A stretch of DNA of 64,000 nt from Saprospira grandis str. Lewin (GTDB lineage Bacteria; Bacteroidota; Bacteroidia; Chitinophagales; Saprospiraceae). Below are positions 1 through 64,000 of the stretch, one piece after another. The translations under genes were made by a program, and so were the position numbers. The notes below the pieces were generated by a model that ran no database searches, was not told the DNA's origin, and saw only the letters and a program-made list of their open reading frames with translations. Location: the NCBI RefSeq assembly GCF_000250635.1, contig NC_016940.1, positions 3,224,501-3,288,500 on the forward strand, read 5' to 3'. Position 1 is the stretch's first letter. Every line of letters starts with the position of its first letter.

Positions 1-1
1 G

Positions 2-163
2 CAGCCCGGCGATAGAGCCGAACTACAAGCTCCGATCGATTATAAATTGTATTTTGCTGGCGAAGCCTGCCACCCTAAGGGGCATATCCAAAGCCTTCAT
101 GGGGCCTTTGAAACAGGTTATGAGGCCGCCCTACAAATCTTGATGGACCTAAATGTATCTTAA
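2..163 (+). CDS. FAD-dependent amine oxidase, C-terminal fragment
   Basis: The reading frame enters from outside the window and ends at TAA 161-163. The last 53 residues contain YFAGEAC at about residues 17-23 of the fragment and then GHIQSLHGAFETGYEAA. FAGE followed by a GAxxxGxxAA helix is the C-terminal FAD-binding signature of flavin-containing amine oxidases of the MAO/phytoene desaturase superfamily. Those enzymes oxidise amines or related substrates with a tightly bound FAD; the substrate cannot be told from this piece. The stop codon overlaps the next start by one base (TAATG), so the two genes are translationally coupled. The rest of the gene lies upstream of the window. Confidence 0.75.
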   Translation, partial: QPGDRAELQAPIDYKLYFAGEACHPKGHIQSLHGAFETGYEAALQILMDLNVS

Positions 164-690
164 TGAAAACGACCTATAGAGGAATTCAAAAATCTTTGGC
201 TCACCCCAAAGCCCAGGCCTTATTTAAAGGCGATTTTTTCTGGGATAGCCGCGACCAACTAGCACCTTTTGGGGCCATGGAGGGCTACCAAAGCCTAAAA
301 GCTTATTTGCTTTGGCGAGAAACAGCGCCCCAAGCAGATCCCCTAGAGTTTGTTAGCGATTGGATGAGCAAAAGGAGAAAGCTGAATCTGGCCCAATATG
401 GTCCTCATTTGCTCAACCGAAAAAAGCTAGAAACGCAAATTGCCGATCGCCGCTTTCGCGATGAGTTAGAAATTCTCTCTACCGATAGTTATCTTCTGGC
501 GGCCTGCTTGGCCCCTTTGGTCCTTGAAGGCGAGCTGCCCCGAAGCCTTTGGCCCTATCTGCAAACCGCTATGGACCGCCTGATGCTTTGGAACGAACTG
601 CAGCCCGAATTTGGCCCAGAATGTAGCCAGCAGATTATGTATCTCTACCAAATAAAGCAAGAACTACAGCCCATTTTTAGCGCCCAATAA
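163..690 (+). CDS. Conserved hypothetical protein, 175 aa
   Basis: I do not recognise this family. The predicted protein is soluble, with no signal peptide or membrane segment, and is mostly helical, with many Leu/Ala/Gln and aromatic residues (for example FFWDSRDQ near residue 26 and SLWPYLQTAMDRLMLWNEL near residue 128). Its start shares one base with the stop of the amine oxidase gene, so it is almost certainly co-translated with it. A 12-bp gap separates it from the following secreted-protein gene. The tight coupling suggests a role tied to the amine oxidase, but nothing in the sequence shows one. Confidence 0.7.
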   Translation: MKTTYRGIQKSLAHPKAQALFKGDFFWDSRDQLAPFGAMEGYQSLKAYLLWRETAPQADPLEFVSDWMSKRRKLNLAQYGPHLLNRKKLETQIADRRFRDELEILSTDSYLLAACLAPLVLEGELPRSLWPYLQTAMDRLMLWNELQPEFGPECSQQIMYLYQIKQELQPIFSAQ

Positions 691-702
691 ATCTTAGCCA
701 CT

Positions 703-1653
703 ATGAGAAAACTCGCCTTAATTGGCCTTTTGGCCCTCTTTATTTCGCCTAGCTTTGCCCAAGGCCTCTTGCCGCCCAAAGATAAAAAGCCCAGAGAACG
801 CATCCTCTCCAATAAGTCGGAAGAGGGGATGACGCACCTCATTATCCGACTCGAAAAACCAGCATACAGGGCCCAAAGAGCAATTGGCTATAAAGAGGCC
901 CGTGCTAAGCTGAAGGTAGAGTTTACGGTCTATGATATCCGAAATCGAGGTACCGATTTAGGCAATACCTATATTGCCTACTATGATCCCAAAGGAGATG
1001 AATGGGGCATCTATTTGCCGCATAATACAGCCTTTAAAGTGCGTATGTCGCACCCCAGTTTCAAAACGATTACTCGCAATTTTATTACCGCCGAGCATCC
1101 TGCCGACCTCATGGAGGAGCGCCTAGAGGTAGAGGAGGTCCCTTATACTTATCATAAGGGCGTAAAAACCTATTACCTCAAAACGATGCTCCGCTTTTCC
1201 GAAACAATTGTGGTCCATTTTAATGGGGGCGATCCCATGGAGCATATGACTTATCTGCAAGAAAATTTCAATGCCGAAAAGGTCCAAAAGCTACCGCATG
1301 TCAATAGCTTTTTCTTGACCCTCAATATCCAGAGCCAAGAGTCTTTGGCGGAGATTCTGCTGCGGCAAGCTCTAGGCGACAAAGCCTTGCCTGAGGGCTA
1401 TTATTTTGGTCCAGCCATTACCGAGGCGATTGAGAAGTTGCAAAAGTATCCTTTTACCAAATATGCAGAGCCTAGTTTTGTCGTTTGGCCCAATAAGGAG
1501 CCTTATCTCTCCAAAAATGATTATAGCCAGCTCTCTAATATGACTGCCGACTTTAAGAAACGAAAGTTTACGGAGCATATCCTCCTGAACCCCGATGATT
1601 TCGAGAAGAGTAAGGATTATAAGCATAAGCTTTTACTAGAATTACAAAAGTAA
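703..1653 (+). CDS. Secreted hypothetical protein, 316 aa
   Basis: The N-terminus reads MRKLALIGLLALFISPSFAQG, a classical Sec signal peptide with probable cleavage after SFA at residue 19, so the mature protein should be periplasmic or outer-membrane associated. No lipobox cysteine and no type IX sorting domain are visible. The mature part is mixed alpha/beta and rich in charged and aromatic residues (YIAYYDPKGDEWGIYLP near residue 90). The gene follows the 175-aa gene by 12 bp and is closed by a strong terminator at 1665, so it ends the amine oxidase operon. Function not recognised. Confidence 0.75.
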   Translation: MRKLALIGLLALFISPSFAQGLLPPKDKKPRERILSNKSEEGMTHLIIRLEKPAYRAQRAIGYKEARAKLKVEFTVYDIRNRGTDLGNTYIAYYDPKGDEWGIYLPHNTAFKVRMSHPSFKTITRNFITAEHPADLMEERLEVEEVPYTYHKGVKTYYLKTMLRFSETIVVHFNGGDPMEHMTYLQENFNAEKVQKLPHVNSFFLTLNIQSQESLAEILLRQALGDKALPEGYYFGPAITEAIEKLQKYPFTKYAEPSFVVWPNKEPYLSKNDYSQLSNMTADFKKRKFTEHILLNPDDFEKSKDYKHKLLLELQK

Positions 1654-1664
1654 GGCGCCAAAAT

Positions 1665-1699
1665 CTCCTCAACAGTTTACTGTTGGGGAGTTTTTTTTT
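1665..1699 (+). terminator. Rho-independent terminator after the 703-1653 gene
   Basis: An 11-bp stem, CTCCTCAACAG / CTGTTGGGGAG with one G:U-type pair, has loop TTTA and is followed by nine T. It lies 12 bp after the stop codon. Confidence 0.9.
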
Positions 1700-1852
1700 G
1701 GGCCCGCGGCCGCCCTTTTGAGTAGGGGCGGCCGCCGCTATGCTTCGGGGCTCGCTGCTCGCTCGGCCCTGCAGGCAGGCTTTGCCTGCCTTTGGTCTGG
1801 CCCTTCGGGCCACCCGCTCCGCAGCGCTGGGCCCTCAGCGGCCCTTCGGGCC
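1700..1852 (+). repeat. GC-rich composite repeat, type A
   Basis: First copy in the window and the reference for the family. It opens GGGCCCGCGGCC directly after a terminator T-run. A variable stem follows (GGCCGCCC, loop TTTTGAGTA, GGGCGGCC), then the type A string GCCGCTATG and the core ending GCTCGGCCCT. A second variable stem (GGCAGGC TTT GCCTGCC) comes next, then GGTCTG, a third stem (GGCCC TTC GGGCC) and the tail CACCCGCTCCGCAGCGCTGGGCC. All frames stay open through the block because it is GC-rich; that is not evidence for a protein. Confidence 0.85.
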
Positions 1853-1901
1853 TTCGCAGAAAAGCGGTATTCGTCGCTGCGCTCCTCATTCGTTTTCACG
1901 A

Positions 1902-1970
1902 CCCCGCCCACCCGCCCCTCCTCGGGAGTCCCTAAGGAATCCCTCAGGGGTACTGTTGGCGGGGTTTTTT
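1902..1970 (+). terminator. Terminator-like long-range stem carrying the IS insertion point
   Basis: CCCCGCC at 1902-1908 pairs with GGCGGGG at 1958-1964, and six T follow at 1965-1970. The 49-nt loop holds smaller inverted repeats. The first base of the IS is at 1972, immediately after this T-run. Moderate support because of the long loop. Confidence 0.5.
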
Positions 1971-1971
1971 A

Positions 1972-3329
1972 GAGACTGTTTAAAATTTTGTGTATGGGTT
2001 AAAAAAGGGGTAAAGATTAGGAGGTTTAATATCAATTTAATTACTTAGAAAAAAAGTACCGCTATGGACAAGAAACAAGAAGAGTTATTAAACCGCCTAC
2101 TAGGAGATGTGAAGAACATTGAGGAGCTAGACAAGCTAACAGATGACCTCAAAAAACGAGGAATTCAAAGTTTGTTAGAAGGAGAAATGTCAGCGCATTT
2201 AGGGTATGCTCGTGGCGAAGAAGTCCAAGGAGAAAATCGCAGAAATGGCCATTCTTCAAAGAAGATCAAGACGGAAAGTGGCAAATTACAAATAGAAATA
2301 CCAAGAGATCGAGAGGGTAAATTTGACCCTGTAACAGTCCCCAAACACAAATCGATGACGGCTAAGCTGGAGAGTGTGATTACACTATTGTATGCTAAAG
2401 GTATGAGCCTGTCTGATATAGTAGAGTATATGGATGAAATTTATGGTCAGCAGTACTCTAAGAGTCAAATTACAACCATTACTAATAGCCTCTTAGATAG
2501 TATTCGAGAGTGGCAAAATCGGGTTCTTGATGAGAAGTATGCGATTCTTTGGATTGATGGGATTCACTATAAAATTAGAGAGGATGGGCAGATTAAAAGC
2601 AAGGTTTGCATGATTGTACTTGGGGTTAATTTAGCAGGCTATCAAGACATTATTGGCATGTATCTCTTTGAAAAAGAGACTGCTGCAAATTGGGCCACAA
2701 CTTTGAATGACATTAAAACAAGAGGGGTAAAGGATGTTTTATTTATCTGCTCAGACAATCTAGCTGGCTTGGACCAAAGCGTTGAGGCCGTCTTTCCTCA
2801 GGCAGCTCATCAAATTTGTGTGGTCCATCAAATTCGCAATTCTATGAAGGTTGTTGAAGCCTCTAATAGAAGAAAAGTGGCCAAAGATATTAAGCTCATT
2901 TATACAGCTCCTAATGAAGCTGAGGCCAGAAATCGGCTTCAAGATTTTGAAGAAAAATGGGGTGATCGCTATCCTTACATCATTAAATCTTGGGAGAAAA
3001 ACTGGGACAATCTCACTGTCTTTTTATACTATCCTCAAGAAATCAGAAAGCTTATTTATACCACAAATATTATTGAAGGCTTTAATGCTGGCCTGAGAAA
3101 ATATACCAATAACAAACGCTCATTTCCAAATGATGCTGCGGCTATAAAATCTATCTATTTAGCCGCCATGCAAATTCAAAAACGATGGAAGGTCAAACGA
3201 GCTGGTTGGACCAAAGTTTTCAGCCAGCTTTGTGTCTGTTTCCCTGACAGAGTCATCTAAATTTTACCACTCGCCTCCTAGTCTCTATGACCAAATTTTA
3301 TTCTGATACACAAAATCCTGAACAGTCCC
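1972..3329 (+). mobile_element. IS256-family insertion sequence, copy 1 (1358 bp)
   Basis: The left end starts GAGACTGTTTAAAATTTTGT and the right end, read inward, starts GGGACTGTTCAGGATTTTGT; these are imperfect terminal inverted repeats of about 30 bp. One transposase gene fills the element. The flanking 8-mers are 1964-1971 (GTTTTTTA) and 3330-3337 (GGTTTTTA), an 8-bp target duplication with one mismatch. It agrees with copy 2 at 21196 except for a handful of base changes and one 1-bp indel. It is inserted right behind a terminator-like T-run. Confidence 0.9.
2064..3260 (+). CDS. IS256/Mutator-type transposase, 398 aa (copy 1)
   Basis: Catalyses cut- or copy-and-paste movement of the element by binding its terminal inverted repeats. 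The N-terminal residues 1-100 carry the typical KRGIQSLLEGEMSAHLGY segment of IS256 transposases. The DDE catalytic triad is visible: Asp165 in LWIDGIH, Asp231 in ICSDNLAGL and Glu338 in TTNIIEGFNAGL. The C-x2-H motif (Cys252, His255, in ICVVHQIRNS) follows the second Asp as in this family. Length is normal for the family and the frame is intact, so the protein is probably active. The start ATG lies 92 bp inside the left end. The protein is identical to that of copy 2; the few coding differences between the copies are all synonymous. Confidence 0.95.
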   Translation: MDKKQEELLNRLLGDVKNIEELDKLTDDLKKRGIQSLLEGEMSAHLGYARGEEVQGENRRNGHSSKKIKTESGKLQIEIPRDREGKFDPVTVPKHKSMTAKLESVITLLYAKGMSLSDIVEYMDEIYGQQYSKSQITTITNSLLDSIREWQNRVLDEKYAILWIDGIHYKIREDGQIKSKVCMIVLGVNLAGYQDIIGMYLFEKETAANWATTLNDIKTRGVKDVLFICSDNLAGLDQSVEAVFPQAAHQICVVHQIRNSMKVVEASNRRKVAKDIKLIYTAPNEAEARNRLQDFEEKWGDRYPYIIKSWEKNWDNLTVFLYYPQEIRKLIYTTNIIEGFNAGLRKYTNNKRSFPNDAAAIKSIYLAAMQIQKRWKVKRAGWTKVFSQLCVCFPDRVI

Positions 3330-3442
3330 GGTTTTTACAAAGAAACAACCCCATCTCCTAGGCCCTCAACTCCCAGGATTAAAAAACAACCGTCTAGCGC
3401 CCAGCTGCAGCCCAGCAACAAGCCTGGCCTTGCGCCAGCCTT

Positions 3443-3704
3443 CATCTGCAGTTGCAAAACGGTCCTATACAGTCGTTCAGAGGCAATCTGCAACTGCAAA
3501 ACAGCTCTGGGGAATCCCTGGAGCTAATCTGCAACTGCAAAACAGCTCTATACAGTTGTTCAGAGCTAATCTGCAACTGCAAAACGGCCCTATACAGTCG
3601 TTCAGAGGCAATCTGCAACTGCAAAACAGCTCTGGGGATTCCCCAGAGCTAATCTGCAACTGCAAAACAGCTCTATACAGTTGTTCAGAGCTAATCTGCA
3701 ATTT
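3443..3704. repeat. Tandem array, 41-42 bp units in a 125-bp higher-order repeat
   Basis: The string ATCTGCA starts at 3444, 3486, 3527, 3569, 3611, 3652 and 3694, giving steps of 42, 41, 42, 42, 41 and 42 bp. Each unit begins ATCTGCAACTGCAAAAC, followed by one of three 24-26 bp inserts in order A, B, C, A, B, C, so three units form a 125-bp repeat. Insert B of the second round is a near-perfect hairpin (AGCTCTGGGGA / TCCCCAGAGCT); insert C has AGCTCT / AGAGCT ends. The array starts 113 bp beyond the right end of IS copy 1. Not CRISPR: the inserts repeat. Confidence 0.9.
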
Positions 3705-3820
3705 ACAAACTCCTCCGGGCGTATCTCTAAGGTTCTATCTTTTTTTTCTGGACTCCCCCTACTATAGTTTAACTATAGCCGCTTAGAATCGAAATATAGC
3801 GGCCAACTAATTTTTGGACC

Positions 3821-3851
3821 AAAAAAAGGCGCAAAACTCAAGTTTTGCGCC
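3821..3851 (-). terminator. Terminator for the minus-strand gene ending at 3943
   Basis: A perfect 11-bp stem GGCGCAAAACT / AGTTTTGCGCC with loop CA lies at 3828-3851. Seven A at 3821-3827 read as a T-run on the minus strand. It sits 92 bp past the stop of the membrane-protein gene. Confidence 0.85.
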
Positions 3852-3942
3852 CTTAATGAGACCTTCCTCTAGGCTTCCTTTTTTTTGGACCAAAAGCGCC
3901 TCCTGTCCAAAGCGCATCTTTGGCTATACCAATTTTTAAGCC

Positions 3943-5415
3943 CTAAGACTCAAAAACAATCTTGCCCAGGCTATCATCTCCTCGATGCTCTTGGCGCAAA
4001 CGGCTCATTTCCTCTACCTCTTCCTTCAGGCGATCAAAGCGATAGACCAGTTGGTTTTGAGAATTTAAGCTCGACTCTCCCCCTAAGTCATGAATCACTT
4101 CCTGCATCAGGGCTTCTACCTGCTCCTCCTTGAGCTTCTCCTCGGTTTGGGCTTGGTCGTTGGCTACCTGGGTCAGCATCTTTAGACTAATAGGAACACG
4201 AACATGCTGAAAGATCACTTTCATCAATCGTTTGCGGGCATTTTCTTGCCGCTGCTTTCGCTTGAGGGGCAAGAGCCTAAAGTAGCGAAAAGCGGGAATC
4301 AAAAAGAAGAGCAGGGAATAAGTAAAGGGAATCGCCCCCAAAACGACTTGGGCCAAAAAGGGACCGTTCGCAATGGGAATATCAAATTCGGCAAAAAAGT
4401 TAGGCTGGGCCAAAAAGAAGAGCGAAAAAACCAAGTTCAAGCTATTCATGCCCACAATGGCCCAATTTCGTCCAGTTTTATTGCCCGTAAGTTCATATTC
4501 GGGCTCGTATTCATCCCAATAATAGATAATAGGGGCCTCATCGGGGCGGTTGGCCGAGCGGTTTAGCTGGCTAAAGTCGCCATAAAGGACCGCAGAACGC
4601 TCCGAAATCTTGGCTTGGCCATCATAACGGCCCAAAAGCTCTGTCATAAAGTTTTCGGCCTCATCTCTGCGCCAACCGGCCAAAGCCTGTAGCTCTGCAG
4701 TAGAAACCAAGCCCTTGTTTTCTTTTAGAAAACTGGCCACTTCTTTATGGTTAGCATAGGGATCTGGCTGATAGCGAACTGGTCCAAAAATAAAGTCATA
4801 AACAGAGGCCACAAAGCCTTTTTCCTCCTTAGAGCTTTTGCGATTTTTACGCAACTTGGCCAATTGGCCAGGCTTCTCTACATAATGTTTATAGGGATAA
4901 CCATAGTCGTCGCGGCTGCGGTAGGTATAATCATAGCCCAAAATGGTACTCCACTCAAAAATGGAGATAAAAACTCGAAAAAGGACCAAAAAGAGCTTGC
5001 CTATTCCCCCCGATTTACTATCATTATCTGAGTTGCCCCCTTGCGATAAGAGACCGACAATCAAAGCAATCAGGATGACCACAAAAAGCACAAAATAAAT
5101 GAGGAGAAAAACGGCCGTGACAATTCTATAGAAGATCTTGAAGCCTTTCCAGAACCAATCGGCAAACTCTGCTAGGCGTTCGCCAAAGCTTTTTTCTGTA
5201 CGGCGGTGCAGGCCCGTAAAATCATAGATTAAATCGCCATTTTCGGTCACTTTGAGCTTGCAATCGTAGCGTTGCATCAGCTCTCGAATAGCCGACTCGC
5301 TCTCAATAATAGGCATACCCGTACTAGCGGCAGCATCCTCTAGGGTAAATTGTTGGTTGCTTTTGAGCAAGTATTTTTCTAGGCGAAGATTGACTTCTTT
5401 TTGTTCGTATGACAT
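3943..5415 (-). CDS. Membrane protein with three winged-helix-like repeats, 490 aa
   Basis: Not a family I recognise. The start was set at ATG 5415 (MSYEQKEVNL); the open frame runs further upstream, but that part is translated GC repeat. Three similar cytosolic modules of about 60 residues are visible at residues 5-66, 222-282 and 395-461. Each has a helical segment, a helix-turn-helix-like stretch and a closing strand (NGDLIYDF, RSAVLYGDF, QNQLVYRF), which resembles a winged-helix fold. Hydrophobic segments at about 96-124, 143-156, 318-336 and 352-378 separate them. The protein could be a membrane-bound regulator or a multimerising scaffold; that is inference. Its own terminator follows at 3821. 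Confidence 0.75.
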   Translation of the reverse strand: MSYEQKEVNLRLEKYLLKSNQQFTLEDAAASTGMPIIESESAIRELMQRYDCKLKVTENGDLIYDFTGLHRRTEKSFGERLAEFADWFWKGFKIFYRIVTAVFLLIYFVLFVVILIALIVGLLSQGGNSDNDSKSGGIGKLFLVLFRVFISIFEWSTILGYDYTYRSRDDYGYPYKHYVEKPGQLAKLRKNRKSSKEEKGFVASVYDFIFGPVRYQPDPYANHKEVASFLKENKGLVSTAELQALAGWRRDEAENFMTELLGRYDGQAKISERSAVLYGDFSQLNRSANRPDEAPIIYYWDEYEPEYELTGNKTGRNWAIVGMNSLNLVFSLFFLAQPNFFAEFDIPIANGPFLAQVVLGAIPFTYSLLFFLIPAFRYFRLLPLKRKQRQENARKRLMKVIFQHVRVPISLKMLTQVANDQAQTEEKLKEEQVEALMQEVIHDLGGESSLNSQNQLVYRFDRLKEEVEEMSRLRQEHRGDDSLGKIVFES

Positions 5416-5429
5416 GGCTCCAATATTTG

Positions 5430-5584
5430 CGTTCCGAGGCGGCGAAGCCGCCGGCTTAGGGATGGATAGCGGTGCCGCGAAGCGGCAGACCAAAGTTTTT
5501 TGAGCGCAGCGAAAAAACTGCAGGGCCGAGCAGACCTGCGAGCCGCGGCACAGCCCGGCCCGCCCGCAGGGCGGGCAAGCCCCT
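5430..5584 (-). repeat. GC-rich composite repeat, type B, minus orientation
   Basis: Read on the minus strand it opens GGGGCTTGCCC directly after the terminator at 5585. It contains the exact core GCAGGTCTGCTCGGCCCT, then an AT-rich variable stem (AGTTTTTT ... AAAAAACT) and the stem GCCGC TTC GCGGC, and ends in a GCCGGCGGCTTCGCCGCC block. It separates the exonuclease gene from the membrane-protein gene and extends the latter's open frame artificially. Confidence 0.85.
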
Positions 5585-5618
5585 AAAAAAACAGCAGCCT
5601 AGAAAAATAGACTGCTGC
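5585..5618 (-). terminator. Terminator after the exonuclease gene
   Basis: On the minus strand CAGCAG (5618-5613) pairs with CTGCTG (5597-5592), and the stem extends part of the way inward. Seven T follow (A-run at 5585-5591). The gene stop is at 5627. Confidence 0.75.
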
Positions 5619-5626
5619 ATCTTGTT

Positions 5627-6211
5627 TTAGGTCCAGCCCAATTTCTGGAATAAGGTATAAATTTTTAGGCCCAAATAGGCATCTGTGGCGGCATAAAAGT
5701 TTTGGGCTTGGCTGAGGGGCTCTCGCTCCCAGTTCGAGGTCTGTTGGGATTTCGAAATCCGTTTGCCCAGAAAAATCGCCGTAAGATTGCGGGCCCCCAT
5801 TTGCTGAATGCCGTTGGCCTTGGCAATATCGGCAATGTCCTTAAAGCCCTTGGCTTTAAAGGGCCGCAGCCGCTGCAAATCACGGATGTCGTCTCGGAGA
5901 GCGGGGCCTGCCTTGACAATTTTGGGGTTCTCGAAGAGGGCCTTGAGGCCATCGCTAAAGCCAGATTTGAGGTTGCGAATCAGAAAAACCTTATCGGGCA
6001 TGGCCAATTGGATGAGCGAAACGGGATGATATTCGCCCTTGCGAAAAGAGGGTTTACTCTCGGTATCAAAGCCCAAAATTTTGCATTGATTGAGGGCCAA
6101 AAGGGCCTCTTCTAGCTGCTCTTCGGTTTCTATGGTAATAATTTCGCCCTCAAAATGCCAGAGGGGGAGTTCGTTGACCTCTGCTTTAGAGATCTTGACG
6201 GGGTATTGCAT
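5627..6211 (-). CDS. 3'-5' exonuclease domain protein (RNase D-like, DEDDy), 194 aa
   Basis: A DnaQ-like nuclease domain that removes nucleotides from 3' ends with two metal ions. Catalytic residues are visible in order: Asp49 and Glu51 in GFDTES (ExoI), Asp107/Asp108 in LRDDIRDL (ExoII), and Tyr173 with Asp177 in YAATDAY (ExoIII, the DEDDy pattern). There is no HRDC domain, so it is shorter than classical RNase D and matches the small stand-alone 3'-5' exonuclease proteins of Bacteroidota. It is 45 bp downstream of the MoxR-type ATPase gene and closed by its own terminator. Whether the substrate is RNA or DNA cannot be decided here. Confidence 0.85.
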   Translation of the reverse strand: MQYPVKISKAEVNELPLWHFEGEIITIETEEQLEEALLALNQCKILGFDTESKPSFRKGEYHPVSLIQLAMPDKVFLIRNLKSGFSDGLKALFENPKIVKAGPALRDDIRDLQRLRPFKAKGFKDIADIAKANGIQQMGARNLTAIFLGKRISKSQQTSNWEREPLSQAQNFYAATDAYLGLKIYTLFQKLGWT

Positions 6212-6256
6212 GTTAATGAGTTTATTGGGGCCGTTTTATGGCCCAAATGAGGTAGT

Positions 6257-7357
6257 TTAGCTTAGTTCTTTAAAGGCGCGGTATAAATCGGCCCATTCTT
6301 TCCGCTCTTTGACCACCGTTTCTACATATTCTTGCCAGGCTTCTTGGTCTTGGCTGGGGTCTTTGACCACCGCACCAATCAGGCTAGAGGCCAAATCTCT
6401 GGCCCGCAGTTCGCCATCGCCAAAATGAGCGGCTAGGGCTTGGCCATTATTGACCACCGAAATCGCCTCGGCGGTACTGAGGGTAGAGCTGGGCTGCTTG
6501 ATTTTCTGACGGCCATCTTGGGTCACGCCCGAACGCAGTTCTCTAAAAATCGTCACTAGGCGCTCAATCTCTTTGAGTGGGGCCATTTTGGCGGGAATCT
6601 CTAGGGCGGCGCCCAGCTTTTCTACTCGCATTTTGACAATCTTGACCTCCTCTTCCAAAGAAGCGGGCAGGGGCAAAACGACGGTATTAAAGCGGCGTTT
6701 GAGGGCCGAAGAAAGTTCATTGACGCCCTTGTCACGGTCGTTGGCCGTGGCAATCAGGTTAAAGCCTTTTTGGGCCTGAACTTCGGTGTTGAGTTCGGGA
6801 ATCGGCAGTAATTTCTCCGACAGCATCGTAATGAGGGTATCTTGCACATCGGCGGGCACACGGGTCAATTCTTCTAGTCGGGCAATGGCCCCATCTTGCA
6901 TCGCCCGCAGCAGGGGAGAGGGCACCAAAGCCTCTGCAGATGGGCCTTTGGCCAACAATTGCGCATAGTTCCAGCTATAGCGCATGGCCTCTTCGCCAAG
7001 GCCGGCCGTGCCCTGCACCAAATAGGTCGAGCTGCCGCTAATGGCCGCGGCAATATTCTCGCTGACCCATGATTTTGCCGTACCGGGCACCCCCATCAAC
7101 AGCAGGGCGCGGTCGGTGGCTAGGGTGGCTACGGCCAGCTCAATCAAGCGGCGGTTGCCAAAATATTTGGGCTCAATTTCGGTCCCATCTTCCAAGCTTC
7201 CGCCCATAACAAACTGCACCACCGCCCAAGGCGAAAGCGCCCAATTATGGGGTTTGGGGTAGCTATCCATTTTTTTGAGGGCCTTGAGTTCCTCTGCATA
7301 AAGCACCTCGGCATGAGGGCGCAACAATTGTTCTGCTGCCTTTTTTCGCTTAGCCAT
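6257..7357 (-). CDS. MoxR-family AAA+ ATPase, 366 aa
   Basis: A chaperone-like AAA+ ATPase. Walker A is GVPGTAKS at residues 89-96. The segment RLEELTRVPADVQDTL occupies the Walker B and following region, with Glu where the first acidic residue is usually Asp. ATANDRDKGVNELSSALKRRF carries the sensor and arginine-finger region. In other bacteria (recalled, not searched) this subtype is encoded with SWIM zinc-finger and DUF5691 proteins, exactly the two genes upstream here, and usually also with DUF5682 and VWA proteins, which are absent from this window. A GC repeat splits it from the DUF5691 gene by 183 bp, so co-transcription is uncertain. Confidence 0.9.
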   Translation of the reverse strand: MAKRKKAAEQLLRPHAEVLYAEELKALKKMDSYPKPHNWALSPWAVVQFVMGGSLEDGTEIEPKYFGNRRLIELAVATLATDRALLLMGVPGTAKSWVSENIAAAISGSSTYLVQGTAGLGEEAMRYSWNYAQLLAKGPSAEALVPSPLLRAMQDGAIARLEELTRVPADVQDTLITMLSEKLLPIPELNTEVQAQKGFNLIATANDRDKGVNELSSALKRRFNTVVLPLPASLEEEVKIVKMRVEKLGAALEIPAKMAPLKEIERLVTIFRELRSGVTQDGRQKIKQPSSTLSTAEAISVVNNGQALAAHFGDGELRARDLASSLIGAVVKDPSQDQEAWQEYVETVVKERKEWADLYRAFKELS

Positions 7358-7394
7358 ATAGTATTGTATTAGATAATCGTCAAGCTATTTTTTT

Positions 7395-7540
7395 GGGGCC
7401 TCCCGCCTTCGGCGGGCGCTACGTTTCGCAGCTCGCAAGTCTGCTCGGCCCTGCGGCGCGGGGCGCCTTGGTCTGGCCTACGGCCACTGCTCCACATCGC
7501 TAGGCCTGCGGCGGCTTCGCCGCCTGTCCGCTGCAAGTCC
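7395..7540 (+). repeat. GC-rich composite repeat, type C
   Basis: Opens GGGGCCTCCCGCC TTC GGCGGG, then the type C string CGCTACGTTTCGCAGCTCGC and core variant GCAAGTCTGCTCGGCCCT. The variable stem is built on GGCGC ... GCGCC, followed by TTGGTCTG, GGCC TAC GGCC and the tail CACATCGCTAGGCC. It touches the stop codon of the DUF5691 gene at 7541 and splits the SWIM/DUF5691/MoxR module. Confidence 0.85.
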
Positions 7541-9070
7541 CTAAAGGGCCTTGAGTTGGGCCAGTTCTTTACGGAAAGAGATTTGGGCGCTAAATTGGTC
7601 CAATTCCTTTTGCCAGGAATAATCCAGTTGAGGCCAGTCATTAAGTAGTTCTTTGTCCTCAAACAGACTTTCGTCTAGGGCAAAGGCCGCTCGTTTGAGC
7701 AGGGTTTTGTGGTTCCACTGAAAAACGGAAAAGCCCTGGGCCAAACTGATTTTCATGGCCTCTAAAACCTGCCGGCCCAATTCGGCCTCCCAGCTTTGGC
7801 CCTCTTGCAAAAGCAACTGCATAATAGGATCTTCATCATCTATGCTTCTTTTGCCCGAGGCCCGAAGGTAAGCCATGGCCAATTCATTAAAAAATGAACT
7901 GGGCAAATCATAATACAGAAATTCTAGGGAAAAGAAAAGGGCTTGTTTCCCTTTAGGTTCATTTTGCATAAAGAGCTGATGAAAGGCCATCAGCCAATCT
8001 AAATCTTTGAGGCGGTGGGCGGCCTTGCTCCAGCCCCAAATCAAAGCCTGCCGATAGTCAGAGTTTAGGGCCAACTGCAGGCAAGCCATAGGCGAAAGTT
8101 CCCAGTTTTTGGCCCAATAACTGGGCGCTACCGAGGCGATCATTTGCGCCAGCCAATTGCTGTTTTTCCCTTCGCTAAAGGCTTGGTAATGCTCCCGAAT
8201 GCCATCTTTTTTGAGCTGGGTACTCAGTTTTTCGGGAGCGGCTACCTTTAGTAGTTCTCCATCATACTGAATCAGTTGTTCGAGGGCGGTTTGCATTCGC
8301 TTTTCGAGGGCGGTATTGGGCAAAAGCAATAAAAGCTCTACAGCGGCTTGCCTGATCTCTTGGCGGCGGTCGTTTTGGACCTCCTCCAGAAAGGCTTCAT
8401 CAGCCTTAGAGAGCTCAATATGCAGCAGTTCGAGCACTTCTAGACGCTGTTTTTTGCTCCATTCTTTCCAATACTGCTGAATCACTTTTAGGGCATTGGC
8501 GGGGTCCAAGCGTCGCTCTTGCTGTAGCCAAAAGAGCAGGCTAGAGAAGTCGGCTTGGGCCAATTCTTCTTCCTGCAATTCTTTGATGGCGGCATAGGAC
8601 CAACTTCTTTTGAACTGGGCTAAATAGCGGCCCGTTTGTCCCAAAACAGAAATAATAGCGGGCCGCAATTCTTTGTGGCGGCTGCCAAAGGTTAAGATAT
8701 CGGCTAAATTATCGGGCGCCACTCGCCAGTTTTGGCTATGGGCCAAATCGATCCAGGCGGGCAAGAGTTCTTCTTGTCTGCGGCTAAGGATTTGTTGCAG
8801 CATCCAGCTGGCTTTTTGGGGTGCGGCCTGCTGCTCATCCTGAATTTTCTTGGTTTTTTGGGCTTCTTCGGGCAGTTGGCCCAGGGGCAGCTCTGCTTTC
8901 TTAAAGAGCGATTGGGCCGCCAAAGCCTGCAAATATTGGAGCTCTAGTTGTTCTTGGCCAATCTGCTGCAGTTGCCAATGCTCCAATTGGAGCTGGCTTT
9001 CTTTGGGTAAGGGGCCCGCTTGGGCGCTGCCCAATAAAAGTTGTTTGATGATGAGGTTCCAGCTTTGCAT
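7541..9070 (-). CDS. DUF5691-type protein, 509 aa
   Basis: A helical cytosolic protein, rich in Leu, Gln and Ala, with HEAT-like repeat character (for example QEIRQAAVELLLLLPNT and DAFLEEV-type helices). The N-terminus MQSWNLIIKQLLLGSAQAG and its position between a SWIM zinc-finger gene (5 bp upstream) and a MoxR ATPase gene fit DUF5691, a family known almost only from this gene order. The function of the family is not established. The assignment rests on context plus overall resemblance and should be checked by profile search. The gene ends inside the edge of a type C repeat. Confidence 0.65.
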   Translation of the reverse strand: MQSWNLIIKQLLLGSAQAGPLPKESQLQLEHWQLQQIGQEQLELQYLQALAAQSLFKKAELPLGQLPEEAQKTKKIQDEQQAAPQKASWMLQQILSRRQEELLPAWIDLAHSQNWRVAPDNLADILTFGSRHKELRPAIISVLGQTGRYLAQFKRSWSYAAIKELQEEELAQADFSSLLFWLQQERRLDPANALKVIQQYWKEWSKKQRLEVLELLHIELSKADEAFLEEVQNDRRQEIRQAAVELLLLLPNTALEKRMQTALEQLIQYDGELLKVAAPEKLSTQLKKDGIREHYQAFSEGKNSNWLAQMIASVAPSYWAKNWELSPMACLQLALNSDYRQALIWGWSKAAHRLKDLDWLMAFHQLFMQNEPKGKQALFFSLEFLYYDLPSSFFNELAMAYLRASGKRSIDDEDPIMQLLLQEGQSWEAELGRQVLEAMKISLAQGFSVFQWNHKTLLKRAAFALDESLFEDKELLNDWPQLDYSWQKELDQFSAQISFRKELAQLKAL

Positions 9071-9075
9071 AAAAC

Positions 9076-10416
9076 TTAAAGCGCTTGAGGTTGACCTTGT
9101 TTAAAGATAGAAAGGGGACGGAATTGGCCGTTTTGCCATTCGCCAATCAGATGAATGTCGGCTTCGGCGGCATAGGCCAAGATGCGCCAGAGGCTCTGCT
9201 CTATTTTGGTCTGAAAGGGAAGAAATTGCCCATTTTGGTCCAAAAGGATAAAACGTTCATCGGCCTGCTGTTCTAAGCGAAGGTTTTGGACCAAGAACAA
9301 TTGGTAATTGAGCCAGGGGTTTTTCCCTAGGGCTTGGGCGTATTCTGTTTGGGCTTCCTGCCAGTTTTCGGCCATCCGAATTTGGAAGGGGCCTTTTTGA
9401 GCGCTTTGCTGCTGCTCTTGCAAGATAGCTCTTTGGGGGTAGGCACTGGGATAATAGTAGAGTTTTGCGCTTAAGAGCTGGCCCAAAAAGTAGTTTTGCT
9501 CAAACCCACGGCTACCAAAGCTATAATCAATGAGTAGGGCGTTTTTGCCTGTTTGCAGGCCTTGCAGCCAAACTCTGCGCATATTTCGGCCTTCTGCATC
9601 AATTTCTTCTAGTTGGGCCAAGACTAGCCACTGATCTTCAATGGGGGCGTTTTGGGCCACAATATCTTTTTTGCGCTGCACTCGGCCCAGGGCATCCAGT
9701 AAATCTTCTAGCTGTAGGGGCGAGAGCTTCTCTCTTTGCTTAAAGCTTTGCAGCAGCAGTTGCAGCTCGCCAATTTTCTGGCCCAGAAAATCCATCCAGT
9801 TGCTTTGAAAGGGAAGGAGTTGGGCGGTTTCTCGCAGGGCATAAGCCAGGCGGCTCATTTTTGCATCGGTCATTTTTTGGGCCAGCTGTTCCCAAAAGCT
9901 TTTGTCTTGGACGGGCAATTGGGCAAATCCCTGTCGGCTGAAATCTTGTAGCCATTGTTCTAGTTCTTCCATGCCGGCTTCCATTTGGGCTAGTTTTTTG
10001 GCTTGGCGCTTGGCTTTGGCCAAGCGCTTTTTTTCTAGCTCTTTTTGGTCCAGCGCTGCAGCGGGGCTTGTTTTGGCCGTTTGGGGTTGCTGCTGCAGAT
10101 ACCAATGGAGGATATTTTTTGGGGGCGTTTTTTGCCGAAAAAGCGGGGCAGATTCGGTAAAAAGGAAGAGCAGGGCTAGGGCGTGTTTGCAATGTACTTG
10201 TCTTTGGGCGCAGTTGCAAAGCAGTTCTGGCCCTTTGAGGTAGATCTTAACTTCATAGGCCATACTGCCGATGCCGGCTCCTTTGCAATAGCCCCAGATA
10301 CAATCTTCATAGCGGCCCAGGGACTCCCATTTTGGGGCCTGGGCAAGTCGACGTGCACGATTTTCGGTAGCTACATCTGGGGCAAGGGCAGAAATTTCTG
10401 AGGGCGTCCAATTCAT
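9076..10416 (-). CDS. SWIM zinc-finger protein, 446 aa
   Basis: The SWIM motif CxCx6CxH is visible at Cys67, Cys69, Cys76 and His78 (LLCNCAQRQVHCKHAL), preceded by a typical beta segment (AYEVKIYLKGPE). SWIM domains bind zinc and are thought to contact DNA or protein. A Lys/Ala-rich coiled stretch follows at about residues 125-145, and the rest is helical with an aromatic-rich C-terminus. The start is ATG 10416 (MNWTPSEI); an in-frame TTG six bases upstream is less likely. First gene of the SWIM, DUF5691, MoxR order on this strand, 5 bp from DUF5691. Confidence 0.85.
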   Translation of the reverse strand: MNWTPSEISALAPDVATENRARRLAQAPKWESLGRYEDCIWGYCKGAGIGSMAYEVKIYLKGPELLCNCAQRQVHCKHALALLFLFTESAPLFRQKTPPKNILHWYLQQQPQTAKTSPAAALDQKELEKKRLAKAKRQAKKLAQMEAGMEELEQWLQDFSRQGFAQLPVQDKSFWEQLAQKMTDAKMSRLAYALRETAQLLPFQSNWMDFLGQKIGELQLLLQSFKQREKLSPLQLEDLLDALGRVQRKKDIVAQNAPIEDQWLVLAQLEEIDAEGRNMRRVWLQGLQTGKNALLIDYSFGSRGFEQNYFLGQLLSAKLYYYPSAYPQRAILQEQQQSAQKGPFQIRMAENWQEAQTEYAQALGKNPWLNYQLFLVQNLRLEQQADERFILLDQNGQFLPFQTKIEQSLWRILAYAAEADIHLIGEWQNGQFRPLSIFKQGQPQAL

Positions 10417-10482
10417 GGGCAAAAGAGAATATTTTTGGGCTTTAAATGTACAAAATAGCAGTGAAGAATGGAAGGTCTTGGC

Positions 10483-11430
10483 CTAGCGAATCAGCAAATG
10501 GCCTTTTTCCCAAAAGAGGCGGAAGAGGGGTTTCTTTTTATCGTAAAAGCTACTTAAAGGGGTGCCTAGGTCAATTTGCAAGGGATTTTGGCCCAATTCC
10601 AACTGGTAAAATGCGCCCTGCTTGCTAATTTTGGCCCCTTTGGGGAGCCGTTCGGCCAATTCGGCCCAGCTTTTTTCTTGCAAAACATCTTTGGTCAGCT
10701 CCCAATTTCTGCGATTTTGCTGATAAACGCCTAGGGTGAGCGTTTGGCCATTTTCGTTTTGTTCTTCGGCCCAGACCATCAGTTGCATATTGGGGTAATA
10801 GGTTAGCACTTGAAAGTAGAGGCTGAGCTTTTTGCCATCTCCCGAAAAGTCGTCAAAAAAGACCTGCATGGCTTGGTAGCGCTGCATTTCTCGGCCGGCT
10901 AAACTAAGGCCAGAGGGGAGTGGAGTGGGCTCATTTTCGGCCAGAAAATAAATGCCTGTTTGTTCGTCTTGGGTAAAGGGCAATTCCTTTTGTCGTTGGG
11001 GGAGGTTATTTTGGGCCAAAAAGTCGCGATAAATGCCATTAACGGCCTCGATGAGTTGTTCGGGATTGCGTTTGCTGGCATTTTGTTGTCGCATATCGGC
11101 AAAGCTACGCAACTTATCTTCTCGGTAGTAGATGCCGTCTAGGCGGCCTTTTTGGCCCCAGCGTGCCCGCAAAAATAGTCGCCAACTTTGGGGGCTTTCC
11201 TGGCTTTCAAAGGACCAATATTGCCCTTCCTGATGATATTCGCCAATTAAGGGGAAGCGTTGTCTGCGGTTAATATCTATATAATAGGCTTCTAGTTGCC
11301 CATCGGCCTTTTCGGTCCAAATAAGCTCCATGGGTTCGCCACCCAAAATCCCTTTATAGACTTCATAGTATTGTGCCTTGGCCCAAAGGCTAAGCAAAAG
11401 GAAACAACAACTGAAATAAATCTTTTTCAT
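10483..11430 (-). CDS. Secreted hypothetical protein, 315 aa
   Basis: Starts at ATG 11430 with MKKIYFSCCFLLLSLWAKAQ, a Sec signal peptide with cleavage predicted after AKA. The longer frame would begin at TTG and is not needed. The mature protein is rich in beta-prone, aromatic stretches (YYEVYKGILGGEPMELIW, WRLFLRARWGQKGRLDGIYYRED) and seems to be a periplasmic or surface protein. No catalytic motif or type IX sorting domain is visible. It lies 66 bp upstream of the SWIM gene on the same strand, with no clear terminator between them. Function not recognised. Confidence 0.7.
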   Translation of the reverse strand: MKKIYFSCCFLLLSLWAKAQYYEVYKGILGGEPMELIWTEKADGQLEAYYIDINRRQRFPLIGEYHQEGQYWSFESQESPQSWRLFLRARWGQKGRLDGIYYREDKLRSFADMRQQNASKRNPEQLIEAVNGIYRDFLAQNNLPQRQKELPFTQDEQTGIYFLAENEPTPLPSGLSLAGREMQRYQAMQVFFDDFSGDGKKLSLYFQVLTYYPNMQLMVWAEEQNENGQTLTLGVYQQNRRNWELTKDVLQEKSWAELAERLPKGAKISKQGAFYQLELGQNPLQIDLGTPLSSFYDKKKPLFRLFWEKGHLLIR

Positions 11431-11457
11431 ATTCTTCAACTAATTTTTTCTGTTTTT

Positions 11458-11700
11458 GGGGGCTGCCCCTTCCGCTGGGTTAAAACCCAGCGCAAAGCGG
11501 TATCGCTTTGCGAAGCTATATAAAATGAGGGTTGAAACCCTCATGAATTATCGGTCGGGTCGGGCTCTGTCGTGGCTTGCAGGTCTGCTCGGCCCTGCAC
11601 TGCCTTTGGCAGTTTGGTCTGCGGCTTCGCCGCCCCACTTTCCATCCCTCAGCCGAGTCGCTTCGCTCCTTGGCGGGCGCTTTGCGCCCTTTGGTCCAAA
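11458..11700 (+). repeat. GC-rich composite repeat, type B, with extra hairpin modules
   Basis: Longest single block. After GGGGGCTGCCCC three extra stems are inserted: CGCTGGGTTTTAACCCAGCG-type (11470-11492), CAAAGCG GTAT CGCTTTG and ATGAGGGTT GAA ACCCTCAT. The common part then resumes with GGTCGGGTCGGGCTCTG, the exact core, the stem CTGCC TTT GGCAG, TTTGGTCTG, CGGC TTC GCCG and CCATCCCTCAGCC. It shows that the variable positions accept whole new hairpins. Confidence 0.85.
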
Positions 11701-11705
11701 GGTAC

Positions 11706-11747
11706 AAAAAAACGCAAGGCCATCCAGATAAGATGAGCTTGCGTTTT
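11706..11747 (-). terminator. Putative minus-strand terminator
   Basis: On the minus strand ACGCAAG (11744-11738) pairs with CTTGCGT (11718-11712), with partial pairing further in, and a seven-base T-run follows (A-run at 11706-11712). It could end transcripts from the recR to DUF3050 run, whose last stop is at 12057. Confidence 0.6.
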
Positions 11748-11842
11748 GCAGGCGGCGCAGCCGCCGCAGGCAAAAGCCAAATAGAAGTCCTGTCTCTTCT
11801 ATCCTTTGATTTAATTTCTTGCTATTCATCGTTATTTTTTGC

Positions 11843-11863
11843 GGCCATAGCGAGGGCTATGCC
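11843..11863. repeat. Short hairpin module GGCCATAGC / GCTATGCC
   Basis: GGCCATAGC GAG GGCTATGCC forms a stem. A close relative (GGCATAGC CTTC GCTATGGCC) occurs at 31615-31635, also between GC repeat blocks. The rest of 11748-11930 holds no gene that I can see. Confidence 0.6.
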
Positions 11864-11930
11864 TTTAAAAAATGCCTTGACTAGCTTAAAATTTTTATCA
11901 AAGAATGGTCGAAGCGCAGAACTTCCATTT

Positions 11931-12047
11931 GGCCTAGCGATGTGTAAGGGTGGCCGTTAGGCCAGACCCAGCAGGCGAAGCCTGCGCAGGGCCGAGCAGA
12001 CCTGCGAGCCCTGAAACGTAGCGCCGCAGCTTTGCTGCGGAGGCCCC
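11931..12047 (-). repeat. GC-rich composite repeat, type C, minus orientation
   Basis: On the minus strand: GGGGCCTCCGCAGC AAA GCTGCGG, CGCTACGTTTCAGGGCTCGC, exact core, stem GCAGGC TTC GCCTGC, GGGTCTG, GGCC TAAC GGCC and CACATCGCTAGGCC. It lies 10 bp past the DUF3050 stop. Confidence 0.85.
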
Positions 12048-12056
12048 AAAAAAGGA

Positions 12057-12845
12057 TTAGACTTGCACGGCCATAATGGCTTCATAGGCAGAATCCCAGA
12101 GCATTTTCCGCATTTGCAGGGCTTGGAGGACATATTGTTCGGCTTCGGCCCATTTTTCGGGATCTTGGCCACAGAGTTGGGCCGTCATAGAGAGGGCCAG
12201 GTGGCTGTGGTGGTCGCCATCCACCTCAATGTGGCGGTCTAGATAATACTTAAAGAGGCTGAGGTCGTTGGGAAAGCGGGCGTTGAGGTCGTCTACCATG
12301 GCTTGGAACATATCGGGGATCAGGTCCTCGCGGCCAAAAGTGAAAACGGCCGCCATGATATGGGGTTTGCCTGTGGCGATCACCTCAAAGGTAAAGTTGA
12401 CAAACTTTTGGGCGCCCTCGGGAATCTTGGCAGTTTGCAGGGCTTCTTTTACCGTTTGGCCTTCTTCAAGGGCCTTTAGCAGGGCTTGAATTGGGCCTAG
12501 ATCGGCCTCGGCCTTTTGCATTGCCTGCAGATAGAGCTCAAAATGGCTAATATGGCTGCCATCGGGCAGTTCGTCAGACTCTTCGCCCACCACAATTTCA
12601 TTGATGAGAAAGCGGGTTTCGGCATTGCCTGTTGGGCGCCAGGGGAGCTGCATGCAGGTCAGCTCAATTTGCAGGGCTTTGAGCAGCGACATAAAGTCCC
12701 AAACGGCCAGCACATGATGCTGCATAAAGGGGTGCAGCTCTTCGGGCTTTTGGATACTTTTATAGAGTGGGTGTTGGATAATTTGCGCTTCGATGGGCGC
12801 AATTTTGGCCTGAAGGGCCTGAATTTCCTTGGGTAGATTGGCCAT
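12057..12845 (-). CDS. DUF3050 (heme oxygenase-like fold) protein, 262 aa
   Basis: Starts at ATG 12845 (MANLPKEIQALQ); a TTG start nine codons upstream would overlap the previous gene and is rejected. The order of segments is characteristic of DUF3050: QHPLYKSI near residue 30, then HPFMQHHVLAVWDFMSLLK, NEIVVGEESDE, SHFELYLQAM, KPHIMAAVFTFGREDLIP and DRHIEVDGDHHSHLAL. The many His and Glu residues in helices fit a helical di-metal or heme-oxygenase-like fold; the activity of the family is unknown to me. It lies 13 bp downstream of the heavy-metal-binding gene and is the last gene of a six-gene run. Confidence 0.85.
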   Translation of the reverse strand: MANLPKEIQALQAKIAPIEAQIIQHPLYKSIQKPEELHPFMQHHVLAVWDFMSLLKALQIELTCMQLPWRPTGNAETRFLINEIVVGEESDELPDGSHISHFELYLQAMQKAEADLGPIQALLKALEEGQTVKEALQTAKIPEGAQKFVNFTFEVIATGKPHIMAAVFTFGREDLIPDMFQAMVDDLNARFPNDLSLFKYYLDRHIEVDGDHHSHLALSMTAQLCGQDPEKWAEAEQYVLQALQMRKMLWDSAYEAIMAVQV

Positions 12846-12858
12846 AAAGTGGTATAGA

Positions 12859-13074
12859 TTATTCTTCGTCAATAAGTTCTATATCAAACCCATAATCTTC
12901 AATGGTTTCGATAATTTTTTCGGCTTTGATATCATCGCCTTCCGCATAGAGTTTTTTATCGGCATCGGCTAGGTCGAGCCGCCAATTCAGTCCGGGAATA
13001 GCGTTGAGTTCATCTTGCACTTTGGCTTGGCAGTTGGCGCACTGCAAACTGGTTTTAAAAACGAGTTTCTTCAT
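12859..13074 (-). CDS. Heavy-metal-associated (HMA) domain protein, 71 aa
   Basis: A single ferredoxin-like HMA domain with metal-binding Cys12 and Cys15 in LQCANCQAKV. Such small proteins are copper chaperones or stand-alone domains related to the N-termini of copper ATPases. The C-terminus YGFDIELIDEE is acidic. No copper ATPase is in the window. The 13-bp gap to the DUF3050 gene and the histidine-rich nature of that protein make a shared metal role conceivable, but that is only inference. Confidence 0.85.
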   Translation of the reverse strand: MKKLVFKTSLQCANCQAKVQDELNAIPGLNWRLDLADADKKLYAEGDDIKAEKIIETIEDYGFDIELIDEE

Positions 13075-13119
13075 TTTAGAGCGTACTTTTAGAGTAGAAT
13101 AGAAAAAGGAGAAATTGGT

Positions 13120-13371
13120 TTAGTTAATATCTCGATTTTCGTCTTTTAGGTGTTGTAGCAGCAATTTATCTAGGGGATCGGCTAGGGGTTCTGCATTGGG
13201 GGGCTGAGGGTTTTCCTCTTGGGTTTCTATGCTAAAGTGGTTATTAAACTCCTCTTCGCTTTGTTGCATTTCTAGGAGCATTTTGCCAAAGTCATGCACT
13301 TGTTCGAGGTGTTCGTAGGATAATTTTTCGATAAGTTCACGACATTTATTTTGTAAATCTTGCTTAGTCAT
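13120..13371 (-). CDS. Small acidic hypothetical protein, 83 aa
   Basis: A soluble protein with an N-terminal helix pair (CRELIEKLSYEHLEQVHDFGKMLLEMQ) and a Pro/Asn/Glu-rich C-terminal half likely to be disordered. The start (ATG 13371) overlaps the end of the methyltransferase-like gene by 8 nt (ATGACTAA), which supports real expression by coupling. The N-terminal part faintly resembles DUF2281/antitoxin-like LxxLP helices, but not enough to name it. Confidence 0.7.
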   Translation of the reverse strand: MTKQDLQNKCRELIEKLSYEHLEQVHDFGKMLLEMQQSEEEFNNHFSIETQEENPQPPNAEPLADPLDKLLLQHLKDENRDIN

Positions 13372-14236
13372 CAGCTTGTTTTTTTTGCAATTTGTAGATC
13401 GTTCGCCAAAAGTAGAGGTTTAATTTGATGAGTAGGTAGAAGAGAAAGGCAAAGGGGCGGAGCAGTTGAAAAAATATATTTTTGCGCAGGGAGATGGCTG
13501 GGGTATAGAGGTTGAAAAGGCCGTAGTAGAGTTTTGTTTGGTAGTTGAGGACCACTTTTCCATCTTGTTGATATTGTTCAAAGAGGATGCGCAGGCCTTT
13601 TCGGGCGCGTTCGTATTCTTCTTGTTCTAGGCCAAAGGCTTGGGGGCAAGCTTGGTAGTGGGCTTCTAGTAGGGGCCAATCGAGTCGGAGCTGATTGGCA
13701 AAGCTTTGGGCTTTGTAGTTGCTGGGATAAAGTTGGTCAAAGTTTTCTTTTTGGGGGAGGTGGGGGTAGCTGTTTGGGCCGTGTAATTGTCTGAAAAACT
13801 GGCTAAAGGCCCAAGAAAAGCTGCGTTCATTTTGGTCCTCTAGTTCGTGTCTGAGTACAAAAACATAGCTATTGAGGCGAAGCAGGCGTTGGAGTTCTTT
13901 TTTCCAAGCGGCAGGGGAGGCGGGCAGGGGGTCTAGAATACAGACCATATCGATACTATCATCATCTAGTGGAAGTTGGGCTAAATCGCCTTTTTGCATC
14001 CATATTTCTTGGCTGGGGTCTAGTTCTTCGGCTAGGGAGATGGCGGCCTGATCGGGCAGGAGCAGGCAAAGCAGATGCAGGCGTTTTTTCCAATGCTTAA
14101 TAAGTTGTAGGGCATCGGCACCGACACAAAGGGCCAGGTAGCGGCGAGAAATCTGCAGTTCTTCGCTTAGAAAGTCGAAAAGGCTGATCGGGATTTTGGG
14201 GTGGGCCATCAGTTGGGCCCGATAGTTCTTGGCCAT
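13364..14236 (-). CDS. Methyltransferase-like protein with C-terminal membrane segment, 290 aa
   Basis: The middle part has the outline of a class I SAM-dependent methyltransferase: a first strand/turn ALCVGADALQLIK, a second strand LHLLCLLLPD, DLAQLPLDDDSIDMVCILDPLP as motif II/III region, and LQRLLRLNSYVFVLRHE. The glycine-rich SAM loop is degenerate (only VGAD), so catalytic competence is uncertain. A hydrophobic helix at about residues 258-276 followed by basic residues suggests inner-membrane attachment. The start codon directly abuts the stop of the glycosyltransferase gene (TAAATG), so it probably acts with that protein in surface polysaccharide or lipid-linked sugar work. Confidence 0.65.
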   Translation of the reverse strand: MAKNYRAQLMAHPKIPISLFDFLSEELQISRRYLALCVGADALQLIKHWKKRLHLLCLLLPDQAAISLAEELDPSQEIWMQKGDLAQLPLDDDSIDMVCILDPLPASPAAWKKELQRLLRLNSYVFVLRHELEDQNERSFSWAFSQFFRQLHGPNSYPHLPQKENFDQLYPSNYKAQSFANQLRLDWPLLEAHYQACPQAFGLEQEEYERARKGLRILFEQYQQDGKVVLNYQTKLYYGLFNLYTPAISLRKNIFFQLLRPFAFLFYLLIKLNLYFWRTIYKLQKKQADD

Positions 14237-16249
14237 TTAGTCTTGTTTTTGAGTAGATGGCAGCGGCTGGCTGCGGGACTGTGCTGGCTGTTTTTTTCGG
14301 CCCAATTTGCGCCAGTTTTCCCAGATTAGCCGAGCATCTTCTGACCAATAATAGTCTTTGGCATAAAATAGATTGATGCGGTGGAGGCTGTGTTCTTCAT
14401 CGGGCAGTTGGGGCAGGCTATCGGCAGGGGAGAGGACTGAAGGGCGGAGCTTGGGCAGATGCTGTAGTTTGCTGTCTCCCTTGGCATAGCCCAGCCAGCT
14501 TTTTTGGCCCCAAAAAACAGCCCAAGCATTGGCGATAAAGCCGAGGGGAGAGGCGCAGCTCCAAGCTAAAATAGGAGAAAAAAGCAGGAAAATGAAACTG
14601 CTGCTCAAATCCAACAGCCTTTTGTTGCGTTTGGCCATGGTTTCGGCAATCTTGAAGCCCAGCTCTAGGGTATAGAGGTCGCCTGCAGAGTTTTTGGAGT
14701 TGGAGCCCACAATGCTCAGGCTGTCTTCGGCCACAATTTTATAGGCGACTTCTGGTCCCAAGCGGTTCATCCAATAAATGATTTGTTCGGCCCGCAGGTC
14801 TTTGGCGCAAAAGATAATCTCTTTGATTTTATAGATTTGGACCAGCTCTTCTAGTTGGTAGATCGCCCCCAAAAACTGCTTGAAGTCGGCCTCAGATTCG
14901 CTAGGCGCTACGGTGCCAATGAGGTTATTTTGCACTCTAGCTTTATAGAGTAGGCGTTGCACGCGCTCGCTTTCCGACAAGCTGCCCAAAATGACTACAT
15001 TATGCAGTTGTTGGCCTTGTTCTAATGGTCCCTTACCCAAAAGGGCCAAGAGATAGCGCCAGCTCCAACTGCTGCCAATGGCCCAAATCGTGCCCAGTAC
15101 AATCAGCATACGAGAGGCCCGAAGATGGGAGGGTAAAAAACCATAAACCGCCGCAATGAGCAGGCTGCCCAAGGCAAAGCCCGAGACCAGTTGTCCCGCC
15201 TTGAGCTTTTGGTCATAGACCCCACGAAAAAAGGCGGTGGTCAGCCAAATGCCTATATAAAGCGGATAGTTAAAGTAGATTAAGCTGGGCTTAAAGTAAT
15301 CGGGATCATCAAAACGGAGATTGGCCCAAATATCTTTGAGCAAAAAGAGGCCAATAAAGATGAGCAAAGCATCCAATAATAAGGGAAACAAGCGCTTGCT
15401 CCAATTGGCCAAAAGCGTAAGGCTGGCCCGAAAATAAATGGCGGCCCGCAACATGCCCACATAAAGCCCAGCCTGAGGACCACCAAAATGCTTTTGGGCA
15501 AAAATAATCATGGCATTATAAAAGGTCTTGACATAATTCAAGCTGCCCTTTTTGGTGCTTTCTCCCTTATAATGAATAATGGTGGTGCCCGCAAAATAAT
15601 AATTCTTATAGCCCGCTTGGACCACCCGATAAGAGAGGTCAATATCCTCTCCATACATAAAAAAGGCCTCATCCAAGTAGCCGATTTGCTCCAAAACAGA
15701 TTTGCGCAAAAGCATATAGGCCCCCGAAAGTACTTCAATTTCATGAGTCTCATCGGCGCTGAGGTAGCCCAAATGATAACGATTGAAGCGAGTGGATTTG
15801 GGAAAGAGCTTAGAGAGCCCAAAGGCTTTGTAAAAGGCCACTTCAGGACTAGGAAATCCCCGCTTAGATTCGGGCAAAAAACAGCCCTTGCCATCAATCA
15901 TTTTTACGCCTAAACCGCCTGCTTCAGGATGCGCATCCATAAAGGCCAAGGGAGCCGATAAACTATCTTCTCGGATAACGGTATCGGGGTTGAGCAAAAG
16001 CACATATTCTCCCTTGGCTTGCGCAATTGCTTGGTTGTTGGCCTTAGAAAAGCCCAAGTTTTGGCTATTGGCCATGAGCTTGACCTCAGGAAACTTCTCC
16101 CGCAACATTTGCACAGAATCATCTACTGAGTTGTTGTCTACCACAAAAACCTCTACGGCTAAGCCCTTGGCGGCCTTACGAACGGCCAAGAGCGCCTGCT
16201 CCAAAAAATATTTCACATTGTAGTTGACAATGACAATGCTCAGTTTCAT
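14237..16249 (-). CDS. Family 2 glycosyltransferase fused to a degenerate phosphoglycosyltransferase-like membrane domain, 670 aa
   Basis: Residues 1-235 form a GT-A family 2 glycosyltransferase of the rhamnosyltransferase (WbbL) type: SIVIVNYNVKYFLEQAL, VFVVDNNSVDDS, NLGFSKANNQAI, LLLNPDTVI (DxD-like) and FFMYGEDIDLSYR. Several membrane segments follow at about residues 280-405. A Rossmann-like segment (VVILGSLSESERVQRLL) and KRLLDLSSSFIFLLFSPILAW come next, resembling the entry to polyprenyl-phosphate glycosylphosphotransferases, but the catalytic block expected after it is not recognisable. The end (FYAKDYYWSEDARLI) resembles the usual C-terminus of those enzymes. Start at ATG 16249; a TTG two codons upstream is rejected. 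It lies 7 bp after recR. Confidence 0.8.
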   Translation of the reverse strand: MKLSIVIVNYNVKYFLEQALLAVRKAAKGLAVEVFVVDNNSVDDSVQMLREKFPEVKLMANSQNLGFSKANNQAIAQAKGEYVLLLNPDTVIREDSLSAPLAFMDAHPEAGGLGVKMIDGKGCFLPESKRGFPSPEVAFYKAFGLSKLFPKSTRFNRYHLGYLSADETHEIEVLSGAYMLLRKSVLEQIGYLDEAFFMYGEDIDLSYRVVQAGYKNYYFAGTTIIHYKGESTKKGSLNYVKTFYNAMIIFAQKHFGGPQAGLYVGMLRAAIYFRASLTLLANWSKRLFPLLLDALLIFIGLFLLKDIWANLRFDDPDYFKPSLIYFNYPLYIGIWLTTAFFRGVYDQKLKAGQLVSGFALGSLLIAAVYGFLPSHLRASRMLIVLGTIWAIGSSWSWRYLLALLGKGPLEQGQQLHNVVILGSLSESERVQRLLYKARVQNNLIGTVAPSESEADFKQFLGAIYQLEELVQIYKIKEIIFCAKDLRAEQIIYWMNRLGPEVAYKIVAEDSLSIVGSNSKNSAGDLYTLELGFKIAETMAKRNKRLLDLSSSFIFLLFSPILAWSCASPLGFIANAWAVFWGQKSWLGYAKGDSKLQHLPKLRPSVLSPADSLPQLPDEEHSLHRINLFYAKDYYWSEDARLIWENWRKLGRKKQPAQSRSQPLPSTQKQD

Positions 16250-16256
16250 GCTCAAT

Positions 16257-16865
16257 TTAGCTTTGTTTGTAGGGCAAACGGCCCAAAATAGAACGCCCTA
16301 AGGTCAGCTCATCCGCATATTCTAGCTCTCCACCAAAAGAAACCCCTCGGGCAATGGTCGAGATTTTAATCGTTTTGCCTTCTAGCTGCTTAGAGATATA
16401 ATAAACGGTAGTATCGCCCTCAATGCTAGGGCTCAGGGCCATAATTAGCTCTTCTACCTCATCTTTTTCAATGCGCTCTATCAAAGAGGCAATCTCAAGT
16501 TCGTCGGGGCCAATGCCATCAATGGGCGCAATGAGCCCCCCCAAAACATGATAGGTTCCCTGAAATTGCTGGGTGTTTTCAATGGCCATGACCTCCTTAA
16601 TGCTTTCTACCACACAAATAACTTGCTTGCTGCGGGCAGGCGATTGGCAGATGCTGCAGATTTCTTGGTCCGAAATATTATGGCATTTTTGGCAAAACTG
16701 AATCTTTTGCTTCATATCGAGCAGGGCCTTGGCAAAATCAACCACCTCCTCTTCTTCGGCTTGCAAGAGGTGTAGGGCCAAACGAAGGGCCGTTTTGCGG
16801 CCAATACCCGGCAGTTTGCTAAAGGCTTGTACGCCTTCTTCTAATAGTTGAGAGGAAAGGGGCAT
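16257..16865 (-). CDS. recR: Recombination mediator protein RecR, 202 aa
   Basis: RecR works with RecO (and RecF) to load RecA on gapped DNA. All hallmarks are present: helix-hairpin-helix LPGIGRKTA at residues 18-26, a C4 zinc finger at Cys58, Cys61, Cys70 and Cys73, a Toprim domain beginning VICVVESIKEV near residue 81, and the C-terminal ISTIARGVSFGGELEYADELTL. Length is standard. It heads a closely packed run of six minus-strand genes down to 12057, though later genes may also have their own promoters. Confidence 0.97.
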   Translation of the reverse strand: MPLSSQLLEEGVQAFSKLPGIGRKTALRLALHLLQAEEEEVVDFAKALLDMKQKIQFCQKCHNISDQEICSICQSPARSKQVICVVESIKEVMAIENTQQFQGTYHVLGGLIAPIDGIGPDELEIASLIERIEKDEVEELIMALSPSIEGDTTVYYISKQLEGKTIKISTIARGVSFGGELEYADELTLGRSILGRLPYKQS

Positions 16866-16953
16866 CGCTACTTTATTTCAAAGAAATTTTAGAATGGGCG
16901 CAAGATACAAAATTTGTAAGTTTTCTTTTTGTGCAGATCGAGGAGAAGAATTT

Positions 16954-17072
16954 GGGGCTGCCCCTTCCTGCGGTCGGGTCGGGCTGTGTCAGGGCTCGCA
17001 GGTCTGCTCGGCCCTGCGCGGGCTACGCCCGCTTGGTCTGGCCTAACGGCCACCCTTATCCATCCCTCAGCC
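16954..17072 (+). repeat. GC-rich composite repeat, type B
   Basis: GGGGCTGCCCC, GGTCGGGTCGGGCTGTG, exact core, stem GCGGGC TAC GCCCGC, TTGGTCTG, GGCC TAAC GGCC, CCATCCCTCAGCC. With the next block it fills the 433-bp gap between recR and the M42 gene; the two copies point toward each other across about 90 bp of unremarkable sequence. Confidence 0.85.
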
Positions 17073-17165
17073 AAATAAGGCAGCGCTGCGCGCCTTTTAA
17101 TAGTTAATTGGGCCGAAGCCGCCCGCCCAAAAGGGAACTAGCCCGATGAGCGGCCTACTTGCCTG

Positions 17166-17285
17166 TAGCAGGGCGGCGCAGCCGCCGACCCAGGGCTAAA
17201 CGAACTGCAGCCCGCAGGGCCGAGCAGGCCTGCGAGCTGCGAAAGGGAAGGACCCTAGGGCGCTTTGCGCCCTAGGGGAGGCCCC
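17166..17285 (-). repeat. GC-rich composite repeat, type C, minus orientation
   Basis: On the minus strand: GGGGCCTCCCC, a variable stem CTAGGGCGC AAA GCGCCCTAG, CTTTCGCAGCTCGC, core variant GCAGGCCTGCTCGGCCCT, then a divergent middle with GGGTCGG and CGGCTGCGCCGCC. It ends 15 bp before the M42 stop codon. Confidence 0.8.
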
Positions 17286-17299
17286 AAAAAATTCATTCC

Positions 17300-18394
17300 T
17301 TAATGAAAATAGCGGAAATCATGCTGGTTTTCGATCTTCTGAAGACTTTCAAAAATGAGCTGAATCACATGCTTGACATCTTCCTTATGGGCCATCTCTA
17401 CGGTGGTGTGCATATACTTGAGGGGCAGTGAAATAAGGGCCGAGGGCACGCCTGCGTTGGAGTAAGCAAAGGCGTCGGTATCGGTGCCCGTCACTCTAGA
17501 AGAAGCCGAGCGTTGGAAGGGAATTTCCTTCTCTTGGGCCGCCTCAATAATAAGCTGGAGCAATTTGTTGTGCACCGCAGGGGCATAAGTGAGATCGGGG
17601 CCATCTCCGCCCTTGATATCGCCATGTTTGGCAATGCTCACTAGGGGCGTGTGGGTGTTGTGGCAAACATCAGTGACGATAGCCGCATGAGGTTTAATGC
17701 GGTTGGCAATCATTTGAGCACCGCGGAGGCCCACTTCTTCCTGAACGGCATTGACGATATAGAGCGCAAAGGGTAATTTGACCTGTTCCTCATGTAGCAA
17801 ACGGGCCACCTCGGCAATGCAGAAACCGCCCATGCGGTTATCGAGGGCGCGGCCCATATAAAAGCGGTCATTGAGGACCTCAAACTCATCGTCGAAGGTA
17901 ATCACACAACCCACATGAATGCCCATTTCTTCTACTTCTTCTTTAGAATCGGCTCCCACATCAATAAAAATATTGTCGAGTTTGGGGGCCAATTTAGCAT
18001 CCTCGCCACGGCGAGTATGGATAGCGGGCCAGCCAAAAACGCCGCGGACAATCCCTTGGGGCGTATGGATATTGACACGTTTGGAGGGGGCAATCATGTG
18101 GTCAGAACCGCCATTGCGAATCACTTTGAGGTAGCCATCTTTGGTAATTTGATGCACAAACCAAGAGATTTCATCGGCATGGGCCTCAATGACCACACGG
18201 TAGTCGGCAGTGGGGTTGATCACACCCACTACGGTGCCGTAGTTATCGACAAAATACTCATCGATATAGGGTTTAATATAATCTAGCCAAAGTTTTTGGC
18301 CAGGGGTTTCGAAGCCCGTAGGCGAAGCATTGTTGAGGTATTTGGCCAAAAATTCTTCAGAAGCTGGCGTGATAATATTCATAAATTGTGACAT
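17300..18394 (-). CDS. M42-family metallo-aminopeptidase, 364 aa
   Basis: A cytosolic di-metal aminopeptidase of the glutamyl/tetrahedral (TET) aminopeptidase type that trims peptides. Metal and catalytic residues are visible in order: His72 in EAHADEI, Asp in GRALDNRMGG (about 185), Glu-Glu in VQEEVGLRG (about 217), Asp in IVTDVCHN and His in KYMHTTVE (about 330). Length fits the family (about 350 aa). There is no signal peptide. The gene stands alone, flanked by a GC repeat downstream and a 260-bp spacer upstream. Confidence 0.9.
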   Translation of the reverse strand: MSQFMNIITPASEEFLAKYLNNASPTGFETPGQKLWLDYIKPYIDEYFVDNYGTVVGVINPTADYRVVIEAHADEISWFVHQITKDGYLKVIRNGGSDHMIAPSKRVNIHTPQGIVRGVFGWPAIHTRRGEDAKLAPKLDNIFIDVGADSKEEVEEMGIHVGCVITFDDEFEVLNDRFYMGRALDNRMGGFCIAEVARLLHEEQVKLPFALYIVNAVQEEVGLRGAQMIANRIKPHAAIVTDVCHNTHTPLVSIAKHGDIKGGDGPDLTYAPAVHNKLLQLIIEAAQEKEIPFQRSASSRVTGTDTDAFAYSNAGVPSALISLPLKYMHTTVEMAHKEDVKHVIQLIFESLQKIENQHDFRYFH

Positions 18395-18656
18395 TTTGAT
18401 GAGGCCCTTAGGGCCTTGATTTTTGATCTAAAACAAGCTTAAATATAAGCTTTTCCCGCTCATTGGCAAGGACAGATAAAACAAAAAAATAAAGCCTTAG
18501 TTTGCAGCAGCTTAGGCGGCTGCTGTAAAATAAAAGTTAAGGAAACTTAAACTTTAAGACAATAGGGCTTTTAAAATCAAACAGAATAAATTATCTTGCT
18601 AAGGCAAACGAACCGCATATATTACTGCGATTTTAAAACCAAAACAGCAATCTATT

Positions 18657-20309
18657 ATGAGAATTCTACAACAGAAACTTTTTCTTTTTGCCTGCCTGCT
18701 TATGGGCTTCGGTCTATCTGCCCAGCAGTTGGAGCACCCCATGTTGGTAGAGGTCAACTCGCCCTCTAACTTGGCGGGTTCTTATATCTATGGTTTTCAG
18801 TCGGATTGGGGACCTACCTCTTTGGCTGCAAGTGTAACTGGAGAGGCCGTTTGGGCCAGAACTGCAGTAGGCGATTCTATTTCTTGTGACTCTGTAGTCA
18901 ATGATTTGACGGGCAAGATCGCCCTTGTTCGCCGTGGCGCTTGTAACTTTAGCCTAAAGGCCCTAAATGCACAAACTCAAGGAGCTATTGGTTGTGTGAT
19001 TTGTAATAGCCAGCCCGGTGGTGGTGTAATTAACATGGCCGGAGGTACTTCTGGTGCTTCGGTAACCATCCCCACGGTAATGTTGAGCTATGAAGACTGT
19101 GAGCTTTTGGCCAATGCCATTACTGCCGGCGACTCTGTAAGCATGACTTTCCGTAAGCCTGCTATCGCTAATGCGGTAGGTACTTTTGCCTATGGTACGC
19201 CAGAGGACCACATCCAAACGCTAGATGGAATCAATGTAGATGTAATCAATGCTAGCGCTTCTTCTGCTAGTGCTACAGTTACCGCTATTGTAACTGATCC
19301 TGCTGGGGCTACTCAAACTTTGACAGAAACCCTAACTATTGATGCCGATACTACTGTTAATGTAACTTTCACACAGACTTATACGCCTGTAGATACGGGG
19401 ATGTATCAAATGGCTTTCTTTAGCTCTTTGGCTAATGATACTGTATTTGAAAACTTCCGCATTACAGAGCATAGCTTTACACTTGATGAAGGCGATGAAG
19501 ATGAGTTCACTTGGATCGGGGTAACTGACCAAGGCTTTGCCGATGCTGGCTACCGCTTTGATATGGGGAATGCTTATATCGCTGGTCCCAATGGTGGTTC
19601 CGCAGCTTGGGCTTCTTTTGCACTAGACAATGGTTCTGAGTTTATTGGCCGTTTTTTCGATATCATACTTTATGATATTACTGGCGCTACTGGTCAAGAT
19701 GCAGATTACTCTACTTATAGACCTGTCGGTGCTGCTCGGCACTTCATCACTGCTGCTGATACCCTACCCAATACAATTATCACTGATCGTTTGTACGACG
19801 TCTATGATGGAGCCGATACTGTTGTTTTGACCGCCAACACCCAGTACCTCCTTGTGGTAAAATACCAAGGGGATAGCACAATTCCTACTTCTCCTCGCTT
19901 TACTTATGGCGGAACTGGAGATTTCATTAGCCTAGGTTCTACGGTATATACTGACCGTCTCTATCCTGGTGGATTTACTGGTGGCTACCGCCCCGTTATC
20001 CGTCTACATCAAGCTGCTTTTATGGCAGGAACGGCAGTAACGCCTGTTGCTCAATTGGACCAAAACAGCTTGGCTGTTTTCCCCAATCCTGCTAAGGACT
20101 ACCTCAATATTCAGTTGTCTCTAGAGGAGCAAATGGATGCTCAAATTAGCTTGATCGATATCCGTGGACAACGTCTTCAGGAAATTAGCTTGAATGGCGC
20201 TCAAAACCAAACGGAGCAAATCAATATCAACGACTTGCCTGCTGGTGTCTACTTTATCCGCTTGGCCACTAGCGAAGGAATTGCGGTTAAGGAGTTCATC
20301 AAGCAATAG
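18657..20309 (+). CDS. Secreted PA-domain protein with type IX sorting domain, 550 aa
   Basis: The signal peptide MRILQQKLFLFACLLMGFGLSAQ is cleaved after LSA. A protease-associated (PA) domain lies at about residues 60-170 (GKIALVRRGACNFSLKALNAQ, TIPTVMLSYEDCELL). A beta-sandwich region with many Asp/Thr follows. The last 75 residues form a Por secretion C-terminal sorting domain (FPNPAKDYLNIQL, ISLIDIRGQRLQE, LPAGVYFIRL, KEFIKQ), which sends proteins through the type IX system to the cell surface. No protease domain is attached, although PA domains commonly accompany proteases, so this may be a binding or cofactor protein. A terminator follows at 20349. Confidence 0.88.
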   Translation: MRILQQKLFLFACLLMGFGLSAQQLEHPMLVEVNSPSNLAGSYIYGFQSDWGPTSLAASVTGEAVWARTAVGDSISCDSVVNDLTGKIALVRRGACNFSLKALNAQTQGAIGCVICNSQPGGGVINMAGGTSGASVTIPTVMLSYEDCELLANAITAGDSVSMTFRKPAIANAVGTFAYGTPEDHIQTLDGINVDVINASASSASATVTAIVTDPAGATQTLTETLTIDADTTVNVTFTQTYTPVDTGMYQMAFFSSLANDTVFENFRITEHSFTLDEGDEDEFTWIGVTDQGFADAGYRFDMGNAYIAGPNGGSAAWASFALDNGSEFIGRFFDIILYDITGATGQDADYSTYRPVGAARHFITAADTLPNTIITDRLYDVYDGADTVVLTANTQYLLVVKYQGDSTIPTSPRFTYGGTGDFISLGSTVYTDRLYPGGFTGGYRPVIRLHQAAFMAGTAVTPVAQLDQNSLAVFPNPAKDYLNIQLSLEEQMDAQISLIDIRGQRLQEISLNGAQNQTEQININDLPAGVYFIRLATSEGIAVKEFIKQ

Positions 20310-20348
20310 TAGATAGATCTTAAAAAGCTGTACACAATAGCTTTCAGT

Positions 20349-20380
20349 GCCGTCTCCCGACAAAGGAGGCGGCTTTTTTT
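20349..20380 (+). terminator. Terminator after the PA-domain gene
   Basis: A 9-bp stem GCCGTCTCC / GGAGGCGGC with one G:U pair and loop CGACAAA is followed by seven T. Confidence 0.9.
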
Positions 20381-20432
20381 GTGCCCTCTCTTTTTTTTAA
20401 GATATTCGCCCCCTAACCAAAATACAATAACT

Positions 20433-20984
20433 GTGAAGTGGGTTTATTTTTTACGCCATGCCAAATCTTCTTGGGAACAGCCCGAACTAGACGATATTGA
20501 TCGCCCGCTCAACCCCAGAGGAGAGGAGGCCGCCCAACTCATGGCCCAGTTGTTTAAGCGCAGAGAGCTGCCGCTGGACCATATTCTCTGCTCTCCAGCA
20601 GAGCGCTGCCAACAAACGGCTCTGCATTTTTGCCAAGCCCTTAATCGCCCCGCTGGCGATATCGAAATTAGTTATCGCCTCTATGAGGCCGAGCTCCCAC
20701 AGGTCTACCAACGCCTCCGAGAGTTGCCCAATCATATCAATAAGGTCCTGGTTGTGGGCCACAATACTAGCGCCACCAACTGGGTCAATGCCTTCAAGCC
20801 AACGCCCATCGATAACCAACCCACGGCCGGCCTGAGCCTAACCATTTTTAGTATCAATGATTGGCAGCTACTAGACCGCAGCAATGGAGAGTTCGCTTTT
20901 TGGGATTACCCCAAGCTCTATAAAAAGAAGTACCGACAACTAGATTTAGATCTACAGCCCCCCTTAGAAGAAAAAGAATTTTAG
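20433..20984 (+). CDS. SixA-like histidine phosphatase, 183 aa
   Basis: Branch 1 histidine phosphatase fold. The catalytic RHA motif is in YFLRHAKSSW (Arg8, His9 from the chosen start), followed by the SixA-type NPRGEEAAQLMA, CSPAERCQQTA and the second catalytic histidine in VVGHNTSATNW. SixA-like enzymes remove phosphate from phosphohistidine or small phosphoesters; the substrate here is unknown. The start is taken as GTG 20433, right before KWVYFLRH. The longer frame begins at another GTG inside the terminator T-run and is rejected. No ATG is available. Confidence 0.85.
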   Translation: MKWVYFLRHAKSSWEQPELDDIDRPLNPRGEEAAQLMAQLFKRRELPLDHILCSPAERCQQTALHFCQALNRPAGDIEISYRLYEAELPQVYQRLRELPNHINKVLVVGHNTSATNWVNAFKPTPIDNQPTAGLSLTIFSINDWQLLDRSNGEFAFWDYPKLYKKKYRQLDLDLQPPLEEKEF

Positions 20985-20993
20985 GAATAATTT

Positions 20994-21126
20994 GGGGCCC
21001 GCGGCCAACTAGCTGAATGCTAGTTGGCCGCCGCTATGCTGCGGGGCTCGCAAGTCTGCTCGGCCCTTCGCTGGCTGCGCCAGCTCGGTCTGGCCTGCGG
21101 CCACCCGCTCCGCAGCGCTGGGCCGC
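20994..21126 (+). repeat. GC-rich composite repeat, type A
   Basis: GGGGCCCGC, opening stem GGCCAACTAGC / GCTAGTTGGCC, type A string GCCGCTATGCTGCGGGGC, core variant GCAAGTCTGCTCGGCCCT, stem GCTGGC TGC GCCAGC, CGGTCTG, GGCC TGC GGCC, CACCCGCTCCGCAGCGCTGGGCC. It lies between the SixA gene and the terminator hit by IS copy 2. Confidence 0.87.
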
Positions 21127-21173
21127 TCAACAGCTATTTCTAAGCTAGATTTCCCGCTTCGGCCAAGGAAAAA

Positions 21174-21195
21174 GGCGCAAAACCTAGGTTTTGCG
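21174..21195 (+). terminator. Intrinsic terminator split by IS copy 2
   Basis: GGCGCAAAAC CTAG GTTTTGCG at 21174-21195 is interrupted by the IS. After the element the 8-bp duplication GTTTTGCG (22555-22562) continues into CC and seven T. Removing the element and one duplication restores a perfect GGCGCAAAAC / GTTTTGCGCC hairpin with T-run. Confidence 0.88.
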
Positions 21196-22554
21196 GAGAC
21201 TGTTTAAAATTTTGTGTATGGGCTAAAAAAGGGGTAAAGATTAGGAGGTTTAATATCAATTTAATTACTTAGAAAAAAAGTACCGCTATGGACAAGAAAC
21301 AAGAAGAGTTATTAAACCGCCTACTAGGAGATGTGAAGAACATTGAGGAGCTAGACAAGCTAACAGATGACCTCAAAAAACGAGGAATTCAAAGTTTGTT
21401 AGAAGGAGAAATGTCAGCGCATTTAGGGTATGCTCGTGGCGAAGAAGTCCAAGGAGAAAATCGCAGAAATGGCCATTCTTCAAAGAAGATCAAGACGGAA
21501 AGTGGCAAATTACAAATAGAAATACCAAGAGATCGAGAGGGTAAATTTGACCCTGTAACAGTCCCCAAACACAAATCGATGACGGCTAAGCTGGAGAGTG
21601 TGATTACACTATTGTATGCTAAAGGTATGAGCCTGTCTGATATAGTAGAGTATATGGATGAAATTTATGGTCAGCAGTACTCTAAGAGTCAAATTACAAC
21701 CATTACTAATAGCCTCTTAGATAGTATTCGAGAGTGGCAAAATCGGGTTCTTGATGAGAAGTATGCGATTCTTTGGATTGATGGGATTCACTATAAAATT
21801 AGAGAGGATGGGCAGATTAAAAGCAAGGTTTGCATGATTGTACTTGGGGTTAATTTAGCAGGCTATCAAGACATTATTGGCATGTATCTCTTTGAAAAAG
21901 AGACTGCTGCAAATTGGGCCACAACTTTGAATGACATTAAAACAAGAGGGGTAAAGGATGTTTTATTTATCTGCTCAGACAATCTAGCTGGCTTGGACCA
22001 AAGCGTTGAGGCCGTCTTTCCTCAGGCAGCTCATCAAATTTGTGTGGTCCATCAAATTCGCAATTCTATGAAGGTTGTTGAAGCCTCTAATAGAAGAAAA
22101 GTGGCCAAAGATATTAAGCTCATTTATACAGCTCCTAATGAAGCTGAGGCCAGAAATCGGCTTCAAGATTTTGAAGAAAAATGGGGTGATCGCTATCCTT
22201 ACATCATTAAATCTTGGGAGAAAAACTGGGACAATCTCACTGTCTTTTTATACTATCCTCAAGAAATCAGAAAGCTTATTTATACCACAAATATTATTGA
22301 AGGCTTTAATGCTGGCCTGAGAAAATATACCAATAACAAACGCTCATTTCCAAATGATGCTGCGGCCATAAAATCTATCTATTTAGCCGCTATGCAAATT
22401 CAAAAACGATGGAAGGTCAAACGAGCTGGTTGGACCAAAGTTTTCAGCCAGCTTTGTGTCTGTTTCCCTGACCGGGTCATCTAAATTTTACCACTCGCCT
22501 CCTAGTCTCTATTGACCAAATTTTATTCTGATACACAAAATCCTGAACAGTCCC
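21196..22554 (+). mobile_element. IS256-family insertion sequence, copy 2 (1359 bp)
   Basis: Same ends as copy 1. A perfect 8-bp target duplication GTTTTGCG flanks it (21188-21195 and 22555-22562), which fixes the element borders. It differs from copy 1 by one base near the left end, four bases in the gene and one extra T near the right end (CTCTATTGACC). The intact duplication and near-identity to copy 1 mean recent movement. Confidence 0.95.
21288..22484 (+). CDS. IS256/Mutator-type transposase, 398 aa (copy 2)
   Basis: Protein identical to the copy at 2064, including the DDE triad (Asp165, Asp231, Glu338) and the C-x2-H pair. Coding differences seen: GCT/GCC and GCC/GCT in Ala codons near residues 362-370, and AGA/CGG in the Arg codon three residues from the end, all silent. 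Confidence 0.95.
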   Translation: MDKKQEELLNRLLGDVKNIEELDKLTDDLKKRGIQSLLEGEMSAHLGYARGEEVQGENRRNGHSSKKIKTESGKLQIEIPRDREGKFDPVTVPKHKSMTAKLESVITLLYAKGMSLSDIVEYMDEIYGQQYSKSQITTITNSLLDSIREWQNRVLDEKYAILWIDGIHYKIREDGQIKSKVCMIVLGVNLAGYQDIIGMYLFEKETAANWATTLNDIKTRGVKDVLFICSDNLAGLDQSVEAVFPQAAHQICVVHQIRNSMKVVEASNRRKVAKDIKLIYTAPNEAEARNRLQDFEEKWGDRYPYIIKSWEKNWDNLTVFLYYPQEIRKLIYTTNIIEGFNAGLRKYTNNKRSFPNDAAAIKSIYLAAMQIQKRWKVKRAGWTKVFSQLCVCFPDRVI

Positions 22555-22637
22555 GTTTTGCGCCTTTTTTTATGCCCAATTGTTAGCACTTTGTTAAAAA
22601 CTGAAAAAACGCAACAAAATGAAAAAAGGCAAAAGTT

Positions 22638-22931
22638 ATGTCTGGAAGTAAACTAGTTATGTCTGGAAGTAAACTAGTTATGTCTGGAAGTAAACTAGTT
22701 ATGTCTGGAAGTAAACTAGTTATGTCTGGAAGTAAACTAGTTATGTCTGGAGGTAAACTAGTTATGTCTGGAAGTAAACTAGTTATGTCTGGAAGTAAAC
22801 TAGTTGTGTCTGGAAGTAAACTAGTTATGTCTGGAAGTAAACTAGTTAGGTCTGGCGGTAAACTAGTTAGGTCTGGCGGTAAACTAGTTAGGTCTGGCGG
22901 TGAACTAGTTCGGTCTGGAGGTAAACTAGTT
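22638..22931. repeat. Tandem array, 14 copies of a 21-bp unit
   Basis: The unit begins ATGTCTGGAAGT and ends AAACTAGTT; the palindrome AACTAGTT recurs every 21 bp. Copies 1-10 are nearly uniform; copies 11-14 change to GGTCTGGCGGT, a gradient toward the distal end. Because 21 is a multiple of 3 both strands stay open (MSGSKLV heptads on plus), but there is no promoter, RBS or flanking coding sequence to suggest translation. It begins 83 bp after the right end of IS copy 2 and runs into a MITE remnant at 22933. Confidence 0.95.
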
Positions 22932-22932
22932 A

Positions 22933-23001
22933 GGCCAATCATCGCCTAGGGGCTTGTCCCTAGGCAGCAAAAAGGAGAAAAACAAAATTTTAAACAGACT
23001 C
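22933..23001 (-). mobile_element. Remnant of the IS256-derived MITE
   Basis: The minus strand starts GAGTCTGTTTAAAATTTTGT, matching the left inverted repeat of the IS at 19 of 20 bases, then shares CTTTTTGCTGCCTA and the CCTAGGGGCTTGTCCC hairpin region with the intact MITE at 61465. The middle and the other end are missing. It abuts the A-run of the terminator at 23002. Confidence 0.75.
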
Positions 23002-23037
23002 AAAAAAAAACTGCCCCTCGATTAGCTCGAGGGGCAG
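23002..23037 (-). terminator. Strong terminator, minus strand
   Basis: A perfect 11-bp stem CTGCCCCTCGA / TCGAGGGGCAG with loop TTAGC (plus-strand reading) has nine A at 23002-23010, which form the T-run on the minus strand. It probably ends the transcript of the cytochrome oxidase subunit III gene 310 bp upstream. Confidence 0.88.
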
Positions 23038-23118
23038 TTAAATCAAATAGAATGAGCGGACTTATTCATGGCGTCCTACAGGCTCGAAGGCAATGGCCAA
23101 AGCAGCGGGATTAAATCT

Positions 23119-23240
23119 GGCCTAGCGATGTGCAGCAGTGGCGCGCAGCGCCAGACCGAGCCGCTGAAAGCGGCGAAGGGCCGAGCGAACAGCGAGCTGC
23201 GGAACGTAGCGCCGCAAGGCGAAGCCGCAGCGGAGGCCCC
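23119..23240 (-). repeat. GC-rich composite repeat, type C, minus orientation
   Basis: On the minus strand: GGGGCCTCCGC, stem GCGGCTTCGCCTTGCGGC, GCTACGTTCCGCAGCTCGC, the second core variant GCTGTTCGCTCGGCCCT, stem CGCCGCTTTCAGCGGC, TCGGTCTG, GGCGC TGC GCGCC and CACATCGCTAGGCC. Confidence 0.83.
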
Positions 23241-23244
23241 AAAA

Positions 23245-23339
23245 CAGCAGCGAGCTGCGCAACGACAACAAGAACTTTAGTTCGCAGTTCGACGACCGAA
23301 GGGAGTAACCGCCGCATTTAAACCACTAGCGGAGGCCCC
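23245..23339 (-). repeat. Partial type C repeat with GTCGTCGAACTGCG module
   Basis: Contains GGGGCCTCCGC at its minus-strand start and the module GTTACTCCCTTCGGTCGTCG, then AACTGCG, a stem and CTTGTTGTCG. The same module occurs at 43040-43090, 54765-54815 and twice in 57540-57660. It follows the cytochrome oxidase stop by 10 bp. Confidence 0.75.
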
Positions 23340-23349
23340 AAAACAGCAG

Positions 23350-23976
23350 TTAGAACAGCATATTGAGGAGGAAAAAGAGGACGAGAAAGATCCAGAGGGC
23401 ATCTAGGAAATGCCAATAGACGGTGAGGAGTTCTAGGTGGAGTTTTTTGGCGGGGTCGGAGAAATAGACCAATACGCTAACGGGTTCTTTCATGCGGACC
23501 GAGGCCACATACATAAAGTAGAGCAGGAAGGGCAGGCCGCCAAAAACGTGGGCAAAGTGCAGGCCCGAGAGGGCGTATAGGTACTGTTTGCCATTGCCAA
23601 TATTTTCGCCCATCAGGGCATCTTTGTAGAGGGTCCAGGCGAGTACCTGCATGACCAAGAAAATGGCCGTGAGCAGAAAGGTCAGGTTGAGGGCATTTTG
23701 GTACTTCTTAGTTTCATCCTCTTTATAGGCTGTATTGGCGGCCTTGATGGTCAGGCTGCTGAGGAGGAGCAAAACCGAGTTGGCGATAAAAATGGGGGGT
23801 AGGTAAACGCCCTGGCCCACCTCATTGGCCGAGCGGGTATAGACATAGCCGATGGCAAAGGCGACAAAGAGGAACGTGAGGCCTACCAAAAGGAGGTAGA
23901 GATAAATTTTTTGGTAGGGGAGATTAAAGACCGGCTTTTCGTATTGGTCTTGGGGGTACTGTTTTTTATTGGCCAT
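23350..23976 (-). CDS. Cytochrome c oxidase subunit III-like protein, 208 aa
   Basis: A heme-copper oxidase subunit III of the inner membrane. Five hydrophobic segments are visible (about residues 25-45, 60-78, 95-115, 132-155 and 180-205). The typical motifs are YLYALSGLHFAHVFGGL and LLTVYWHFLDALWIFLVLFFLL, the latter matching the WHFxDxxWxxxF signature of subunit III. The two-helix shortened form is common in bacteria. Other oxidase subunits are not in the window, so the gene is separated from a main cox operon or is a second copy. GC repeats and a terminator follow. Confidence 0.9.
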   Translation of the reverse strand: MANKKQYPQDQYEKPVFNLPYQKIYLYLLLVGLTFLFVAFAIGYVYTRSANEVGQGVYLPPIFIANSVLLLLSSLTIKAANTAYKEDETKKYQNALNLTFLLTAIFLVMQVLAWTLYKDALMGENIGNGKQYLYALSGLHFAHVFGGLPFLLYFMYVASVRMKEPVSVLVYFSDPAKKLHLELLTVYWHFLDALWIFLVLFFLLNMLF

Positions 23977-24073
23977 AAGTTGGTGCAGTTGAAAAATGAG
24001 GTCAAAATAAACAAAGGGCTGCCATGAGTTTAAGCAACAAGAATCACAGAAGACAGCTTTGAGAAAAATAACT

Positions 24074-24081
24074 TATGTTTG
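24074..24081 (+). promoter_or_regulatory. Possible -7 box TATGTTTG
   Basis: A perfect match to the Bacteroidota -7 consensus TAnnTTTG, 58 bp before the start codon of the nuclease gene. No TTG is found 19 bp upstream, so only half of the promoter is supported. Confidence 0.4.
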
Positions 24082-24138
24082 CCTCTTAACAAACATATAA
24101 GAAAAGAGTTGGGGCAGCCCAACGCAAAAGCAGAACTT

Positions 24139-24948
24139 ATGAATCGATTACTAGCATTTGGCTTTTTATTATTGAGTCTTTGGTCTTGTCAACCTAGTCC
24201 GCAGGCGCCAGGGGGCGCTAGTCCGGCCCCAGCGGCAGAAGAGCAGCTTTGGACAGCGGAGCAGTTATTGGCAGATCTGCCAGCGGGTCAGGGGGGGCAA
24301 TTGGTGCGTCATCAATTTTATCAGCTATCCTATCGTTTGGATGCCAAAAATGCGGAATGGGCCATGTATCGGATCGACAGCCAGTCGGTAGCGGATGAGC
24401 GGGCGCCTAGGCGTTCTGGTTTTATACAGGACCCTGAATTAAAAGGGCAAACGGCTAGCGATGCTGATTATCGGGGTTCGGGTTTTGATCGGGGGCATTT
24501 GATTCCGGCCGAGGATATGGATTTTGATCCCAAGGCCATGGACGAAAGCTTTTATTTATCTAATGTATCGCCTCAGGACCCCAGTTTTAATCGGGGGATT
24601 TGGAAAAAGCTAGAGGGGGATTTGCGAGATTGGGCCTTAGAGAAAGGCGATTTATTGGTCATTACTGGGCCTGTTTTGCCGGCGCAACTGCCTGTGGATG
24701 CTCCAAAAATTGCGGGAGACATCTTGGTGCCTTCGGCCTTTTACAAAGTCATTGTAGACCTAAAGGCTCGGAAGAGCATTGCCTTTTTGTTGGCTAATGA
24801 AAAGTCGGATGCAGACTTAAGCAGCTTTGCTTTGAGTATTCGGGAGTTAGAGAATAAGACGGGCCTCAACTTTTTCCCTAAACTATCGGTGCAGCAGGCA
24901 GATGCTCTAGAACAGCAGAAAGAACTAGGCGATTGGTTGAAGGAATAG
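24139..24948 (+). CDS. DNA/RNA non-specific endonuclease, lipoprotein, 269 aa
   Basis: Starts at ATG 24139; the longer TTG-initiated frame is unlikely because MNRLLAFGFLLLSLWSC is a clear lipoprotein signal (lipobox LWSC, Cys17). After a Pro/Ala-rich linker comes a beta-beta-alpha metal (His-Me) endonuclease of the NucA/serratial type: the catalytic GFDRGHLIPAEDM (DRGH motif) at about residue 118, then YLSNVSPQDPSFNRGIWKKLE with the metal-binding Asn, and LLVITGPVLP. Such enzymes degrade DNA and RNA outside the cytoplasm, here probably anchored to the outer membrane, useful for nutrient scavenging. Confidence 0.9.
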   Translation: MNRLLAFGFLLLSLWSCQPSPQAPGGASPAPAAEEQLWTAEQLLADLPAGQGGQLVRHQFYQLSYRLDAKNAEWAMYRIDSQSVADERAPRRSGFIQDPELKGQTASDADYRGSGFDRGHLIPAEDMDFDPKAMDESFYLSNVSPQDPSFNRGIWKKLEGDLRDWALEKGDLLVITGPVLPAQLPVDAPKIAGDILVPSAFYKVIVDLKARKSIAFLLANEKSDADLSSFALSIRELENKTGLNFFPKLSVQQADALEQQKELGDWLKE

Positions 24949-24998
24949 AGGGGATTTGGGGCAGAGAAAAAGAACAAAACTTTTTTTTTATCAAAAGT

Positions 24999-25029
24999 TT
25001 TGCATTTATGTAGAATGCTTCTATCTTAG
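24999..25029 (+). promoter_or_regulatory. Bacteroidota-type promoter TTTG-N19-TATCTTAG
   Basis: TTTG at 24999-25002, exactly 19 bp, then TATCTTAG at 25022-25029 (one mismatch to TAnnTTTG). A 10-bp inverted repeat CAAAACTTTT / AAAAGTTTTG (24975-25002) overlaps the upstream box. Predicted start of RNA near 25036. Confidence 0.55.
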
Positions 25030-25035
25030 CTAATA

Positions 25036-25153
25036 GAAAACGACAGTATTGGGGCCAATTCGCTTTTGGTTCTTTAATACAAGCGTTAGAATTTGATTGA
25101 TTTTTGGTGATTAGAAGGTTTGTAAACTCGGTTTACAAACCTTTCTTTTTTTT
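25036..25153 (+). ncRNA. Candidate leader or small RNA, about 115 nt
   Basis: Bounded by the promoter at 24999 and the terminator hairpin at 25115. No reading frame or recognised RNA family. It could be an attenuated leader of the 25192 gene or a free-standing RNA. Weak call based only on the two boundaries. Confidence 0.3.
25115..25153 (+). terminator. Terminator or attenuator upstream of the 25192 gene
   Basis: A perfect 13-bp stem AAGGTTTGTAAAC / GTTTACAAACCTT with loop TCG is followed by TTCTTTTTTTT. It lies 39 bp before the next start codon and 167 bp after the nuclease stop. Confidence 0.85.
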
Positions 25154-25191
25154 CAGCAAAACTGTATATTCAGGGCCTTAATACTACAACT

Positions 25192-26613
25192 ATGCGTCAA
25201 TTTTTAGAAACCGAACAGAAAGCCCTAGAAATCAACCTCGACCCTAGGATTTACGGCTCCTTTGCCGAAATTGGGGCGGGGCAAGAAGTGGCTCGATATT
25301 TTTTTAAGGTAGGCGCTGCGGCGGGGACTATCGCCAAAACGATTTCGGCCTACGACAAAGTGGTCAGTGATGACATTTATGGGCGAGAGCCTTCTGGCCG
25401 CTACGTTTGCGAGTCGAGATTGTATAAAATGCTAGACCATGAGTATGAGTTGTTGTTGGATCGATTGAGTGGGCAGCGGCCCGACCTCTGTTTGTTTGCC
25501 TTTGCCGATACCATTACCACCATCAATTACCACCGCACCATTAAGGGTCAGGGTTGGATGGGCATGCGCTTTCAGTTGAGTCCGCATGCAGAGCCCAATG
25601 AAATTGTTTTGCATATAGAGTTGCAGGATGGCAATGCCAATTTGCAGCAGCAGGCGGTGGGCATCTTGGGGGTAAATTTATTATATGCCTGTTATCGCTA
25701 TCATGCGGATTATAAAGAGCTTTTGGCCTCTTTGCTCGATAAGCTGGAGGACCGGATTCGGATTGATGTGGTACGCATGAAAGGGCCCGATTTTGAACAT
25801 ATTGACAACCGCTTATTGCTCTTATCTTTAATAGAGCAAAACCTAACCGATGTGGCTGTTTTTGATAAGAAGGGGCAGCCCGTTCATATTTCGGAATTCT
25901 TGTATAAGAAAAACCTCTTGTTGGTTCGGGGCAACTACAATCCGTCTACCTTACTGAGCCTAGATATGATTCGGGCCTCGGCGGCGCAATTTAGGGCCGA
26001 CTTTAGTCGGCGGGCTATGGACTGCTTTGTCATGACCGAGATGACCCTTGATAGTCTGCAGGGAGAAGAAAACACCACCGATGAGAAAAACTTTTTGGAA
26101 CGGGCGCGGCTGCTCAATCATTTGGGGCAGTATGTAATGATTACCGACTGCGACCGCTACCACAAGCTCATTCAGTACGCCTTTGATTATCGGATTCAGC
26201 ATTTGGGTTTGGTCCTTGAAAACAATTTGCTGCTTAGCTTGCTATCGGGCAAATATGAGCGGAATAAAGATGGGCGTCTGCTCACGGCCTTTGGCGAGGT
26301 ATTTACCCGCAATGTGACTCTTTATGCCTATCCAGAACTCAAGGAAGGCAGCGGAGAGCTGTTGCAAACGCATAATTTGCCCATTCCAGAAGGTATGCGC
26401 AACCTTTATCAGCATTTGCTAGACCAGCGGCAGATTCGAGATGTAGAAGGCTATAATGAGGATGTTTTACATATTCGCTCTAGAGAAGCCCTACGCAAAA
26501 TACAGGCAGCAGAAGAAGGCTGGGAGGCCATGTTATCGGATCGTGTAGCGCGTTATATTCAGGAGAGAGGGGCCTTTGGTTTTCCATTAGAAAGCATGGA
26601 GTTTGACTATTAA
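25192..26613 (+). CDS. Conserved hypothetical cytosolic protein, 473 aa
   Basis: The N-terminus (ALEINLDPRIYGSFAEIGAGQEVARYFFKVGAAAGTIAKT) belongs to a conserved family that I remember from Bacteroidota and cyanobacteria, sometimes mislabelled in databases as a receptor or adenylyltransferase. No TonB box, barrel or signal peptide is present, so such labels should not be trusted. The protein is soluble, of even alpha/beta composition, with conserved-looking IELQDGNANLQQQAVGILGVNLLYACYRY and RGNYNPSTLLSLDMI. Function unknown. It may be controlled by the attenuator-like hairpin directly upstream. Confidence 0.75.
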   Translation: MRQFLETEQKALEINLDPRIYGSFAEIGAGQEVARYFFKVGAAAGTIAKTISAYDKVVSDDIYGREPSGRYVCESRLYKMLDHEYELLLDRLSGQRPDLCLFAFADTITTINYHRTIKGQGWMGMRFQLSPHAEPNEIVLHIELQDGNANLQQQAVGILGVNLLYACYRYHADYKELLASLLDKLEDRIRIDVVRMKGPDFEHIDNRLLLLSLIEQNLTDVAVFDKKGQPVHISEFLYKKNLLLVRGNYNPSTLLSLDMIRASAAQFRADFSRRAMDCFVMTEMTLDSLQGEENTTDEKNFLERARLLNHLGQYVMITDCDRYHKLIQYAFDYRIQHLGLVLENNLLLSLLSGKYERNKDGRLLTAFGEVFTRNVTLYAYPELKEGSGELLQTHNLPIPEGMRNLYQHLLDQRQIRDVEGYNEDVLHIRSREALRKIQAAEEGWEAMLSDRVARYIQERGAFGFPLESMEFDY

Positions 26614-26710
26614 CCGATAGGCCAAAAAAGCCAAAGAAAAACTTAAATAGGGGCACATTTTTTGATAGGCAAACGGCCGAAGTTAAATAGCATGGAAAAA
26701 CAATAAATCA

Positions 26711-27979
26711 ATGAAAACCAAAGGACTAGCGCCTGTACACTATCTTTTATTTTTAGTCTTCTTACTCCCTACTGGCAGTTTTGCCCAACTGCAGTTTAAG
26801 TTTCAGCCCCGAGAGCAAGAAAAAGGGGCCTTCCGATTTTTTGAGCCCAAGGCCGAAGGCATTTCTCCGATCAATTTATTCTTTTTGGCCAAGTTCTCAG
26901 AACTGATGTATTTAGAGCGGATGGAGTACCAGCTGCGCTATCTAGAAAATGGCTATCAGCCAGTAGACAGCATTCCAGACTCGGAGTGGATCAAGCAATA
27001 TGCAGCAGTTAATGACGACAATTTTCAGGAGGCTTTTCAGCTGCGCTTTGCTCATTATTTTGATTACCCCCGGCAGTTAACGGGCATGAAAGAGGAGCAG
27101 CCTCCGCAGACCAAGAGTACTTTCCACTTTATGCGGAAAATGGCCTATTTGGGGGGCAAGAAAGATCAGGGGTTAGATCCCGAGTTGATGATTGTCAATA
27201 CGCCTAGAGCAGTCGTTTTGGTCTATAGAGGCACCGATAAAGTAGAAGAAAACGAATGGAGCGAATGGAAGGGGACCGATTTCAGAATTCAGTTGGTTCA
27301 AGCGGGGGGCTTTCTCATCAATACTAAGGTGCATAAGGGCTTTTGGCAGAGCTTTGACCTGATTCGAGATGAGTTGATGCGAACCTTACAGCAAAAAGAG
27401 TTTAAACACAAACCTATCTGGATTACTGGACATAGTTTGGGGGGCGCTATGGCTATTATTTCGGGGGCCTATCTAAAATCGGCTGGCCTGCCCGTGCAAA
27501 ATGTCTATACTTTTGCTTCTCCCCGAACCATTGGAAATAAGAAGTTTGCCGAAAAACTAGCGCAGCTACTACCGAATAAGGTCCACCGATTTGAGTATTA
27601 TCTTGACCCCGTGAGTATCCTTTGGGCGCCGGGCTACACCAATTGCGGGCAGCGGCATTGGTTTGATGCTGAAGATCTTGGGGGCTATCAATTGCATGAA
27701 AATGTAAGAGAACGCTATACTCCGCTTTCTCCTTTCAAGTTTCATAAACACCCTTTTAGAGATAAAAGAACGCTGGGCGAACTTCGCCTGAAAAAGGAAA
27801 TGGAAAATGCTTGGTTGCCGGCCTTGCCTATTCGCGTTTGGTATCATAATCCGCAGTTTTACGTAAAAGCAGCCTATGAGCAGCTCACCGAAGAGCAAAA
27901 GAAGGTCTTACCCGGAGTAGACGATAGTTTTCCCTATCTCTACTTTGGCGGAAAATCTGGCATGCCAGGCTCTAAGTAG
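26711..27979 (+). CDS. Secreted class 3 lipase, 422 aa
   Basis: The signal peptide MKTKGLAPVHYLLFLVFLLPTGSFAQ is cleaved after SFA. An alpha/beta-hydrolase of the fungal/class 3 lipase type: VVLVYRGTD near residue 175, the nucleophile elbow GHSLGGA near residue 244, then VYTFASPRTIGNKKF and YLDPVSILW, where the Asp after the last core strand is the probable acid; a His follows among HWFDAEDLGGYQLHENV. Such enzymes hydrolyse acylglycerols or phospholipids. No type IX sorting domain is seen, so it is periplasmic or released otherwise. A terminator follows at 28101. Confidence 0.88.
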   Translation: MKTKGLAPVHYLLFLVFLLPTGSFAQLQFKFQPREQEKGAFRFFEPKAEGISPINLFFLAKFSELMYLERMEYQLRYLENGYQPVDSIPDSEWIKQYAAVNDDNFQEAFQLRFAHYFDYPRQLTGMKEEQPPQTKSTFHFMRKMAYLGGKKDQGLDPELMIVNTPRAVVLVYRGTDKVEENEWSEWKGTDFRIQLVQAGGFLINTKVHKGFWQSFDLIRDELMRTLQQKEFKHKPIWITGHSLGGAMAIISGAYLKSAGLPVQNVYTFASPRTIGNKKFAEKLAQLLPNKVHRFEYYLDPVSILWAPGYTNCGQRHWFDAEDLGGYQLHENVRERYTPLSPFKFHKHPFRDKRTLGELRLKKEMENAWLPALPIRVWYHNPQFYVKAAYEQLTEEQKKVLPGVDDSFPYLYFGGKSGMPGSK

Positions 27980-28100
27980 TTGGCTATTTTAGAGCTAGCA
28001 GCTCTGCCCTAGAAAAAGGCCCAAAACTAAGGTTTTGAGCCTTGTCCAAAAAATACTGGGTTCGCTTAAAAAAAGAGACTAAAAAGATGTAACAAAATGA

Positions 28101-28137
28101 AGCCCTAGCCATTTATAAAATGGCTAGGGCTTTTTTT
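28101..28137 (+). terminator. Terminator after the lipase gene
   Basis: A perfect 14-bp stem AGCCCTAGCCATTT / AAATGGCTAGGGCT with loop ATA is followed by seven T. The stretch 27980-28304 also holds a weaker hairpin near 28016-28044, but no gene. Confidence 0.93.
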
Positions 28138-28304
28138 AGAATGCTAGCCTTTGCTGTTTTTTAGGTTGGTCAAAATAATATATCTGTAAAAGGGGGCTTT
28201 TATTGCCTTAAATTTTGCTATATAATGCCCTAACTACTTACTTTTACATTGACTTTTGGTCAAAAAATCAGCAAAATTCAATTGTCTAACTAAAACTAAC
28301 GTTC

Positions 28305-31300
28305 ATGAGATTACTCTACACATTACTTCTTTTTACCGGACTGACTACAGGTCTTTTGGCCCAAAAACCAGCCAACGCGCCCCGAGCTGCCCAAAATCAA
28401 ACTAGTTTTCAACGCACGCCCTCTGGCCATATTCGCTGCGCCACTGTTGAAATGGAAGCTGAACGCATGCGCAAGCAGCTCAAAACAAATTATGTAGAAG
28501 ATTTTGAACGCTGGATTGCCCCTAAAGTAGCGGAATACAAACAAAAAGCGGCTAGAAGCGGGGCCAAATCAGTGGTCTATAGAATTCCCGTGGTGGTGCA
28601 TGTACTACATAATGGCGACCCCGTAGGCACAGACGAAAATATTTCTGATGCGCAAATCTTGTCACAAATTCAAGTGATGAATGAGGACTTCCGAAAACTG
28701 GCGGGGACTCCTGGCGATGGATCTGGGGTAGATGTGGAGATCGAGTTCTGTATGGCCCAATATGATGAAACAAATGGACCATCAACTGGAATTAACCGTG
28801 TAAATATTGGACAAACAGGGGTTACTAGAAACCAATTAGAAAATACGATTAAGCCTAACACACAATGGGATCCTACTCAGTACCTAAATATGTGGACCTG
28901 CCGTTTTGTGGCACCTGATAATGGACTTCTTGGTTATGCTCAGTTTCCTAGCGCCTCTGGCCTAGGAGGAATGCCCGCAAATGGTGGTGCCGCAAATACA
29001 GATGGTGTGGTGATGCTTTTTAGTGCCTTTGGTTCTTCGGCGATTGCGCCCGGCGGAACCTATAACGCACCCTACGATTTGGGCAGAACAACTACTCATG
29101 AGGTGGGCCACTGGCTTGGCCTTCGCCATATCTGGGGCGATGGAGATTGTACTTTAGATGACTTTTGTGCAGATACTCCCGAATCAGATGACCCTAACTA
29201 TGGTTGCGCTACGGGCCATGTTTCTTGTGGGACTACAGATTTGGTCGAGAACTATATGGATTATTCCAATGATGCCTGTATGAATAACTTTACTGCCGAC
29301 CAAAAAGCAAGGATGGTCGTGGTCATGAATAACTCGCCTCGTCGGATGGAACTAGCTAGCTCTACCAAATGTGCACCTCCAACTCCAACTATTGCCTTTG
29401 ATTTGGACCAAACGGCAGTAACCGAAGGGACCGATTGTAATTTTCAGGAGTTTACCCTAGATCTCAATATTGCTCTTCCTCCTTCTGATGATGCGGTGAT
29501 TACTTTTGTTCCTTCTGGAACGGCTACCCAAGGCGAAGATTATGACTTTTTTCCTAGCTCAGTCACTTTTTTAGCTGGCCAACAAAACACCCAAACCCTA
29601 ACGGTTCGTATCTATAATGATGGAATTATTGAAGCAACTGAAGACTTTACTATTGGCATGAATCTAAGCACCGTAGGCGATGCCGCAATTACGACAACCG
29701 ATAATCGCCAACATGTATTTACGGTCCAAGATGACGATTATGCGCCTATCGCCAACCAATTAGTTGATGTTATTAACGTAGACTTTGAATCTGGTGCTGG
29801 CGGATTTACTACCTCTGGAAATACAGCAAATAATATGTTTTCTTTAGGTACTGCCGCTACAGCTTCTAGTCAATATTGGACCATCGACAACAGCAATGCA
29901 ACTACTTTTGCCTATACCAATGATGATGGCTGCAATGCCTGCGATAAGTCTGCAGATTACCTCTTCTCTCCCGTCTTTAGCTTGCAAAATGCTAATTCTA
30001 CAACCTTTAGCTTTGATCATGCTTTTGCCGATGAAGCCCCCGAAACTGGCATTGTATCTATTTCTACCAATGGCGCCGCTGGTCCCTTTGTTCCCCTCCT
30101 AACGCTAAGCAATACTAGCACAAATGGTGGAAATGGTCTTCGGATCACACCTTGGGTAACCGTCAATAGTAACCTAGATGCTTACCTTGGCCAAAATAAC
30201 CTTATGCTTCGCTTTGAGTATAGCGATGGCGGCGACTGGATGTATGGCATGGCCCTAGATAATATCCTTTTGCAGGCTACCTTTAATACGGATATCCAAG
30301 AGGCTGTAAATACGGCCAATAATGATGACCTTCCCCTTGGGCCCAACAATATGGTGTATTTCTACGATCCCGCTACTTCTAATGTGATGGGAAGCATTGA
30401 AAATACTTCGGCCTGGGACTATGGTTGTACCACCCTAGAGGTAGACCGCTCTACGGCGAGTAATGCTGGACCTACAGCTCCTTTCATTGATCTCCTTGCG
30501 GCCAATGCCCTAATGGCCAAAACCTTCTATCTAGATCCCTCTAGCAATAATGCTTCAGGAACCTATAACGCAACTTTCTATTTTACAGAAACAGAAATTG
30601 CCGCTTGGGAGGCCGCTACTGGAAAAACAAGAGCCGATCTCAAAATTGTAAAGGTGGCCAATAATCCAATTTCAGATGTGACGCCTGGCAATTATGCGAG
30701 CTATAATATCGAGTATGTTCCAGCAACTATAGCTAGCTTTGGGGCCAATGGCGTAACGCTTTCGGCTAACTTTAGCACTGGCTTTTCTGGCTTTGGTTTT
30801 GGGGATCCTAGTCCCACTTTATTGTCTAATAACCTACTCTCTTTTGAGGCCAAAAGAGCCGGAGACCAAGCTTTGCTAAGCTGGGAAACAACCGCCGAGG
30901 AAGGCTGCAATAGCTTTAGCCTACAGCATTCTGCAAATGGAATTGACTTTGAAGATCTTTTCCAAATTACGGCAGAAGGCCAAGCTGCTAGCTACCAGAA
31001 AGTTCATGCACGGCCGCTCAATGGCTATAATTATTATCGCCTCTTGCAGCATTTTGATAATGGCAGCACTTACTACTCTTCGGTCCGTGTACTCGATATG
31101 CGCCGCAATACTTTAGAGGCCATTCGCCTACAACCCAACCCCGCCCGAGAGCAAATTAACCTGCTATTTTACAGCAACTACAATAGTGAAATCCAAATTG
31201 AAATTGTAGATGCTTTGGGCCGACAAATTACGCCTCCAACAAGAGTGAGCGTGAGTGAAGGGGAGAACCAATTCCAGTTCCCACTTCAAGATTTGGCCGC

Positions 31301-31367
31301 CGGAATTTACTTCTTGCGCATTCAGCAAGGCGGACAAAATTACCACCGCCGCTTTGTCAAACAATAA
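28305..31367 (+). CDS. M43-family (pappalysin-like) secreted metalloprotease with type IX sorting domain, 1020 aa
   Basis: The signal peptide MRLLYTLLLFTGLTTGLLAQ is followed by a pro-region. The zinc site HEVGHWLGLRH at residues 265-275 matches HExxHxxGxxH, with Met-turn NYMDYS near 318, typical of cytophagalysin/pappalysin M43 peptidases; Cys pairs (GDGDCTLDDFCAD) stabilise it. Downstream come a Calx-beta-like domain at about residues 365-480 (VTEGTDCNFQEFTLDL, TATQGEDYDFFPSSVTF, NDGIIEATEDFTI), a jelly-roll anchor domain at about 500-660, and a C-terminal Por sorting domain (LQPNPAREQINLLF, DLAAGIYFLRIQQGGQ). It probably degrades extracellular proteins at the surface. A terminator follows at 31397. 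Confidence 0.93.
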   Translation: MRLLYTLLLFTGLTTGLLAQKPANAPRAAQNQTSFQRTPSGHIRCATVEMEAERMRKQLKTNYVEDFERWIAPKVAEYKQKAARSGAKSVVYRIPVVVHVLHNGDPVGTDENISDAQILSQIQVMNEDFRKLAGTPGDGSGVDVEIEFCMAQYDETNGPSTGINRVNIGQTGVTRNQLENTIKPNTQWDPTQYLNMWTCRFVAPDNGLLGYAQFPSASGLGGMPANGGAANTDGVVMLFSAFGSSAIAPGGTYNAPYDLGRTTTHEVGHWLGLRHIWGDGDCTLDDFCADTPESDDPNYGCATGHVSCGTTDLVENYMDYSNDACMNNFTADQKARMVVVMNNSPRRMELASSTKCAPPTPTIAFDLDQTAVTEGTDCNFQEFTLDLNIALPPSDDAVITFVPSGTATQGEDYDFFPSSVTFLAGQQNTQTLTVRIYNDGIIEATEDFTIGMNLSTVGDAAITTTDNRQHVFTVQDDDYAPIANQLVDVINVDFESGAGGFTTSGNTANNMFSLGTAATASSQYWTIDNSNATTFAYTNDDGCNACDKSADYLFSPVFSLQNANSTTFSFDHAFADEAPETGIVSISTNGAAGPFVPLLTLSNTSTNGGNGLRITPWVTVNSNLDAYLGQNNLMLRFEYSDGGDWMYGMALDNILLQATFNTDIQEAVNTANNDDLPLGPNNMVYFYDPATSNVMGSIENTSAWDYGCTTLEVDRSTASNAGPTAPFIDLLAANALMAKTFYLDPSSNNASGTYNATFYFTETEIAAWEAATGKTRADLKIVKVANNPISDVTPGNYASYNIEYVPATIASFGANGVTLSANFSTGFSGFGFGDPSPTLLSNNLLSFEAKRAGDQALLSWETTAEEGCNSFSLQHSANGIDFEDLFQITAEGQAASYQKVHARPLNGYNYYRLLQHFDNGSTYYSSVRVLDMRRNTLEAIRLQPNPAREQINLLFYSNYNSEIQIEIVDALGRQITPPTRVSVSEGENQFQFPLQDLAAGIYFLRIQQGGQNYHRRFVKQ

Positions 31368-31396
31368 TAGGCAGCTACGGCTTGATTATTAAATAG

Positions 31397-31429
31397 ACAG
31401 CTCAACAGTTTTGTTGGGCTGTTTTTTTT
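31397..31429 (+). terminator. Terminator after the M43 protease gene
   Basis: An 11-bp stem ACAGCTCAACA / TGTTGGGCTGT with one G:U pair and loop GTTT is followed by seven further T. Repeat GGGGCTGCC begins at the end of the T-run. Confidence 0.9.
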
Positions 31430-31546
31430 TGGGGCTGCCCACTCGCTTCGCTCGGGTCGGGCTGTTTCGCAGCTCGCTGTTCGCTCGGCCCTTCAGCGCT
31501 GCGCGCTTCGGTCTGGCCCTGCGGGCCACTGCTGTCCATCCCTCAG
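31430..31546 (+). repeat. GC-rich composite repeat, type B
   Basis: GGGGCTGCCC, stem ACTCG CTT CGCTCGGGT, CGGGCTGTTTCGCAGCTCG, second core variant GCTGTTCGCTCGGCCCT, stem region AGCGCTGCGCGCT, TCGGTCTG, GGCCC TGC GGGCC, CCATCCCTCAGCC. It forms an inverted pair with the block at 31801. Confidence 0.85.
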
Positions 31547-31800
31547 CCAGATTTAATCGCGCTGCTTTGGCCATAGTTTGCTATGAATTTTTGGCTAGGC
31601 CAGCTATTTTTTAAGGGCATAGCCTTCGCTATGGCCGAGAAAAATAGGGCCGACTAGCGGGAAATTGCTGCAAACTATAAAAGTGAGTGCGTTTAAATCT
31701 GGCTATTGCCTGCGGCGCTTCGCGCCTGTAGGGCGCAGATTTGGACCTCATCAATATATTATTGCGTAGCAATACCGCTTTAAAGGGCCGAAGGCCCGCG
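31547..31800. other. Hairpin-rich spacer between two inverted repeat blocks
   Basis: No gene. It contains CCATAG TTTG CTATG (31571-31585), nested stems GGCCAGCTATTTTTT / AAAAATAGGGCC (31598-31652) enclosing GGCATAGC CTTC GCTATGGCC, and TATTGC GTA GCAATA (31757-31775). Its outer part shares CAGATTTGGACCT with sequence at 47612. Together with its flanking blocks it is about 490 bp of near-continuous inverted repeats. Confidence 0.6.
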
Positions 31801-31920
31801 GCTGAGGGGCTGTAGCAGGGCCGCCGAAGGCGGCAGACCCAGCGGGCGCAGCCCGCGCAGGGCCGAGCAGACCTGCGAGCTGCGCAATGGCCCGACCCGC
31901 CCGCAGGGCGGGGCAGCCCC
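31801..31920 (-). repeat. GC-rich composite repeat, type B, minus orientation
   Basis: On the minus strand: GGGGCTGCCCC, GCCC TGC GGGCGGGTCGGGC, CATTGCGCAGCTC, exact core, stem GCGGGC TGC GCCCGC, TGGGTCTG, CCGCC TTC GGCGG, and CCCCTCAGCCGC. Confidence 0.85.
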
Positions 31921-32008
31921 AAAAAATTAAGAAAAATAGAAGGAAGATATTTGGGTTTTAGATTTCCCTTGGGCTGCTTATCTTTGGAGCTTATATAAAA
32001 AATGAAAC

Positions 32009-33082
32009 ATGAAACGGATCGGATTACTAGCCATTATTTTAATCATCTTATTGGGCTTGGCCTATTGGCTTTGGCAAGGGCGCGAGGAGTACAAAGACAG
32101 CTTTGCAGAGGTAGAGCATACGCAATTTGCGGTAGAAAATGCTCGGGAGGTTTTGCATAAAATCTTTTTGGCCGATAAGCAGGGCAATCAGGCCCTTTTT
32201 GAAAAGCAGTCGGATGGCAGCTGGACCTATACCAATCAGGCGACGGGCAAGGTTTTTCGGCCTAGCCCCAATGCCTTTAACAACTTGATGGAGACCGTAG
32301 AAAAGGTAAGGGCCAGAAACCGAGTGCCTGCGCCTTCGGTCAATTCGGTCCTCAAAGGGATTGGAAGTATTGGCATCAAGGTAGAGCTCTACAACAAACA
32401 AGATAAAAAAATGCGGACCTACTACATTGGTGGTCCAGCCGATGCCGGGCAGGCTACTTTTGCGGTCATGGAAGGTTCTGAGGTGCCTTATATGGTCTAT
32501 TTGCCTAAGTTTTCGGGCAGTATTGACACCCGCTATACTTGTAGAGAAGAGGCTTTGAGAGATAAGGCCATGTTGCGCATCAACCCCAAAAAAATAGCTT
32601 GGTTAGAGATGGAATATTACTCGCCAGAGCAGCGGCCCTATTCTTTTCACATTGATTGCAATGGGGGAGAGGACTATAAATTGCGTCCTTTATACCAGAT
32701 GCCCAATGGAGAGGATGTAGCCCAGGGGCAATTGAAAAAAGAGTATATTTCGGCCTATTTGGAGGAAATGGAATTCATGGGGGCCGAGCGTTTGATTTAT
32801 GATGCGCCTTTGCGGGATTCTATTGTCAAAACGGTTCCTTTTGCCCAATTGCGCTATGAATTTGAGAATGGAAAAAAGGAGCAATTGAGCATTTATCCGG
32901 TGATTAACCCTTCTTATGATCGTGGCGATGGTCGTCCGGGTTTGCGCGAGCGCATCATTCGATATTTTGTCGATCGGGATGAGGATCATTTTTATTTGGC
33001 CCAGAATCTCGTTTTGCAAAAGCTGCTACGTCCATATGACTTTTTCTTAGTGACGGAGGCTCCCCAGGCTCCTCAACAATAA
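32009..33082 (+). CDS. Membrane-anchored DUF4340-like protein, 357 aa
   Basis: An N-terminal anchor, MKRIGLLAIILIILLGLAYWLW, is not followed by a cleavage site, so the rest is probably periplasmic. The body has the DUF4340 outline: IFLADKQGNQALFEKQSDGSW, then NAFNNLMETVEKVRARNRVP, IGIKVELYNKQDKKMRTYYIGGPAD and PYMVYLPKFSGSIDTRY. DUF4340 proteins in Bacteroidota are often encoded with ABC-type gliding components; no such gene is adjacent here. Four bases separate it from the LRR gene, so the two are an operon. Function unknown. Confidence 0.75.
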   Translation: MKRIGLLAIILIILLGLAYWLWQGREEYKDSFAEVEHTQFAVENAREVLHKIFLADKQGNQALFEKQSDGSWTYTNQATGKVFRPSPNAFNNLMETVEKVRARNRVPAPSVNSVLKGIGSIGIKVELYNKQDKKMRTYYIGGPADAGQATFAVMEGSEVPYMVYLPKFSGSIDTRYTCREEALRDKAMLRINPKKIAWLEMEYYSPEQRPYSFHIDCNGGEDYKLRPLYQMPNGEDVAQGQLKKEYISAYLEEMEFMGAERLIYDAPLRDSIVKTVPFAQLRYEFENGKKEQLSIYPVINPSYDRGDGRPGLRERIIRYFVDRDEDHFYLAQNLVLQKLLRPYDFFLVTEAPQAPQQ

Positions 33083-33086
33083 ACTT

Positions 33087-34658
33087 ATGCCCAATCGATT
33101 TACTACCGACGAACTGGCCAACTTATTACTGCTGCTGCGGAGTTCGCAGCCCGAAAATGTAGAATTGGCCTTTAGCCTTTTGGCAGAAGGGCCGCAGCCT
33201 CCCCAGCTGCTGGCCGCCCTTTTTTATGTCTATCAGTTTGCGCCTACTGCTTCCATTGCCGAGGCGGCCGAGCGTTTGCTGCGGGCCAATCCGAGGCTAG
33301 CGGCTTCGGGGGTAATGGATTTTTATTGGCAGCAGATTAGCCGATCGCTTCTTTTATCTTCTCAGGAAAAGACCTTGGCCCAGCAGCTTCATCTTTGCGA
33401 GGCCGAGGCCGATTTGCCTGCCAAGCTATTGGCCGAATGGCTTTATGAGGACCATAAATTGGGGGCCTACTATTTATTGGATGGGGGCCGAAAGGCCGAT
33501 GCAGATTTGAGTTTTTGCCAAAAGGGCGATTTGATCGACCTTTCTCAAGCGGGCCTAGAAGAGTTTCCCTTGGCCGTTTTGGCCCATAAAAATCTTCGGC
33601 ATCTTCGGCTCAATGATAATTTTTTGCGCCGCCTCCCGCCAGAAATTGCCGAGCTAGAGCAGCTAGAAGTCCTAGAGCTATCGGGTAATCAATTGCGTAA
33701 ATTGCCCAAGGCGTTGTTGTCGCTCAAGCAGCTCAAGCGCCTAGAATTAGGCCGCAATAACCTCAAGCAATTTCCCAGCTTTTTGGCCGAGCTTCCTCAG
33801 CTAGAAGCCTTAGAACTGACCGGCAGTTGCCAGGTAAATTTGCAAAGGGGCTTGGCCCTGCCCGAAGAATTTTGTCGCGCGCCAAAGTTGCGGCAACTAG
33901 GCTTGGCCAATTACAAACGGCCCTCGCAGAGCCTCAAAGCCTATACGCCCTTTCATAATTATCCGCATTTTAGCGAGCTTCAGCTGCCTGTAGGGCAGCG
34001 TCTTCCCTTAGAGCAGCCCTTGGCCATGGCCGCCTTGGCTTTTGAGCAGAACAAAGAGGGCTTGGCTTTTTTGCTTCGCTATAGCGAAGACTCGGAGCAA
34101 AAACGTCGCTTATTGGCCCATTTTTATCAGGAAGAAGCCAAAACCATGGACCTTTCTGGGCAGTATTTAGAGCATCTTCCCGCTGAAATTGCCGATTTTG
34201 ATATTGAGATTTTGGACCTTAGTCAGTGCCGCCTAGGCTTGGTGGGCAGTTACTACAAACAAAAAGACGAGCTCTCGAAAGGGGCGAAGCAGGTAGACCG
34301 AGAGCGGCTTCATATTTTGGGACAATTGAAGAATATGCGGGCCTTGTCCTTAAAAAACTGTAGCCTTACGGCTCTGCCCGCCTCCTTATTTGATTTGCCC
34401 AATTTAGAGGATTTGGACCTCTCTTACAATCTCTTAGAGGAGTTTCCAGAAAACTGGGCTGGCCTGCCCAATTTGCAGCGCCTTTCCTTTTATCAGAGCT
34501 TTTCGGTCTATAGTCCCTCTTTAGAATTGCCCAGCAGTTTTTTGCAACTCAAGCAATTGCGAGAGCTTCGGTTCTATTTGCATCGGGCGGCCAAAGAGGG
34601 CGTAAAAGAGCAGATTAAGGCGCATTTTGGGCCAGAATTACAATATTTACTCGATTAG
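33087..34658 (+). CDS. Leucine-rich repeat protein, 523 aa
   Basis: Cytosolic, no signal peptide. The N-terminal 145 residues are helical (DELANLLLLLRSSQPENVELAF). LRRs of about 23 residues start near residue 150: DLSQAGLEEFPLAVL, LRLNDNFLRRLPPEI, LELSGNQLRKLPKAL, LELGRNNLKQFPSFL, LELTG. A helical insert follows, then a second set from about residue 355 (MDLSGQYLEHLPAEI, LSLKNCSLTALPASL, LDLSYNLLEEFPENW). LRRs mediate protein-protein contact; the partner is unknown. The stop overlaps that of the convergent DUF3810 gene (TTAG). Confidence 0.88.
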   Translation: MPNRFTTDELANLLLLLRSSQPENVELAFSLLAEGPQPPQLLAALFYVYQFAPTASIAEAAERLLRANPRLAASGVMDFYWQQISRSLLLSSQEKTLAQQLHLCEAEADLPAKLLAEWLYEDHKLGAYYLLDGGRKADADLSFCQKGDLIDLSQAGLEEFPLAVLAHKNLRHLRLNDNFLRRLPPEIAELEQLEVLELSGNQLRKLPKALLSLKQLKRLELGRNNLKQFPSFLAELPQLEALELTGSCQVNLQRGLALPEEFCRAPKLRQLGLANYKRPSQSLKAYTPFHNYPHFSELQLPVGQRLPLEQPLAMAALAFEQNKEGLAFLLRYSEDSEQKRRLLAHFYQEEAKTMDLSGQYLEHLPAEIADFDIEILDLSQCRLGLVGSYYKQKDELSKGAKQVDRERLHILGQLKNMRALSLKNCSLTALPASLFDLPNLEDLDLSYNLLEEFPENWAGLPNLQRLSFYQSFSVYSPSLELPSSFLQLKQLRELRFYLHRAAKEGVKEQIKAHFGPELQYLLD

Positions 34659-35737
34659 TTTTGCTTTTCCCAGGCATAAACCAAAAGAATCATGCGGTCA
34701 TAGGAGGCCAAGCCCTCTTCTACGCCTTGCATTTGCAGGTAGGTTTCGTAGGCAATGCCATGTAGGCCTGGAACAAACTCAAAGTAGGGGCCCATTTGCG
34801 CATAAATGGCGGCTAAATCTTGATGCACCCCTCTGTCGATTTGCGCTCGCAGATAGCGATAATAGCCGTAGTCACTATACTTTAGCTCGGAGAAAATGTA
34901 GCGCCAATAGGCCAGTTGGCCGGTATAGCGGATAAAGGCATTGGGAGAGGCCCTACAAGCCAAATAAGCCAAAAAATTGCAGCTAGCCTCATCGCCAAAG
35001 CCGTAGCCATGGGCCAGTTCATGCGCAATGGTAAAGGGTTGTTGCAAAGGGTGTAGGGCCGATTCTATATGGGCTTCTCCCGTAAAGGGCCAATAAAATC
35101 CAGAGGCATTAAAGCCATAGCCCAAGCCCTTGGGCTGCAAGGCCCGCAATCTAAAATTTGCCTGATGCGGATAGCCCAGTTTGGCCAGCTCAGCCTCCAA
35201 ACAAGTACGCAGATGAGGCACTAGATCTTTGGGCAAAATGGCACTATCTAAAGCAAAACTATCTAATGGACCAATTTCGGCTCGGGCTTGGGCTACTGCT
35301 TCAAGTATTCGGCTGCCCTCGGCCCGCATTTCTTCTTGAGAAAGTGGGCGAACGGCCAATTTTAGTTGTTCTTCTAAGGGAATTCTTGCATAATTATAGC
35401 CCCAAAGGCCCAAAAAAAGACTAACAATTAGGCCTATGAAATTGGCGGTGGCTCGTAGCTGTAAGCCTAAAAATGCTCGCCAACTGCCAAAAGGCCGGGC
35501 CTGAAACATGGCCCAAATCCGATAGCTGGCCCAAAGAAAAAAGCTGGCCCAAAACAAATAAAAAGCTGCAAAAGGCAGGGGCGAAAAAAGCGCATCTAGT
35601 CCTTGGCGGATCCATAAAAAGAGGCCTCTGGCGTAGTAGGTCTCGCAATGGGCCGGAAAAAATCCCCAAAAAACTCTTAGCAAAAGGGCCAAGAGGCCAA
35701 GCAGGAAAGGGAAGTAGTTTTTCAGGAAAAACCGCAT
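34655..35737 (-). CDS. DUF3810 family putative membrane metallopeptidase, 360 aa
   Basis: Three N-terminal membrane segments at about residues 8-26, 55-73 and 92-118. The C-terminal domain carries HELAHGYGFGDEASCNF at about residue 250, a HExxH zinc motif with a following Glu/Asp-rich segment, the hallmark of DUF3810 in Bacteroidota. By analogy it is an integral membrane zinc peptidase, but no substrate is known. The gene is convergent with the LRR gene, the two stop codons overlapping at 34655-34658, with no room for separate terminators. A divergent small membrane-protein gene starts 80 bp upstream. Confidence 0.85.
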   Translation of the reverse strand: MRFFLKNYFPFLLGLLALLLRVFWGFFPAHCETYYARGLFLWIRQGLDALFSPLPFAAFYLFWASFFLWASYRIWAMFQARPFGSWRAFLGLQLRATANFIGLIVSLFLGLWGYNYARIPLEEQLKLAVRPLSQEEMRAEGSRILEAVAQARAEIGPLDSFALDSAILPKDLVPHLRTCLEAELAKLGYPHQANFRLRALQPKGLGYGFNASGFYWPFTGEAHIESALHPLQQPFTIAHELAHGYGFGDEASCNFLAYLACRASPNAFIRYTGQLAYWRYIFSELKYSDYGYYRYLRAQIDRGVHQDLAAIYAQMGPYFEFVPGLHGIAYETYLQMQGVEEGLASYDRMILLVYAWEKQN

Positions 35738-35817
35738 ATTTTCTATATTTTGGACAACTGATTAAAACGAACTCATTTTGGGGCAGCCTAGCGCCCTTTA
35801 GCAATAATACTCAAGTT

Positions 35818-36219
35818 ATGGATTTCCTTTTGGCGCTCAAAGCCTTTTTCTTGGGCTTGATTTACCTAGGCGGTATTTTTGCCTTGGCGGGCTTTCTTTT
35901 GCCCATTTTTCCGCTCCCCCTGCTCTTGTATATCCGTCAAAAGTTACTCTATTTTAGTGATAAGGTGGCCGTAAAAAATGAGGCTAGAGGACGCCAACTA
36001 TGGCGCTTTTCTAGGGGCCTAATGATGGGCATTTCGGCCCTTTTGCTCTTGGGCCTTATGGCTTACGCTAGCTACAGTTTTCAGTGGGTTTTGGGGCAGT
36101 ATATCGCTGTAGAAACGCCTGCTTTTTGGGGCTATTTTGCCTTGGGGCTGGCCCTTCCTCTTTTGTATTACTTTTGGGTGGTTTGGAAAATGTACAAGCG
36201 GCAGTTGGCTACTTTCTAA
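35818..36219 (+). CDS. Small integral membrane protein, 133 aa
   Basis: The start was placed at ATG 35818 (MDFLLALKAFFLGLIYL); the open frame extends upstream only through sequence antisense to the DUF3810 gene. Three hydrophobic segments at about residues 8-38, 64-84 and 98-118 are separated by a basic loop (KNEARGRQLWRFSRG). Family not recognised. It is transcribed divergently from DUF3810, so the 80-bp gap should hold two promoters. A GC repeat begins 10 bp after the stop. Confidence 0.65.
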   Translation: MDFLLALKAFFLGLIYLGGIFALAGFLLPIFPLPLLLYIRQKLLYFSDKVAVKNEARGRQLWRFSRGLMMGISALLLLGLMAYASYSFQWVLGQYIAVETPAFWGYFALGLALPLLYYFWVVWKMYKRQLATF

Positions 36220-36229
36220 TGTATAATTT

Positions 36230-36420
36230 GGGGCTGCCCCGCGCGGCCAACTGCGGCCCAAGGGCCTTGTTGGCGCTTAGGTCGCTCCACTTCGCAGCTC
36301 GCAAGCCTGCTCGGCCCTGCAGGCTTTTTCGCTTTGCTTCAAAAGCCTTGGGTCTGCCGCCTTCGGCGGCCCTGCTTCGGCAGCTCAGCCTGCGGCGGCT
36401 TCGCCGCCTGTCCGCCGCAG
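36230..36420 (+). repeat. GC-rich composite repeat, type B variant
   Basis: GGGGCTGCCCC, an extra stem around GCGGCCAACTGCGGCC and AAGGGCCTTGTTGGC, then TAGGTCGCTCCACTTCGCAG, core variant GCAAGCCTGCTCGGCCCT, long stem AGGCTTTT TCGCTTTGCTTC AAAAGCCT, GGGTCTG, GCCGCC TTC GGCGGC and a GCGGCGGCTTCGCCGCC end. The CTCCACTT form is shared with the block at 44252. Confidence 0.83.
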
Positions 36421-36453
36421 AGGGCCAAATTATCTTGCATAAAACATCAGCTT

Positions 36454-37215
36454 ATGAAAATTACCTTAGTCCAAGCAAATTTGCATTGGGAAGATGCTTC
36501 GGCCAATTTGGCCCATTTTGACCAACTTTTGGCGCCTTTGGCCCCCAAAGAAAGTGATTTAATCATCTTGCCCGAAATGTTTACAACGGGCTTTAGCATG
36601 AGTCCCCAAAAATTGGCCGAGCCCATGATGGGGCCCGCTATGCAATGGATGCAGCAAAAAGCCCAAGCATTGGAGGCGGTTTTGGCGGGCAGCCTCATTA
36701 TTGAGGAAGGGGGAAAGTACTACAATCGTTTTGTTTGGATGCCTCCTTCAGGCGATTACCTCTGTTACGATAAAAAACATCTATTTACGATGGCCCAAGA
36801 AGAGTTGCATTATGAGGCGGGCCAAGAAAAAATAATCATCGCCTATAAAGGCTGGCGGATCTGTCCTTTTGTTTGCTATGACCTTCGCTTTCCGATTTGG
36901 AACCGAAACCGCCAAGAGGAGCGCTACGATTTGGCCATTTATGTGGCCAATTGGCCCGATAAGCGCAGCGCACATTGGCGGGCGCTGCTTCAGGCAAGAG
37001 CAATAGAAAACCAAGCTTATGTTGCTGCCGTAAATCGGGTAGGGGTTGATGGTACAGATTTGTATTATTCTGGCTACAGCAGCCTAATTGCTGCCGATGG
37101 CAAAATATTATTTCAGTTAAAAGATAAAGAGCAAATAAAAAATATAAAGATATCTATAGATGAATTATTAGCTATACGGAAAGGGCTCCCTTTCTTGAAG
37201 GACCAAGCAAAATAG
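36454..37215 (+). CDS. Omega-amidase / nitrilase-superfamily carbon-nitrogen hydrolase (YafV type), 253 aa
   Basis: The catalytic Glu-Lys-Cys triad of the nitrilase superfamily is visible: Glu41 in ILPEMF, Lys107 in YDKKHLF and Cys141 in FVCYDLRFP. The start is ATG 36454 (MKITLVQANLHWED); the open frame upstream is translated GC repeat. The YafV/Nit2-like branch deamidates alpha-ketoglutaramate and alpha-ketosuccinamate, products of glutamine or methionine-cycle transamination, in the cytoplasm. Length is standard. The last 30 codons are richer in A and T than the rest of the gene, continuing into the AT-rich spacer. Confidence 0.9.
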   Translation: MKITLVQANLHWEDASANLAHFDQLLAPLAPKESDLIILPEMFTTGFSMSPQKLAEPMMGPAMQWMQQKAQALEAVLAGSLIIEEGGKYYNRFVWMPPSGDYLCYDKKHLFTMAQEELHYEAGQEKIIIAYKGWRICPFVCYDLRFPIWNRNRQEERYDLAIYVANWPDKRSAHWRALLQARAIENQAYVAAVNRVGVDGTDLYYSGYSSLIAADGKILFQLKDKEQIKNIKISIDELLAIRKGLPFLKDQAK

Positions 37216-37296
37216 ACTTTTGTATAGAATTATTCTATTTAGAGCCTTAAAGGGAGTGAAAACTTAAATTATATACTATAATTAATTATTATATAG

Positions 37297-37304
37297 TATA
37301 TTTG
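37297..37304 (+). promoter_or_regulatory. -7 box TATATTTG of small-RNA unit 1
   Basis: A perfect TAnnTTTG, 3 bp before the repeated unit, as in unit 2. The -33 position reads ACT rather than TTG, so this promoter may be weaker than that of unit 2. Confidence 0.55.
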
Positions 37305-37307
37305 AAG

Positions 37308-37374
37308 ACTTGTTCTTCATACATTTTTAGGGGTTAGTACCTGCTCACATTTTTGTGGGCAGGTCTTTTTTTTT
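37308..37374 (+). ncRNA. Candidate small RNA, unit 1 of a tandem pair
   Basis: Begins ACTTGTTCTTCATACATT and continues TTTAGGGGTTAGT, then the terminator hairpin ACCTGCTCACA / TGTGGGCAGGT (loop TTTT, 37339-37364), C and nine T. It is identical to unit 2 apart from one base in the hairpin (A here, G there; both pair with the opposite T). No start codon with a usable frame. The only nearby genes are the omega-amidase gene upstream, 92 bp away, and a convergent gene downstream. Confidence 0.65.
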
Positions 37375-37443
37375 ACATATAGTGCGTGAAAAATATACAT
37401 CATGTCATTTTCAGGTGAAAAACTGTTAAAAAATAGTAATTCG

Positions 37444-37473
37444 TTGAATTTCTATCAAAATACATTATATTTG
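37444..37473 (+). promoter_or_regulatory. Consensus promoter TTG-N19-TATATTTG of small-RNA unit 2
   Basis: TTG at 37444-37446, exactly 19 bp, TATATTTG at 37466-37473. Full match to the Bacteroidota sigma-70-type promoter. The RNA should start near 37478, the first base of the repeated unit. Confidence 0.75.
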
Positions 37474-37477
37474 GACT

Positions 37478-37543
37478 ACTTGTTCTTCATACATTTTTAG
37501 GGGTTAGTACCTGCTCGCATTTTTGTGGGCAGGTCTTTTTTTT
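37478..37543 (+). ncRNA. Candidate small RNA, unit 2 of a tandem pair
   Basis: Second copy of the 37308 unit, 170 bp downstream, with hairpin ACCTGCTCGCA / TGTGGGCAGGT and eight T. The sequences between and before the units are unrelated apart from the -7 boxes, so only the promoter box and the transcribed part are duplicated, as expected of a duplicated RNA gene under selection. The 5' half is unpaired and contains GTTCTTCAT, complementary to ATGAAGAAC-type translation starts (speculative). Confidence 0.68.
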
Positions 37544-37567
37544 GCCCTAAGGTAAGGGTTGGGCTTG

Positions 37568-37719
37568 GCGGCGCAGCCGCTAGGGCCCGAAGGGCCCATG
37601 GCTGAGGGATGGAAAGTGGTGCGGCGCAGCCGCAGACCCAGCGGGCGAAGCCCGCGCAGGGCCGAGCAGACCTGCGAGCCACGGCACAGCCCGACCCGCC
37701 CGCAGGGCGGGGCAGCCCC
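37568..37719 (-). repeat. GC-rich composite repeat, type B, minus orientation
   Basis: On the minus strand: GGGGCTGCCCC, GCCC TGC GGGCGGGTCGGGC, TGTGCCGTGGCTC, exact core, stem GCGGGC TTC GCCCGC, TGGGTCTG, CGGC TGC GCCG, CATCCCTCAGCC, GGGCCC TTC GGGCCC, CGGCTGCGCCGCC. It lies between the small RNAs and the terminator of the giant gene. Confidence 0.87.
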
Positions 37720-37732
37720 AAAAAAAGAAAAT

Positions 37733-37768
37733 AAAAAAGGGAGCATCGGAAAAAAATCCAATGCTCCC
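37733..37768 (-). terminator. Terminator of the giant repeat-protein gene
   Basis: Minus strand GGGAGCATTGGA / TCCGATGCTCCC, a 12-bp stem with one mismatch pair, loop of seven T, then six T (A-run 37733-37738). It lies 22 bp after the stop. Confidence 0.9.
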
Positions 37769-37789
37769 AAAATTTTAGAGAAAGAGGGC

Positions 37790-40700
37790 TTAGTTACCTC
37801 GACGTTTTTGCGTTTTGGCTTCTTCTTCCTTTTCTTCCTCTGTTTTAGTAGTACTTCCACGACGTTTTTGGTCTTTAGTCGAGGTTTTTGTCCGCTTATT
37901 GCTTTGCTTTTTATCGTTTACCGTAGATCCACTATTGGTAGAGCTATTTTGGTTATTATTATCAGCTTTGCGGTCGGCGGTATTGCTTGTTCCTCCTCCG
38001 GCATTATAAGTAATGGCAAAGGTTTGTGTGGTACTTCCGTTATTGTTTGTGGCGGTAATTTCGAGCAAGTTGCTACCTGGGCGCAGGCCAACATTATTAG
38101 CTTGGAAATTGATGCCTGAAAGTTGGAAGTTCGACATATTCTGGCCGTTGAGCTTAAAGCGAACTTGGCTACGGTTGTCTACATTCGTGATGGTAGCGCG
38201 AACATTGACGGTACGGACCGAGCTCGTTCCAAGGCGAGGGCTAGTAAAGGTAACAGAAGGTTTGGGGCGGCTATTGGCGCCATTATTTCCTCCTGAATTT
38301 CGAGGGTCCTTGGTATTGTTATTTCCGCCGATGGTGCTAGAGTTTCCGCCAGAAACATTGAGAGAGCAATCGGCTAGGCTAGCGCGTTTATTTTCGGAGT
38401 CGTTACCGCCAGCAGTTTGTGCAGAAACGGTAAAAGTGATTGCGCCAGAGCCTAGATTGCTTACATCTACGCGGGCGTTCAAGCGGCTACCGGCTAGGGT
38501 AAAGTCAGAAACTCTACGGCCATTAACTTGGAAGCTCACTTCATTTTTGCTGCTCACATTAAGGACCTCGGCCGAAACGGCGGCGAAGCACTTATTGAGG
38601 TTGGGGCTAATAATTACATTGAGGTTGCGTACATCTGGAGTTGGAGCGGGTTTATAGATCAGGGTAACGGCATCGCTAGCGGTACCCGCGCTATTTTGTC
38701 CAGAAATGCTAATGCTATTATTGCCTTGGCGTAGGGGGACATTGGTTGCGCTAAAGCTAGTTCCACTAAAGCTAAAGTTACTCACTGCTCTACCATTCAC
38801 CAAGAAGCTGACATTACTACTGCTACTTACATTTCGGATAGTCGCCCGAATTGTCGCGCTATTGCTAGCGGCCGTATAAGGGTTGCTAGAGGGGGTAGTA
38901 ATATCTACTGTTGGTGGTTGTGGGGCGGGTTGATAGATCACCACGGTTTGGTCAGAGGCGTTGCCTTGCGCATTGCTTGCGCTAACGACAACGGTATTAT
39001 TGCCCGTATTCAATCGGATATTGGGGGCGGTAAACTTATTGTTGCTAAAGCGGAAGTTGCGGTTGGTTTGGCCATTCACTGTAAAGCGGATATCATTGGC
39101 TGAATTGACATTAAAGACATCGGCTTGAATATCGACTTTGTTTTGGGCCACTGTATGTGGATCTGCAGAAGGAGAAGTAATTCTCACTGTAGGTGCAGGT
39201 GCTGGCTTGTAGATAATCACGGTTTGGTCGCTGGCGCTACCATCTTGGTTGCGCACCTTGATACTAATTTGATTGCTTCCTTGCTTAAGATTTACCGAAG
39301 CGGTAATTCTATTATTGGCAAAGCTAAAATTAGACACATTCTGATTATTCAGGCTAAAGCTAATTTCTGATTTGCGGCTAATATTGCTAGTTGTAGCAAC
39401 GATACGAGTATTGGTATTCGGGCTGTTGTAAGGATCTGTCGAAGGCGTAGTAATCTTCACTGTGGGTGGAGTAGAAATACGCTGTGGTTTAAAGATCACT
39501 ACAGTTTGGTCCGAAGCATTGCCATCTTGGTTATTGGCCGAAATGACAATGGTATTATTACCTTGTTGTAGGCGGACATTATTAGCGACAAAGCTGCTTC
39601 CGCTAAAGCTAAAGTTGCGAACGGTTTGTCCGTTTACCGTAAAGCGAACATTACTGCTACTGCCTACATGCTGGATGCTAGCTTTTACTGTTGTGCTGTT
39701 GCTTGTAGTTGTATAAGGATCAGCTGAAGGCGTTGTAATATTGACCGTAGGGGGAGTGGGAACTCGCTGCGGCTTGTAAATAATCGTCGTTTGGTCCGAA
39801 GCATTACCATCTTGGTTGCTAGCCGAAACGACAATCGTATTATTACCTTGTTGTAGGCGGACATTATTAGCGACAAAGCTAGTTCCGCTAAAGCTAAAGT
39901 TGCGAACGGTTTGTCCGTTTACCTTAAAGCTAACCGCACGGTTGTTATCTACATGCTGAATTCTGGCTCTAATTGTCGTGGTATTGCTCGGCGTGTTATA
40001 AGGATTGGCCGAGGGCGTAGTAATATCTACTGTAGGTGGTGTAGCTACGCGCTGCGGCTTGTAGATAATGGTGGTTTGGTCCGAAGCAGTACCATCTTGG
40101 TTGCTGGCCGAAATCACGACTACATTACTCCCCTGTTGTAGCGAAACATTATTGGCGCTAAAGCTGCTGCCGCTGAGGCTAAATCGACGAATTGTTTGCC
40201 CATTTACCTGCATTTGCACATCATTGCTGTTATTCACATTGCGAATGGTTGCGCGGATGCTTGTTTGACTAGCACTAGAGGTATAAGGATCTGCAGAAGG
40301 ACTTGTAATACTTACTGTAGGTGGATTGGGGTTGCGCTGTGGCTTGTAGATAATCGTGGTTTGGTCTGAAGCTGTACCATCTGGGTTGCTAGCCGAAATC
40401 ACCACTACATTATTACCTTGCTGTAGATTCACATTGGTCGCCACAAAGTTGGTCCCCGCAAAGCTAAAGTTGCGAATCGTTTGCCCATTTACCTGCATTT
40501 GCACGGCATTGCTATTATTCACATTGCGAATTGTAGCTCTAATCATGGCCCGATTAGTAGAAGCCGTATAAGGATCTGCAGAGGGGCTAGTGATGTTTAC
40601 CGTGGGAGGTGTGGGGGTACGTTGCGGCTGATAAATAATCGTCGTCTGATCCGAAGCATTACCATCTTGGTTGCTGGCCGAAATAACAATAAAGTTATTG

Positions 40701-42649
40701 CCCTGCTGTAGGTTGATGCCCGTGGCCACAAAGCTAGTTCCGCTAAAGCTAAAGCTACTAGAGGCCTGACCGTTTACGGTAAAGCTGATGTCGCGGCTAG
40801 TGCGTACATTGCGAATGCTCGCCCGAATGGTCGCATTATTATTACTGCTGTTGTATGGATTGGCCGAAGGTGTCGTAATGTTTACTGTGGGAGGTGTAGC
40901 ATTGCGCACCGGCTGGTAGATAATGCTCGTCTGATCCGAACCATTTCCATCGCTGTTGCTAGCTGTAATGACAATGTTATTGCTTCCTTGCTGCAAGTTG
41001 ATGTTGCTCGCCACAAAGCTAGTTCCACTAAAACTAAAGTTGCGAATTACCTGACCATTTACGGTGAAACTGATGTTGCTGCTGCTCCGAACATTGCGAA
41101 TAGTCGCACGAACGCTCGCACTGCTGCTCGAGCTGTTATAGGGATTAGAAGAAGGACTCGTAATGTTTACCGTAGGGGGATTGGGGTTGTTGGTGTTTAC
41201 TGGCTGCTTATAAATAATGACGGTTTGGTCAGAGGCCTGCCCCGCATTATTACTAGCCGATACGACTACCGTGTTGCTGCCATTTTGCAAAGAAATATTG
41301 CTCAAGCTAAAGCTGCTTCCACTAAAGCTAAAGTTATTAACCGATTGACCGTTTAGCGTACAACTTACATTGTTGCTGCTGTTTACGTTGCGAATGGTCG
41401 CTCTTACACTAGCAGAACTGCTGCTTGTGGTATAAGGATTGGCCGAGGGAGTCGTAATGACTACGCTGGGGGGAGGATCCTGACGAATAATGGGCTCGTA
41501 GTTAATAGTGGCCACATCTTGGTCGGTTCCAGAGGGGTTGTTTGCCCGAATGTTGATGTTGTTGGCTCCCTGCTGCAATCGAATCGTTACTTGAAAAGTC
41601 CCATTGCTATAGCTAAAGTTGTTAATCACCTGCCCATTCTGAATAAAACGAATATCACTGGCCGAACGCACGTTCCGAACGGTCGCCCGTACCGTATAGC
41701 TACTATTGTTGGTCCTGGCCGAACTGCCCGAAGGGTTCGTAAAACTTACCTGCGGAGGCGCTGCCTGAGGATCTGGCAAAGGCTTTACTTCCTCCTCATG
41801 ATGGTCCGTCAAACGACCATGAATAAAGAAGTTGGAAAAATGATGAATCTCATTGTTGCCATCCCGAACAATCCCGTCAAAGTTGTCCGTTAAGGTCCAG
41901 TTCACTCGATGCCCAAAACCAATAGCAAAACGTGGCGTTACCCAATAGCCCAACTCAAAACCAACAGAAGGCGTAAAGATGACGTCATAATCACCAAATT
42001 CATTGGTAAAGGTCTCATAGTCGCCATCACGGCCCCCCACAAGCTGGTCCACAATCTCAGAAGAACTTAAGGTCGAGTCTCCCGCTACACTATTATAAAG
42101 GTTGATGTACTCATCATCCAAAAAAACACGCTGGTCCAACTGATCATAAGCTACCCGATACCAACCCAATCCAATTCCACCATAAAGCGATAACCAGATG
42201 TTGTGATTCCGACGTAGGTTCTCAAAGTTGATTCTCGCTTCCAATGACAAATCATTAAAGGCGGTGCGGTGGTTGTGGTACACAAAGTTGCTCCCTCCAT
42301 TACTCAGCGAGTAATCAGGGTCAAACAAAGAATTAGACTGCCCATTCAACAAACTGTTGTTGCTGATATCGGTCAACTGATCGTCCTGCCCATAGGTCAC
42401 GGTCCCCATATAACGCATCCGCAAATCTAAAGATAAGGGCCTACTCGGACTGTAATAAATGTTCTTTCCTAGGTAGATGGTCCAACCACCTCCCAGTTGC
42501 GTGCAAGCGTCGCTCTGCTGCCAAGCAACACCTCCACCACCGCCCAAAAACCAATGACCGCCATAGCCATCGCTCTCCTGAGCCTGTAGCTGCCCCAAAC
42601 TCCCCAAAGAGAGCAGAAGCACTAATACTGAATAAATAAATGATCGCAT
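37790..42649 (-). CDS. Giant outer-membrane protein: N-terminal beta-barrel plus 13 Ig-like repeats, 1619 aa
   Basis: The signal peptide MRSFIYSVLVLLLSLGSLGQLQAQ is followed at residues 25-290 by a segment of amphipathic strands (WTIYLGKNIYY, LSLDLRMRYMGTVTYG, LSLEARINFENL, GFELGYWVTPRFAIGFGHRVNW) like a small porin-type barrel. About 13 repeats of 85-100 residues follow, each with PPTVxITxPSxxPY, (S/T)xxIRATIRNV, FxVNGQxxxNFSFSGTSFxA, LQQGxNxIVISASNxDGxASDQTxIIY; they look like Ig-fold domains. The last 60 residues are low-complexity, charged (KRRGSTTKTEEEKEEEAKTQKRRG). No type IX sorting domain. The barrel-then-Ig order recalls intimin-type adhesins, but homology is not shown. Confidence 0.85.
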   Translation of the reverse strand: MRSFIYSVLVLLLSLGSLGQLQAQESDGYGGHWFLGGGGGVAWQQSDACTQLGGGWTIYLGKNIYYSPSRPLSLDLRMRYMGTVTYGQDDQLTDISNNSLLNGQSNSLFDPDYSLSNGGSNFVYHNHRTAFNDLSLEARINFENLRRNHNIWLSLYGGIGLGWYRVAYDQLDQRVFLDDEYINLYNSVAGDSTLSSSEIVDQLVGGRDGDYETFTNEFGDYDVIFTPSVGFELGYWVTPRFAIGFGHRVNWTLTDNFDGIVRDGNNEIHHFSNFFIHGRLTDHHEEEVKPLPDPQAAPPQVSFTNPSGSSARTNNSSYTVRATVRNVRSASDIRFIQNGQVINNFSYSNGTFQVTIRLQQGANNINIRANNPSGTDQDVATINYEPIIRQDPPPSVVITTPSANPYTTSSSSASVRATIRNVNSSNNVSCTLNGQSVNNFSFSGSSFSLSNISLQNGSNTVVVSASNNAGQASDQTVIIYKQPVNTNNPNPPTVNITSPSSNPYNSSSSSASVRATIRNVRSSSNISFTVNGQVIRNFSFSGTSFVASNINLQQGSNNIVITASNSDGNGSDQTSIIYQPVRNATPPTVNITTPSANPYNSSNNNATIRASIRNVRTSRDISFTVNGQASSSFSFSGTSFVATGINLQQGNNFIVISASNQDGNASDQTTIIYQPQRTPTPPTVNITSPSADPYTASTNRAMIRATIRNVNNSNAVQMQVNGQTIRNFSFAGTNFVATNVNLQQGNNVVVISASNPDGTASDQTTIIYKPQRNPNPPTVSITSPSADPYTSSASQTSIRATIRNVNNSNDVQMQVNGQTIRRFSLSGSSFSANNVSLQQGSNVVVISASNQDGTASDQTTIIYKPQRVATPPTVDITTPSANPYNTPSNTTTIRARIQHVDNNRAVSFKVNGQTVRNFSFSGTSFVANNVRLQQGNNTIVVSASNQDGNASDQTTIIYKPQRVPTPPTVNITTPSADPYTTTSNSTTVKASIQHVGSSSNVRFTVNGQTVRNFSFSGSSFVANNVRLQQGNNTIVISANNQDGNASDQTVVIFKPQRISTPPTVKITTPSTDPYNSPNTNTRIVATTSNISRKSEISFSLNNQNVSNFSFANNRITASVNLKQGSNQISIKVRNQDGSASDQTVIIYKPAPAPTVRITSPSADPHTVAQNKVDIQADVFNVNSANDIRFTVNGQTNRNFRFSNNKFTAPNIRLNTGNNTVVVSASNAQGNASDQTVVIYQPAPQPPTVDITTPSSNPYTAASNSATIRATIRNVSSSSNVSFLVNGRAVSNFSFSGTSFSATNVPLRQGNNSISISGQNSAGTASDAVTLIYKPAPTPDVRNLNVIISPNLNKCFAAVSAEVLNVSSKNEVSFQVNGRRVSDFTLAGSRLNARVDVSNLGSGAITFTVSAQTAGGNDSENKRASLADCSLNVSGGNSSTIGGNNNTKDPRNSGGNNGANSRPKPSVTFTSPRLGTSSVRTVNVRATITNVDNRSQVRFKLNGQNMSNFQLSGINFQANNVGLRPGSNLLEITATNNNGSTTQTFAITYNAGGGTSNTADRKADNNNQNSSTNSGSTVNDKKQSNKRTKTSTKDQKRRGSTTKTEEEKEEEAKTQKRRGN

Positions 42650-42912
42650 AAATTAAGGTTTAAGTTATGTATGTATGTCCGTTTTATTTGCTTTGCTCTC
42701 AGTCTACTTTCGTGCCAAGCCAATTTTTTTTACAGCCTCGGGAACTAAAACTTAAGTAGGCCCAAAAGTACCATTTTTAACGCAAGGGCCTTTATTCCTA
42801 GCCTTTAACTAAATCTTTAGGCGTAAAATAGCTCAGCAATAAACTCCAAAATCTTAGTATGTTAAAATTAAACAGTAACATTTTTTTAACAAAATTTAAG
42901 GGCTTTTCTTTT
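42650..42912. other. AT-rich spacer upstream of the giant gene
   Basis: No gene seen. It should hold the promoter of the 1619-aa gene on the minus strand, but I find no convincing TTG-N19-TAnnTTTG match. With the next repeat and the leader of the 43268 gene it forms a gap of about 620 bp. Confidence 0.5.
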
Positions 42913-43112
42913 GGGGCCTCCCGCCTGCGGCGGGCGCTACGTTTCGCAGCTCGCTATTCGCTCGGCCCTGCAGCGGCTGCGCCGCTTTGGTCTGGCCCTG
43001 CGGGCCACTGCTGCACATCGCTAGGCCGGGCGCTACTGCGCATCGGTTACTCCCTTCGGTCGTCGAACTGCGGCCTAAAGGCCTTGTTGTGGCCGGGCGC
43101 TTCGCGCCCCCA
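42913..43112 (+). repeat. GC-rich composite repeat, type C, with GTCGTCGAACTGCG module
   Basis: GGGGCCTCCCGCC TGC GGCGGG, CGCTACGTTTCGCAGCTCGC, core variant GCTATTCGCTCGGCCCT, stem GCGGC TGC GCCGC, TTGGTCTG, GGCCC TGC GGGCC, CACATCGCTAGGCC; then GTTACTCCCTTCGGTCGTCG, AACTGCGGCC TAAA GGCC and TTGTTGT, closing with GGGCGC TTC GCGCCC. Confidence 0.85.
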
Positions 43113-43267
43113 AACCGCAAATTTGGTCCAAATTTAAAATTAAGTGTATTTAACTGTTGATTATTTGGTTCTTAGTCTTTATAGTTAGTGGTATACGCAG
43201 TTTTTAGTGCTGCATTTTTTTATCACCTCATTTAAATGCCTTAATTTTGGGAAAAGAAGAAAAAAAG

Positions 43268-44203
43268 ATGATCAAGGATCGCTATATCAATCCACTGACC
43301 GACTTTGGATTTAAGAAGCTTTTTGGCGAGGCCGCCAATAAGGAGCTACTCATCCATTTTCTCAATCAGCTGCTGCCCGAAAAGCATCAGGTGGAGGACC
43401 TCGAATATCTTCCTAGCGAACGCCTGCCCTCCAGCTTTCTGGACCGAAAAGTTATTTTTGATATCTATTGCACTAGCAGCCGAGGCGAGCAGTTTATCAT
43501 CGAGCTGCAACGCAGTAAGCAAAATCACTTCATCGACCGCTCTATTTTTTATAGCACTTTCCCTATTCAAGAACAATCCGAAAGGGGCGATTGGAATTTT
43601 AAGCTCTGGCCCATTTATACGATCTGCATTCTCGATTTCAAGATCAATCAGCCCAATCCCCATAATCGAGTGATCCGCTATGTACAGCTCAAGGACCAAG
43701 ACAAAGAGCTCTTCTTTAAAGACCTCACCTATATTTATATCGAGCTGCCTAATTTCACCAAAACCCTAGATGAGCTAGAAGATCTACAGGATAAATGGCT
43801 TTATCTTTTCCGCTATTTGGCCAAATTAGAAGATCGGCCAGCGGCCCTGCAAGAGCGCATTTTCACGGGGCTTTTCCATGCCGCCGAAATTGCCAGCTAC
43901 TCTATTGAGGAGCGCCAAAATTATGAGGTCTCCCTCAAAAAGCATCGAGATATTAAAAATGCTATCGACACCGCCCTAGAGGAGGGCTTAGAAAAAGGCA
44001 GCGCCGAGGGCTTGGAAGAAGGCCTGAAAAAAGGAGAAGAACGAGGCTTAGAAAAAGGGCTCGAACAAGCTAAGGAAGAAGGCGCATTAGCCGCCAAAAA
44101 AGCCATGGCCAAGCAAATGCAGTCCGCCAACTTAGCCCTAGAACAAATTGCCCAAATTATTGGCTGCTCCCTAGAACAACTTAAAAACTGGCTAGAAGAC
44201 TAG
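43268..44203 (+). CDS. Rpn-family PD-(D/E)XK nuclease / putative transposase protein, 311 aa
   Basis: Begins MIKDRYINPLTDFGFKKLFG, the signature N-terminus of the Rpn (recombination-promoting nuclease) or PDDEXK_2 family. The nuclease core is RKVIFDIYCTSSRGEQFIIELQ, with Asp in FDIYC and ExQ instead of ExK, as usual here. The C-terminal part from about residue 240 is a charged coiled segment of EEGLEKG / KKGEERG type, ending in a short helix pair (EQIAQIIGCSLEQLKNWL). Rpn proteins are DNA endonucleases that raise RecA-independent recombination; although named transposase they have no terminal repeats. Start at ATG 43268; the TTG upstream is rejected. Solitary gene. Confidence 0.9.
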   Translation: MIKDRYINPLTDFGFKKLFGEAANKELLIHFLNQLLPEKHQVEDLEYLPSERLPSSFLDRKVIFDIYCTSSRGEQFIIELQRSKQNHFIDRSIFYSTFPIQEQSERGDWNFKLWPIYTICILDFKINQPNPHNRVIRYVQLKDQDKELFFKDLTYIYIELPNFTKTLDELEDLQDKWLYLFRYLAKLEDRPAALQERIFTGLFHAAEIASYSIEERQNYEVSLKKHRDIKNAIDTALEEGLEKGSAEGLEEGLKKGEERGLEKGLEQAKEEGALAAKKAMAKQMQSANLALEQIAQIIGCSLEQLKNWLED

Positions 44204-44217
44204 CCCTAAACAATAGA

Positions 44218-44250
44218 AAGCTTGAACCTCAGTAGGTTCAAGCTTTTTTT
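44218..44250 (+). terminator. Terminator after the Rpn-type gene
   Basis: A perfect 12-bp stem AAGCTTGAACCT / AGGTTCAAGCTT with loop CAGT; the T-run continues to 44250. Confidence 0.93.
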
Positions 44251-44251
44251 A

Positions 44252-44410
44252 GGTCCTACAGGCCCGAAGGGCCGCAGGCTGAGCTGCCGAAGCAGGGCCG
44301 CCGAAGGCGGCAGACCCAAGGCTTTTGACGCAAAGCGAAAAAGCCTGCAGGGCCGAGCAGACTTGCGAGCTGCGAAGTGGAGCGACCCGCCCGCAGGGCG
44401 GGGCAGCCCC
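44252..44410 (-). repeat. GC-rich composite repeat, type B variant, minus orientation
   Basis: On the minus strand: GGGGCTGCCCC, GCCC TGC GGGCGGGTCGCTCCAC, TTCGCAGCTC, core variant GCAAGTCTGCTCGGCCCT, stem AGGCTTTT TCGCTTTGCGTC AAAAGCCT, GGGTCTG, GCCGCC TTC GGCGGC, TGC TTCG GCA, then GGCCC TTC GGGCC. Shares the CTCCACTT form with the 36230 block. Confidence 0.85.
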
Positions 44411-44417
44411 AAAAAAA

Positions 44418-45071
44418 TCAAAAATCAACAATAATATCTTTGCTCTGAATCCGCTGCTCAAAAATATGAGGATAATAATGGCGGAGCTCCTGAATAAAAA
44501 GCGCAAGCGGAAGGTCTGCAAAATGACCATACTCCTTTTCGTAGCTCATAAATGGCTGTCCAGATTTATCCGATTCTTGAAAAATGGCCTCATCTTGCCC
44601 ATTAAAATCTAGAGGGGCCACATTAAGGCGCTCACAAAGCGTTTTATTGAAAACGGGGGTGAGTTTGATCCAGCGATTGTGCAAAAAGACCTCGGTGTAG
44701 GCATGAAAAACCATCAGGTCGGTCCGCAGATATTCCTCCACTTTTTTTGTGGCCAAATGGTTGCGCACATTGGCAAAACCGAGGCGGGCGGGAATTCCTA
44801 TGGCCCGAAGACAACTGGCAAAAAGGACCGATTTCTCGACGCAATAGCCATAGTCTTTTTGCAAAATATAACTGGCCCTCAGGGCCTCTTTTTTTAGGCG
44901 AAGATGATAAGGGTAGTAGCTCCAACCGTCTCGAATAGCGTAATACAGGGCTTGAACTTTTTCTGCGGGACTTGCAGCCTGAGCCGTGATTTTTTGCGCA
45001 TAACTTTGGATATCGGGATGCTCGGCCTCTATAAAATAAGTGCTAGCCAAATAAGGCGATAGATCTTGCAT
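44418..45071 (-). CDS. Transglutaminase-like domain protein, 217 aa
   Basis: A papain-like transglutaminase-core protein. The catalytic Cys is in DYGYCVEKSVLFASCLRAIGIPARLGFA and the His in FHAYTEVFLHNRWIKLTPVFN; the position usually held by Asp reads Thr-Pro, a form I recall in this bacterial subgroup, so a protease or amide-cleaving activity is possible but unproven. Cytosolic; no signal peptide. Start at ATG 45071 (MQDLSPYLAS); the open frame upstream overlaps the next gene and is rejected. 22 bp separate it from the VOC gene on the same strand. Confidence 0.85.
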   Translation of the reverse strand: MQDLSPYLASTYFIEAEHPDIQSYAQKITAQAASPAEKVQALYYAIRDGWSYYPYHLRLKKEALRASYILQKDYGYCVEKSVLFASCLRAIGIPARLGFANVRNHLATKKVEEYLRTDLMVFHAYTEVFLHNRWIKLTPVFNKTLCERLNVAPLDFNGQDEAIFQESDKSGQPFMSYEKEYGHFADLPLALFIQELRHYYPHIFEQRIQSKDIIVDF

Positions 45072-45093
45072 AATGATTGATTTTTGGATGAAA

Positions 45094-45456
45094 TTAACTG
45101 GCCTCAGGCGCTGCTTTTTCGGACCAAACCGCCAACTCATTGCCGCTGGGCTCTATAAAGTGAAAACGAGCCCCGCCAGGAAAAACAAAAATATCTTGGC
45201 TGATTTCTCCCCCAGCAGCCTCTACTTGGGCCAAACAAGCAGGCAAATCTTCGGCATAAAGGACCAATAGGGCGCCTCCAGATTTTACCGAAGAAGCCAA
45301 AGGCGCTTCATAGAAGCCCCCCTCAAAATTAGTGGCAAAAAAGGCCGTATAAGCTGGACCATAGTCCTCAAAACGCCATTGAAATACTTTCTGGAAAAAG
45401 GCTTTAGTGGCCGCTAAGTCTTTGGCAGCAAATTCTATGTAAGCAGGTTTTGACAT
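45094..45456 (-). CDS. VOC (glyoxalase/bleomycin-resistance) family protein, 120 aa
   Basis: A single vicinal-oxygen-chelate domain built of two beta-alpha-beta-beta-beta halves: YIEFAAKDLAATKAFFQKVFQWRFEDYGPAYTAFF and LLVLYAEDLPACLAQVEAAGGEISQDIF with HFIEPSGNELAVW at the end. The family covers glyoxalases, dioxygenases and binding proteins; the metal ligands are not complete enough to name a reaction. First gene of a pair with the transglutaminase-like gene. Confidence 0.85.
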   Translation of the reverse strand: MSKPAYIEFAAKDLAATKAFFQKVFQWRFEDYGPAYTAFFATNFEGGFYEAPLASSVKSGGALLVLYAEDLPACLAQVEAAGGEISQDIFVFPGGARFHFIEPSGNELAVWSEKAAPEAS

Positions 45457-45482
45457 ATATTTATCAGTTGATTTGTATTTTT

Positions 45483-45500
45483 TTACTTCAAAAGAAGTAA
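45483..45500. promoter_or_regulatory. Inverted repeat TTACTTC-N4-GAAGTAA
   Basis: A perfect 7-bp palindromic pair 27 bp upstream of the VOC start codon. Possible operator; no regulator is adjacent. The gap 45457-45728 also holds an imperfect palindrome near 45534-45560 (AAAATATAGGC / GGCCTATTTT). Confidence 0.35.
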
Positions 45501-45728
45501 TTTATGTAGATAGAATATTCTTAATTTTTGACCTAAAATATAGGCAAAGGCCTATTTTATGCGGCTTATGAAGCAATTGCTAATGCTTTCTTGTGACAGT
45601 TGTTTTTATATTAAGTTCTTGATTTGCAGTAATTTATGAAACAAAATTAAAAACTTGCCGTAAAAGACATACATACCCCAAAAATGGATGATTACAACAA
45701 GGTTTTTTCACCTCAAAAAAACTAAGAT

Positions 45729-47399
45729 ATGAAATCCCCAATCTTACCCCTTCTTTTTTTGGCCCTTCCCCTTTTTCTGTGGGCCCAAAAGCCAGTATCT
45801 ACTGGCGGCACGCAAACTTCATTGAGCTGTGTCGGCTGCTTTGTCAATCAAGCCGAAATGGCCTTTGATGCGAGCACGAGCACGGCTGCCTTAATCGACC
45901 CCAGCGCTCTGCCTCTTTCGACAGTTGGCTACGTTTCTCAAGATTATTCTTTTGCGGCCCCCTTAGCAGTGGGCTCAGAACTTCGTCTAGACCTCGCTTT
46001 TAGCGATAATAGCATTCTAGCAGGTCTTTTAGGAACTCTAGCCAATGGCCTAGTTTTCGACCGCCTAGAAGTTGAGTTGCTCAACGGAACAACTGTCGTG
46101 AGTACCTATGGCGGTAGCTCCGGAACCTCTTTGGCCGAGCTGGATGTGGTTGATGCGGCTAGCTCTAGATTTAATTTGCTCATTCAGATTCCAACGGCTA
46201 ATGTCGATGGGATCCGCATCCGAACAGGCGCCTTAGTTTCTTTAGGTCTTGGTATAACACCTTCAGCCCTAGAAGTCTATGATATTAAGGGCATGCCTAC
46301 CAACCGCTACTACGCTAGCCGATTTACCGGAAACTCTGGCCAAAATGGCCTTGCTCTAACGCTTTGCCTCAGTTGTGGAGTTTTCAATGAGGCGCATGCC
46401 GCTAGCTTAGGAAATGACCCTAACTCTCAGTATGCACAAATGCGCTGGGACATTGGCCTCAGCCTCTTGGGTACCGAGTACCAATATGTCGAGTACGATT
46501 GGGACGCTAGCCCTAATACCGACTTTTTAGGCGATGCCGATGGTACCCCCGATGCGGTCCTTGTTCAGTTGCAGGAGGTTGCCCTGGCCAATTTAGACCT
46601 AGATTTAGGCAGCAATCTTTGGGATAATAACGGCTTGGCCCTAATGGTGCAGTATACTGATGGCAGCAGCAGCCTGCTCGATAATAGCTCTCCTCTTTTG
46701 TCCGCTAATTTGTTAGGAGCAGGCTCTGGCCGATTTCAACTGGTCCTCAATATTCCCACAGGAAAAACCCTAGAGCGCATTGAGGTCCGCAGAAATGCCC
46801 CCACCTTAGGCTTGTTCACAGAGCTCCGTATCTATAATATTTATACGGCCACTCAGGCAAGCCTGCCCCTCAAGTTAGCCGATTTTAGACTAGAAAAAGA
46901 CCTCTCCCAAGGGATTTTCTTGCAGTGGCAAACAGAAAGTGAGTACGATATGAACCAAATTGTGGTGCAACGAGCTGATGACGATATGCTCTTTGAGGAC
47001 CTTTATTCCCTAAGCGCCCAAAATGACCCGCATCAAAGCGCAAATTATGAGTTTGTCGATAAACAGCCGCTTTGGGGCAATAATTATTATCGCCTTAAGT
47101 TTATCGGCTTTGCCGAAAATGACATTAGCTACTCAACCGTTAAGGTCGAAAATTGGCAGCAAAATAAAAGCTTTACCCTCTATCGCCAAGGAGATTATCT
47201 CCGCATCCAAAAGATGGAGCAAGACCGCAAAGAATTGCTCCGATTAGAGGTCTATAGCCTTCAGGGCCAATTGTTGCTGCAGCAAAATTTTGCTGATGCA
47301 CAAGCCGAATTAAATACGGCCGATTTGCCCAATCTCTTTCAACTACAAGTCGTAGGTGAAGGACAAGCTTACTACCAAAAGCTCATTCCAAATCCTTAG
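45729..47399 (+). CDS. Secreted protein with two similar Cys-containing repeats, 556 aa
   Basis: The signal peptide MKSPILPLLFLALPLFLWAQ ends in a clear cleavage site. Two modules of about 180 residues follow (about 30-195 and 205-375). Each starts with a Cys pair (LSCVGCFVNQAEMAFD; LCLSCGVFNEAHAASL), then has a beta-rich body with LRLDLAFSDN / LDLDLGSNLWDN and SSRFNLLIQIPTANVDGIRIRTGA / SGRFQLVLNIPTGKTLERIEVRRNA. A jelly-roll-like binding module is likely. The C-terminal 170 residues start with LPLKLADFRLEKDLSQGIFLQW, a segment commonly found before Por sorting domains, but the final sorting domain is divergent. Surface role inferred. Confidence 0.75.
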   Translation: MKSPILPLLFLALPLFLWAQKPVSTGGTQTSLSCVGCFVNQAEMAFDASTSTAALIDPSALPLSTVGYVSQDYSFAAPLAVGSELRLDLAFSDNSILAGLLGTLANGLVFDRLEVELLNGTTVVSTYGGSSGTSLAELDVVDAASSRFNLLIQIPTANVDGIRIRTGALVSLGLGITPSALEVYDIKGMPTNRYYASRFTGNSGQNGLALTLCLSCGVFNEAHAASLGNDPNSQYAQMRWDIGLSLLGTEYQYVEYDWDASPNTDFLGDADGTPDAVLVQLQEVALANLDLDLGSNLWDNNGLALMVQYTDGSSSLLDNSSPLLSANLLGAGSGRFQLVLNIPTGKTLERIEVRRNAPTLGLFTELRIYNIYTATQASLPLKLADFRLEKDLSQGIFLQWQTESEYDMNQIVVQRADDDMLFEDLYSLSAQNDPHQSANYEFVDKQPLWGNNYYRLKFIGFAENDISYSTVKVENWQQNKSFTLYRQGDYLRIQKMEQDRKELLRLEVYSLQGQLLLQQNFADAQAELNTADLPNLFQLQVVGEGQAYYQKLIPNP

Positions 47400-47426
47400 G
47401 AATAGCTTTATGTCACTCCTTTTTAG

Positions 47427-47456
47427 ACGCTCCCTTTTTTTAGGGGGCGTTTTTTT
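47427..47456 (+). terminator. Terminator after the 45729-47399 gene
   Basis: A 9-bp stem ACGCTCCCT / AGGGGGCGT with one G:U pair and loop TTTTTT is followed by six T; the GC repeat starts at the next base. Confidence 0.85.
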
Positions 47457-47610
47457 GGGGCTGCCCACTCGCTTCGCTCGGGTCGGGCTGTTTCGCAGCT
47501 CGCTGTTCGCTCGGCCCTGCGCAAAATTTCGCTGTGCTCATTTTGCTTGGTCTGCGGCTTCGCCGCCCTGCTGTCCATCCCTCAGCCTGCGGCCCTTCGG
47601 GCCTGTAGGA
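47457..47610 (+). repeat. GC-rich composite repeat, type B
   Basis: GGGGCTGCCC, ACTCG CTT CGCTCGGGT, CGGGCTGTTTCGCAGCTCG, core variant GCTGTTCGCTCGGCCCT, AT-rich stem GCAAAAT ... ATTTTGC, TTGGTCTG, CGGC TTC GCCG, CCATCCCTCAGCC, GGCCC TTC GGGCC. The first 60 bases are nearly identical to the block at 31430. Confidence 0.87.
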
Positions 47611-47623
47611 AGCAGATTTGGAC

Positions 47624-48550
47624 CTAATTGGCCAATGCCTTTTTTCTTCTGCCCACAAAATTACTCACTACTTCAACCACCTCTTTGTGGCGAAAATGAC
47701 GAGAGTGCCCTCCATGTCGACCATAAAATACTTCTACTTTATCCCAGCCCGCCGCCAAGGCCCTGATCTTTTCAAAACTAGCCACCTCATCTAGCTCGTC
47801 ATGCACCAAAAGGACCTCCTCTACAGGCAGTTTATAGCGCTGCTCATACATATTGTATTGCGAAATATCCCAGTCAATTTGTCCTTGGATTTTATTAAAT
47901 ATTTTGCGAAAAAGCGCATCGGGTACTTGCATGAACTCCTTGAAAGTTAAAAAGAAATGATAGGGAATAGGATAGGCGCCCATCATTACTAATTTTTGGA
48001 TATGGACCTCTTTTCGCTCTTCTAGTCCCGCAAAAAAGGAGGCACAAGCCCCCAAAGAATGCCCAATCAAGGCATACACTTCTTTCTCTTTGCGAAGCAG
48101 CTCTTTTAGACCCATCATAAAAATGGGCAAATTGCTGGCTTGTCCAGCCGCCGCCCCATGGGCCGCAAAATCAATAGAAATGATGCGGTAATCATCAGAT
48201 TGGGCCAAAAGGGCTTCTATGAGCCGCTTGAAATCGGGCGTCATGCCCTCCCAACCATGGGCCAAAATAATGGTTTTTGGTCCTTCCCCCCATTCAAATA
48301 AACAGTATTCATGGCCCTCTACCTCAAATCGGCTTTTGTTTTTGGCCGTAGCCAAAAACTCCTTATGCCAATCCTTAATTTTACGAGGATTGGGCCGAGT
48401 AAAGAGCTTCCAAAATAACTTTGTAGAATAATTGGGGGCAAAACTGCCCAAATGGCGGAAATAAAAGCGCAAGGCTTTTACGGCTAAGGGCAATTCTTGC
48501 TTTTTGTAAAAATTACCCAATTCTCCAGCTGGCTGTGCTTGTTGTTCCAT
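47624..48550 (-). CDS. Alpha/beta hydrolase, 308 aa
   Basis: An alpha/beta-hydrolase fold esterase/lipase-like enzyme: oxyanion region LAHGWEG, nucleophile elbow GHSLGACASFFAG, acid in LLVHDELDEVASF and catalytic His in GRHGGHSRHFRH. Cytosolic; no signal peptide. Start at ATG 48550; the frame upstream overlaps the TetR gene and is rejected. A TetR-type repressor gene lies immediately upstream on the same strand, and the same operator-like ACCGATTGGT sits directly before both genes, so the hydrolase is probably under its control. Substrate unknown. Confidence 0.88.
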   Translation of the reverse strand: MEQQAQPAGELGNFYKKQELPLAVKALRFYFRHLGSFAPNYSTKLFWKLFTRPNPRKIKDWHKEFLATAKNKSRFEVEGHEYCLFEWGEGPKTIILAHGWEGMTPDFKRLIEALLAQSDDYRIISIDFAAHGAAAGQASNLPIFMMGLKELLRKEKEVYALIGHSLGACASFFAGLEERKEVHIQKLVMMGAYPIPYHFFLTFKEFMQVPDALFRKIFNKIQGQIDWDISQYNMYEQRYKLPVEEVLLVHDELDEVASFEKIRALAAGWDKVEVFYGRHGGHSRHFRHKEVVEVVSNFVGRRKKALAN

Positions 48551-48555
48551 AATAT

Positions 48556-48565
48556 ACCGATTGGT
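48556..48565. promoter_or_regulatory. Putative TetR operator ACCGATTGGT (hydrolase)
   Basis: The dyad ACC-N4-GGT sits in the 20-bp gap between the TetR stop and the hydrolase start. The surrounding ATACCGATTGGTTT and downstream TTATTTAT are shared with the site upstream of the TetR gene, a 17-of-19 type match. Confidence 0.6.
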
Positions 48566-48570
48566 TTTAT

Positions 48571-49179
48571 TTATTGTAGGGGAGCAGGGGATAGCTGACA
48601 ATCTCTGAGTATTTCTTGGGCCAAATCTGTGGCATCCAATAAATACTGGCTGTTGTTTAGACTAAGCGTCATGAAAATAGCGCCCTCTAAAAGGGAAAAA
48701 ATCTGCCGACTAATTTTTTGCTCATCTAAGTTGGGCCGAAACTCTCCGGCTTGCATAGCGGCTAAAATTAGGCGGCGAATATGATTTTCTAGTTTTTTAA
48801 TTACCTCGACTACTCGGGCCAAAAATTGAGGATGTTGTCCCTGGGCATCTATCCCCAAATTAAGAATAGGACAACCCCCAAAAGGGATGGCAAAATGGTG
48901 GTAATCCTGATAAAATTGGAGAATAGCCGCTAGTTTATCGCTAGCTCGATCTTCTGCATCAACCCTTTTCATGATGGCTTGGCTAAGTTGGCGCAAGTTG
49001 TAATTAAAGGCCGCTAGGGCCAATTCTTCTTTATTTTGGAAGTGGCCATAAATGGCCCCCTTGCTAAGTCCAGTGGCTTGGCAAAGGTCTGTTAAACTAC
49101 TGCCGATATAGCCCTGTTGGTTAAAAATAGGCGCAGTCGTTTCTATAATATGTTGCCTTGTTTTGGCCGATTTTTTCAT
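48571..49179 (-). CDS. TetR-family transcriptional repressor, 202 aa
   Basis: N-terminal helix-turn-helix at about residues 8-55: RQHIIETTAPIFNQQGYIGSSLTDLCQATGLSKGAIYGHFQNKEEL, a textbook TetR DNA-binding domain. The C-terminal ligand domain contains FGGCPILNLGIDAQGQHP, a segment common in the TetR_C subgroup linked to thiol or electrophile sensing; Cys in GGCP could matter. It probably represses itself and the hydrolase gene 20 bp downstream through the two matching dyads. Confidence 0.93.
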   Translation of the reverse strand: MKKSAKTRQHIIETTAPIFNQQGYIGSSLTDLCQATGLSKGAIYGHFQNKEELALAAFNYNLRQLSQAIMKRVDAEDRASDKLAAILQFYQDYHHFAIPFGGCPILNLGIDAQGQHPQFLARVVEVIKKLENHIRRLILAAMQAGEFRPNLDEQKISRQIFSLLEGAIFMTLSLNNSQYLLDATDLAQEILRDCQLSPAPLQ

Positions 49180-49215
49180 GGCTGTTATTGCTTATACTGT
49201 AAAATTACAAAAAAT

Positions 49216-49225
49216 ACCGATTGGT
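49216..49225. promoter_or_regulatory. Putative TetR operator ACCGATTGGT (autoregulation)
   Basis: Lies 37 bp upstream of the TetR start codon and next to a -7-like TATTTTTTG with TTG 21 bp upstream on the minus strand, so a bound repressor would cover the promoter. Confidence 0.6.
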
Positions 49226-49270
49226 TTATTTATCTTGCAACGGATTAATGTTTTTTTAATCCCAGGCCGC

Positions 49271-49417
49271 TATTGGCCCAGCGCTGCGCAGCGGTGGCCG
49301 AAGGCCAGACCGAACAAAACGAGCCTTGGCGAAGTTTTGTGAAGGGCCGAGCAGACCTGCGAGCCGCGCAGCATAGCGGCGGCCGACCTAGCCGAAGGCT
49401 AGCCGGCCGCGGGCCCC
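49271..49417 (-). repeat. GC-rich composite repeat, type A, minus orientation
   Basis: On the minus strand: GGGGCCCGC, opening stem GGCCGGCTAGCC TTC GGCTAGGTCGGCC, GCCGCTATGCTGCGCGGCTC, exact core, AT-rich stem ACAAAAC ... GTTTTGT, CGGTCTG, GGCC TTC GGCC, ACCGCTGCGCAGCGCTGGGCC. Confidence 0.87.
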
Positions 49418-49451
49418 AAAACATCATTATATCAATCAAATATTTACAGTT

Positions 49452-49883
49452 ATGTCTATTTGGAAAAGAACAGCCAGCCTAGCTCAGCTCAATCAGTTAT
49501 CGGAAAATACTGTGGTGAGTTATTTGGGCATTGAGTTTATAGAAATTGGGGAGGATTATTTGAAGGCCAGAATGCCCGTGACGGCCAATCAGGTGCAGCC
49601 AGCGCGGATTTTGCATGGGGGTGTTTCTGTTGTTTTGGCCGAAACGCTGGGTTCTGTGGCCTCGGTCCTTTGTATAAATGAGGATAGTGGAAAGCAGCCC
49701 GTGGGTTTAGAAATCAATGCCAGCCATTTGCGTTCGGTGCCTGAAGGAGGCGAAGTAGTGGGGATTTGTCGCCCTATTCGCATTGGTCGTCAGGTTCACT
49801 TTTGGGAGATCGAATTGCAGGACCAAAAAGAGCGCCCCATTTGTAGTAGCCGCCTTACGGTCATGCTAAGAGATGCTAAATAA
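49452..49883 (+). CDS. Hotdog-fold acyl-CoA thioesterase (PaaI/MenI type), 143 aa
   Basis: The hotdog signature PARILHGGVSVVLAETLGSVAS has the His-Gly-Gly and downstream Glu of the PaaI/EntH group. Homologues hydrolyse aromatic or 1,4-dihydroxy-2-naphthoyl-CoA thioesters; the YLGIEFIEIGEDYLKARMPVT start is typical. It acts in the cytosol, probably as a tetramer. In Bacteroidota such enzymes serve menaquinone synthesis or CoA-ester clearance, but no men genes are nearby. Terminator directly after. Confidence 0.88.
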   Translation: MSIWKRTASLAQLNQLSENTVVSYLGIEFIEIGEDYLKARMPVTANQVQPARILHGGVSVVLAETLGSVASVLCINEDSGKQPVGLEINASHLRSVPEGGEVVGICRPIRIGRQVHFWEIELQDQKERPICSSRLTVMLRDAK

Positions 49884-49892
49884 GCCCCTTGA

Positions 49893-49919
49893 AAAGCCCT
49901 TTTTTAAGGGCTTTTTTTT
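49893..49919 (+). terminator. Terminator after the thioesterase gene
   Basis: Stem AAAGCCCTT / AAGGGCTTT around a loop of T, then a T-run. It ends 40 bp before the metG start. Confidence 0.88.
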
Positions 49920-49958
49920 ATTTTGGCGCCCTTGATTCGAGACTTTACAAAAAGAGAT

Positions 49959-52133
49959 ATGTCAAAGAAATATACCCTTACTGCAGCCCTTCCTTATGCT
50001 AATGGGGCCTTGCACCTTGGCCATTTGGCGGGGGCCTATTTGCCTGCCGATATTTATGCCCGTTTCTTGCGCCGACAAGGCAAAGATTTGGCCTTTGTTT
50101 GTGGTTCTGATGAGCATGGCGCAGCCATTACGATTCGGGCCAAAAAAGAGGGGCGGAGTCCTCAGGAAATTATTGACCATTATCATGCGCTCAATAAAAA
50201 AACCTTTGAGCAGCTCGGTATTTCTTTTGACATTTATCATCGGACCAGTAGTGAGCTGCACCATAAAACGGCCCAAGATTTCTTTTTGCAGCTGTTGGAA
50301 AAAGGCGATCAGTTTGAGCAAAAGACTACGGAGCAATATTATGATGAAGACTTTAAGCAGTTTTTAGCCGATCGCTATATTCAGGGAACTTGCCCTAAAT
50401 GTGGACATGAGGAAGCCTTTGGCGACCAATGCGAAAAATGTGGCTCTACGCTTTCGCCTACAGAATTGATTAACCCTATTTCTACAATGAGTGGAAAAAC
50501 GCCTGTGCTAAAGGAAACTACGCATTGGTATTTCCGTTTGGACCAGCATGAGGCTTGGCTCAAAGAATGGGTAGAAAAAGGGCAGGTCGATGGCCAGCAA
50601 TTGCATGATCCCAGCCAATGGCGCAAGCATGTTTTGGGCCAATGCCTTTCTTGGATCGAGGGCGGCCTACAACCCAGAGCCATTACTCGCGATTTGGATT
50701 GGGGAATCAAATTACCCATTGAAAATGCCGAGGGCAAAGTGCTTTATGTTTGGTTTGATGCCCCCTTGGGCTATATTTCGGCCACTAAGGCTTGGGCCGA
50801 AGAGCAAGGCAAAAATTGGGAAGATTACTGGAAAGGAGAGGATACCGAATTGATCCATTTCATTGGAAAAGACAATATTGTTTTCCATTGTGTGGTTTTT
50901 CCCGCCATGCTCAAAGCAGCAGGCGATTATGTTTTGCCCAAAAATGTTCCCGCCAACCAATTTTTGAACTTAGAAGGCAAAAAGTTTTCTAAATCGAGAG
51001 GTTGGGTAATTGAGCAGCATCAATATTTGCAAGACTTTGCCGAATTTCCCAATAAGGAAGATGCGCTGCGCTATGCCTTGATTCGCAGCTTGCCCGAAAA
51101 TAAAGATGGCGATTTCAAATGGGAGGAATTTGTGGCCCTACACGATAATGAGCTAGCCGATAACTTGGGGAACTTCTTCAACCGAGTGCTCAGCTTTATT
51201 AAAAAATATAGTGCAGGCAAACTGCCCGCAGCCGATTTAGATTTGCTGATTCAGGGATCTGAGGTGGGCAGTGAAAGTAGCTACAAAAAGTTCTGCCAAA
51301 CAGAAATTCTGCCTTTGGTAGAGCGTTTGGAAAAAGAAATCATGGCTTTTGAGCTGCGCCAAGCTATTCAAACGGTCCTAGAACTCTCTCGTTTGGGCAA
51401 CGGTATGTTCCAAAATAACTCGCCTTGGAAAGTGGCCAAGGAGAACCCCGAAGCGGCAGAAGTACAAACCGTTTTGGCCCTTGGGGTACAGATTGCCGCT
51501 TGCCTTAATATTTTGCTAGAGCCATTTTTGCCCTTTGTGGCCAAAAAAATGCAAGAGCTCCTCAACTGGTCTGCTGATTTGGATTGGGAGGGCTTGAAAG
51601 CAAAACTAGCTGCAGGCCAAAGCCTTTTGGCAGTTGGTCATGCTTTGGCTGAACCCAAAGTCATCTTTGCCAAAATCAATAATAAGAAAGATAAGCGCTG
51701 GTCCGATTTGATCTTGCAACAAGAGCAGTTGTTGCAAGATCGGCTCAAAGCTTTAGAGGCGGAGGCCAAGCGCAAAGCCCAAGAAGAAGCCAACCAAAAG
51801 CGTTTGCCCGAGATCGAGTTTGATGATTTTACGAAGGTAGAAATGCGCTTGGCCAAGGTGATCTCGGCTAAAAAGGTGAAAAAAGCAGATCGATTATTGG
51901 AAATTGAGGTTGACTTGGGCAACGAAAAACGAACGGTGGTTTCTGGTTTGGCCAAATTCTATACGCCCGAAGAGCTCTTGGGCCAACAGGTGGTGATGGT
52001 GGTCAATTTGAAGCCCAGAAAACTCAGAGGAATTGTTTCGCAGGGAATGATTTTGACAGCCGAAAATCCAGACGGTAGCCTCTCTTTGCTCCAACCCTGG
52101 AAGGGCATGCAAGATGGCGCCTTGATTAAATAA
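49959..52133 (+). CDS. metG: Methionyl-tRNA synthetase, 724 aa
   Basis: Charges tRNA-Met with methionine. Class I motifs HLGH at residues 19-22 and KFSKS (KMSKS variant) near residue 340; a zinc-knuckle Cys pair set in CPKCGHEEAFGDQCEKCGS near residues 145-163. The anticodon-binding helical domain follows, then a Lys-rich linker and a C-terminal EMAP-II-like tRNA-binding domain from about residue 620 (FDDFTKVEMRLAKVISAKKV, VVSGLAKFYTPEELLG, MILTAENPDG), the dimer-forming type. Start taken at ATG 49959 (MSKKYTLTAALPYANG); the longer frame starts inside the preceding terminator region. Confidence 0.98.
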   Translation: MSKKYTLTAALPYANGALHLGHLAGAYLPADIYARFLRRQGKDLAFVCGSDEHGAAITIRAKKEGRSPQEIIDHYHALNKKTFEQLGISFDIYHRTSSELHHKTAQDFFLQLLEKGDQFEQKTTEQYYDEDFKQFLADRYIQGTCPKCGHEEAFGDQCEKCGSTLSPTELINPISTMSGKTPVLKETTHWYFRLDQHEAWLKEWVEKGQVDGQQLHDPSQWRKHVLGQCLSWIEGGLQPRAITRDLDWGIKLPIENAEGKVLYVWFDAPLGYISATKAWAEEQGKNWEDYWKGEDTELIHFIGKDNIVFHCVVFPAMLKAAGDYVLPKNVPANQFLNLEGKKFSKSRGWVIEQHQYLQDFAEFPNKEDALRYALIRSLPENKDGDFKWEEFVALHDNELADNLGNFFNRVLSFIKKYSAGKLPAADLDLLIQGSEVGSESSYKKFCQTEILPLVERLEKEIMAFELRQAIQTVLELSRLGNGMFQNNSPWKVAKENPEAAEVQTVLALGVQIAACLNILLEPFLPFVAKKMQELLNWSADLDWEGLKAKLAAGQSLLAVGHALAEPKVIFAKINNKKDKRWSDLILQQEQLLQDRLKALEAEAKRKAQEEANQKRLPEIEFDDFTKVEMRLAKVISAKKVKKADRLLEIEVDLGNEKRTVVSGLAKFYTPEELLGQQVVMVVNLKPRKLRGIVSQGMILTAENPDGSLSLLQPWKGMQDGALIK

Positions 52134-52155
52134 GCTTCCGTTTTTGCATCTAGAA

Positions 52156-52307
52156 AGGCGCGAAGCGCCTTGGCTGAGGGATGGAAAGTGGGGCGGCGAA
52201 GCCGCAGACCCAAGTTTTTGAGCGTAGCGAAAAAAACTGCAGGGCCGAGCAGACCTGCGAGCCACGACAGAGCCCGACCCAAGGCCGAAGGCCGCAGGGG
52301 CAGCCCC
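52156..52307 (-). repeat. GC-rich composite repeat, type B, minus orientation
   Basis: On the minus strand: GGGGCTGCCCC, TGCGGCC TTC GGCC, TTGGGTCGGGCTCTG, TCGTGGCTC, exact core, AT-rich stem AGTTTTT ... AAAAACT, GGGTCTG, CGGC TTC GCCG, CATCCCTCAGCC, GGCGC TTC GCGCC. It follows metG by 22 bp. Confidence 0.87.
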
Positions 52308-52329
52308 AAAAAAAGAAAACATAAAAAGC

Positions 52330-52365
52330 AAAAGGGCAATCAGCGAAAAAACTGATTGCCCTTTT
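52330..52365. terminator. Bidirectional terminator between metG and the thioredoxin-like gene
   Basis: A 14-bp perfect stem AAAAGGGCAATCAG / CTGATTGCCCTTTT with loop CGAAAAAA. T-rich on both strands, so it can serve the two convergent genes. Confidence 0.88.
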
Positions 52366-52385
52366 TAGTGTTGGAGGTCTATGTC

Positions 52386-53033
52386 TTAGCGTTGGACCGT
52401 GCTTTTGTATTCTTGTTGGAATTGTTCCCAGGGGGTTTTTTTGTAGTGGTCCTCGGCCAAATAATGCAAAATAGTATCAAAAATACCGACCTCTAGATAG
52501 CCCGGAATGCGTTGAATGAGTTGAAAATCCTCATTGAGAAAAACCACCGTAGGATAGCTCATTTTGCCATCTAATAAGACGGCGGCCAGTTGGTGGTAGC
52601 CTCTGCGGCCCTGGGGAATATACTTAAAGGTATTGCCCGCAAAGAGAATATCTTCTCGGTATTCGGCATCTAGTTTTACTGGATAAAAGTTGTTGTTGAG
52701 ATAGGCCGAAATTTCTTTTTGCTGAAAGGTATTTTTGTCCATTCGCTTACACCAGCCGCACCAATCCGTATAAATATCGATGAAGATTTTTTTGCCTTTC
52801 TGGCCAGCGGCCTTATCGGCTTGGAGTTGAGCAACGGCCTGCTCATAAGTCATCCAATTGACGTTAGACAAAGGGCTTTCTTCTTCGGTTTCTTCGCTTT
52901 CTCCTCTAAAGCTTTTCAGCTCAAAGGTGGCGCTATCGGCAGATTTAGAGCTAAGGTTTTGGGGCGTACTGGAACTACAAGCGAGGTAGATTCCAGAAAT
53001 AGAAAGAACTAAAGTAGTGGCAATTCTGAACAT
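52386..53033 (-). CDS. Thioredoxin-fold lipoprotein, 215 aa
   Basis: The lipoprotein signal MFRIATTLVLSISGIYLAC gives lipobox Cys19. A linker rich in Ser and Glu follows, then a thioredoxin-like domain with active-site WCGWC in KIFIDIYTDWCGWCKRMDKNTF (about residue 92) and the cis-Pro segment SYPTVVFLNEDF. This matches the thioredoxin_7/DUF255-like periplasmic thiol-disulfide proteins of Bacteroidota, attached by lipid to a membrane. Likely role: reducing or isomerising disulfides of exported proteins. Single gene, convergent with metG. Confidence 0.87.
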   Translation of the reverse strand: MFRIATTLVLSISGIYLACSSSTPQNLSSKSADSATFELKSFRGESEETEEESPLSNVNWMTYEQAVAQLQADKAAGQKGKKIFIDIYTDWCGWCKRMDKNTFQQKEISAYLNNNFYPVKLDAEYREDILFAGNTFKYIPQGRRGYHQLAAVLLDGKMSYPTVVFLNEDFQLIQRIPGYLEVGIFDTILHYLAEDHYKKTPWEQFQQEYKSTVQR

Positions 53034-53214
53034 ATAACAAATTATATTTTATAGACAGCTTGCTGTCTTAATTGGGGGAGGACAAGACTATTGGAGCAAT
53101 AGTTTTGTTTGATGACAACACAAGAACGCAAGAGTTTTGCCCTTAGATGAATGTCCCGCAAGCTTTTGTTTATATTTAACAGAGCTCAAGATTAACAAAA
53201 GAAAGGCCAATAAC

Positions 53215-53253
53215 AAAGCCCCCTTTTCTCTATCCTGAAAAAAGGGGGCTTTT
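53215..53253. terminator. Hairpin of terminator type downstream of the 53270 gene
   Basis: AAAGCCCCCTTTT (53215-53227) pairs with AAAAGGGGGCTTT with loop CTCTATCCTGAA; short T-stretches on both sides. It is 17 bp past the minus-strand stop at 53270. Confidence 0.7.
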
Positions 53254-53269
53254 CCAAAAGCAGCCAAGC

Positions 53270-53551
53270 TTACTTTTTGGTCCGCTCATATTGGTTCATG
53301 AACATAGCCGTATGCGCCAAAAAACGCTGGTCGGTAAATTTCTCTGCCAAGGTCTTATTGAGGAGCTCCTTGCTGCTTTCTTCCATGGGCTTTTGCTCTA
53401 GGGCAGTCACCACATCGGCCTCCAAACGAGTCTTTAGTTTGCTCCAGTAAGACTTTACATGAGGGTTAATCATGCTGCCGTTAAACTGCTTATTGAATTC
53501 CATCAAAAGGATATCTACCAACTGTTCTAGGTCCTTTGTATAATCGGCCAT
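53270..53551 (-). CDS. Small helical hypothetical protein, 93 aa
   Basis: MADYTKDLEQLVDILLMEFNKQF begins an all-helical, soluble protein with heptad-like hydrophobic spacing and a basic C-terminus (NQYERTKK). No motif recognised. It stands between its own terminator-like hairpin and an AT-rich upstream spacer, which supports it as an independent gene. Codon use and composition resemble the neighbours. Confidence 0.65.
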   Translation of the reverse strand: MADYTKDLEQLVDILLMEFNKQFNGSMINPHVKSYWSKLKTRLEADVVTALEQKPMEESSKELLNKTLAEKFTDQRFLAHTAMFMNQYERTKK

Positions 53552-53643
53552 TATTTTAAATTTATGGGATAAATGAGAAATAGTGTTTAAAATAGCATGC
53601 TAAAACTACAATCTATTTCCAAATTTTCAAAACGCATAGGGGC

Positions 53644-53682
53644 AAAAAAAGTGAGCAGCTACTTTCCCCAAAGTAGCTGCTC
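53644..53682 (-). terminator. Terminator of psd
   Basis: A perfect 13-bp stem GAGCAGCTACTTT / AAAGTAGCTGCTC with loop of four C (plus reading); seven A at 53644-53650 give the minus-strand T-run. It is 135 bp past the psd stop; the stretch between holds no gene. Confidence 0.85.
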
Positions 53683-53816
53683 TGTAATCCCCATGATTTA
53701 CCCCAAACTTAATTGAAGTTAGAGCAAGTATTTCCTTTTGCTCTATTGCAAATTTACAGCAAGAAATAACTCTTTTTATAGGCCATTTGGGCAAAAGCTA
53801 AATTTAGGTATTATAC

Positions 53817-54698
53817 TTATTTTCCTATCTGCTCGCCCATCCGAACCGCGGTTTCCATCCCTCTACGACTGTTTTCCAATAAATCTGCGCTCAATTCAAA
53901 TTGCCCCGGCTCTAAAAGCATGACCACCGTAGAGCCCCCAAAGGCAAAATAACCCATTTCTTGCCCCTTTTCTAGCTGGGCATTGGGCGGATAACTAAAA
54001 TGGATGCTGCCCACCATGGTCGCCCCCACCGGAGCCAACAAAATATCGCCCCGATCAGCCGTTTTTAGAATACTATAGGCCCTTTTGTTTTCGCAAAATA
54101 CCTTAACAAAATTTCTGGCCAAGGCATAAGGTGAAACCGAATAGTAACGCCCCATAATCTGCTGGGCCTCCTCGGCCTGCCCCGCATAGGGAAAATGATA
54201 GCGATGATAGTCATGCGGCGCCAAGCGAATGATCAATAAACTCCCCTTGGCATAACGCTCAGCCAAGGCCTCATCACCCAAAAAACGCTTCAAATTAAAG
54301 GCCTGCCCCTTCACAAAAAAAGCACGCAGCTCATCAATATGCTCAAAAGCAAGCAGTTTGCCATCGGCCGGAGAAACCAAACCCTCCCCAATAGGCCGAG
54401 CCGAAGGATGTAATTTTCGACAAAAAAAGGCATTGAAATTTTCAAATTCCTCCACGCTCCGCAGCGCCTCGCTCATATCAATGTTATAAGCGGCCACAAA
54501 ATCCGCAATCTTTTTCGCCGATTTCTCCTTGTCCATCCGCCGACCATACCAAGCCGACAAAAATTTTCTGCGCACCAATAACTCCAAGGGCAGTTTGCCC
54601 AACGGACTCTGATACAAAAACCGAATGTATTTTTCCGCCGGCGGCCGCTCCTCACAAAGCGCTCCCGTTTTGCGGTCTATATATTGTATTCCTTGCAT
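53817..54698 (-). CDS. psd: Phosphatidylserine decarboxylase, 293 aa
   Basis: Makes phosphatidylethanolamine from phosphatidylserine at the inner membrane. The pyruvoyl-forming self-cleavage motif is GGST in YFAFGGSTVVMLLE (LGST variant), near residue 255. Upstream landmarks are FENFNAFFCRKL, VSPADGKLL, and LAPHDYHRYHFP with the conserved His residues. Length and order match the bacterial proenzyme of the longer class. Single gene with its own terminator downstream. A GC repeat starts about 30 bp upstream of the start codon. Confidence 0.96.
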   Translation of the reverse strand: MQGIQYIDRKTGALCEERPPAEKYIRFLYQSPLGKLPLELLVRRKFLSAWYGRRMDKEKSAKKIADFVAAYNIDMSEALRSVEEFENFNAFFCRKLHPSARPIGEGLVSPADGKLLAFEHIDELRAFFVKGQAFNLKRFLGDEALAERYAKGSLLIIRLAPHDYHRYHFPYAGQAEEAQQIMGRYYSVSPYALARNFVKVFCENKRAYSILKTADRGDILLAPVGATMVGSIHFSYPPNAQLEKGQEMGYFAFGGSTVVMLLEPGQFELSADLLENSRRGMETAVRMGEQIGK

Positions 54699-54729
54699 GC
54701 TCTCTTTTTTTGACTATTACTTATCTTTT

Positions 54730-54970
54730 GGGGCCTCCGCTGCGGCTTCGCCTTGCGGCGCTACGTTTACTCCCTTCAGTCGTCGAACTGCGGACTAAAG
54801 TCCTTGTTGTCGCAGCTCGCTGCTGTTTTTGTGGGGCCTCCGCCTCCCTTCGGTCGTCGGCGCTACGTTTCGCAGCTCGCTGTTCGCTCGGCCCTGCGGC
54901 CTGACGGCCTTGGTCTGCGGCTGCGCCGCACTGCTCCACATCGCTAGGCCTGCGGCGGCTTCGCCGCCTG
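54730..54970 (+). repeat. GC-rich composite repeat, type C, double block with GTCGTCGAACTGCG module
   Basis: Two units in a row. The first (54730-54830) has GGGGCCTCCGC, CGGCGCTACG and then the module GTTTACTCCCTTCAGTCGTCG, AACTGCGGAC TAAA GTCC, TTGTTGTCGCAGCTCGCTG. The second (54835-54970) is complete: GGGGCCTCCGCC, CGGCGCTACGTTTCGCAGC, core variant GCTGTTCGCTCGGCCCT, GGCC TGAC GGCC, TTGGTCTG, CGGC TGC GCCG, CACATCGCTAGGCC, GCGGCGGCTTCGCCGCC. It ends 26 bp before the CHAT gene. Confidence 0.85.
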
Positions 54971-54996
54971 CTTTCTCCAATTACAGCAAATCGCCT

Positions 54997-57507
54997 ATGA
55001 AATTACTATTCCCTTTTGTTTTCTTTTTTCTCCCTTTTGGCCTTTGGGGCCAAGTAGAGGACCTACAGCAACAAGCTCGGCAAAAATGGAGTTTGGGCCA
55101 AGAAAAACAAGCTTTTTTTCTCGCCCACAAAGCCCTTAATGCCGCTAAAGATCAAGCCAATTCGGCCCACTACAATAGCCTGCTGCTGCTGTTTGAACTG
55201 CATTTTGAATTGGGCCATATCGAGCAAGCCCGACAGTATGGCGCCCTAGCCCTACAACTAAATGAACAAGCGGGCTTCCGCTTGGGTTCAAGCCAATTGC
55301 TCTATAAGCAATTGGCCCGCCTAGAACAGCTTGATGGCCAATATGAAGCCGCCGAGCTCTTTCTGATGCAGGCCCAAGAACAACTCCCGCCCTTGCTCGG
55401 CCCGCCTAGCCTCGACCGCCTGCAGCTCCTAGCCCAATTGGCCGAGGTCTATCAGCTGAAAGGACAGTTGAGGGCCGCTCAGCGAATTTATGACAAAATT
55501 TTGCAGCAAAAAAATATCCCCCTAACAGAAAATCTCCAATGGCGCTATGCCGCCGCTATCTTGGCCCAAAAAAATAAGGAGGGCCAAAAGGCCGAAAGAC
55601 TGTTCCAAGAAGCCCTAGCTCTTACTGGCCCCACTACCGCCTACCAAAGCGAAGTCCTAAAGGCCGCCCTGGCCCAAAATGCCTGGAAAATGGGAAAAAC
55701 CAGCCTGGCCAAAAAACGCTATGAACAACTCTACCAAAATCGAAAAAAGAATTTGGGCCAGGATCATCCGCTCACACTCAGCCTAGCCGGAGAAATAGCC
55801 TATTTCTATGAAAGTCAAGGCCAATTGGACCAAAGCGAAACGCTCATGCAGCTTTATATCCAAAGCCTGATCCAAGAGATTGATGAATTGGCCCAATATA
55901 CTAGCTACCAAGAGTTTTTGCGGCTCCAACAAAGCTTAGCCCCCGAAATTAACCGCTTTACCGCTTGGGTGAGCAGACATCCCCAACAAAAATGGCTCAA
56001 ATGTTTGGCCCAACTCCAATTAGCCGCCCAAGCTAGGGGCCAAGAGGAGGCCACCGCCTTTAGACAAGCCCTAAAAGCCCTAAGGTCGCCCCATTTAATA
56101 GACCTCAAAATGGATTGGGCCGAAGCCGTAGAAAAGCTGGCACATAGCTATCGCCTCAGTAAAAAAAAGGCGGCCCACCGCTTCCAACAAGCCGAACAAA
56201 AAGCAGCGGTAAAAGCAGTAGAAAAAGAACTAAAGGCTGCCCTTCGCCAAAATGATATTCCCTTTTTAGCTCAAAATTATACCCTAGAACAACTACAAGC
56301 CCAATTAGATAGTACCGAAATGGCCATCAATATTTTACACTATCAAGACCATAATGGCCAAGCTTGGCTAAGCGAGGCTAAATTTGCGGCCCTGATCTTT
56401 AGCCAAGATAGCCTGCTCATTTGGCAAGAGCTCTGTACCGAAGAAGCCATAGCATCTGTCTTATCAGATATATTTAGACTCAAAACAATAAAGGATATTA
56501 ACCGCAGCTATTTGTCTATTCCCGGACTAAGCCAATTGTTAGATAAAAAGCTTTGGCAACCCCTGCGCCCACATCTAGCAGATAAAAACTGCCTGCATTT
56601 CCAATTGCCCGCCATCTTGCAGCCGCTTTCTTTTGAAGCCATTCTGCAAAGCCATAATGAACGTTACCTCATAGAAGATTATGAACTGCATTATTATAGT
56701 AGCTTTCATAAATTAAAAAAACAGCCCCAAGCTTATGTCAGCAAACAAGCCTTTTTAATGGGGGGCGTGGATTTTGGCCGCAAACCCAAGCGTAGCCCCT
56801 GGCTGCCTTGGGATCCCCTGCCCGCTAGCCTAGAAGAAGTAGAGGATTTAGAAGTGGCCCTATATAATGCCGCCTGGGAAACTGATAAATTGACCAGCGG
56901 CTCGGCCAATGAAGTACACTTTTTAAAACTGCTGCAAGAAAAGCGTTTTCGCCTGATTCATCTGGCCACTCATGCCTACTTTTTTGAACGCCCAAAAGAA
57001 GGCGATGAAGGCGGAATTTTCTTTGAAGAAAGCAGCCGACAACTCAGCCTAGAAAAACAATTGATCCAAGAAGAAGAACAAGCCCTGATGCGCTCGGGTT
57101 TGGTCTTTGCCGGGGCCAACCTGAGCTGGCAAGGCCCCGCTAGCAGCTCTATGGCCGAGGCCGACGGTATTCTCACAGCCCTTGATTTACTCAGCCTAGA
57201 GCTAGAAGGCTGCGAACTGTTGGTCCTTTCTGCCTGCCAAACGGCCCTAGGACAAACGAGCAGCCAAGAGGGCCTGCTCGGCCTGCCCACCGCTTTTCAG
57301 CAAGCGGGAGTAGACTATTTTATGGGCAGCCGCTGGAGCGTGAATGACCAAGTTACCGCCCTTTTTATGGAGCTGTTTTATGAGGCTTATCTCGCAGGAG
57401 ATTCGCCCCCCATCGCTCTGCGAAAAGCCCAGTTGGCCCTGATGAAAAAAGAAAAAGGACGCTATGCCCACCCTTATTATTGGGCCGCTTTTCAGTTGTT
57501 GCGCTAG
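54997..57507 (+). CDS. Secreted TPR-CHAT (caspase-like) protein, 836 aa
   Basis: Start at ATG 54997; the open frame upstream is translated GC repeat. MKLLFPFVFFFLPFGLWGQ is a likely signal peptide. Residues 20-320 are TPR-like helical pairs (AFFLAHKALNAAKDQANSAHYN, HIEQARQYGALALQLNEQAG, EAAELFLMQAQEQLPP). A helical middle leads to a C-terminal CHAT domain, with catalytic His659 in LIHLATHAYF and Cys747 in LVLSACQTALG, followed by LPTAFQQAGVDYFMGSRWSVND. CHAT proteins are clan CD peptidases related to caspases and separase. With a signal peptide it should act in the periplasm or at the surface. Target unknown. Confidence 0.88.
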   Translation: MKLLFPFVFFFLPFGLWGQVEDLQQQARQKWSLGQEKQAFFLAHKALNAAKDQANSAHYNSLLLLFELHFELGHIEQARQYGALALQLNEQAGFRLGSSQLLYKQLARLEQLDGQYEAAELFLMQAQEQLPPLLGPPSLDRLQLLAQLAEVYQLKGQLRAAQRIYDKILQQKNIPLTENLQWRYAAAILAQKNKEGQKAERLFQEALALTGPTTAYQSEVLKAALAQNAWKMGKTSLAKKRYEQLYQNRKKNLGQDHPLTLSLAGEIAYFYESQGQLDQSETLMQLYIQSLIQEIDELAQYTSYQEFLRLQQSLAPEINRFTAWVSRHPQQKWLKCLAQLQLAAQARGQEEATAFRQALKALRSPHLIDLKMDWAEAVEKLAHSYRLSKKKAAHRFQQAEQKAAVKAVEKELKAALRQNDIPFLAQNYTLEQLQAQLDSTEMAINILHYQDHNGQAWLSEAKFAALIFSQDSLLIWQELCTEEAIASVLSDIFRLKTIKDINRSYLSIPGLSQLLDKKLWQPLRPHLADKNCLHFQLPAILQPLSFEAILQSHNERYLIEDYELHYYSSFHKLKKQPQAYVSKQAFLMGGVDFGRKPKRSPWLPWDPLPASLEEVEDLEVALYNAAWETDKLTSGSANEVHFLKLLQEKRFRLIHLATHAYFFERPKEGDEGGIFFEESSRQLSLEKQLIQEEEQALMRSGLVFAGANLSWQGPASSSMAEADGILTALDLLSLELEGCELLVLSACQTALGQTSSQEGLLGLPTAFQQAGVDYFMGSRWSVNDQVTALFMELFYEAYLAGDSPPIALRKAQLALMKKEKGRYAHPYYWAAFQLLR

Positions 57508-57518
57508 TTTGCAGGGGA

Positions 57519-57665
57519 CAGGCGGCGAAGCCGCCGCAGGCCACAACAAAGCCTTTAGTCCGCAGTTCGACGACCCAAGGGAGTAACCGTAGCGCCGACG
57601 ACCGAAGGGAGGCGACAACAAGGCTGCAAGCCGCAGTTCGACGACTGAAAGGAGTAACGCCCCAA
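57519..57665 (-). repeat. Fragmentary GC repeat with two GTCGTCGAACTGCG modules
   Basis: Contains GCGGCGGCTTCGCCGCC-type end, then on the minus strand two copies of the module (GTTACTCCCTTGGGTCGTCG, AACTGCGGACTAAAGG; and GTTACTCCTTTCAGTCGTCG, AACTGCGGC TTGCA GCC, TTGTTGTCGCC). The core GCTCGGCCCT is missing, so this is a degraded or modular derivative. It follows the CHAT stop. Confidence 0.7.
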
Positions 57666-57671
57666 AACCAT

Positions 57672-57707
57672 AAAAAAAGAGCAGATACCTTTAACCGTAT
57701 CTGCTCT
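57672..57707 (-). terminator. Terminator of gcvP
   Basis: An 11-bp perfect stem AGAGCAGATAC / GTATCTGCTCT with loop CTTTAACC (plus reading); seven A at 57672-57678 form the minus-strand T-run, 28 bp past the stop. Confidence 0.92.
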
Positions 57708-57734
57708 ATCTAATTTAAGGCTATGCTTTAGCCA

Positions 57735-60662
57735 TTAAGCCTCGCATTCTGCTTCATTTTCATAGCTGCTGAGCGGGGGACAAGTACAAATCAGGTTTTT
57801 GTCGCCATAGGCGCCATTGACCCGATGCACAGAGGCCCAAAATTTATTCTCCCGCACAAAGGGGAGGGGATAAGCGGCTTTGCTTCTGGAGTAGCTATGG
57901 CTCCATTCATCGGCACTGAGCTCGTGAATAGTATGCGGCGAATTGATTAAGACATTATCTTCTGTACTAGCGGCACCGCTGGCAATTTCATCAATCTCTC
58001 GGCGGATTTGCAAAAGCGCATCGCAAAAGCGGTCTAGCTCAGCCTTATCTTCCGATTCGGTGGGCTCAATCATGATGGTACCCGCCACCGGGAAGGAAAG
58101 GGTAGGGGCATGAAAGCCATAATCGATGAGGCGCTTGGCCACATCTTCTGCAGAAACATGCAACTGCTTAAATTTGCGCAAATCAATGATCAATTCATGA
58201 GCTGCCCGACCTTTTTCGCCAGTATACAATACATCATAATCTTGCTCCAAACGGGCCTTGATGTAGTTGGCGGTTAGAATCGCATAGGCCGTGGCATCGG
58301 TACAACCCTGCGCCCCCAACATACGGATGTAGCCATAAGAAATGAGCAAAATACTAGCCGATCCCCAGGGGGCTGCAGCCACCGCTTTGGTGCCCTGGAC
58401 TCCACCTACCTGATCAGAAATATAGTGCTTGGGCAAGAAAGGCTTAAGCTTATCATTGACGCAGATGGGGCCCATGCCAGGTCCACCGCCCCCATGCGGA
58501 ATCGCAAAGGTTTTGTGCAGGTTCAAATGGCAAACATCGGCGCCAATGAGGCCTGGAGCCGTTAGGCCCACCTGCGCATTCATATTGGCCCCATCCATAT
58601 AGACCAGCCCGCCGCAATCGTGAATCTTTTGGCAAATCTCCTGAATGGCCGTCTCAAATACCCCATGCGTAGAGGGATAAGTAACCATTAGGCAAGAGAG
58701 CTGATCCTTATATTTGTCGGCCTTTTTATGGAGGTCCTCCACATCAATATTGCCCTTTTCATCGCATTTTACCACCACGACCTTCATGCCAGCCATTACC
58801 GCAGAGGCGGGGTTGGTGCCATGGGCCGAAGAGGGAATCAAGGCAATGTTGCGCTGCGATTGCTCATGGGCCAAATGATAGGCCCGAATGCTGAGCAAAC
58901 CGCTGTATTCTCCCTGCGCACCAGAGTTAGACTGTAGCGAACAGGCGGTAAATCCAGTAATGTCAGATAAATAACGCTCCAATTCATCAAAGATTTGCAG
59001 ATAGCCCTCCGCCTGATCTAAGGGTGCAAAAGGGTGCATCTGACTAAAGGCGGGCCAAGAAACGGGAATCAATTCGCTGGCCGCATTCAATTTCATGGTA
59101 CATGATCCCAAAGAAATCATAGAGTGGACCAAAGACAAATCTTTATTTTCCAAGCGCTTGATATAACGCATCATCTGGCTCTCTGACTGATAGCTATTAA
59201 AGACGGGATGCTGCAAATAATCGCTTTCTCTTTGGAGCTGTTCAGGAATTTTAGGCGAGGCAAAAGCAGCTGCATAACGTTCGGCCAATTGCTCGGCTGT
59301 AGCCTCCAATTTTTGTCCCTTGAGTTGGGCAAATAGATTAACCAATTGGGCAATGTCTGTCAATTTTGTGCTTTCGTCTACCGAAATTTGCACATAACGG
59401 CCCAGATCATAAAACAAGTTGATTTCTTGGGCCAAAGCCAATTCCCGCAGCTTATCCTGCTCGGCCTTTTCCAAGACATCAATTCGCAAGGTATCAAAAT
59501 AGGCTTTGTTTAGTTGCTGAAAGCCCAAACGGCTCAACTCGGCCTCCAAAAGCTGCGCATGTCGATGGATATTCTGGGCAATTTTGCGAATGCCATCAGG
59601 TCCGTGATAAACGGCATACATACTCGCCATAATGGCCAACAAAGCCTGGGCGGTACAGATATTAGAGGTGGCCTTATCTCGGCGAATATGCTGCTCTCTG
59701 GTTTGTAGGGCCATCCGCAAAGCGGGCTGCCCTTTTTGGTCCAAAGACATTCCAATAATACGGCCCGGAATCTGACGGACAAACTCCTCTTTGGTCGCAA
59801 AATAAGCAGCATGAGGTCCACCAAAACCCATAGGCACCCCAAAGCGCTGCGTATTGCCCACTACGGCATCGGCACCCCATTCTCCAGGGGCTTTTAATAA
59901 GGCGAGGCTCATCAAATCGGCGGTTACAATAACATAAATACCCGCAGCTTTGGCTCGTTCTACTGTGGCCCGAAGGTCCTTCACTTCTCCTCTAGAGTTG
60001 GGGTATTGCAACAAAATCGCAAAGATTTTGGGCTCCTTAAAGCGCATGCGCTCCGGATCGGCCACGGCAATTTCTATCCCCAAAGGCTCGGCTCTGGTCT
60101 TGAGTACGTCTAGAGTCTGTGGATAAATTTCTCGGCTAACCAAAAGTTGGTTGGCTGGATTTTTCTTGTTTTTCCGATTCTTAATTCCATAAAACATCGT
60201 CATGGCCTCGGCCGCAGCAGTGGCTTCATCCAATAAAGAGGCATTGGCTACGGGCAAAGCCGTCAAATCACTGACCATCGTCTGATAGTTGAGCAAAGCC
60301 TCCAAACGCCCCTGGGCAATCTCCGCCTGATAGGGGGTATACTGGGTATACCATCCCGGATTCTCAAAGATGTTACGCAAAATGACATTGGGCGTCAGCG
60401 TATGATAATAGCCCTGACCAATATAGCTTTTGTATAGCTTGTTTTTGGCGGCGATTTCTTTGAGCTCGGCCAAATAGTCCGATTCAGAAAGGGCCGCAGG
60501 CAGTTGCAAGGGCGTTGCTCTTCTAATGTTTTCAGGGATAGTCTCCGCAATAAGGGCCTCTAAAGACGGAAGGCCAATTTGCTTCAACATATCTTGAAGC
60601 TCTGTTGCATTTGGTCCAATATGACGCTGCACAAAACGATCGGGATGCTGGAAAATAGACAT
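57735..60662 (-). CDS. gcvP: Glycine dehydrogenase (decarboxylating), P-protein of the glycine cleavage system, 975 aa
   Basis: PLP enzyme that decarboxylates glycine and passes the aminomethyl group to the H-protein lipoyl arm. Full-length single-chain form: the N-terminal half starts RHIGPNATELQDMLKQIGLPSLE, with GQGYYHTLTPNVILRNIFENPGWYT and PQRFGVPMGFGGPHAAYFAT. The C-terminal half carries the PLP lysine in HLNLHKTFAIPHGGGGPGMGPI (about residue 717). GcvT and GcvH genes are not in the window. Solitary gene with a clear terminator. No glycine riboswitch could be recognised upstream. Confidence 0.97.
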   Translation of the reverse strand: MSIFQHPDRFVQRHIGPNATELQDMLKQIGLPSLEALIAETIPENIRRATPLQLPAALSESDYLAELKEIAAKNKLYKSYIGQGYYHTLTPNVILRNIFENPGWYTQYTPYQAEIAQGRLEALLNYQTMVSDLTALPVANASLLDEATAAAEAMTMFYGIKNRKNKKNPANQLLVSREIYPQTLDVLKTRAEPLGIEIAVADPERMRFKEPKIFAILLQYPNSRGEVKDLRATVERAKAAGIYVIVTADLMSLALLKAPGEWGADAVVGNTQRFGVPMGFGGPHAAYFATKEEFVRQIPGRIIGMSLDQKGQPALRMALQTREQHIRRDKATSNICTAQALLAIMASMYAVYHGPDGIRKIAQNIHRHAQLLEAELSRLGFQQLNKAYFDTLRIDVLEKAEQDKLRELALAQEINLFYDLGRYVQISVDESTKLTDIAQLVNLFAQLKGQKLEATAEQLAERYAAAFASPKIPEQLQRESDYLQHPVFNSYQSESQMMRYIKRLENKDLSLVHSMISLGSCTMKLNAASELIPVSWPAFSQMHPFAPLDQAEGYLQIFDELERYLSDITGFTACSLQSNSGAQGEYSGLLSIRAYHLAHEQSQRNIALIPSSAHGTNPASAVMAGMKVVVVKCDEKGNIDVEDLHKKADKYKDQLSCLMVTYPSTHGVFETAIQEICQKIHDCGGLVYMDGANMNAQVGLTAPGLIGADVCHLNLHKTFAIPHGGGGPGMGPICVNDKLKPFLPKHYISDQVGGVQGTKAVAAAPWGSASILLISYGYIRMLGAQGCTDATAYAILTANYIKARLEQDYDVLYTGEKGRAAHELIIDLRKFKQLHVSAEDVAKRLIDYGFHAPTLSFPVAGTIMIEPTESEDKAELDRFCDALLQIRREIDEIASGAASTEDNVLINSPHTIHELSADEWSHSYSRSKAAYPLPFVRENKFWASVHRVNGAYGDKNLICTCPPLSSYENEAECEA

Positions 60663-60865
60663 CGGCGTTTAGCTTTTGAGCAAAATAAAATTTTGCCTTT
60701 TTTAAAGAGTTGAGTTGATACTTACTACTTCTTTGGTTTTTAACTGCTTAAGTAGTCAAAGGGTAAGAACGGTTAGCTGTGCCACAAAGCTAAATTTTTT
60801 AGACTAGATTCTAAACCGCTTTGCCCTAAAAAACAGATTTATCTACACAATGTTTTTCCTTTTTT

Positions 60866-61005
60866 GGGGCCCGCGGCCAGCAAGGCTGGCCGCCGCTATG
60901 CTGCGGGGCTCACAGGTCTGTTCGGCCCTTCGCTGGCTTCGCCAGCTCGGTCTGGCCTTCGGCCACCCCTCCGCAGCGCTGGGCCTGCGGCGGCTTCGCC
61001 GCCTG
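60866..61005 (+). repeat. GC-rich composite repeat, type A
   Basis: GGGGCCCGC, opening stem GGCCAGC AAG GCTGGCC, GCCGCTATGCTGCGGGGCTC, core variant ACAGGTCTGTTCGGCCCT, in which both arms of the small GCAG/CTGC palindrome changed together, stem GCTGGC TTC GCCAGC, CGGTCTG, GGCC TTC GGCC, CCGCAGCGCTGGGCC, GCGGCGGCTTCGCCGCC. Confidence 0.88.
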
Positions 61006-61073
61006 CTAAACCCCCTAAAGGCCCAATTGTTACCAATAAGTTAAAGTGCTGACTTAATGAACTTATCGCTAAA

Positions 61074-61455
61074 GGCTAATGAGCTAGCTTTTTGTTAGCT
61101 CAAGCTAGGATTTTGCTAGCTCGACCTAGCTTTTTGTTAGCTCGACCTCAGATATTCCTAGCTCGACCTAGCTTTTAGTTAGCTCGACTTCAGGTATTCC
61201 TAGCTCGACCTAGCTTTTAGTTAGCTCGACCTCAGCTGTTCCTAGCTCGACCTAGCTTTTTGTTAGCTCGACCTTAGGTATTCCTAGCTCGACCTAGCTT
61301 TTTGCTAGCTCGACCTTAGGTATTTCTAGCTCAACCTAGCTTTTTGTTAGCTCGACCTTAGCTGTTCCTAGCTCAACCTAGCTTTTAGTTAGCTCGACCT
61401 CAGCTGTTCCTAGCTCGACCTAGCTTTTAGTTAGCTCAAGCTAAGACGCTACTAG
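61074..61455. repeat. Tandem array, nine 42-bp units (CTAGCTCGACC family)
   Basis: CTAGCTCGACC (or CTAGCTCAACC) starts at 61116, 61158, 61200, 61242, 61284, 61326, 61368 and 61410, exactly 42 bp apart, with degenerate half-units at both ends. Each unit has two AGCTCGACCT motifs, 20-22 bp apart, separated by AGCTTTTTGTT or AGCTTTTAGTT and by a variable CAGATATTC / CAGCTGTTC stretch. Several frames contain TAG, so it is not coding. The array ends about 10 bp before the MITE. Confidence 0.93.
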
Positions 61456-61464
61456 CTTTTTTTA

Positions 61465-61730
61465 GGGACTGTTCAGGATTTTGTGTATCAGAATGAAATT
61501 TGGGCCTTAGCTGGCTAGGATTTGGCCAATAGTCGCCTAGGGGCTTGTCCCCTAGCGGGCTAAAGCCCTTGTTTGCTGATAGGGCCTAGGAAAAGAGAAA
61601 ATCCCCTCGAATGAGGGGATGGCAATTTTTTAGTTAGCCTAGGGCCTTGGCCCTAGGGTTTCTATAAATTTTAGGAGAGGAATATATAGTAGGCAGCAAA
61701 AAGGGCAGACACAAAATTTCAAACAGTCTC
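61465..61730 (-). mobile_element. 266-bp MITE derived from the IS256-type element
   Basis: The left border begins GGGACTGTTCAGGATTTTGT, the right inverted repeat of the IS. The other border, read inward, begins GAGACTGTTTGAAATTTTGT, the left inverted repeat (one mismatch in 20). No transposase; the interior holds small stems (CCTAGGGGCTTGTCCCCTAG, GGGCTAAAGCCC, ATCCCCTCGAATGAGGGGAT, CCTAGGGCCTTGGCCCTAGG). It is reversed relative to the two IS copies. A clear target duplication is not visible. Confidence 0.85.
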
Positions 61731-61742
61731 CGAAAAATTCGT

Positions 61743-61880
61743 CCTACAGGCCCGAAGGGCCGCAGGCCTAGGGGCCTGAAAGGGGGCGGCGCAGCCGCAG
61801 ACCAAGGAGCCGAAGGCGACGCAGGGCCGAGCAGACCTGCGAGCCCTGAAAGGGCCCGGCCGCCGAAGGCGGCAGGCCCC
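61743..61880 (-). repeat. GC-rich composite repeat, type C-like, minus orientation
   Basis: On the minus strand: GGGGCCTGCCGCC TTC GGCGG, CCGGGCCCTTTCAGGGCTC, exact core, stem GTCGCCTTCGGCTCC (weak), TTGGTCTG, CGGC TGC GCCG, CCCCTAGGCC, GGCCC TTC GGGCC. It begins 12 bp from the MITE end. Confidence 0.8.
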
Positions 61881-61891
61881 AAAAAAACAAT

Positions 61892-61927
61892 AAAAAAAAG
61901 CCATCCCTACAACTAGGAATGGCTTTT
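61892..61927 (-). terminator. Terminator of the ABC transporter gene
   Basis: Plus reading AAAAGCCATCCCTA / TAGGAATGGCTTTT, a 14-bp stem with one mismatch pair, loop CAAC; the minus-strand T-run comes from A at 61892-61899. The stop is at 61937. Confidence 0.88.
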
Positions 61928-61936
61928 CGCTAAGGC

Positions 61937-63739
61937 TTAATGCTCAAACTGTAACTTGGCCAGCTGTTGATAAACCCCATCTTCTTTTTGGCTGAGCTCT
62001 TGGTGGTTCCCCTGCTCAATGATCTCGCCATGTTCTAACACATAAATGCGGTCCACCTCTCGAATAGTGGCCAAGCGGTGGGCAATAATGATTGAGCTGC
62101 GGCCCTGCATGAGGGTGTTGAGGGCATCCTGGACCAGCCGCTCAGATTCGGCATCTAGGGCCGAGGTGGCCTCATCCAAAAGCAAAATTTTAGGGTCCTT
62201 GAGAATAGCCCGAGCAATGGCAATCCGTTGGCGCTGCCCGCCCGAAAGCGTGATCCCCCTTTCGCCCACAATAGTATCTAAGCCCTCCGGAAACTGCTGG
62301 ATGAACTCCCAAGCATTGGCCTTTTGGGCCGCTTCAATGAGCTCTTCCTCGCTGGCGTTTAGCTTTCCGTAGGCAATATTTTCTCGAATTGTTCCACCAA
62401 ACATCATCACTTCCTGAGGCACAATGGCCATATTCTGACGCAATTGGCTCAGGTTATAGCCACTAATATCTTGGCCATCAATCAGGATTTTTCCCTGCTG
62501 TTGTTGGTAGTAGCGCAGCAAAAGCTGCACAATAGTCGATTTTCCGGCTCCAGAACTACCCACTAGGGCCACTTTTTCGCCTGCGGCCAACTCAAAGTTG
62601 ATATTTTTGAGCACCTGAATATCAGGCCGAGAAGGATAGCTAAACGCTAGCTGCTCAAAGCGGATATTTCCCTGAAGTCGAAGCTCGCCCTCTGGCGCCT
62701 CAGCGGCTATCTCGGTATCTTGCTCCAAAATATCTAGAATGCGCTCCGAGGCCCCCACGGCCCGCACCAACTGCTCGTAGAAGTTCCCCAAACTAAAGAG
62801 CGAACCGCCCAAAAGAGCTGTATAGGTAATAAACTGGACAAAGTCATCAGAGTGAAATCCGTTGGGGTCTGCCTCGTCAATCATGCTCGCTCCAATCCAA
62901 AGAATGAAGAAGATAGCCCCAAAAAGGACCGCAATAATAAAGGCAATGAAAAGTCCACGAACTCGAGCAAAACGCAGGGAAATCTGCACCACATTATCTA
63001 CCGAGCGGCCGTAGCGCTTCCGCTCAAACCATTCAGAGGTAAAGGCCTTGACCACCGCAATGGCCGAAAGCGTTTCGTCTAAAATCACATTGGTCGCGGC
63101 CAATTCATCTTGGCGGTTTTTAGACAGTTTGCGAATGTATCGACCAAAGACCATCGCAATGATAATGACCACCGGAAAGGTCCCCAGCATAATTAAGGTC
63201 AGCTTGGGAGCAATAACGGCAATAAAACTCAAGCCGCCAATCAAGATAATCAGCTGCCGAATAAATTCGGCCAAGGTAATCGAGATGGCATCTTGTAGTT
63301 GTTGTACATCAGTGGTGGCCCGGCTAGATAGCTCGCCCACTCGGCGCTGCTCAAAAAAGTGGATCGGCTGCCGAATCAATTGGCTGTATAGGTCTTTCCG
63401 AATATCGGCCATCGATTTTTCACTCACATAGGTAATGAGCAGGGTGCGGATATAAGAAAAGCTAGCCTGAGAAAGCAGCAAGGCCAAAAGCAACCAACCA
63501 ATACTATTAAAGGTGAGGCCATAGGCCGCCTCTCGGTCGGGGTCGGCAATAGCGAGTAGCTCTCCAGCAGCCCAAGGGAAAACCAAAAAGACAGAGCTAC
63601 CCAGCATGAGCAAAATGAGCGAAAGCCCAAAAGCAAAACGGTAGGGCTTGATATAAGCAAGTAGTTTGAAGGCCCGCTTGAGCCCATCTTTTTTGAGTTT
63701 TTTTCGCCCTTTTGGGGCCTGATCATCTTGTTTAGACAT
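61937..63739 (-). CDS. ABC exporter half-transporter (MsbA-like), 600 aa
   Basis: An N-terminal type I exporter membrane domain with six hydrophobic segments (about residues 30-320; for example ISITLAEFIRQLIILIGGLSFIAVIAPKLTLIML) is followed by an ATPase domain. Walker A is GSSGAGKST near residue 393, the ABC signature LSGGQRQR near 500, Walker B KILLLDEATSALD and switch His in IIAHRLATI. It works as a homodimer in the inner membrane. MsbA-like members flip lipid A core or export lipids and drugs; the sequence alone cannot choose. Single gene with its own terminator. Confidence 0.92.
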   Translation of the reverse strand: MSKQDDQAPKGRKKLKKDGLKRAFKLLAYIKPYRFAFGLSLILLMLGSSVFLVFPWAAGELLAIADPDREAAYGLTFNSIGWLLLALLLSQASFSYIRTLLITYVSEKSMADIRKDLYSQLIRQPIHFFEQRRVGELSSRATTDVQQLQDAISITLAEFIRQLIILIGGLSFIAVIAPKLTLIMLGTFPVVIIIAMVFGRYIRKLSKNRQDELAATNVILDETLSAIAVVKAFTSEWFERKRYGRSVDNVVQISLRFARVRGLFIAFIIAVLFGAIFFILWIGASMIDEADPNGFHSDDFVQFITYTALLGGSLFSLGNFYEQLVRAVGASERILDILEQDTEIAAEAPEGELRLQGNIRFEQLAFSYPSRPDIQVLKNINFELAAGEKVALVGSSGAGKSTIVQLLLRYYQQQQGKILIDGQDISGYNLSQLRQNMAIVPQEVMMFGGTIRENIAYGKLNASEEELIEAAQKANAWEFIQQFPEGLDTIVGERGITLSGGQRQRIAIARAILKDPKILLLDEATSALDAESERLVQDALNTLMQGRSSIIIAHRLATIREVDRIYVLEHGEIIEQGNHQELSQKEDGVYQQLAKLQFEH

Positions 63740-63782
63740 TGTTCATTTCTTCTTACTGGCCCAAAAATAGGCTGTTAAGGCG

Positions 63783-63790
63783 CAAAAGTA
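63783..63790 (-). promoter_or_regulatory. -7 box TACTTTTG of the ABC transporter gene
   Basis: A perfect TAnnTTTG on the minus strand, 44 bp upstream of the start codon. A TTG lies only 13 bp further upstream instead of 19, so the -33 box is not matched. Confidence 0.4.
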
Positions 63791-63860
63791 ACAGTTTTTT
63801 CAACAATAAGCGGGAGGAAGGGTTGGCTAAAATCTCCATATTTATGTCATTTTTTGGTCC

Positions 63861-63894
63861 AAAAAAGGGCAAAACAACTATTGTTGTTTTGCCC
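63861..63894 (-). terminator. Terminator of the gene entering at the right edge
   Basis: A perfect 12-bp stem GGGCAAAACAAC / GTTGTTTTGCCC with loop TATT; six A at 63861-63866 give the minus-strand T-run. It lies 7 bp past the stop of the partial gene. Confidence 0.92.
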
Positions 63895-63900
63895 TTGCCT

Positions 63901-64000
63901 TTACTCCTTCGGCGCTTTTACATCCGCCAAAATCAATAGCTCTACCTTTTCTTGAGGCAGATTTGTTTTGAGCGTGATGGTTTTTCGCTGCAGGCCTTTT
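63901..64000 (-). CDS. C-terminal end of a protein, DUF1573-like (partial)
   Basis: Only the last 33 codons are in the window, ending at TAA (63903-63901). The peptide KGLQRKTITLKTNLPQEKVELLILADV followed by KAPKE looks like the final strands of an Ig/ASH-like domain of the DUF1573 type common in Bacteroidota exported proteins (basic turn, TITLKTN, a strand LLILADV). Too short for a firm call. The adjacent terminator confirms it as the real 3' end of a gene. Confidence 0.55.
   Translation of the reverse strand, partial: KGLQRKTITLKTNLPQEKVELLILADVKAPKE

Follow-up and report, generated by a model that had tools for sequence, protein, structure and literature searches.

The closest described systems are the REP sequences and the BIMEs. 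REPs are palindromes of 20-40 bp with a terminal GTAG or CGTC tag, they are often located near RAYT genes, and an E. coli RAYT is reported to cleave folded single-stranded REP DNA (PMC3733652; PMC2817692). The repeats described here, from Saprospira, share with REPs and BIMEs the intergenic location, the very many copies, the palindromic character and the sub-families with alternative complementary stem residues (PMC3733652; PMC2817692). Orientation alternates in both systems, inside the BIMEs there and here between neighbours (100 of 112) which mostly lie kilobases apart. The unit is different: the Saprospira element is about 120 bp long with several helices compared to 20-40 bp, its ends lack the GTAG/CGTC tag (CGTC is present only in a nested module at some sites), no RAYT gene is bracketed by elements, and the alternation is chromosome-wide with genes in between. 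The original prediction had called the elements BIME-like, which is apt by analogy, since they are intergenic, mosaic, alternating and present in many copies, but not for the size, the tag and the RAYT association of REPs.

Correia elements and BOX are composite intergenic repeats of a size similar to the Saprospira element, and they can fold. We know of no long-range stem with covariation, no swapping of cassettes at fixed sites and no chromosome-wide alternation in them. For the palindromic repeats of organelles (Volvox, sponge mitochondria) we likewise know of no conserved multi-helix core; they are, like the Saprospira elements, many hairpin-forming intergenic repeats, and the Volvox repeats are called apparently selfish in their abstract. 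A literature search of partial coverage gave no account of the Saprospira elements.

The window, the whole stretch of 64,000 nucleotides analysed from the marine predatory bacterium Saprospira grandis str. Lewin, contains all 21 blocks listed originally, and their core strings were located directly. A covariance model finds 21 elements on both strands with E values up to 2.5e-9. The model was built on 36 copies found by our parser, and because of this origin of the training copies it is a second but not fully independent method. Unless stated otherwise the coordinates given here rest on both parser and model. Type A elements (GGGCCC head and GGGCC tail in the first) are found at 1700..1833 (+; model 1706-1833), 20994..21124 (+; model 21001-21124), 49275..49417 (-; model 49275-49405) and 60866..60985 (+). 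Type B is found at 5453..5584 (-), 16953..17072 (+), 31431..31548 (+), 37600..37720 (-), 47457..47587 (+) and 52172..52307 (-; model 52172-52295), and also at 11458..11654 (+; model 11534-11654), where the H1 region is long and has other hairpins between head and P3. A type B2 element at 31800..31921 (-; model) lies tail-to-tail with the one at 31431..31548, and the one at 61765..61880 (-; model), whose tail is GCCCCT-AGGCC, belongs to the B group. Type C is represented by 7395..7506 (+), 11931..12047 (-), which is tail-to-tail with 11458..11654, 23119..23240 (-; by the model, the parser extent being longer, to 23339), 42913..43027 (+) and 54833..54950 (+; extended by the parser to 54730). Elements of unclassed type are located at 17152..17285 (-; model 17152-17273), tail-to-tail with 16953..17072, at 36261..36390 (+; extended by the parser to 36144) and at 44277..44411 (-).

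Genome-wide, the strict pattern GCTCGGCCCTKCN{8,36}GGTCTG occurs 1,277 times in the genome from which the window is taken (G000), 634 times forward and 643 times reverse, and 1,266 and 1,255 times in two sister genomes (G001 and G002); the reversed pattern used as control had 0 matches genome-wide. Most parsed extents of this non-coding element measure 104-143 bp and the longest about 200 bp, with the parts P1, H1, P3, H0, H2 and H3 and the ends TTT-GGGGC and (C/A/G)(A/G)GCC. Left out were 36 core matches without core5 or H3, 52 of 734 elements that lack a head and, among the wide elements, 6 of 107 without a tail. The location between genes in both orientations was borne out, as 12 of the 682 elements with a parsed extent lie within ORFs called with a home-made ORF caller. 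The share of the DNA, first estimated at 5% of the window, is 3.8% of the 2.36 Mb examined. A 3' half is present for 578 of 582 5' halves, and inspection of 220 bases at each of the 4 that lack a nearby 3' half gave no ORF-bearing autonomous version.

The data support that the fold of the elements is under selection, with pairing and core conserved and the stem sequences free. In the covariation count 95.7% of the cells are paired and there are 164 double changes and 0 one-sided changes; the further pair types, 20 against 24.3 in shuffles and below every shuffle, count against it. P3b is a block of 4 bp with arms separated by about 80 bases. When its 3' arm is placed according to the H3 assignment, it pairs in 653 of 734 elements; the mean in 1,000 shuffles was 250 and the maximum 291. 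Pairing percentages for H3 itself are circular because the parser chooses H3 by pairing. In 603 of 640 elements the two bases following the head complement the tail, compared to a mean of 222 and a maximum of 260 in shuffles. A first head search had used the tail; for this count it was repeated with the head located by TTT-GGG(G..)-C alone, which leaves aside 73 elements without such a head and 21 without a tail. The original prediction proposed covariation as a check on selection for secondary structure. The covariation is strong, the stems pair above shuffled controls, and such selection is supported by double changes lacking one-sided intermediates, P3b arms changing together and a strict-pattern copy number which is unchanged at a four-fold identity of 0.62. 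It went too far in stating that the stems always pair, since pairing is far above chance but imperfect in 81 of 734 P3b blocks, and the covarying heads and tails come in more than the three types proposed.

The better-folding strand is the complement of the one first considered. Modelling shows for this antisense strand a predicted structure in which the outer stem P1 surrounds hairpin H1 together with the long arm P3a/P3b; this arm leads to a junction that carries the further hairpins H3, H2 and a short H0. When 238 elements were folded with RNA and DNA energy parameters, the minimum-energy structure was the joint fold of P1, P3b, H2 and H3 in 22-25% of cases for the antisense strand versus 1-3% for the sense strand, and P1 was part of that structure in 80-85% versus 37-47%. 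It should be noted that on either strand at least 75% of the copies have a minimum-energy structure other than the full fold, and that P3b forms in just 34-37% of the minimum-energy structures even on the antisense strand. Both sides have changed in 19 of 30 consensus pairs on the folded strand, and the energy is -40.1 compared to -36.0 for the other strand. One pair in P3a reads U-A/U-G/C-G on the antisense strand and U-A/C-A/C-G on the sense strand. G-T cells number 68 antisense versus 25 sense among 9,212 (P3b, H3, the outer four pairs of H2 and wide P3b); with H2 counted through to the loop the wobble bias is reversed, 35 sense G-T versus 9 A-C. The sense strand, which was the initial assumption, was dropped after these fold and consensus comparisons.

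The positions of the elements are stable between species. An element is kept at 150 of 161 sites matched with G001, in the same orientation in 149, and at 135 of 146 sites matched with G002, all 135 in the same orientation, with a four-fold-site identity of 62%. The proposed comparison of orthologous regions found 92-93% of matched sites common to the genomes, and no clean presence/absence in the cases read. No core was found at 11 of 161 (G001) and 11 of 146 (G002) matched sites. The 18 "absent" cases which were read, of 22 comparisons in an earlier smaller set, are variants, nested modules, partial deletions and unalignable DNA, none of them a clean empty site; position 57297 in the G002b stretch compared with G000 is a candidate empty site without clean edges. 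At matched sites H2 differs in 65% in one comparison and 90% in that with G002, and both arms of P3b have changed 39, 51 and 46 times against 12, 11 and 15 times for a single arm in three comparisons; the copies in the three Saprospira genomes are orthologous and not independent. These comparisons show that inner hairpins are replaced as whole cassettes and that the arms of the long-range stem mostly co-change. A bimodal length of conversion tracts could be an alternative source of the P3b co-change.

Fixed sites and alternating orientation were not part of the original prediction. By the parser 620 of 728 neighbours are of opposite orientation, and by the covariance model 12 of 112 do not alternate; the alternation, shown only in the three Saprospira genomes, spans gaps of all kinds and intervening genes, and in other genera 11 of 17 neighbours alternate (five genomes, four genera). 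We know of no described bacterial parallel to such a chromosome-wide alternation with intervening genes, and it suggests a rule by which either the chromosome is organised or the elements are inserted. In the orthologous stretches G000b, G001b and G002b the spacing is more even than that of random intergenic slots (CV 0.48-0.50 versus 0.71-0.74); in G000a the difference from random is smaller (CV 0.66 versus 0.78 +- 0.08). Close tail-to-tail pairs consist of two different structural classes in 57 cases and of the same class in 6. Their exact common runs have a median of 13 versus 14 for random pairs and are no help to an argument from cross-pairing. We consider alternation through purging of adjacent direct repeats a weak explanation, because second neighbours are direct repeats anyway; gene conservation is also similar inside same-orientation intervals, with a G002-stretch orthologue for 35/35 and 10/13 versus 201/220 and 76/93 in the others. 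Reading the tail-facing intervals as "cargo cassettes" is weak too: multi-copy genes in G000 (12/137 in tail-facing versus 4/339 in head-facing intervals) are not repeated in G001, with 4 such genes and none in tail-facing intervals, or in G002, which has none at all.

The explanation we tentatively favour, without giving it quite an even chance, is a polar, folded DNA boundary element which is under selection and whose stems are reshuffled by recombination between copies. Stems would be swapped by non-crossover recombination (gene conversion) among the many copies, and selection would remove most swaps that break the fold. The least certain step is that the element would act as DNA, serving as a polar boundary or anchor, with antiparallel neighbours bracketing one to a few genes; gene direction would therefore be irrelevant, neighbours would alternate, and close pairs would be of two structural classes. 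An action as RNA, in transcripts from either side, as a two-way protector of mRNA ends, a processing site or a terminator, is unlikely. A transcript-level role does predict that elements in tandem gaps are closer to the stop codon (median 70 bp) than to the start codon (124 bp), as observed; among gaps of 150-300 bp, an element occupies 56 of the 72 convergent ones versus 11 of the 53 divergent ones, and the internal loops are conserved with some G-U on one strand. This is at variance with the lack of a gene-direction bias (219 sense and 224 antisense in tandem gaps, 13 and 12 in the wide set, 93 elements in divergent gaps), with an alternation that continues through every kind of gap, and with the G-T pairs being so few on the folded strand (the 68 cells above). 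Rfam 15 gave 0 matches in the window at the gathering threshold, a relaxed search with one element gave six sub-threshold matches with E of 0.33 or worse, and seven loci of relatives gave 0 matches at E up to 1. The structured RNA of the original prediction, if it is borne by its mRNA, is thus unsupported.

The elements may have had a mobile origin in the past. A non-autonomous, REP- or MITE-like element, recognised as single-stranded DNA in its folded form and inserted 3' of T-tracts, perhaps as inverted pairs, and now immobile or very slow, would account for the TTT before the head (frequencies of 94, 97 and 94% at -1 to -3 among the 613 elements where just one head was a candidate), for the short complementary ends, which are the P1 stem, for pattern matches in 14 of 112 genera sampled, for the copies located in plasmid records and in the small contigs of G000 and G001, and for the H3 loops, most of which on the folded strand have the form GNA, a loop with special stability in DNA. 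We consider it doubtful, as 92-93% of matched sites are common and the 18 cases lack a clean empty site, just 4 of 582 5' halves are without a 3' half, and a lone insertion between alternating neighbours would disrupt the alternation. The recombinase or transposase substrate suggested originally finds no support here as an element that still moves. The genome has one Y1 transposase gene (PF01797), a putative RAYT, with a single element on one side about 1.2 kb away (1.5 kb flanks inspected); a RAYT-driven REP origin was rejected since elements do not bracket this gene. Hairpins could also proliferate neutrally, homogenised by gene conversion and functionless, which is very improbable. Cassette exchange is real, the core loop GCAGGTCTG has a frequency of 48% in G000 and 20% in G002 and is thus not frozen but drifts between species, and H2 is common to 5.2, 7.5 and 10.9% of head-facing or same-orientation neighbours versus 0.7% of random pairs; but tail-facing neighbours hardly share H2 (1.3 and 0%), the strict core copy number is maintained despite the sequence divergence, pairing is retained, orientation alternates and close pairs are of two classes.

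If the boundary element is taken further, more than 1,000 folded DNA anchors of alternating orientation might divide the chromosome into segments of one to a few genes, each bracketed by an antiparallel pair. They would be a bacterial counterpart of oriented insulator or loop-anchor sites, and their stem classes might be exchangeable so that close neighbours fold separately. This is a speculation to which we give little chance. The CTCF loop anchors of animals are convergent, oriented sites whose neighbours face each other; they are an analogy only, the Saprospira elements being bacterial and with intervals of a few kilobases. With more than 1,200 copies in each genome of three species, the elements form a large natural data set in which the fold is kept and the stems turn over faster than the surrounding DNA, and selection on a nucleic-acid fold is therefore directly measurable.

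A tRNA-derived origin was set aside, as ARAGORN found no tRNA gene in the window. Four pattern matches in IMG/VR were taken as chance and not as viral carriage, because their printed flanks are without the remaining parts of the element. The core pattern is present in 18 of 199 genomes sampled, of which 3 are Saprospira and the rest other genera of its family; two genomes labelled as the same genus (G003 and G004) have no elements. In G013 all five pattern matches are genuine elements.

The core strings that the original prediction had named were all found at their positions in the window, and a covariance model made from 36 copies identifies 21 elements there, on both strands as had been described; it matches elements in relatives too. 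The window (3,224,501-3,288,500) belongs to a 4.35-Mb contig, and over the whole genome the strict pattern, the core string followed by GGTCTG, occurs 1,277 times against 0 for a reversed-pattern control. Two sister genomes carry 1,266 and 1,255 copies, and both of the plasmid records that match come from Saprospira. Two further genomes labelled with the same genus (G003 and G004) have 0 copies of the strict pattern and no match to the model, although G004 is 90% complete. The announcement of the S. grandis WH genome mentions no such repeats, and the word Saprospira is absent from the main texts of PMC3733652, PMC12306157, PMC13155455 and PMC2817692.

The predicted pairing of the variable stems was borne out in 36 copies of equal hairpin lengths, analyzed at 24 named pairs: 95.7% of the cells are paired, both sides have changed in 164 cells against 60.7 in shuffles, and one-sided changes occur in 0 cells, while further pair types number 20, below the shuffled 24.3. 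The highest column couplings among 226 copies include pairs of the outer stem (P1), the long arm (P3a and P3b) and the hairpins H2 and H3, together with columns of two alternative core-loop forms; the stem pairs are mostly 92-100% Watson-Crick, the exception being P3a11/t-13 at 58%. P3b is paired in 653 of 734 copies (shuffled mean 250) with sequences that are unrelated among copies (GCAG/CTGC, GGGG/CCCC, AGGG/CCCT, GTGG/CCAC, GCCG/CGGC), and, with the head located without use of the tail, 603 of 640 copies have complementary P1 bases, against a mean of 222 in shuffles. Strong covariation that is not of the Watson-Crick kind is seen in one pair at the foot of H2 (G-G, G-T, T-C, T-T, G-A) and at u9/t5 in P3a of the relatives (T-G/C-T); this suggests conserved non-canonical contacts.

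The fold is better placed on the antisense strand, the complement of the strand first described. When 238 copies were folded singly the supported fold was the minimum-energy structure in 22-25% on this strand versus 1-3% on the sense strand; for most copies it is so on neither. The antisense consensus fold recovers P1, P3a, P3b, H3, H2 and H0, and H1 as one pair only. Here the commonest H3 loops are GAA (109 of 238), GCA (66), AAA (18) and GTA (15). Wobble pairs in selected stem cells favour the antisense strand by 68 to 25; in an earlier tally that took in H2 along its full length the bias was the opposite, 35 to 9.

The orientation of the elements alternates along the chromosome. This is the case for 620 of 728 neighbours found with the rule-based parser and, using covariance-model hits, for 17 of 20 in the window and 100 of 112 over 344 kb (binomial p 1e-18), where the longest alternating run is 25 and 2,000 shuffles gave a mean of 7 and a maximum of 18. 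Pairs less than 600 bp apart without an intervening gene are tail-to-tail in 82 of 85 cases, and these combine a B-class with an A- or C-class element in 57 versus 6 (19 unclassed); no such preference exists among head-facing neighbours (106 to 112, counted over the twelve commonest pair types, which cover 256 of 310 intervals). That close pairs need to fold separately is just one reading of this mixing, because exact shared runs are about as long in them as in random pairs.

An element is present in 577 of the 849 gaps of at least 150 bp between called genes. For gaps of 150-300 bp the numbers are 134 of 207 tandem, 56 of 72 convergent and 11 of 53 divergent. Genes lie nearer to the head side of an element (medians 44 and 87 bp) than to its tail side (163 and 256 bp), and head-facing intervals hold on average 2.74 genes, tail-facing ones 1.01. 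Two genes in tail-facing intervals of the window (2064-3260 and 21288-22484) encode 398-aa products of similar beginning, which we take to be transposase-like. Multi-copy genes lie in tail-facing intervals in 12 of 18 cases in the sampled own genome, and not so in the sister genomes G001 and G002.

The combination of strand-specific structure, a conserved core, sites fixed in place and orientation, and alternation speaks for an element working at the DNA level, polar and boundary- or anchor-like, where we infer function from arrangement. Action at the RNA level seems less likely to us; the elements show no bias to the transcribed strand (219 versus 224). That they are mobile elements seems to us about as likely as the RNA reading. 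When 944 kb of the own genome was compared by matching flanks with stretches of G001 (820 kb) and G002 (600 kb), 133 and 148 own-genome elements were left without matched flanks, and an element was found at 150 of 161 and 135 of 146 matched sites, in the same orientation at 149 of 150 and 135 of 135. An earlier, smaller set held 22 core-less comparisons, and a clean empty site was seen in 0 of the 18 inspected: these showed variants, hairpin modules nested in the element, partial deletions or DNA that could not be aligned, and one of them may be an empty site lacking clean edges.

The sites that the element occupies persist while its interior changes. Four-fold degenerate sites are 81.7% identical in G001 and 62.3% in G002, which has kept the strict-pattern copy number with shifted loop variant frequencies. 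Among 143 (G001) and 129 (G002) one-to-one pairs, H2 differs in 65% and 90%, H3 in 59% and 75%, the 5' arm of P3b in 33% and 43%, and the element type in 13% and 21%. Both arms of P3b changed in 39 and 51 pairs, a single arm in 12 and 11. For 93 changed H2 cassettes, the own-genome form recurs elsewhere in the sampled own genome for 57, and the G001 form elsewhere in sampled G001 for 47. We read these changes as cassette exchange between copies, filtered by a requirement for pairing.

The strict pattern has a single match among the other 35 relatives, in G013 of another genus, which on inspection is an element. The covariance model finds 24 matches in G013 (five individually inspected, all elements) and 3 and 1 in two further genomes. 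A 23-base pattern applied to one genome per species gave 98 stretches, and the titles of the 80 listed name Saprospiraceae, Saprospira, Phaeodactylibacter or Lewinella, with one each from a Chitinophagales bacterium and a Sphingobacteriia bacterium; the likeness of relatives' elements inside this pattern is partly selection by the search. P3b covaries in the 101 aligned of 107 relatives' elements, with stems unlike those of Saprospira. A looser pattern gives candidate matches in 18 of 199 sampled family genomes, 3 of them Saprospira, and in 14 of 112 genera, and in a class-wide sample (n=395) in the own genome and one other of the same family only. Five genomes of four other genera hold 35 elements in ~375 kb, and 11 of 17 neighbours alternate.

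Another hairpin module, GGTTACTCCC..GGTCGTCGAACTGC-[variable stem]-TTGTTGT, sits within some elements or takes the place of their interior, with the outer parts kept (for example near 317693 and 341300 of own-genome contig C1, in alignments with G001). An additional hairpin of a small set (TGCGGCGGCTTCGCCGCCTG, TGCGGCCCTTCGGGCCTG, GTTTGGCCTTCGGCC) often stands just beyond the tail and may be part of the element. A very long tandem-repeat stretch, with match starts stepping by ~71 bp, lies at 141.6-153.4 kb of own-genome C1 and at 82.2-102.2 kb of G001 C2, with ~71% identity between the two.
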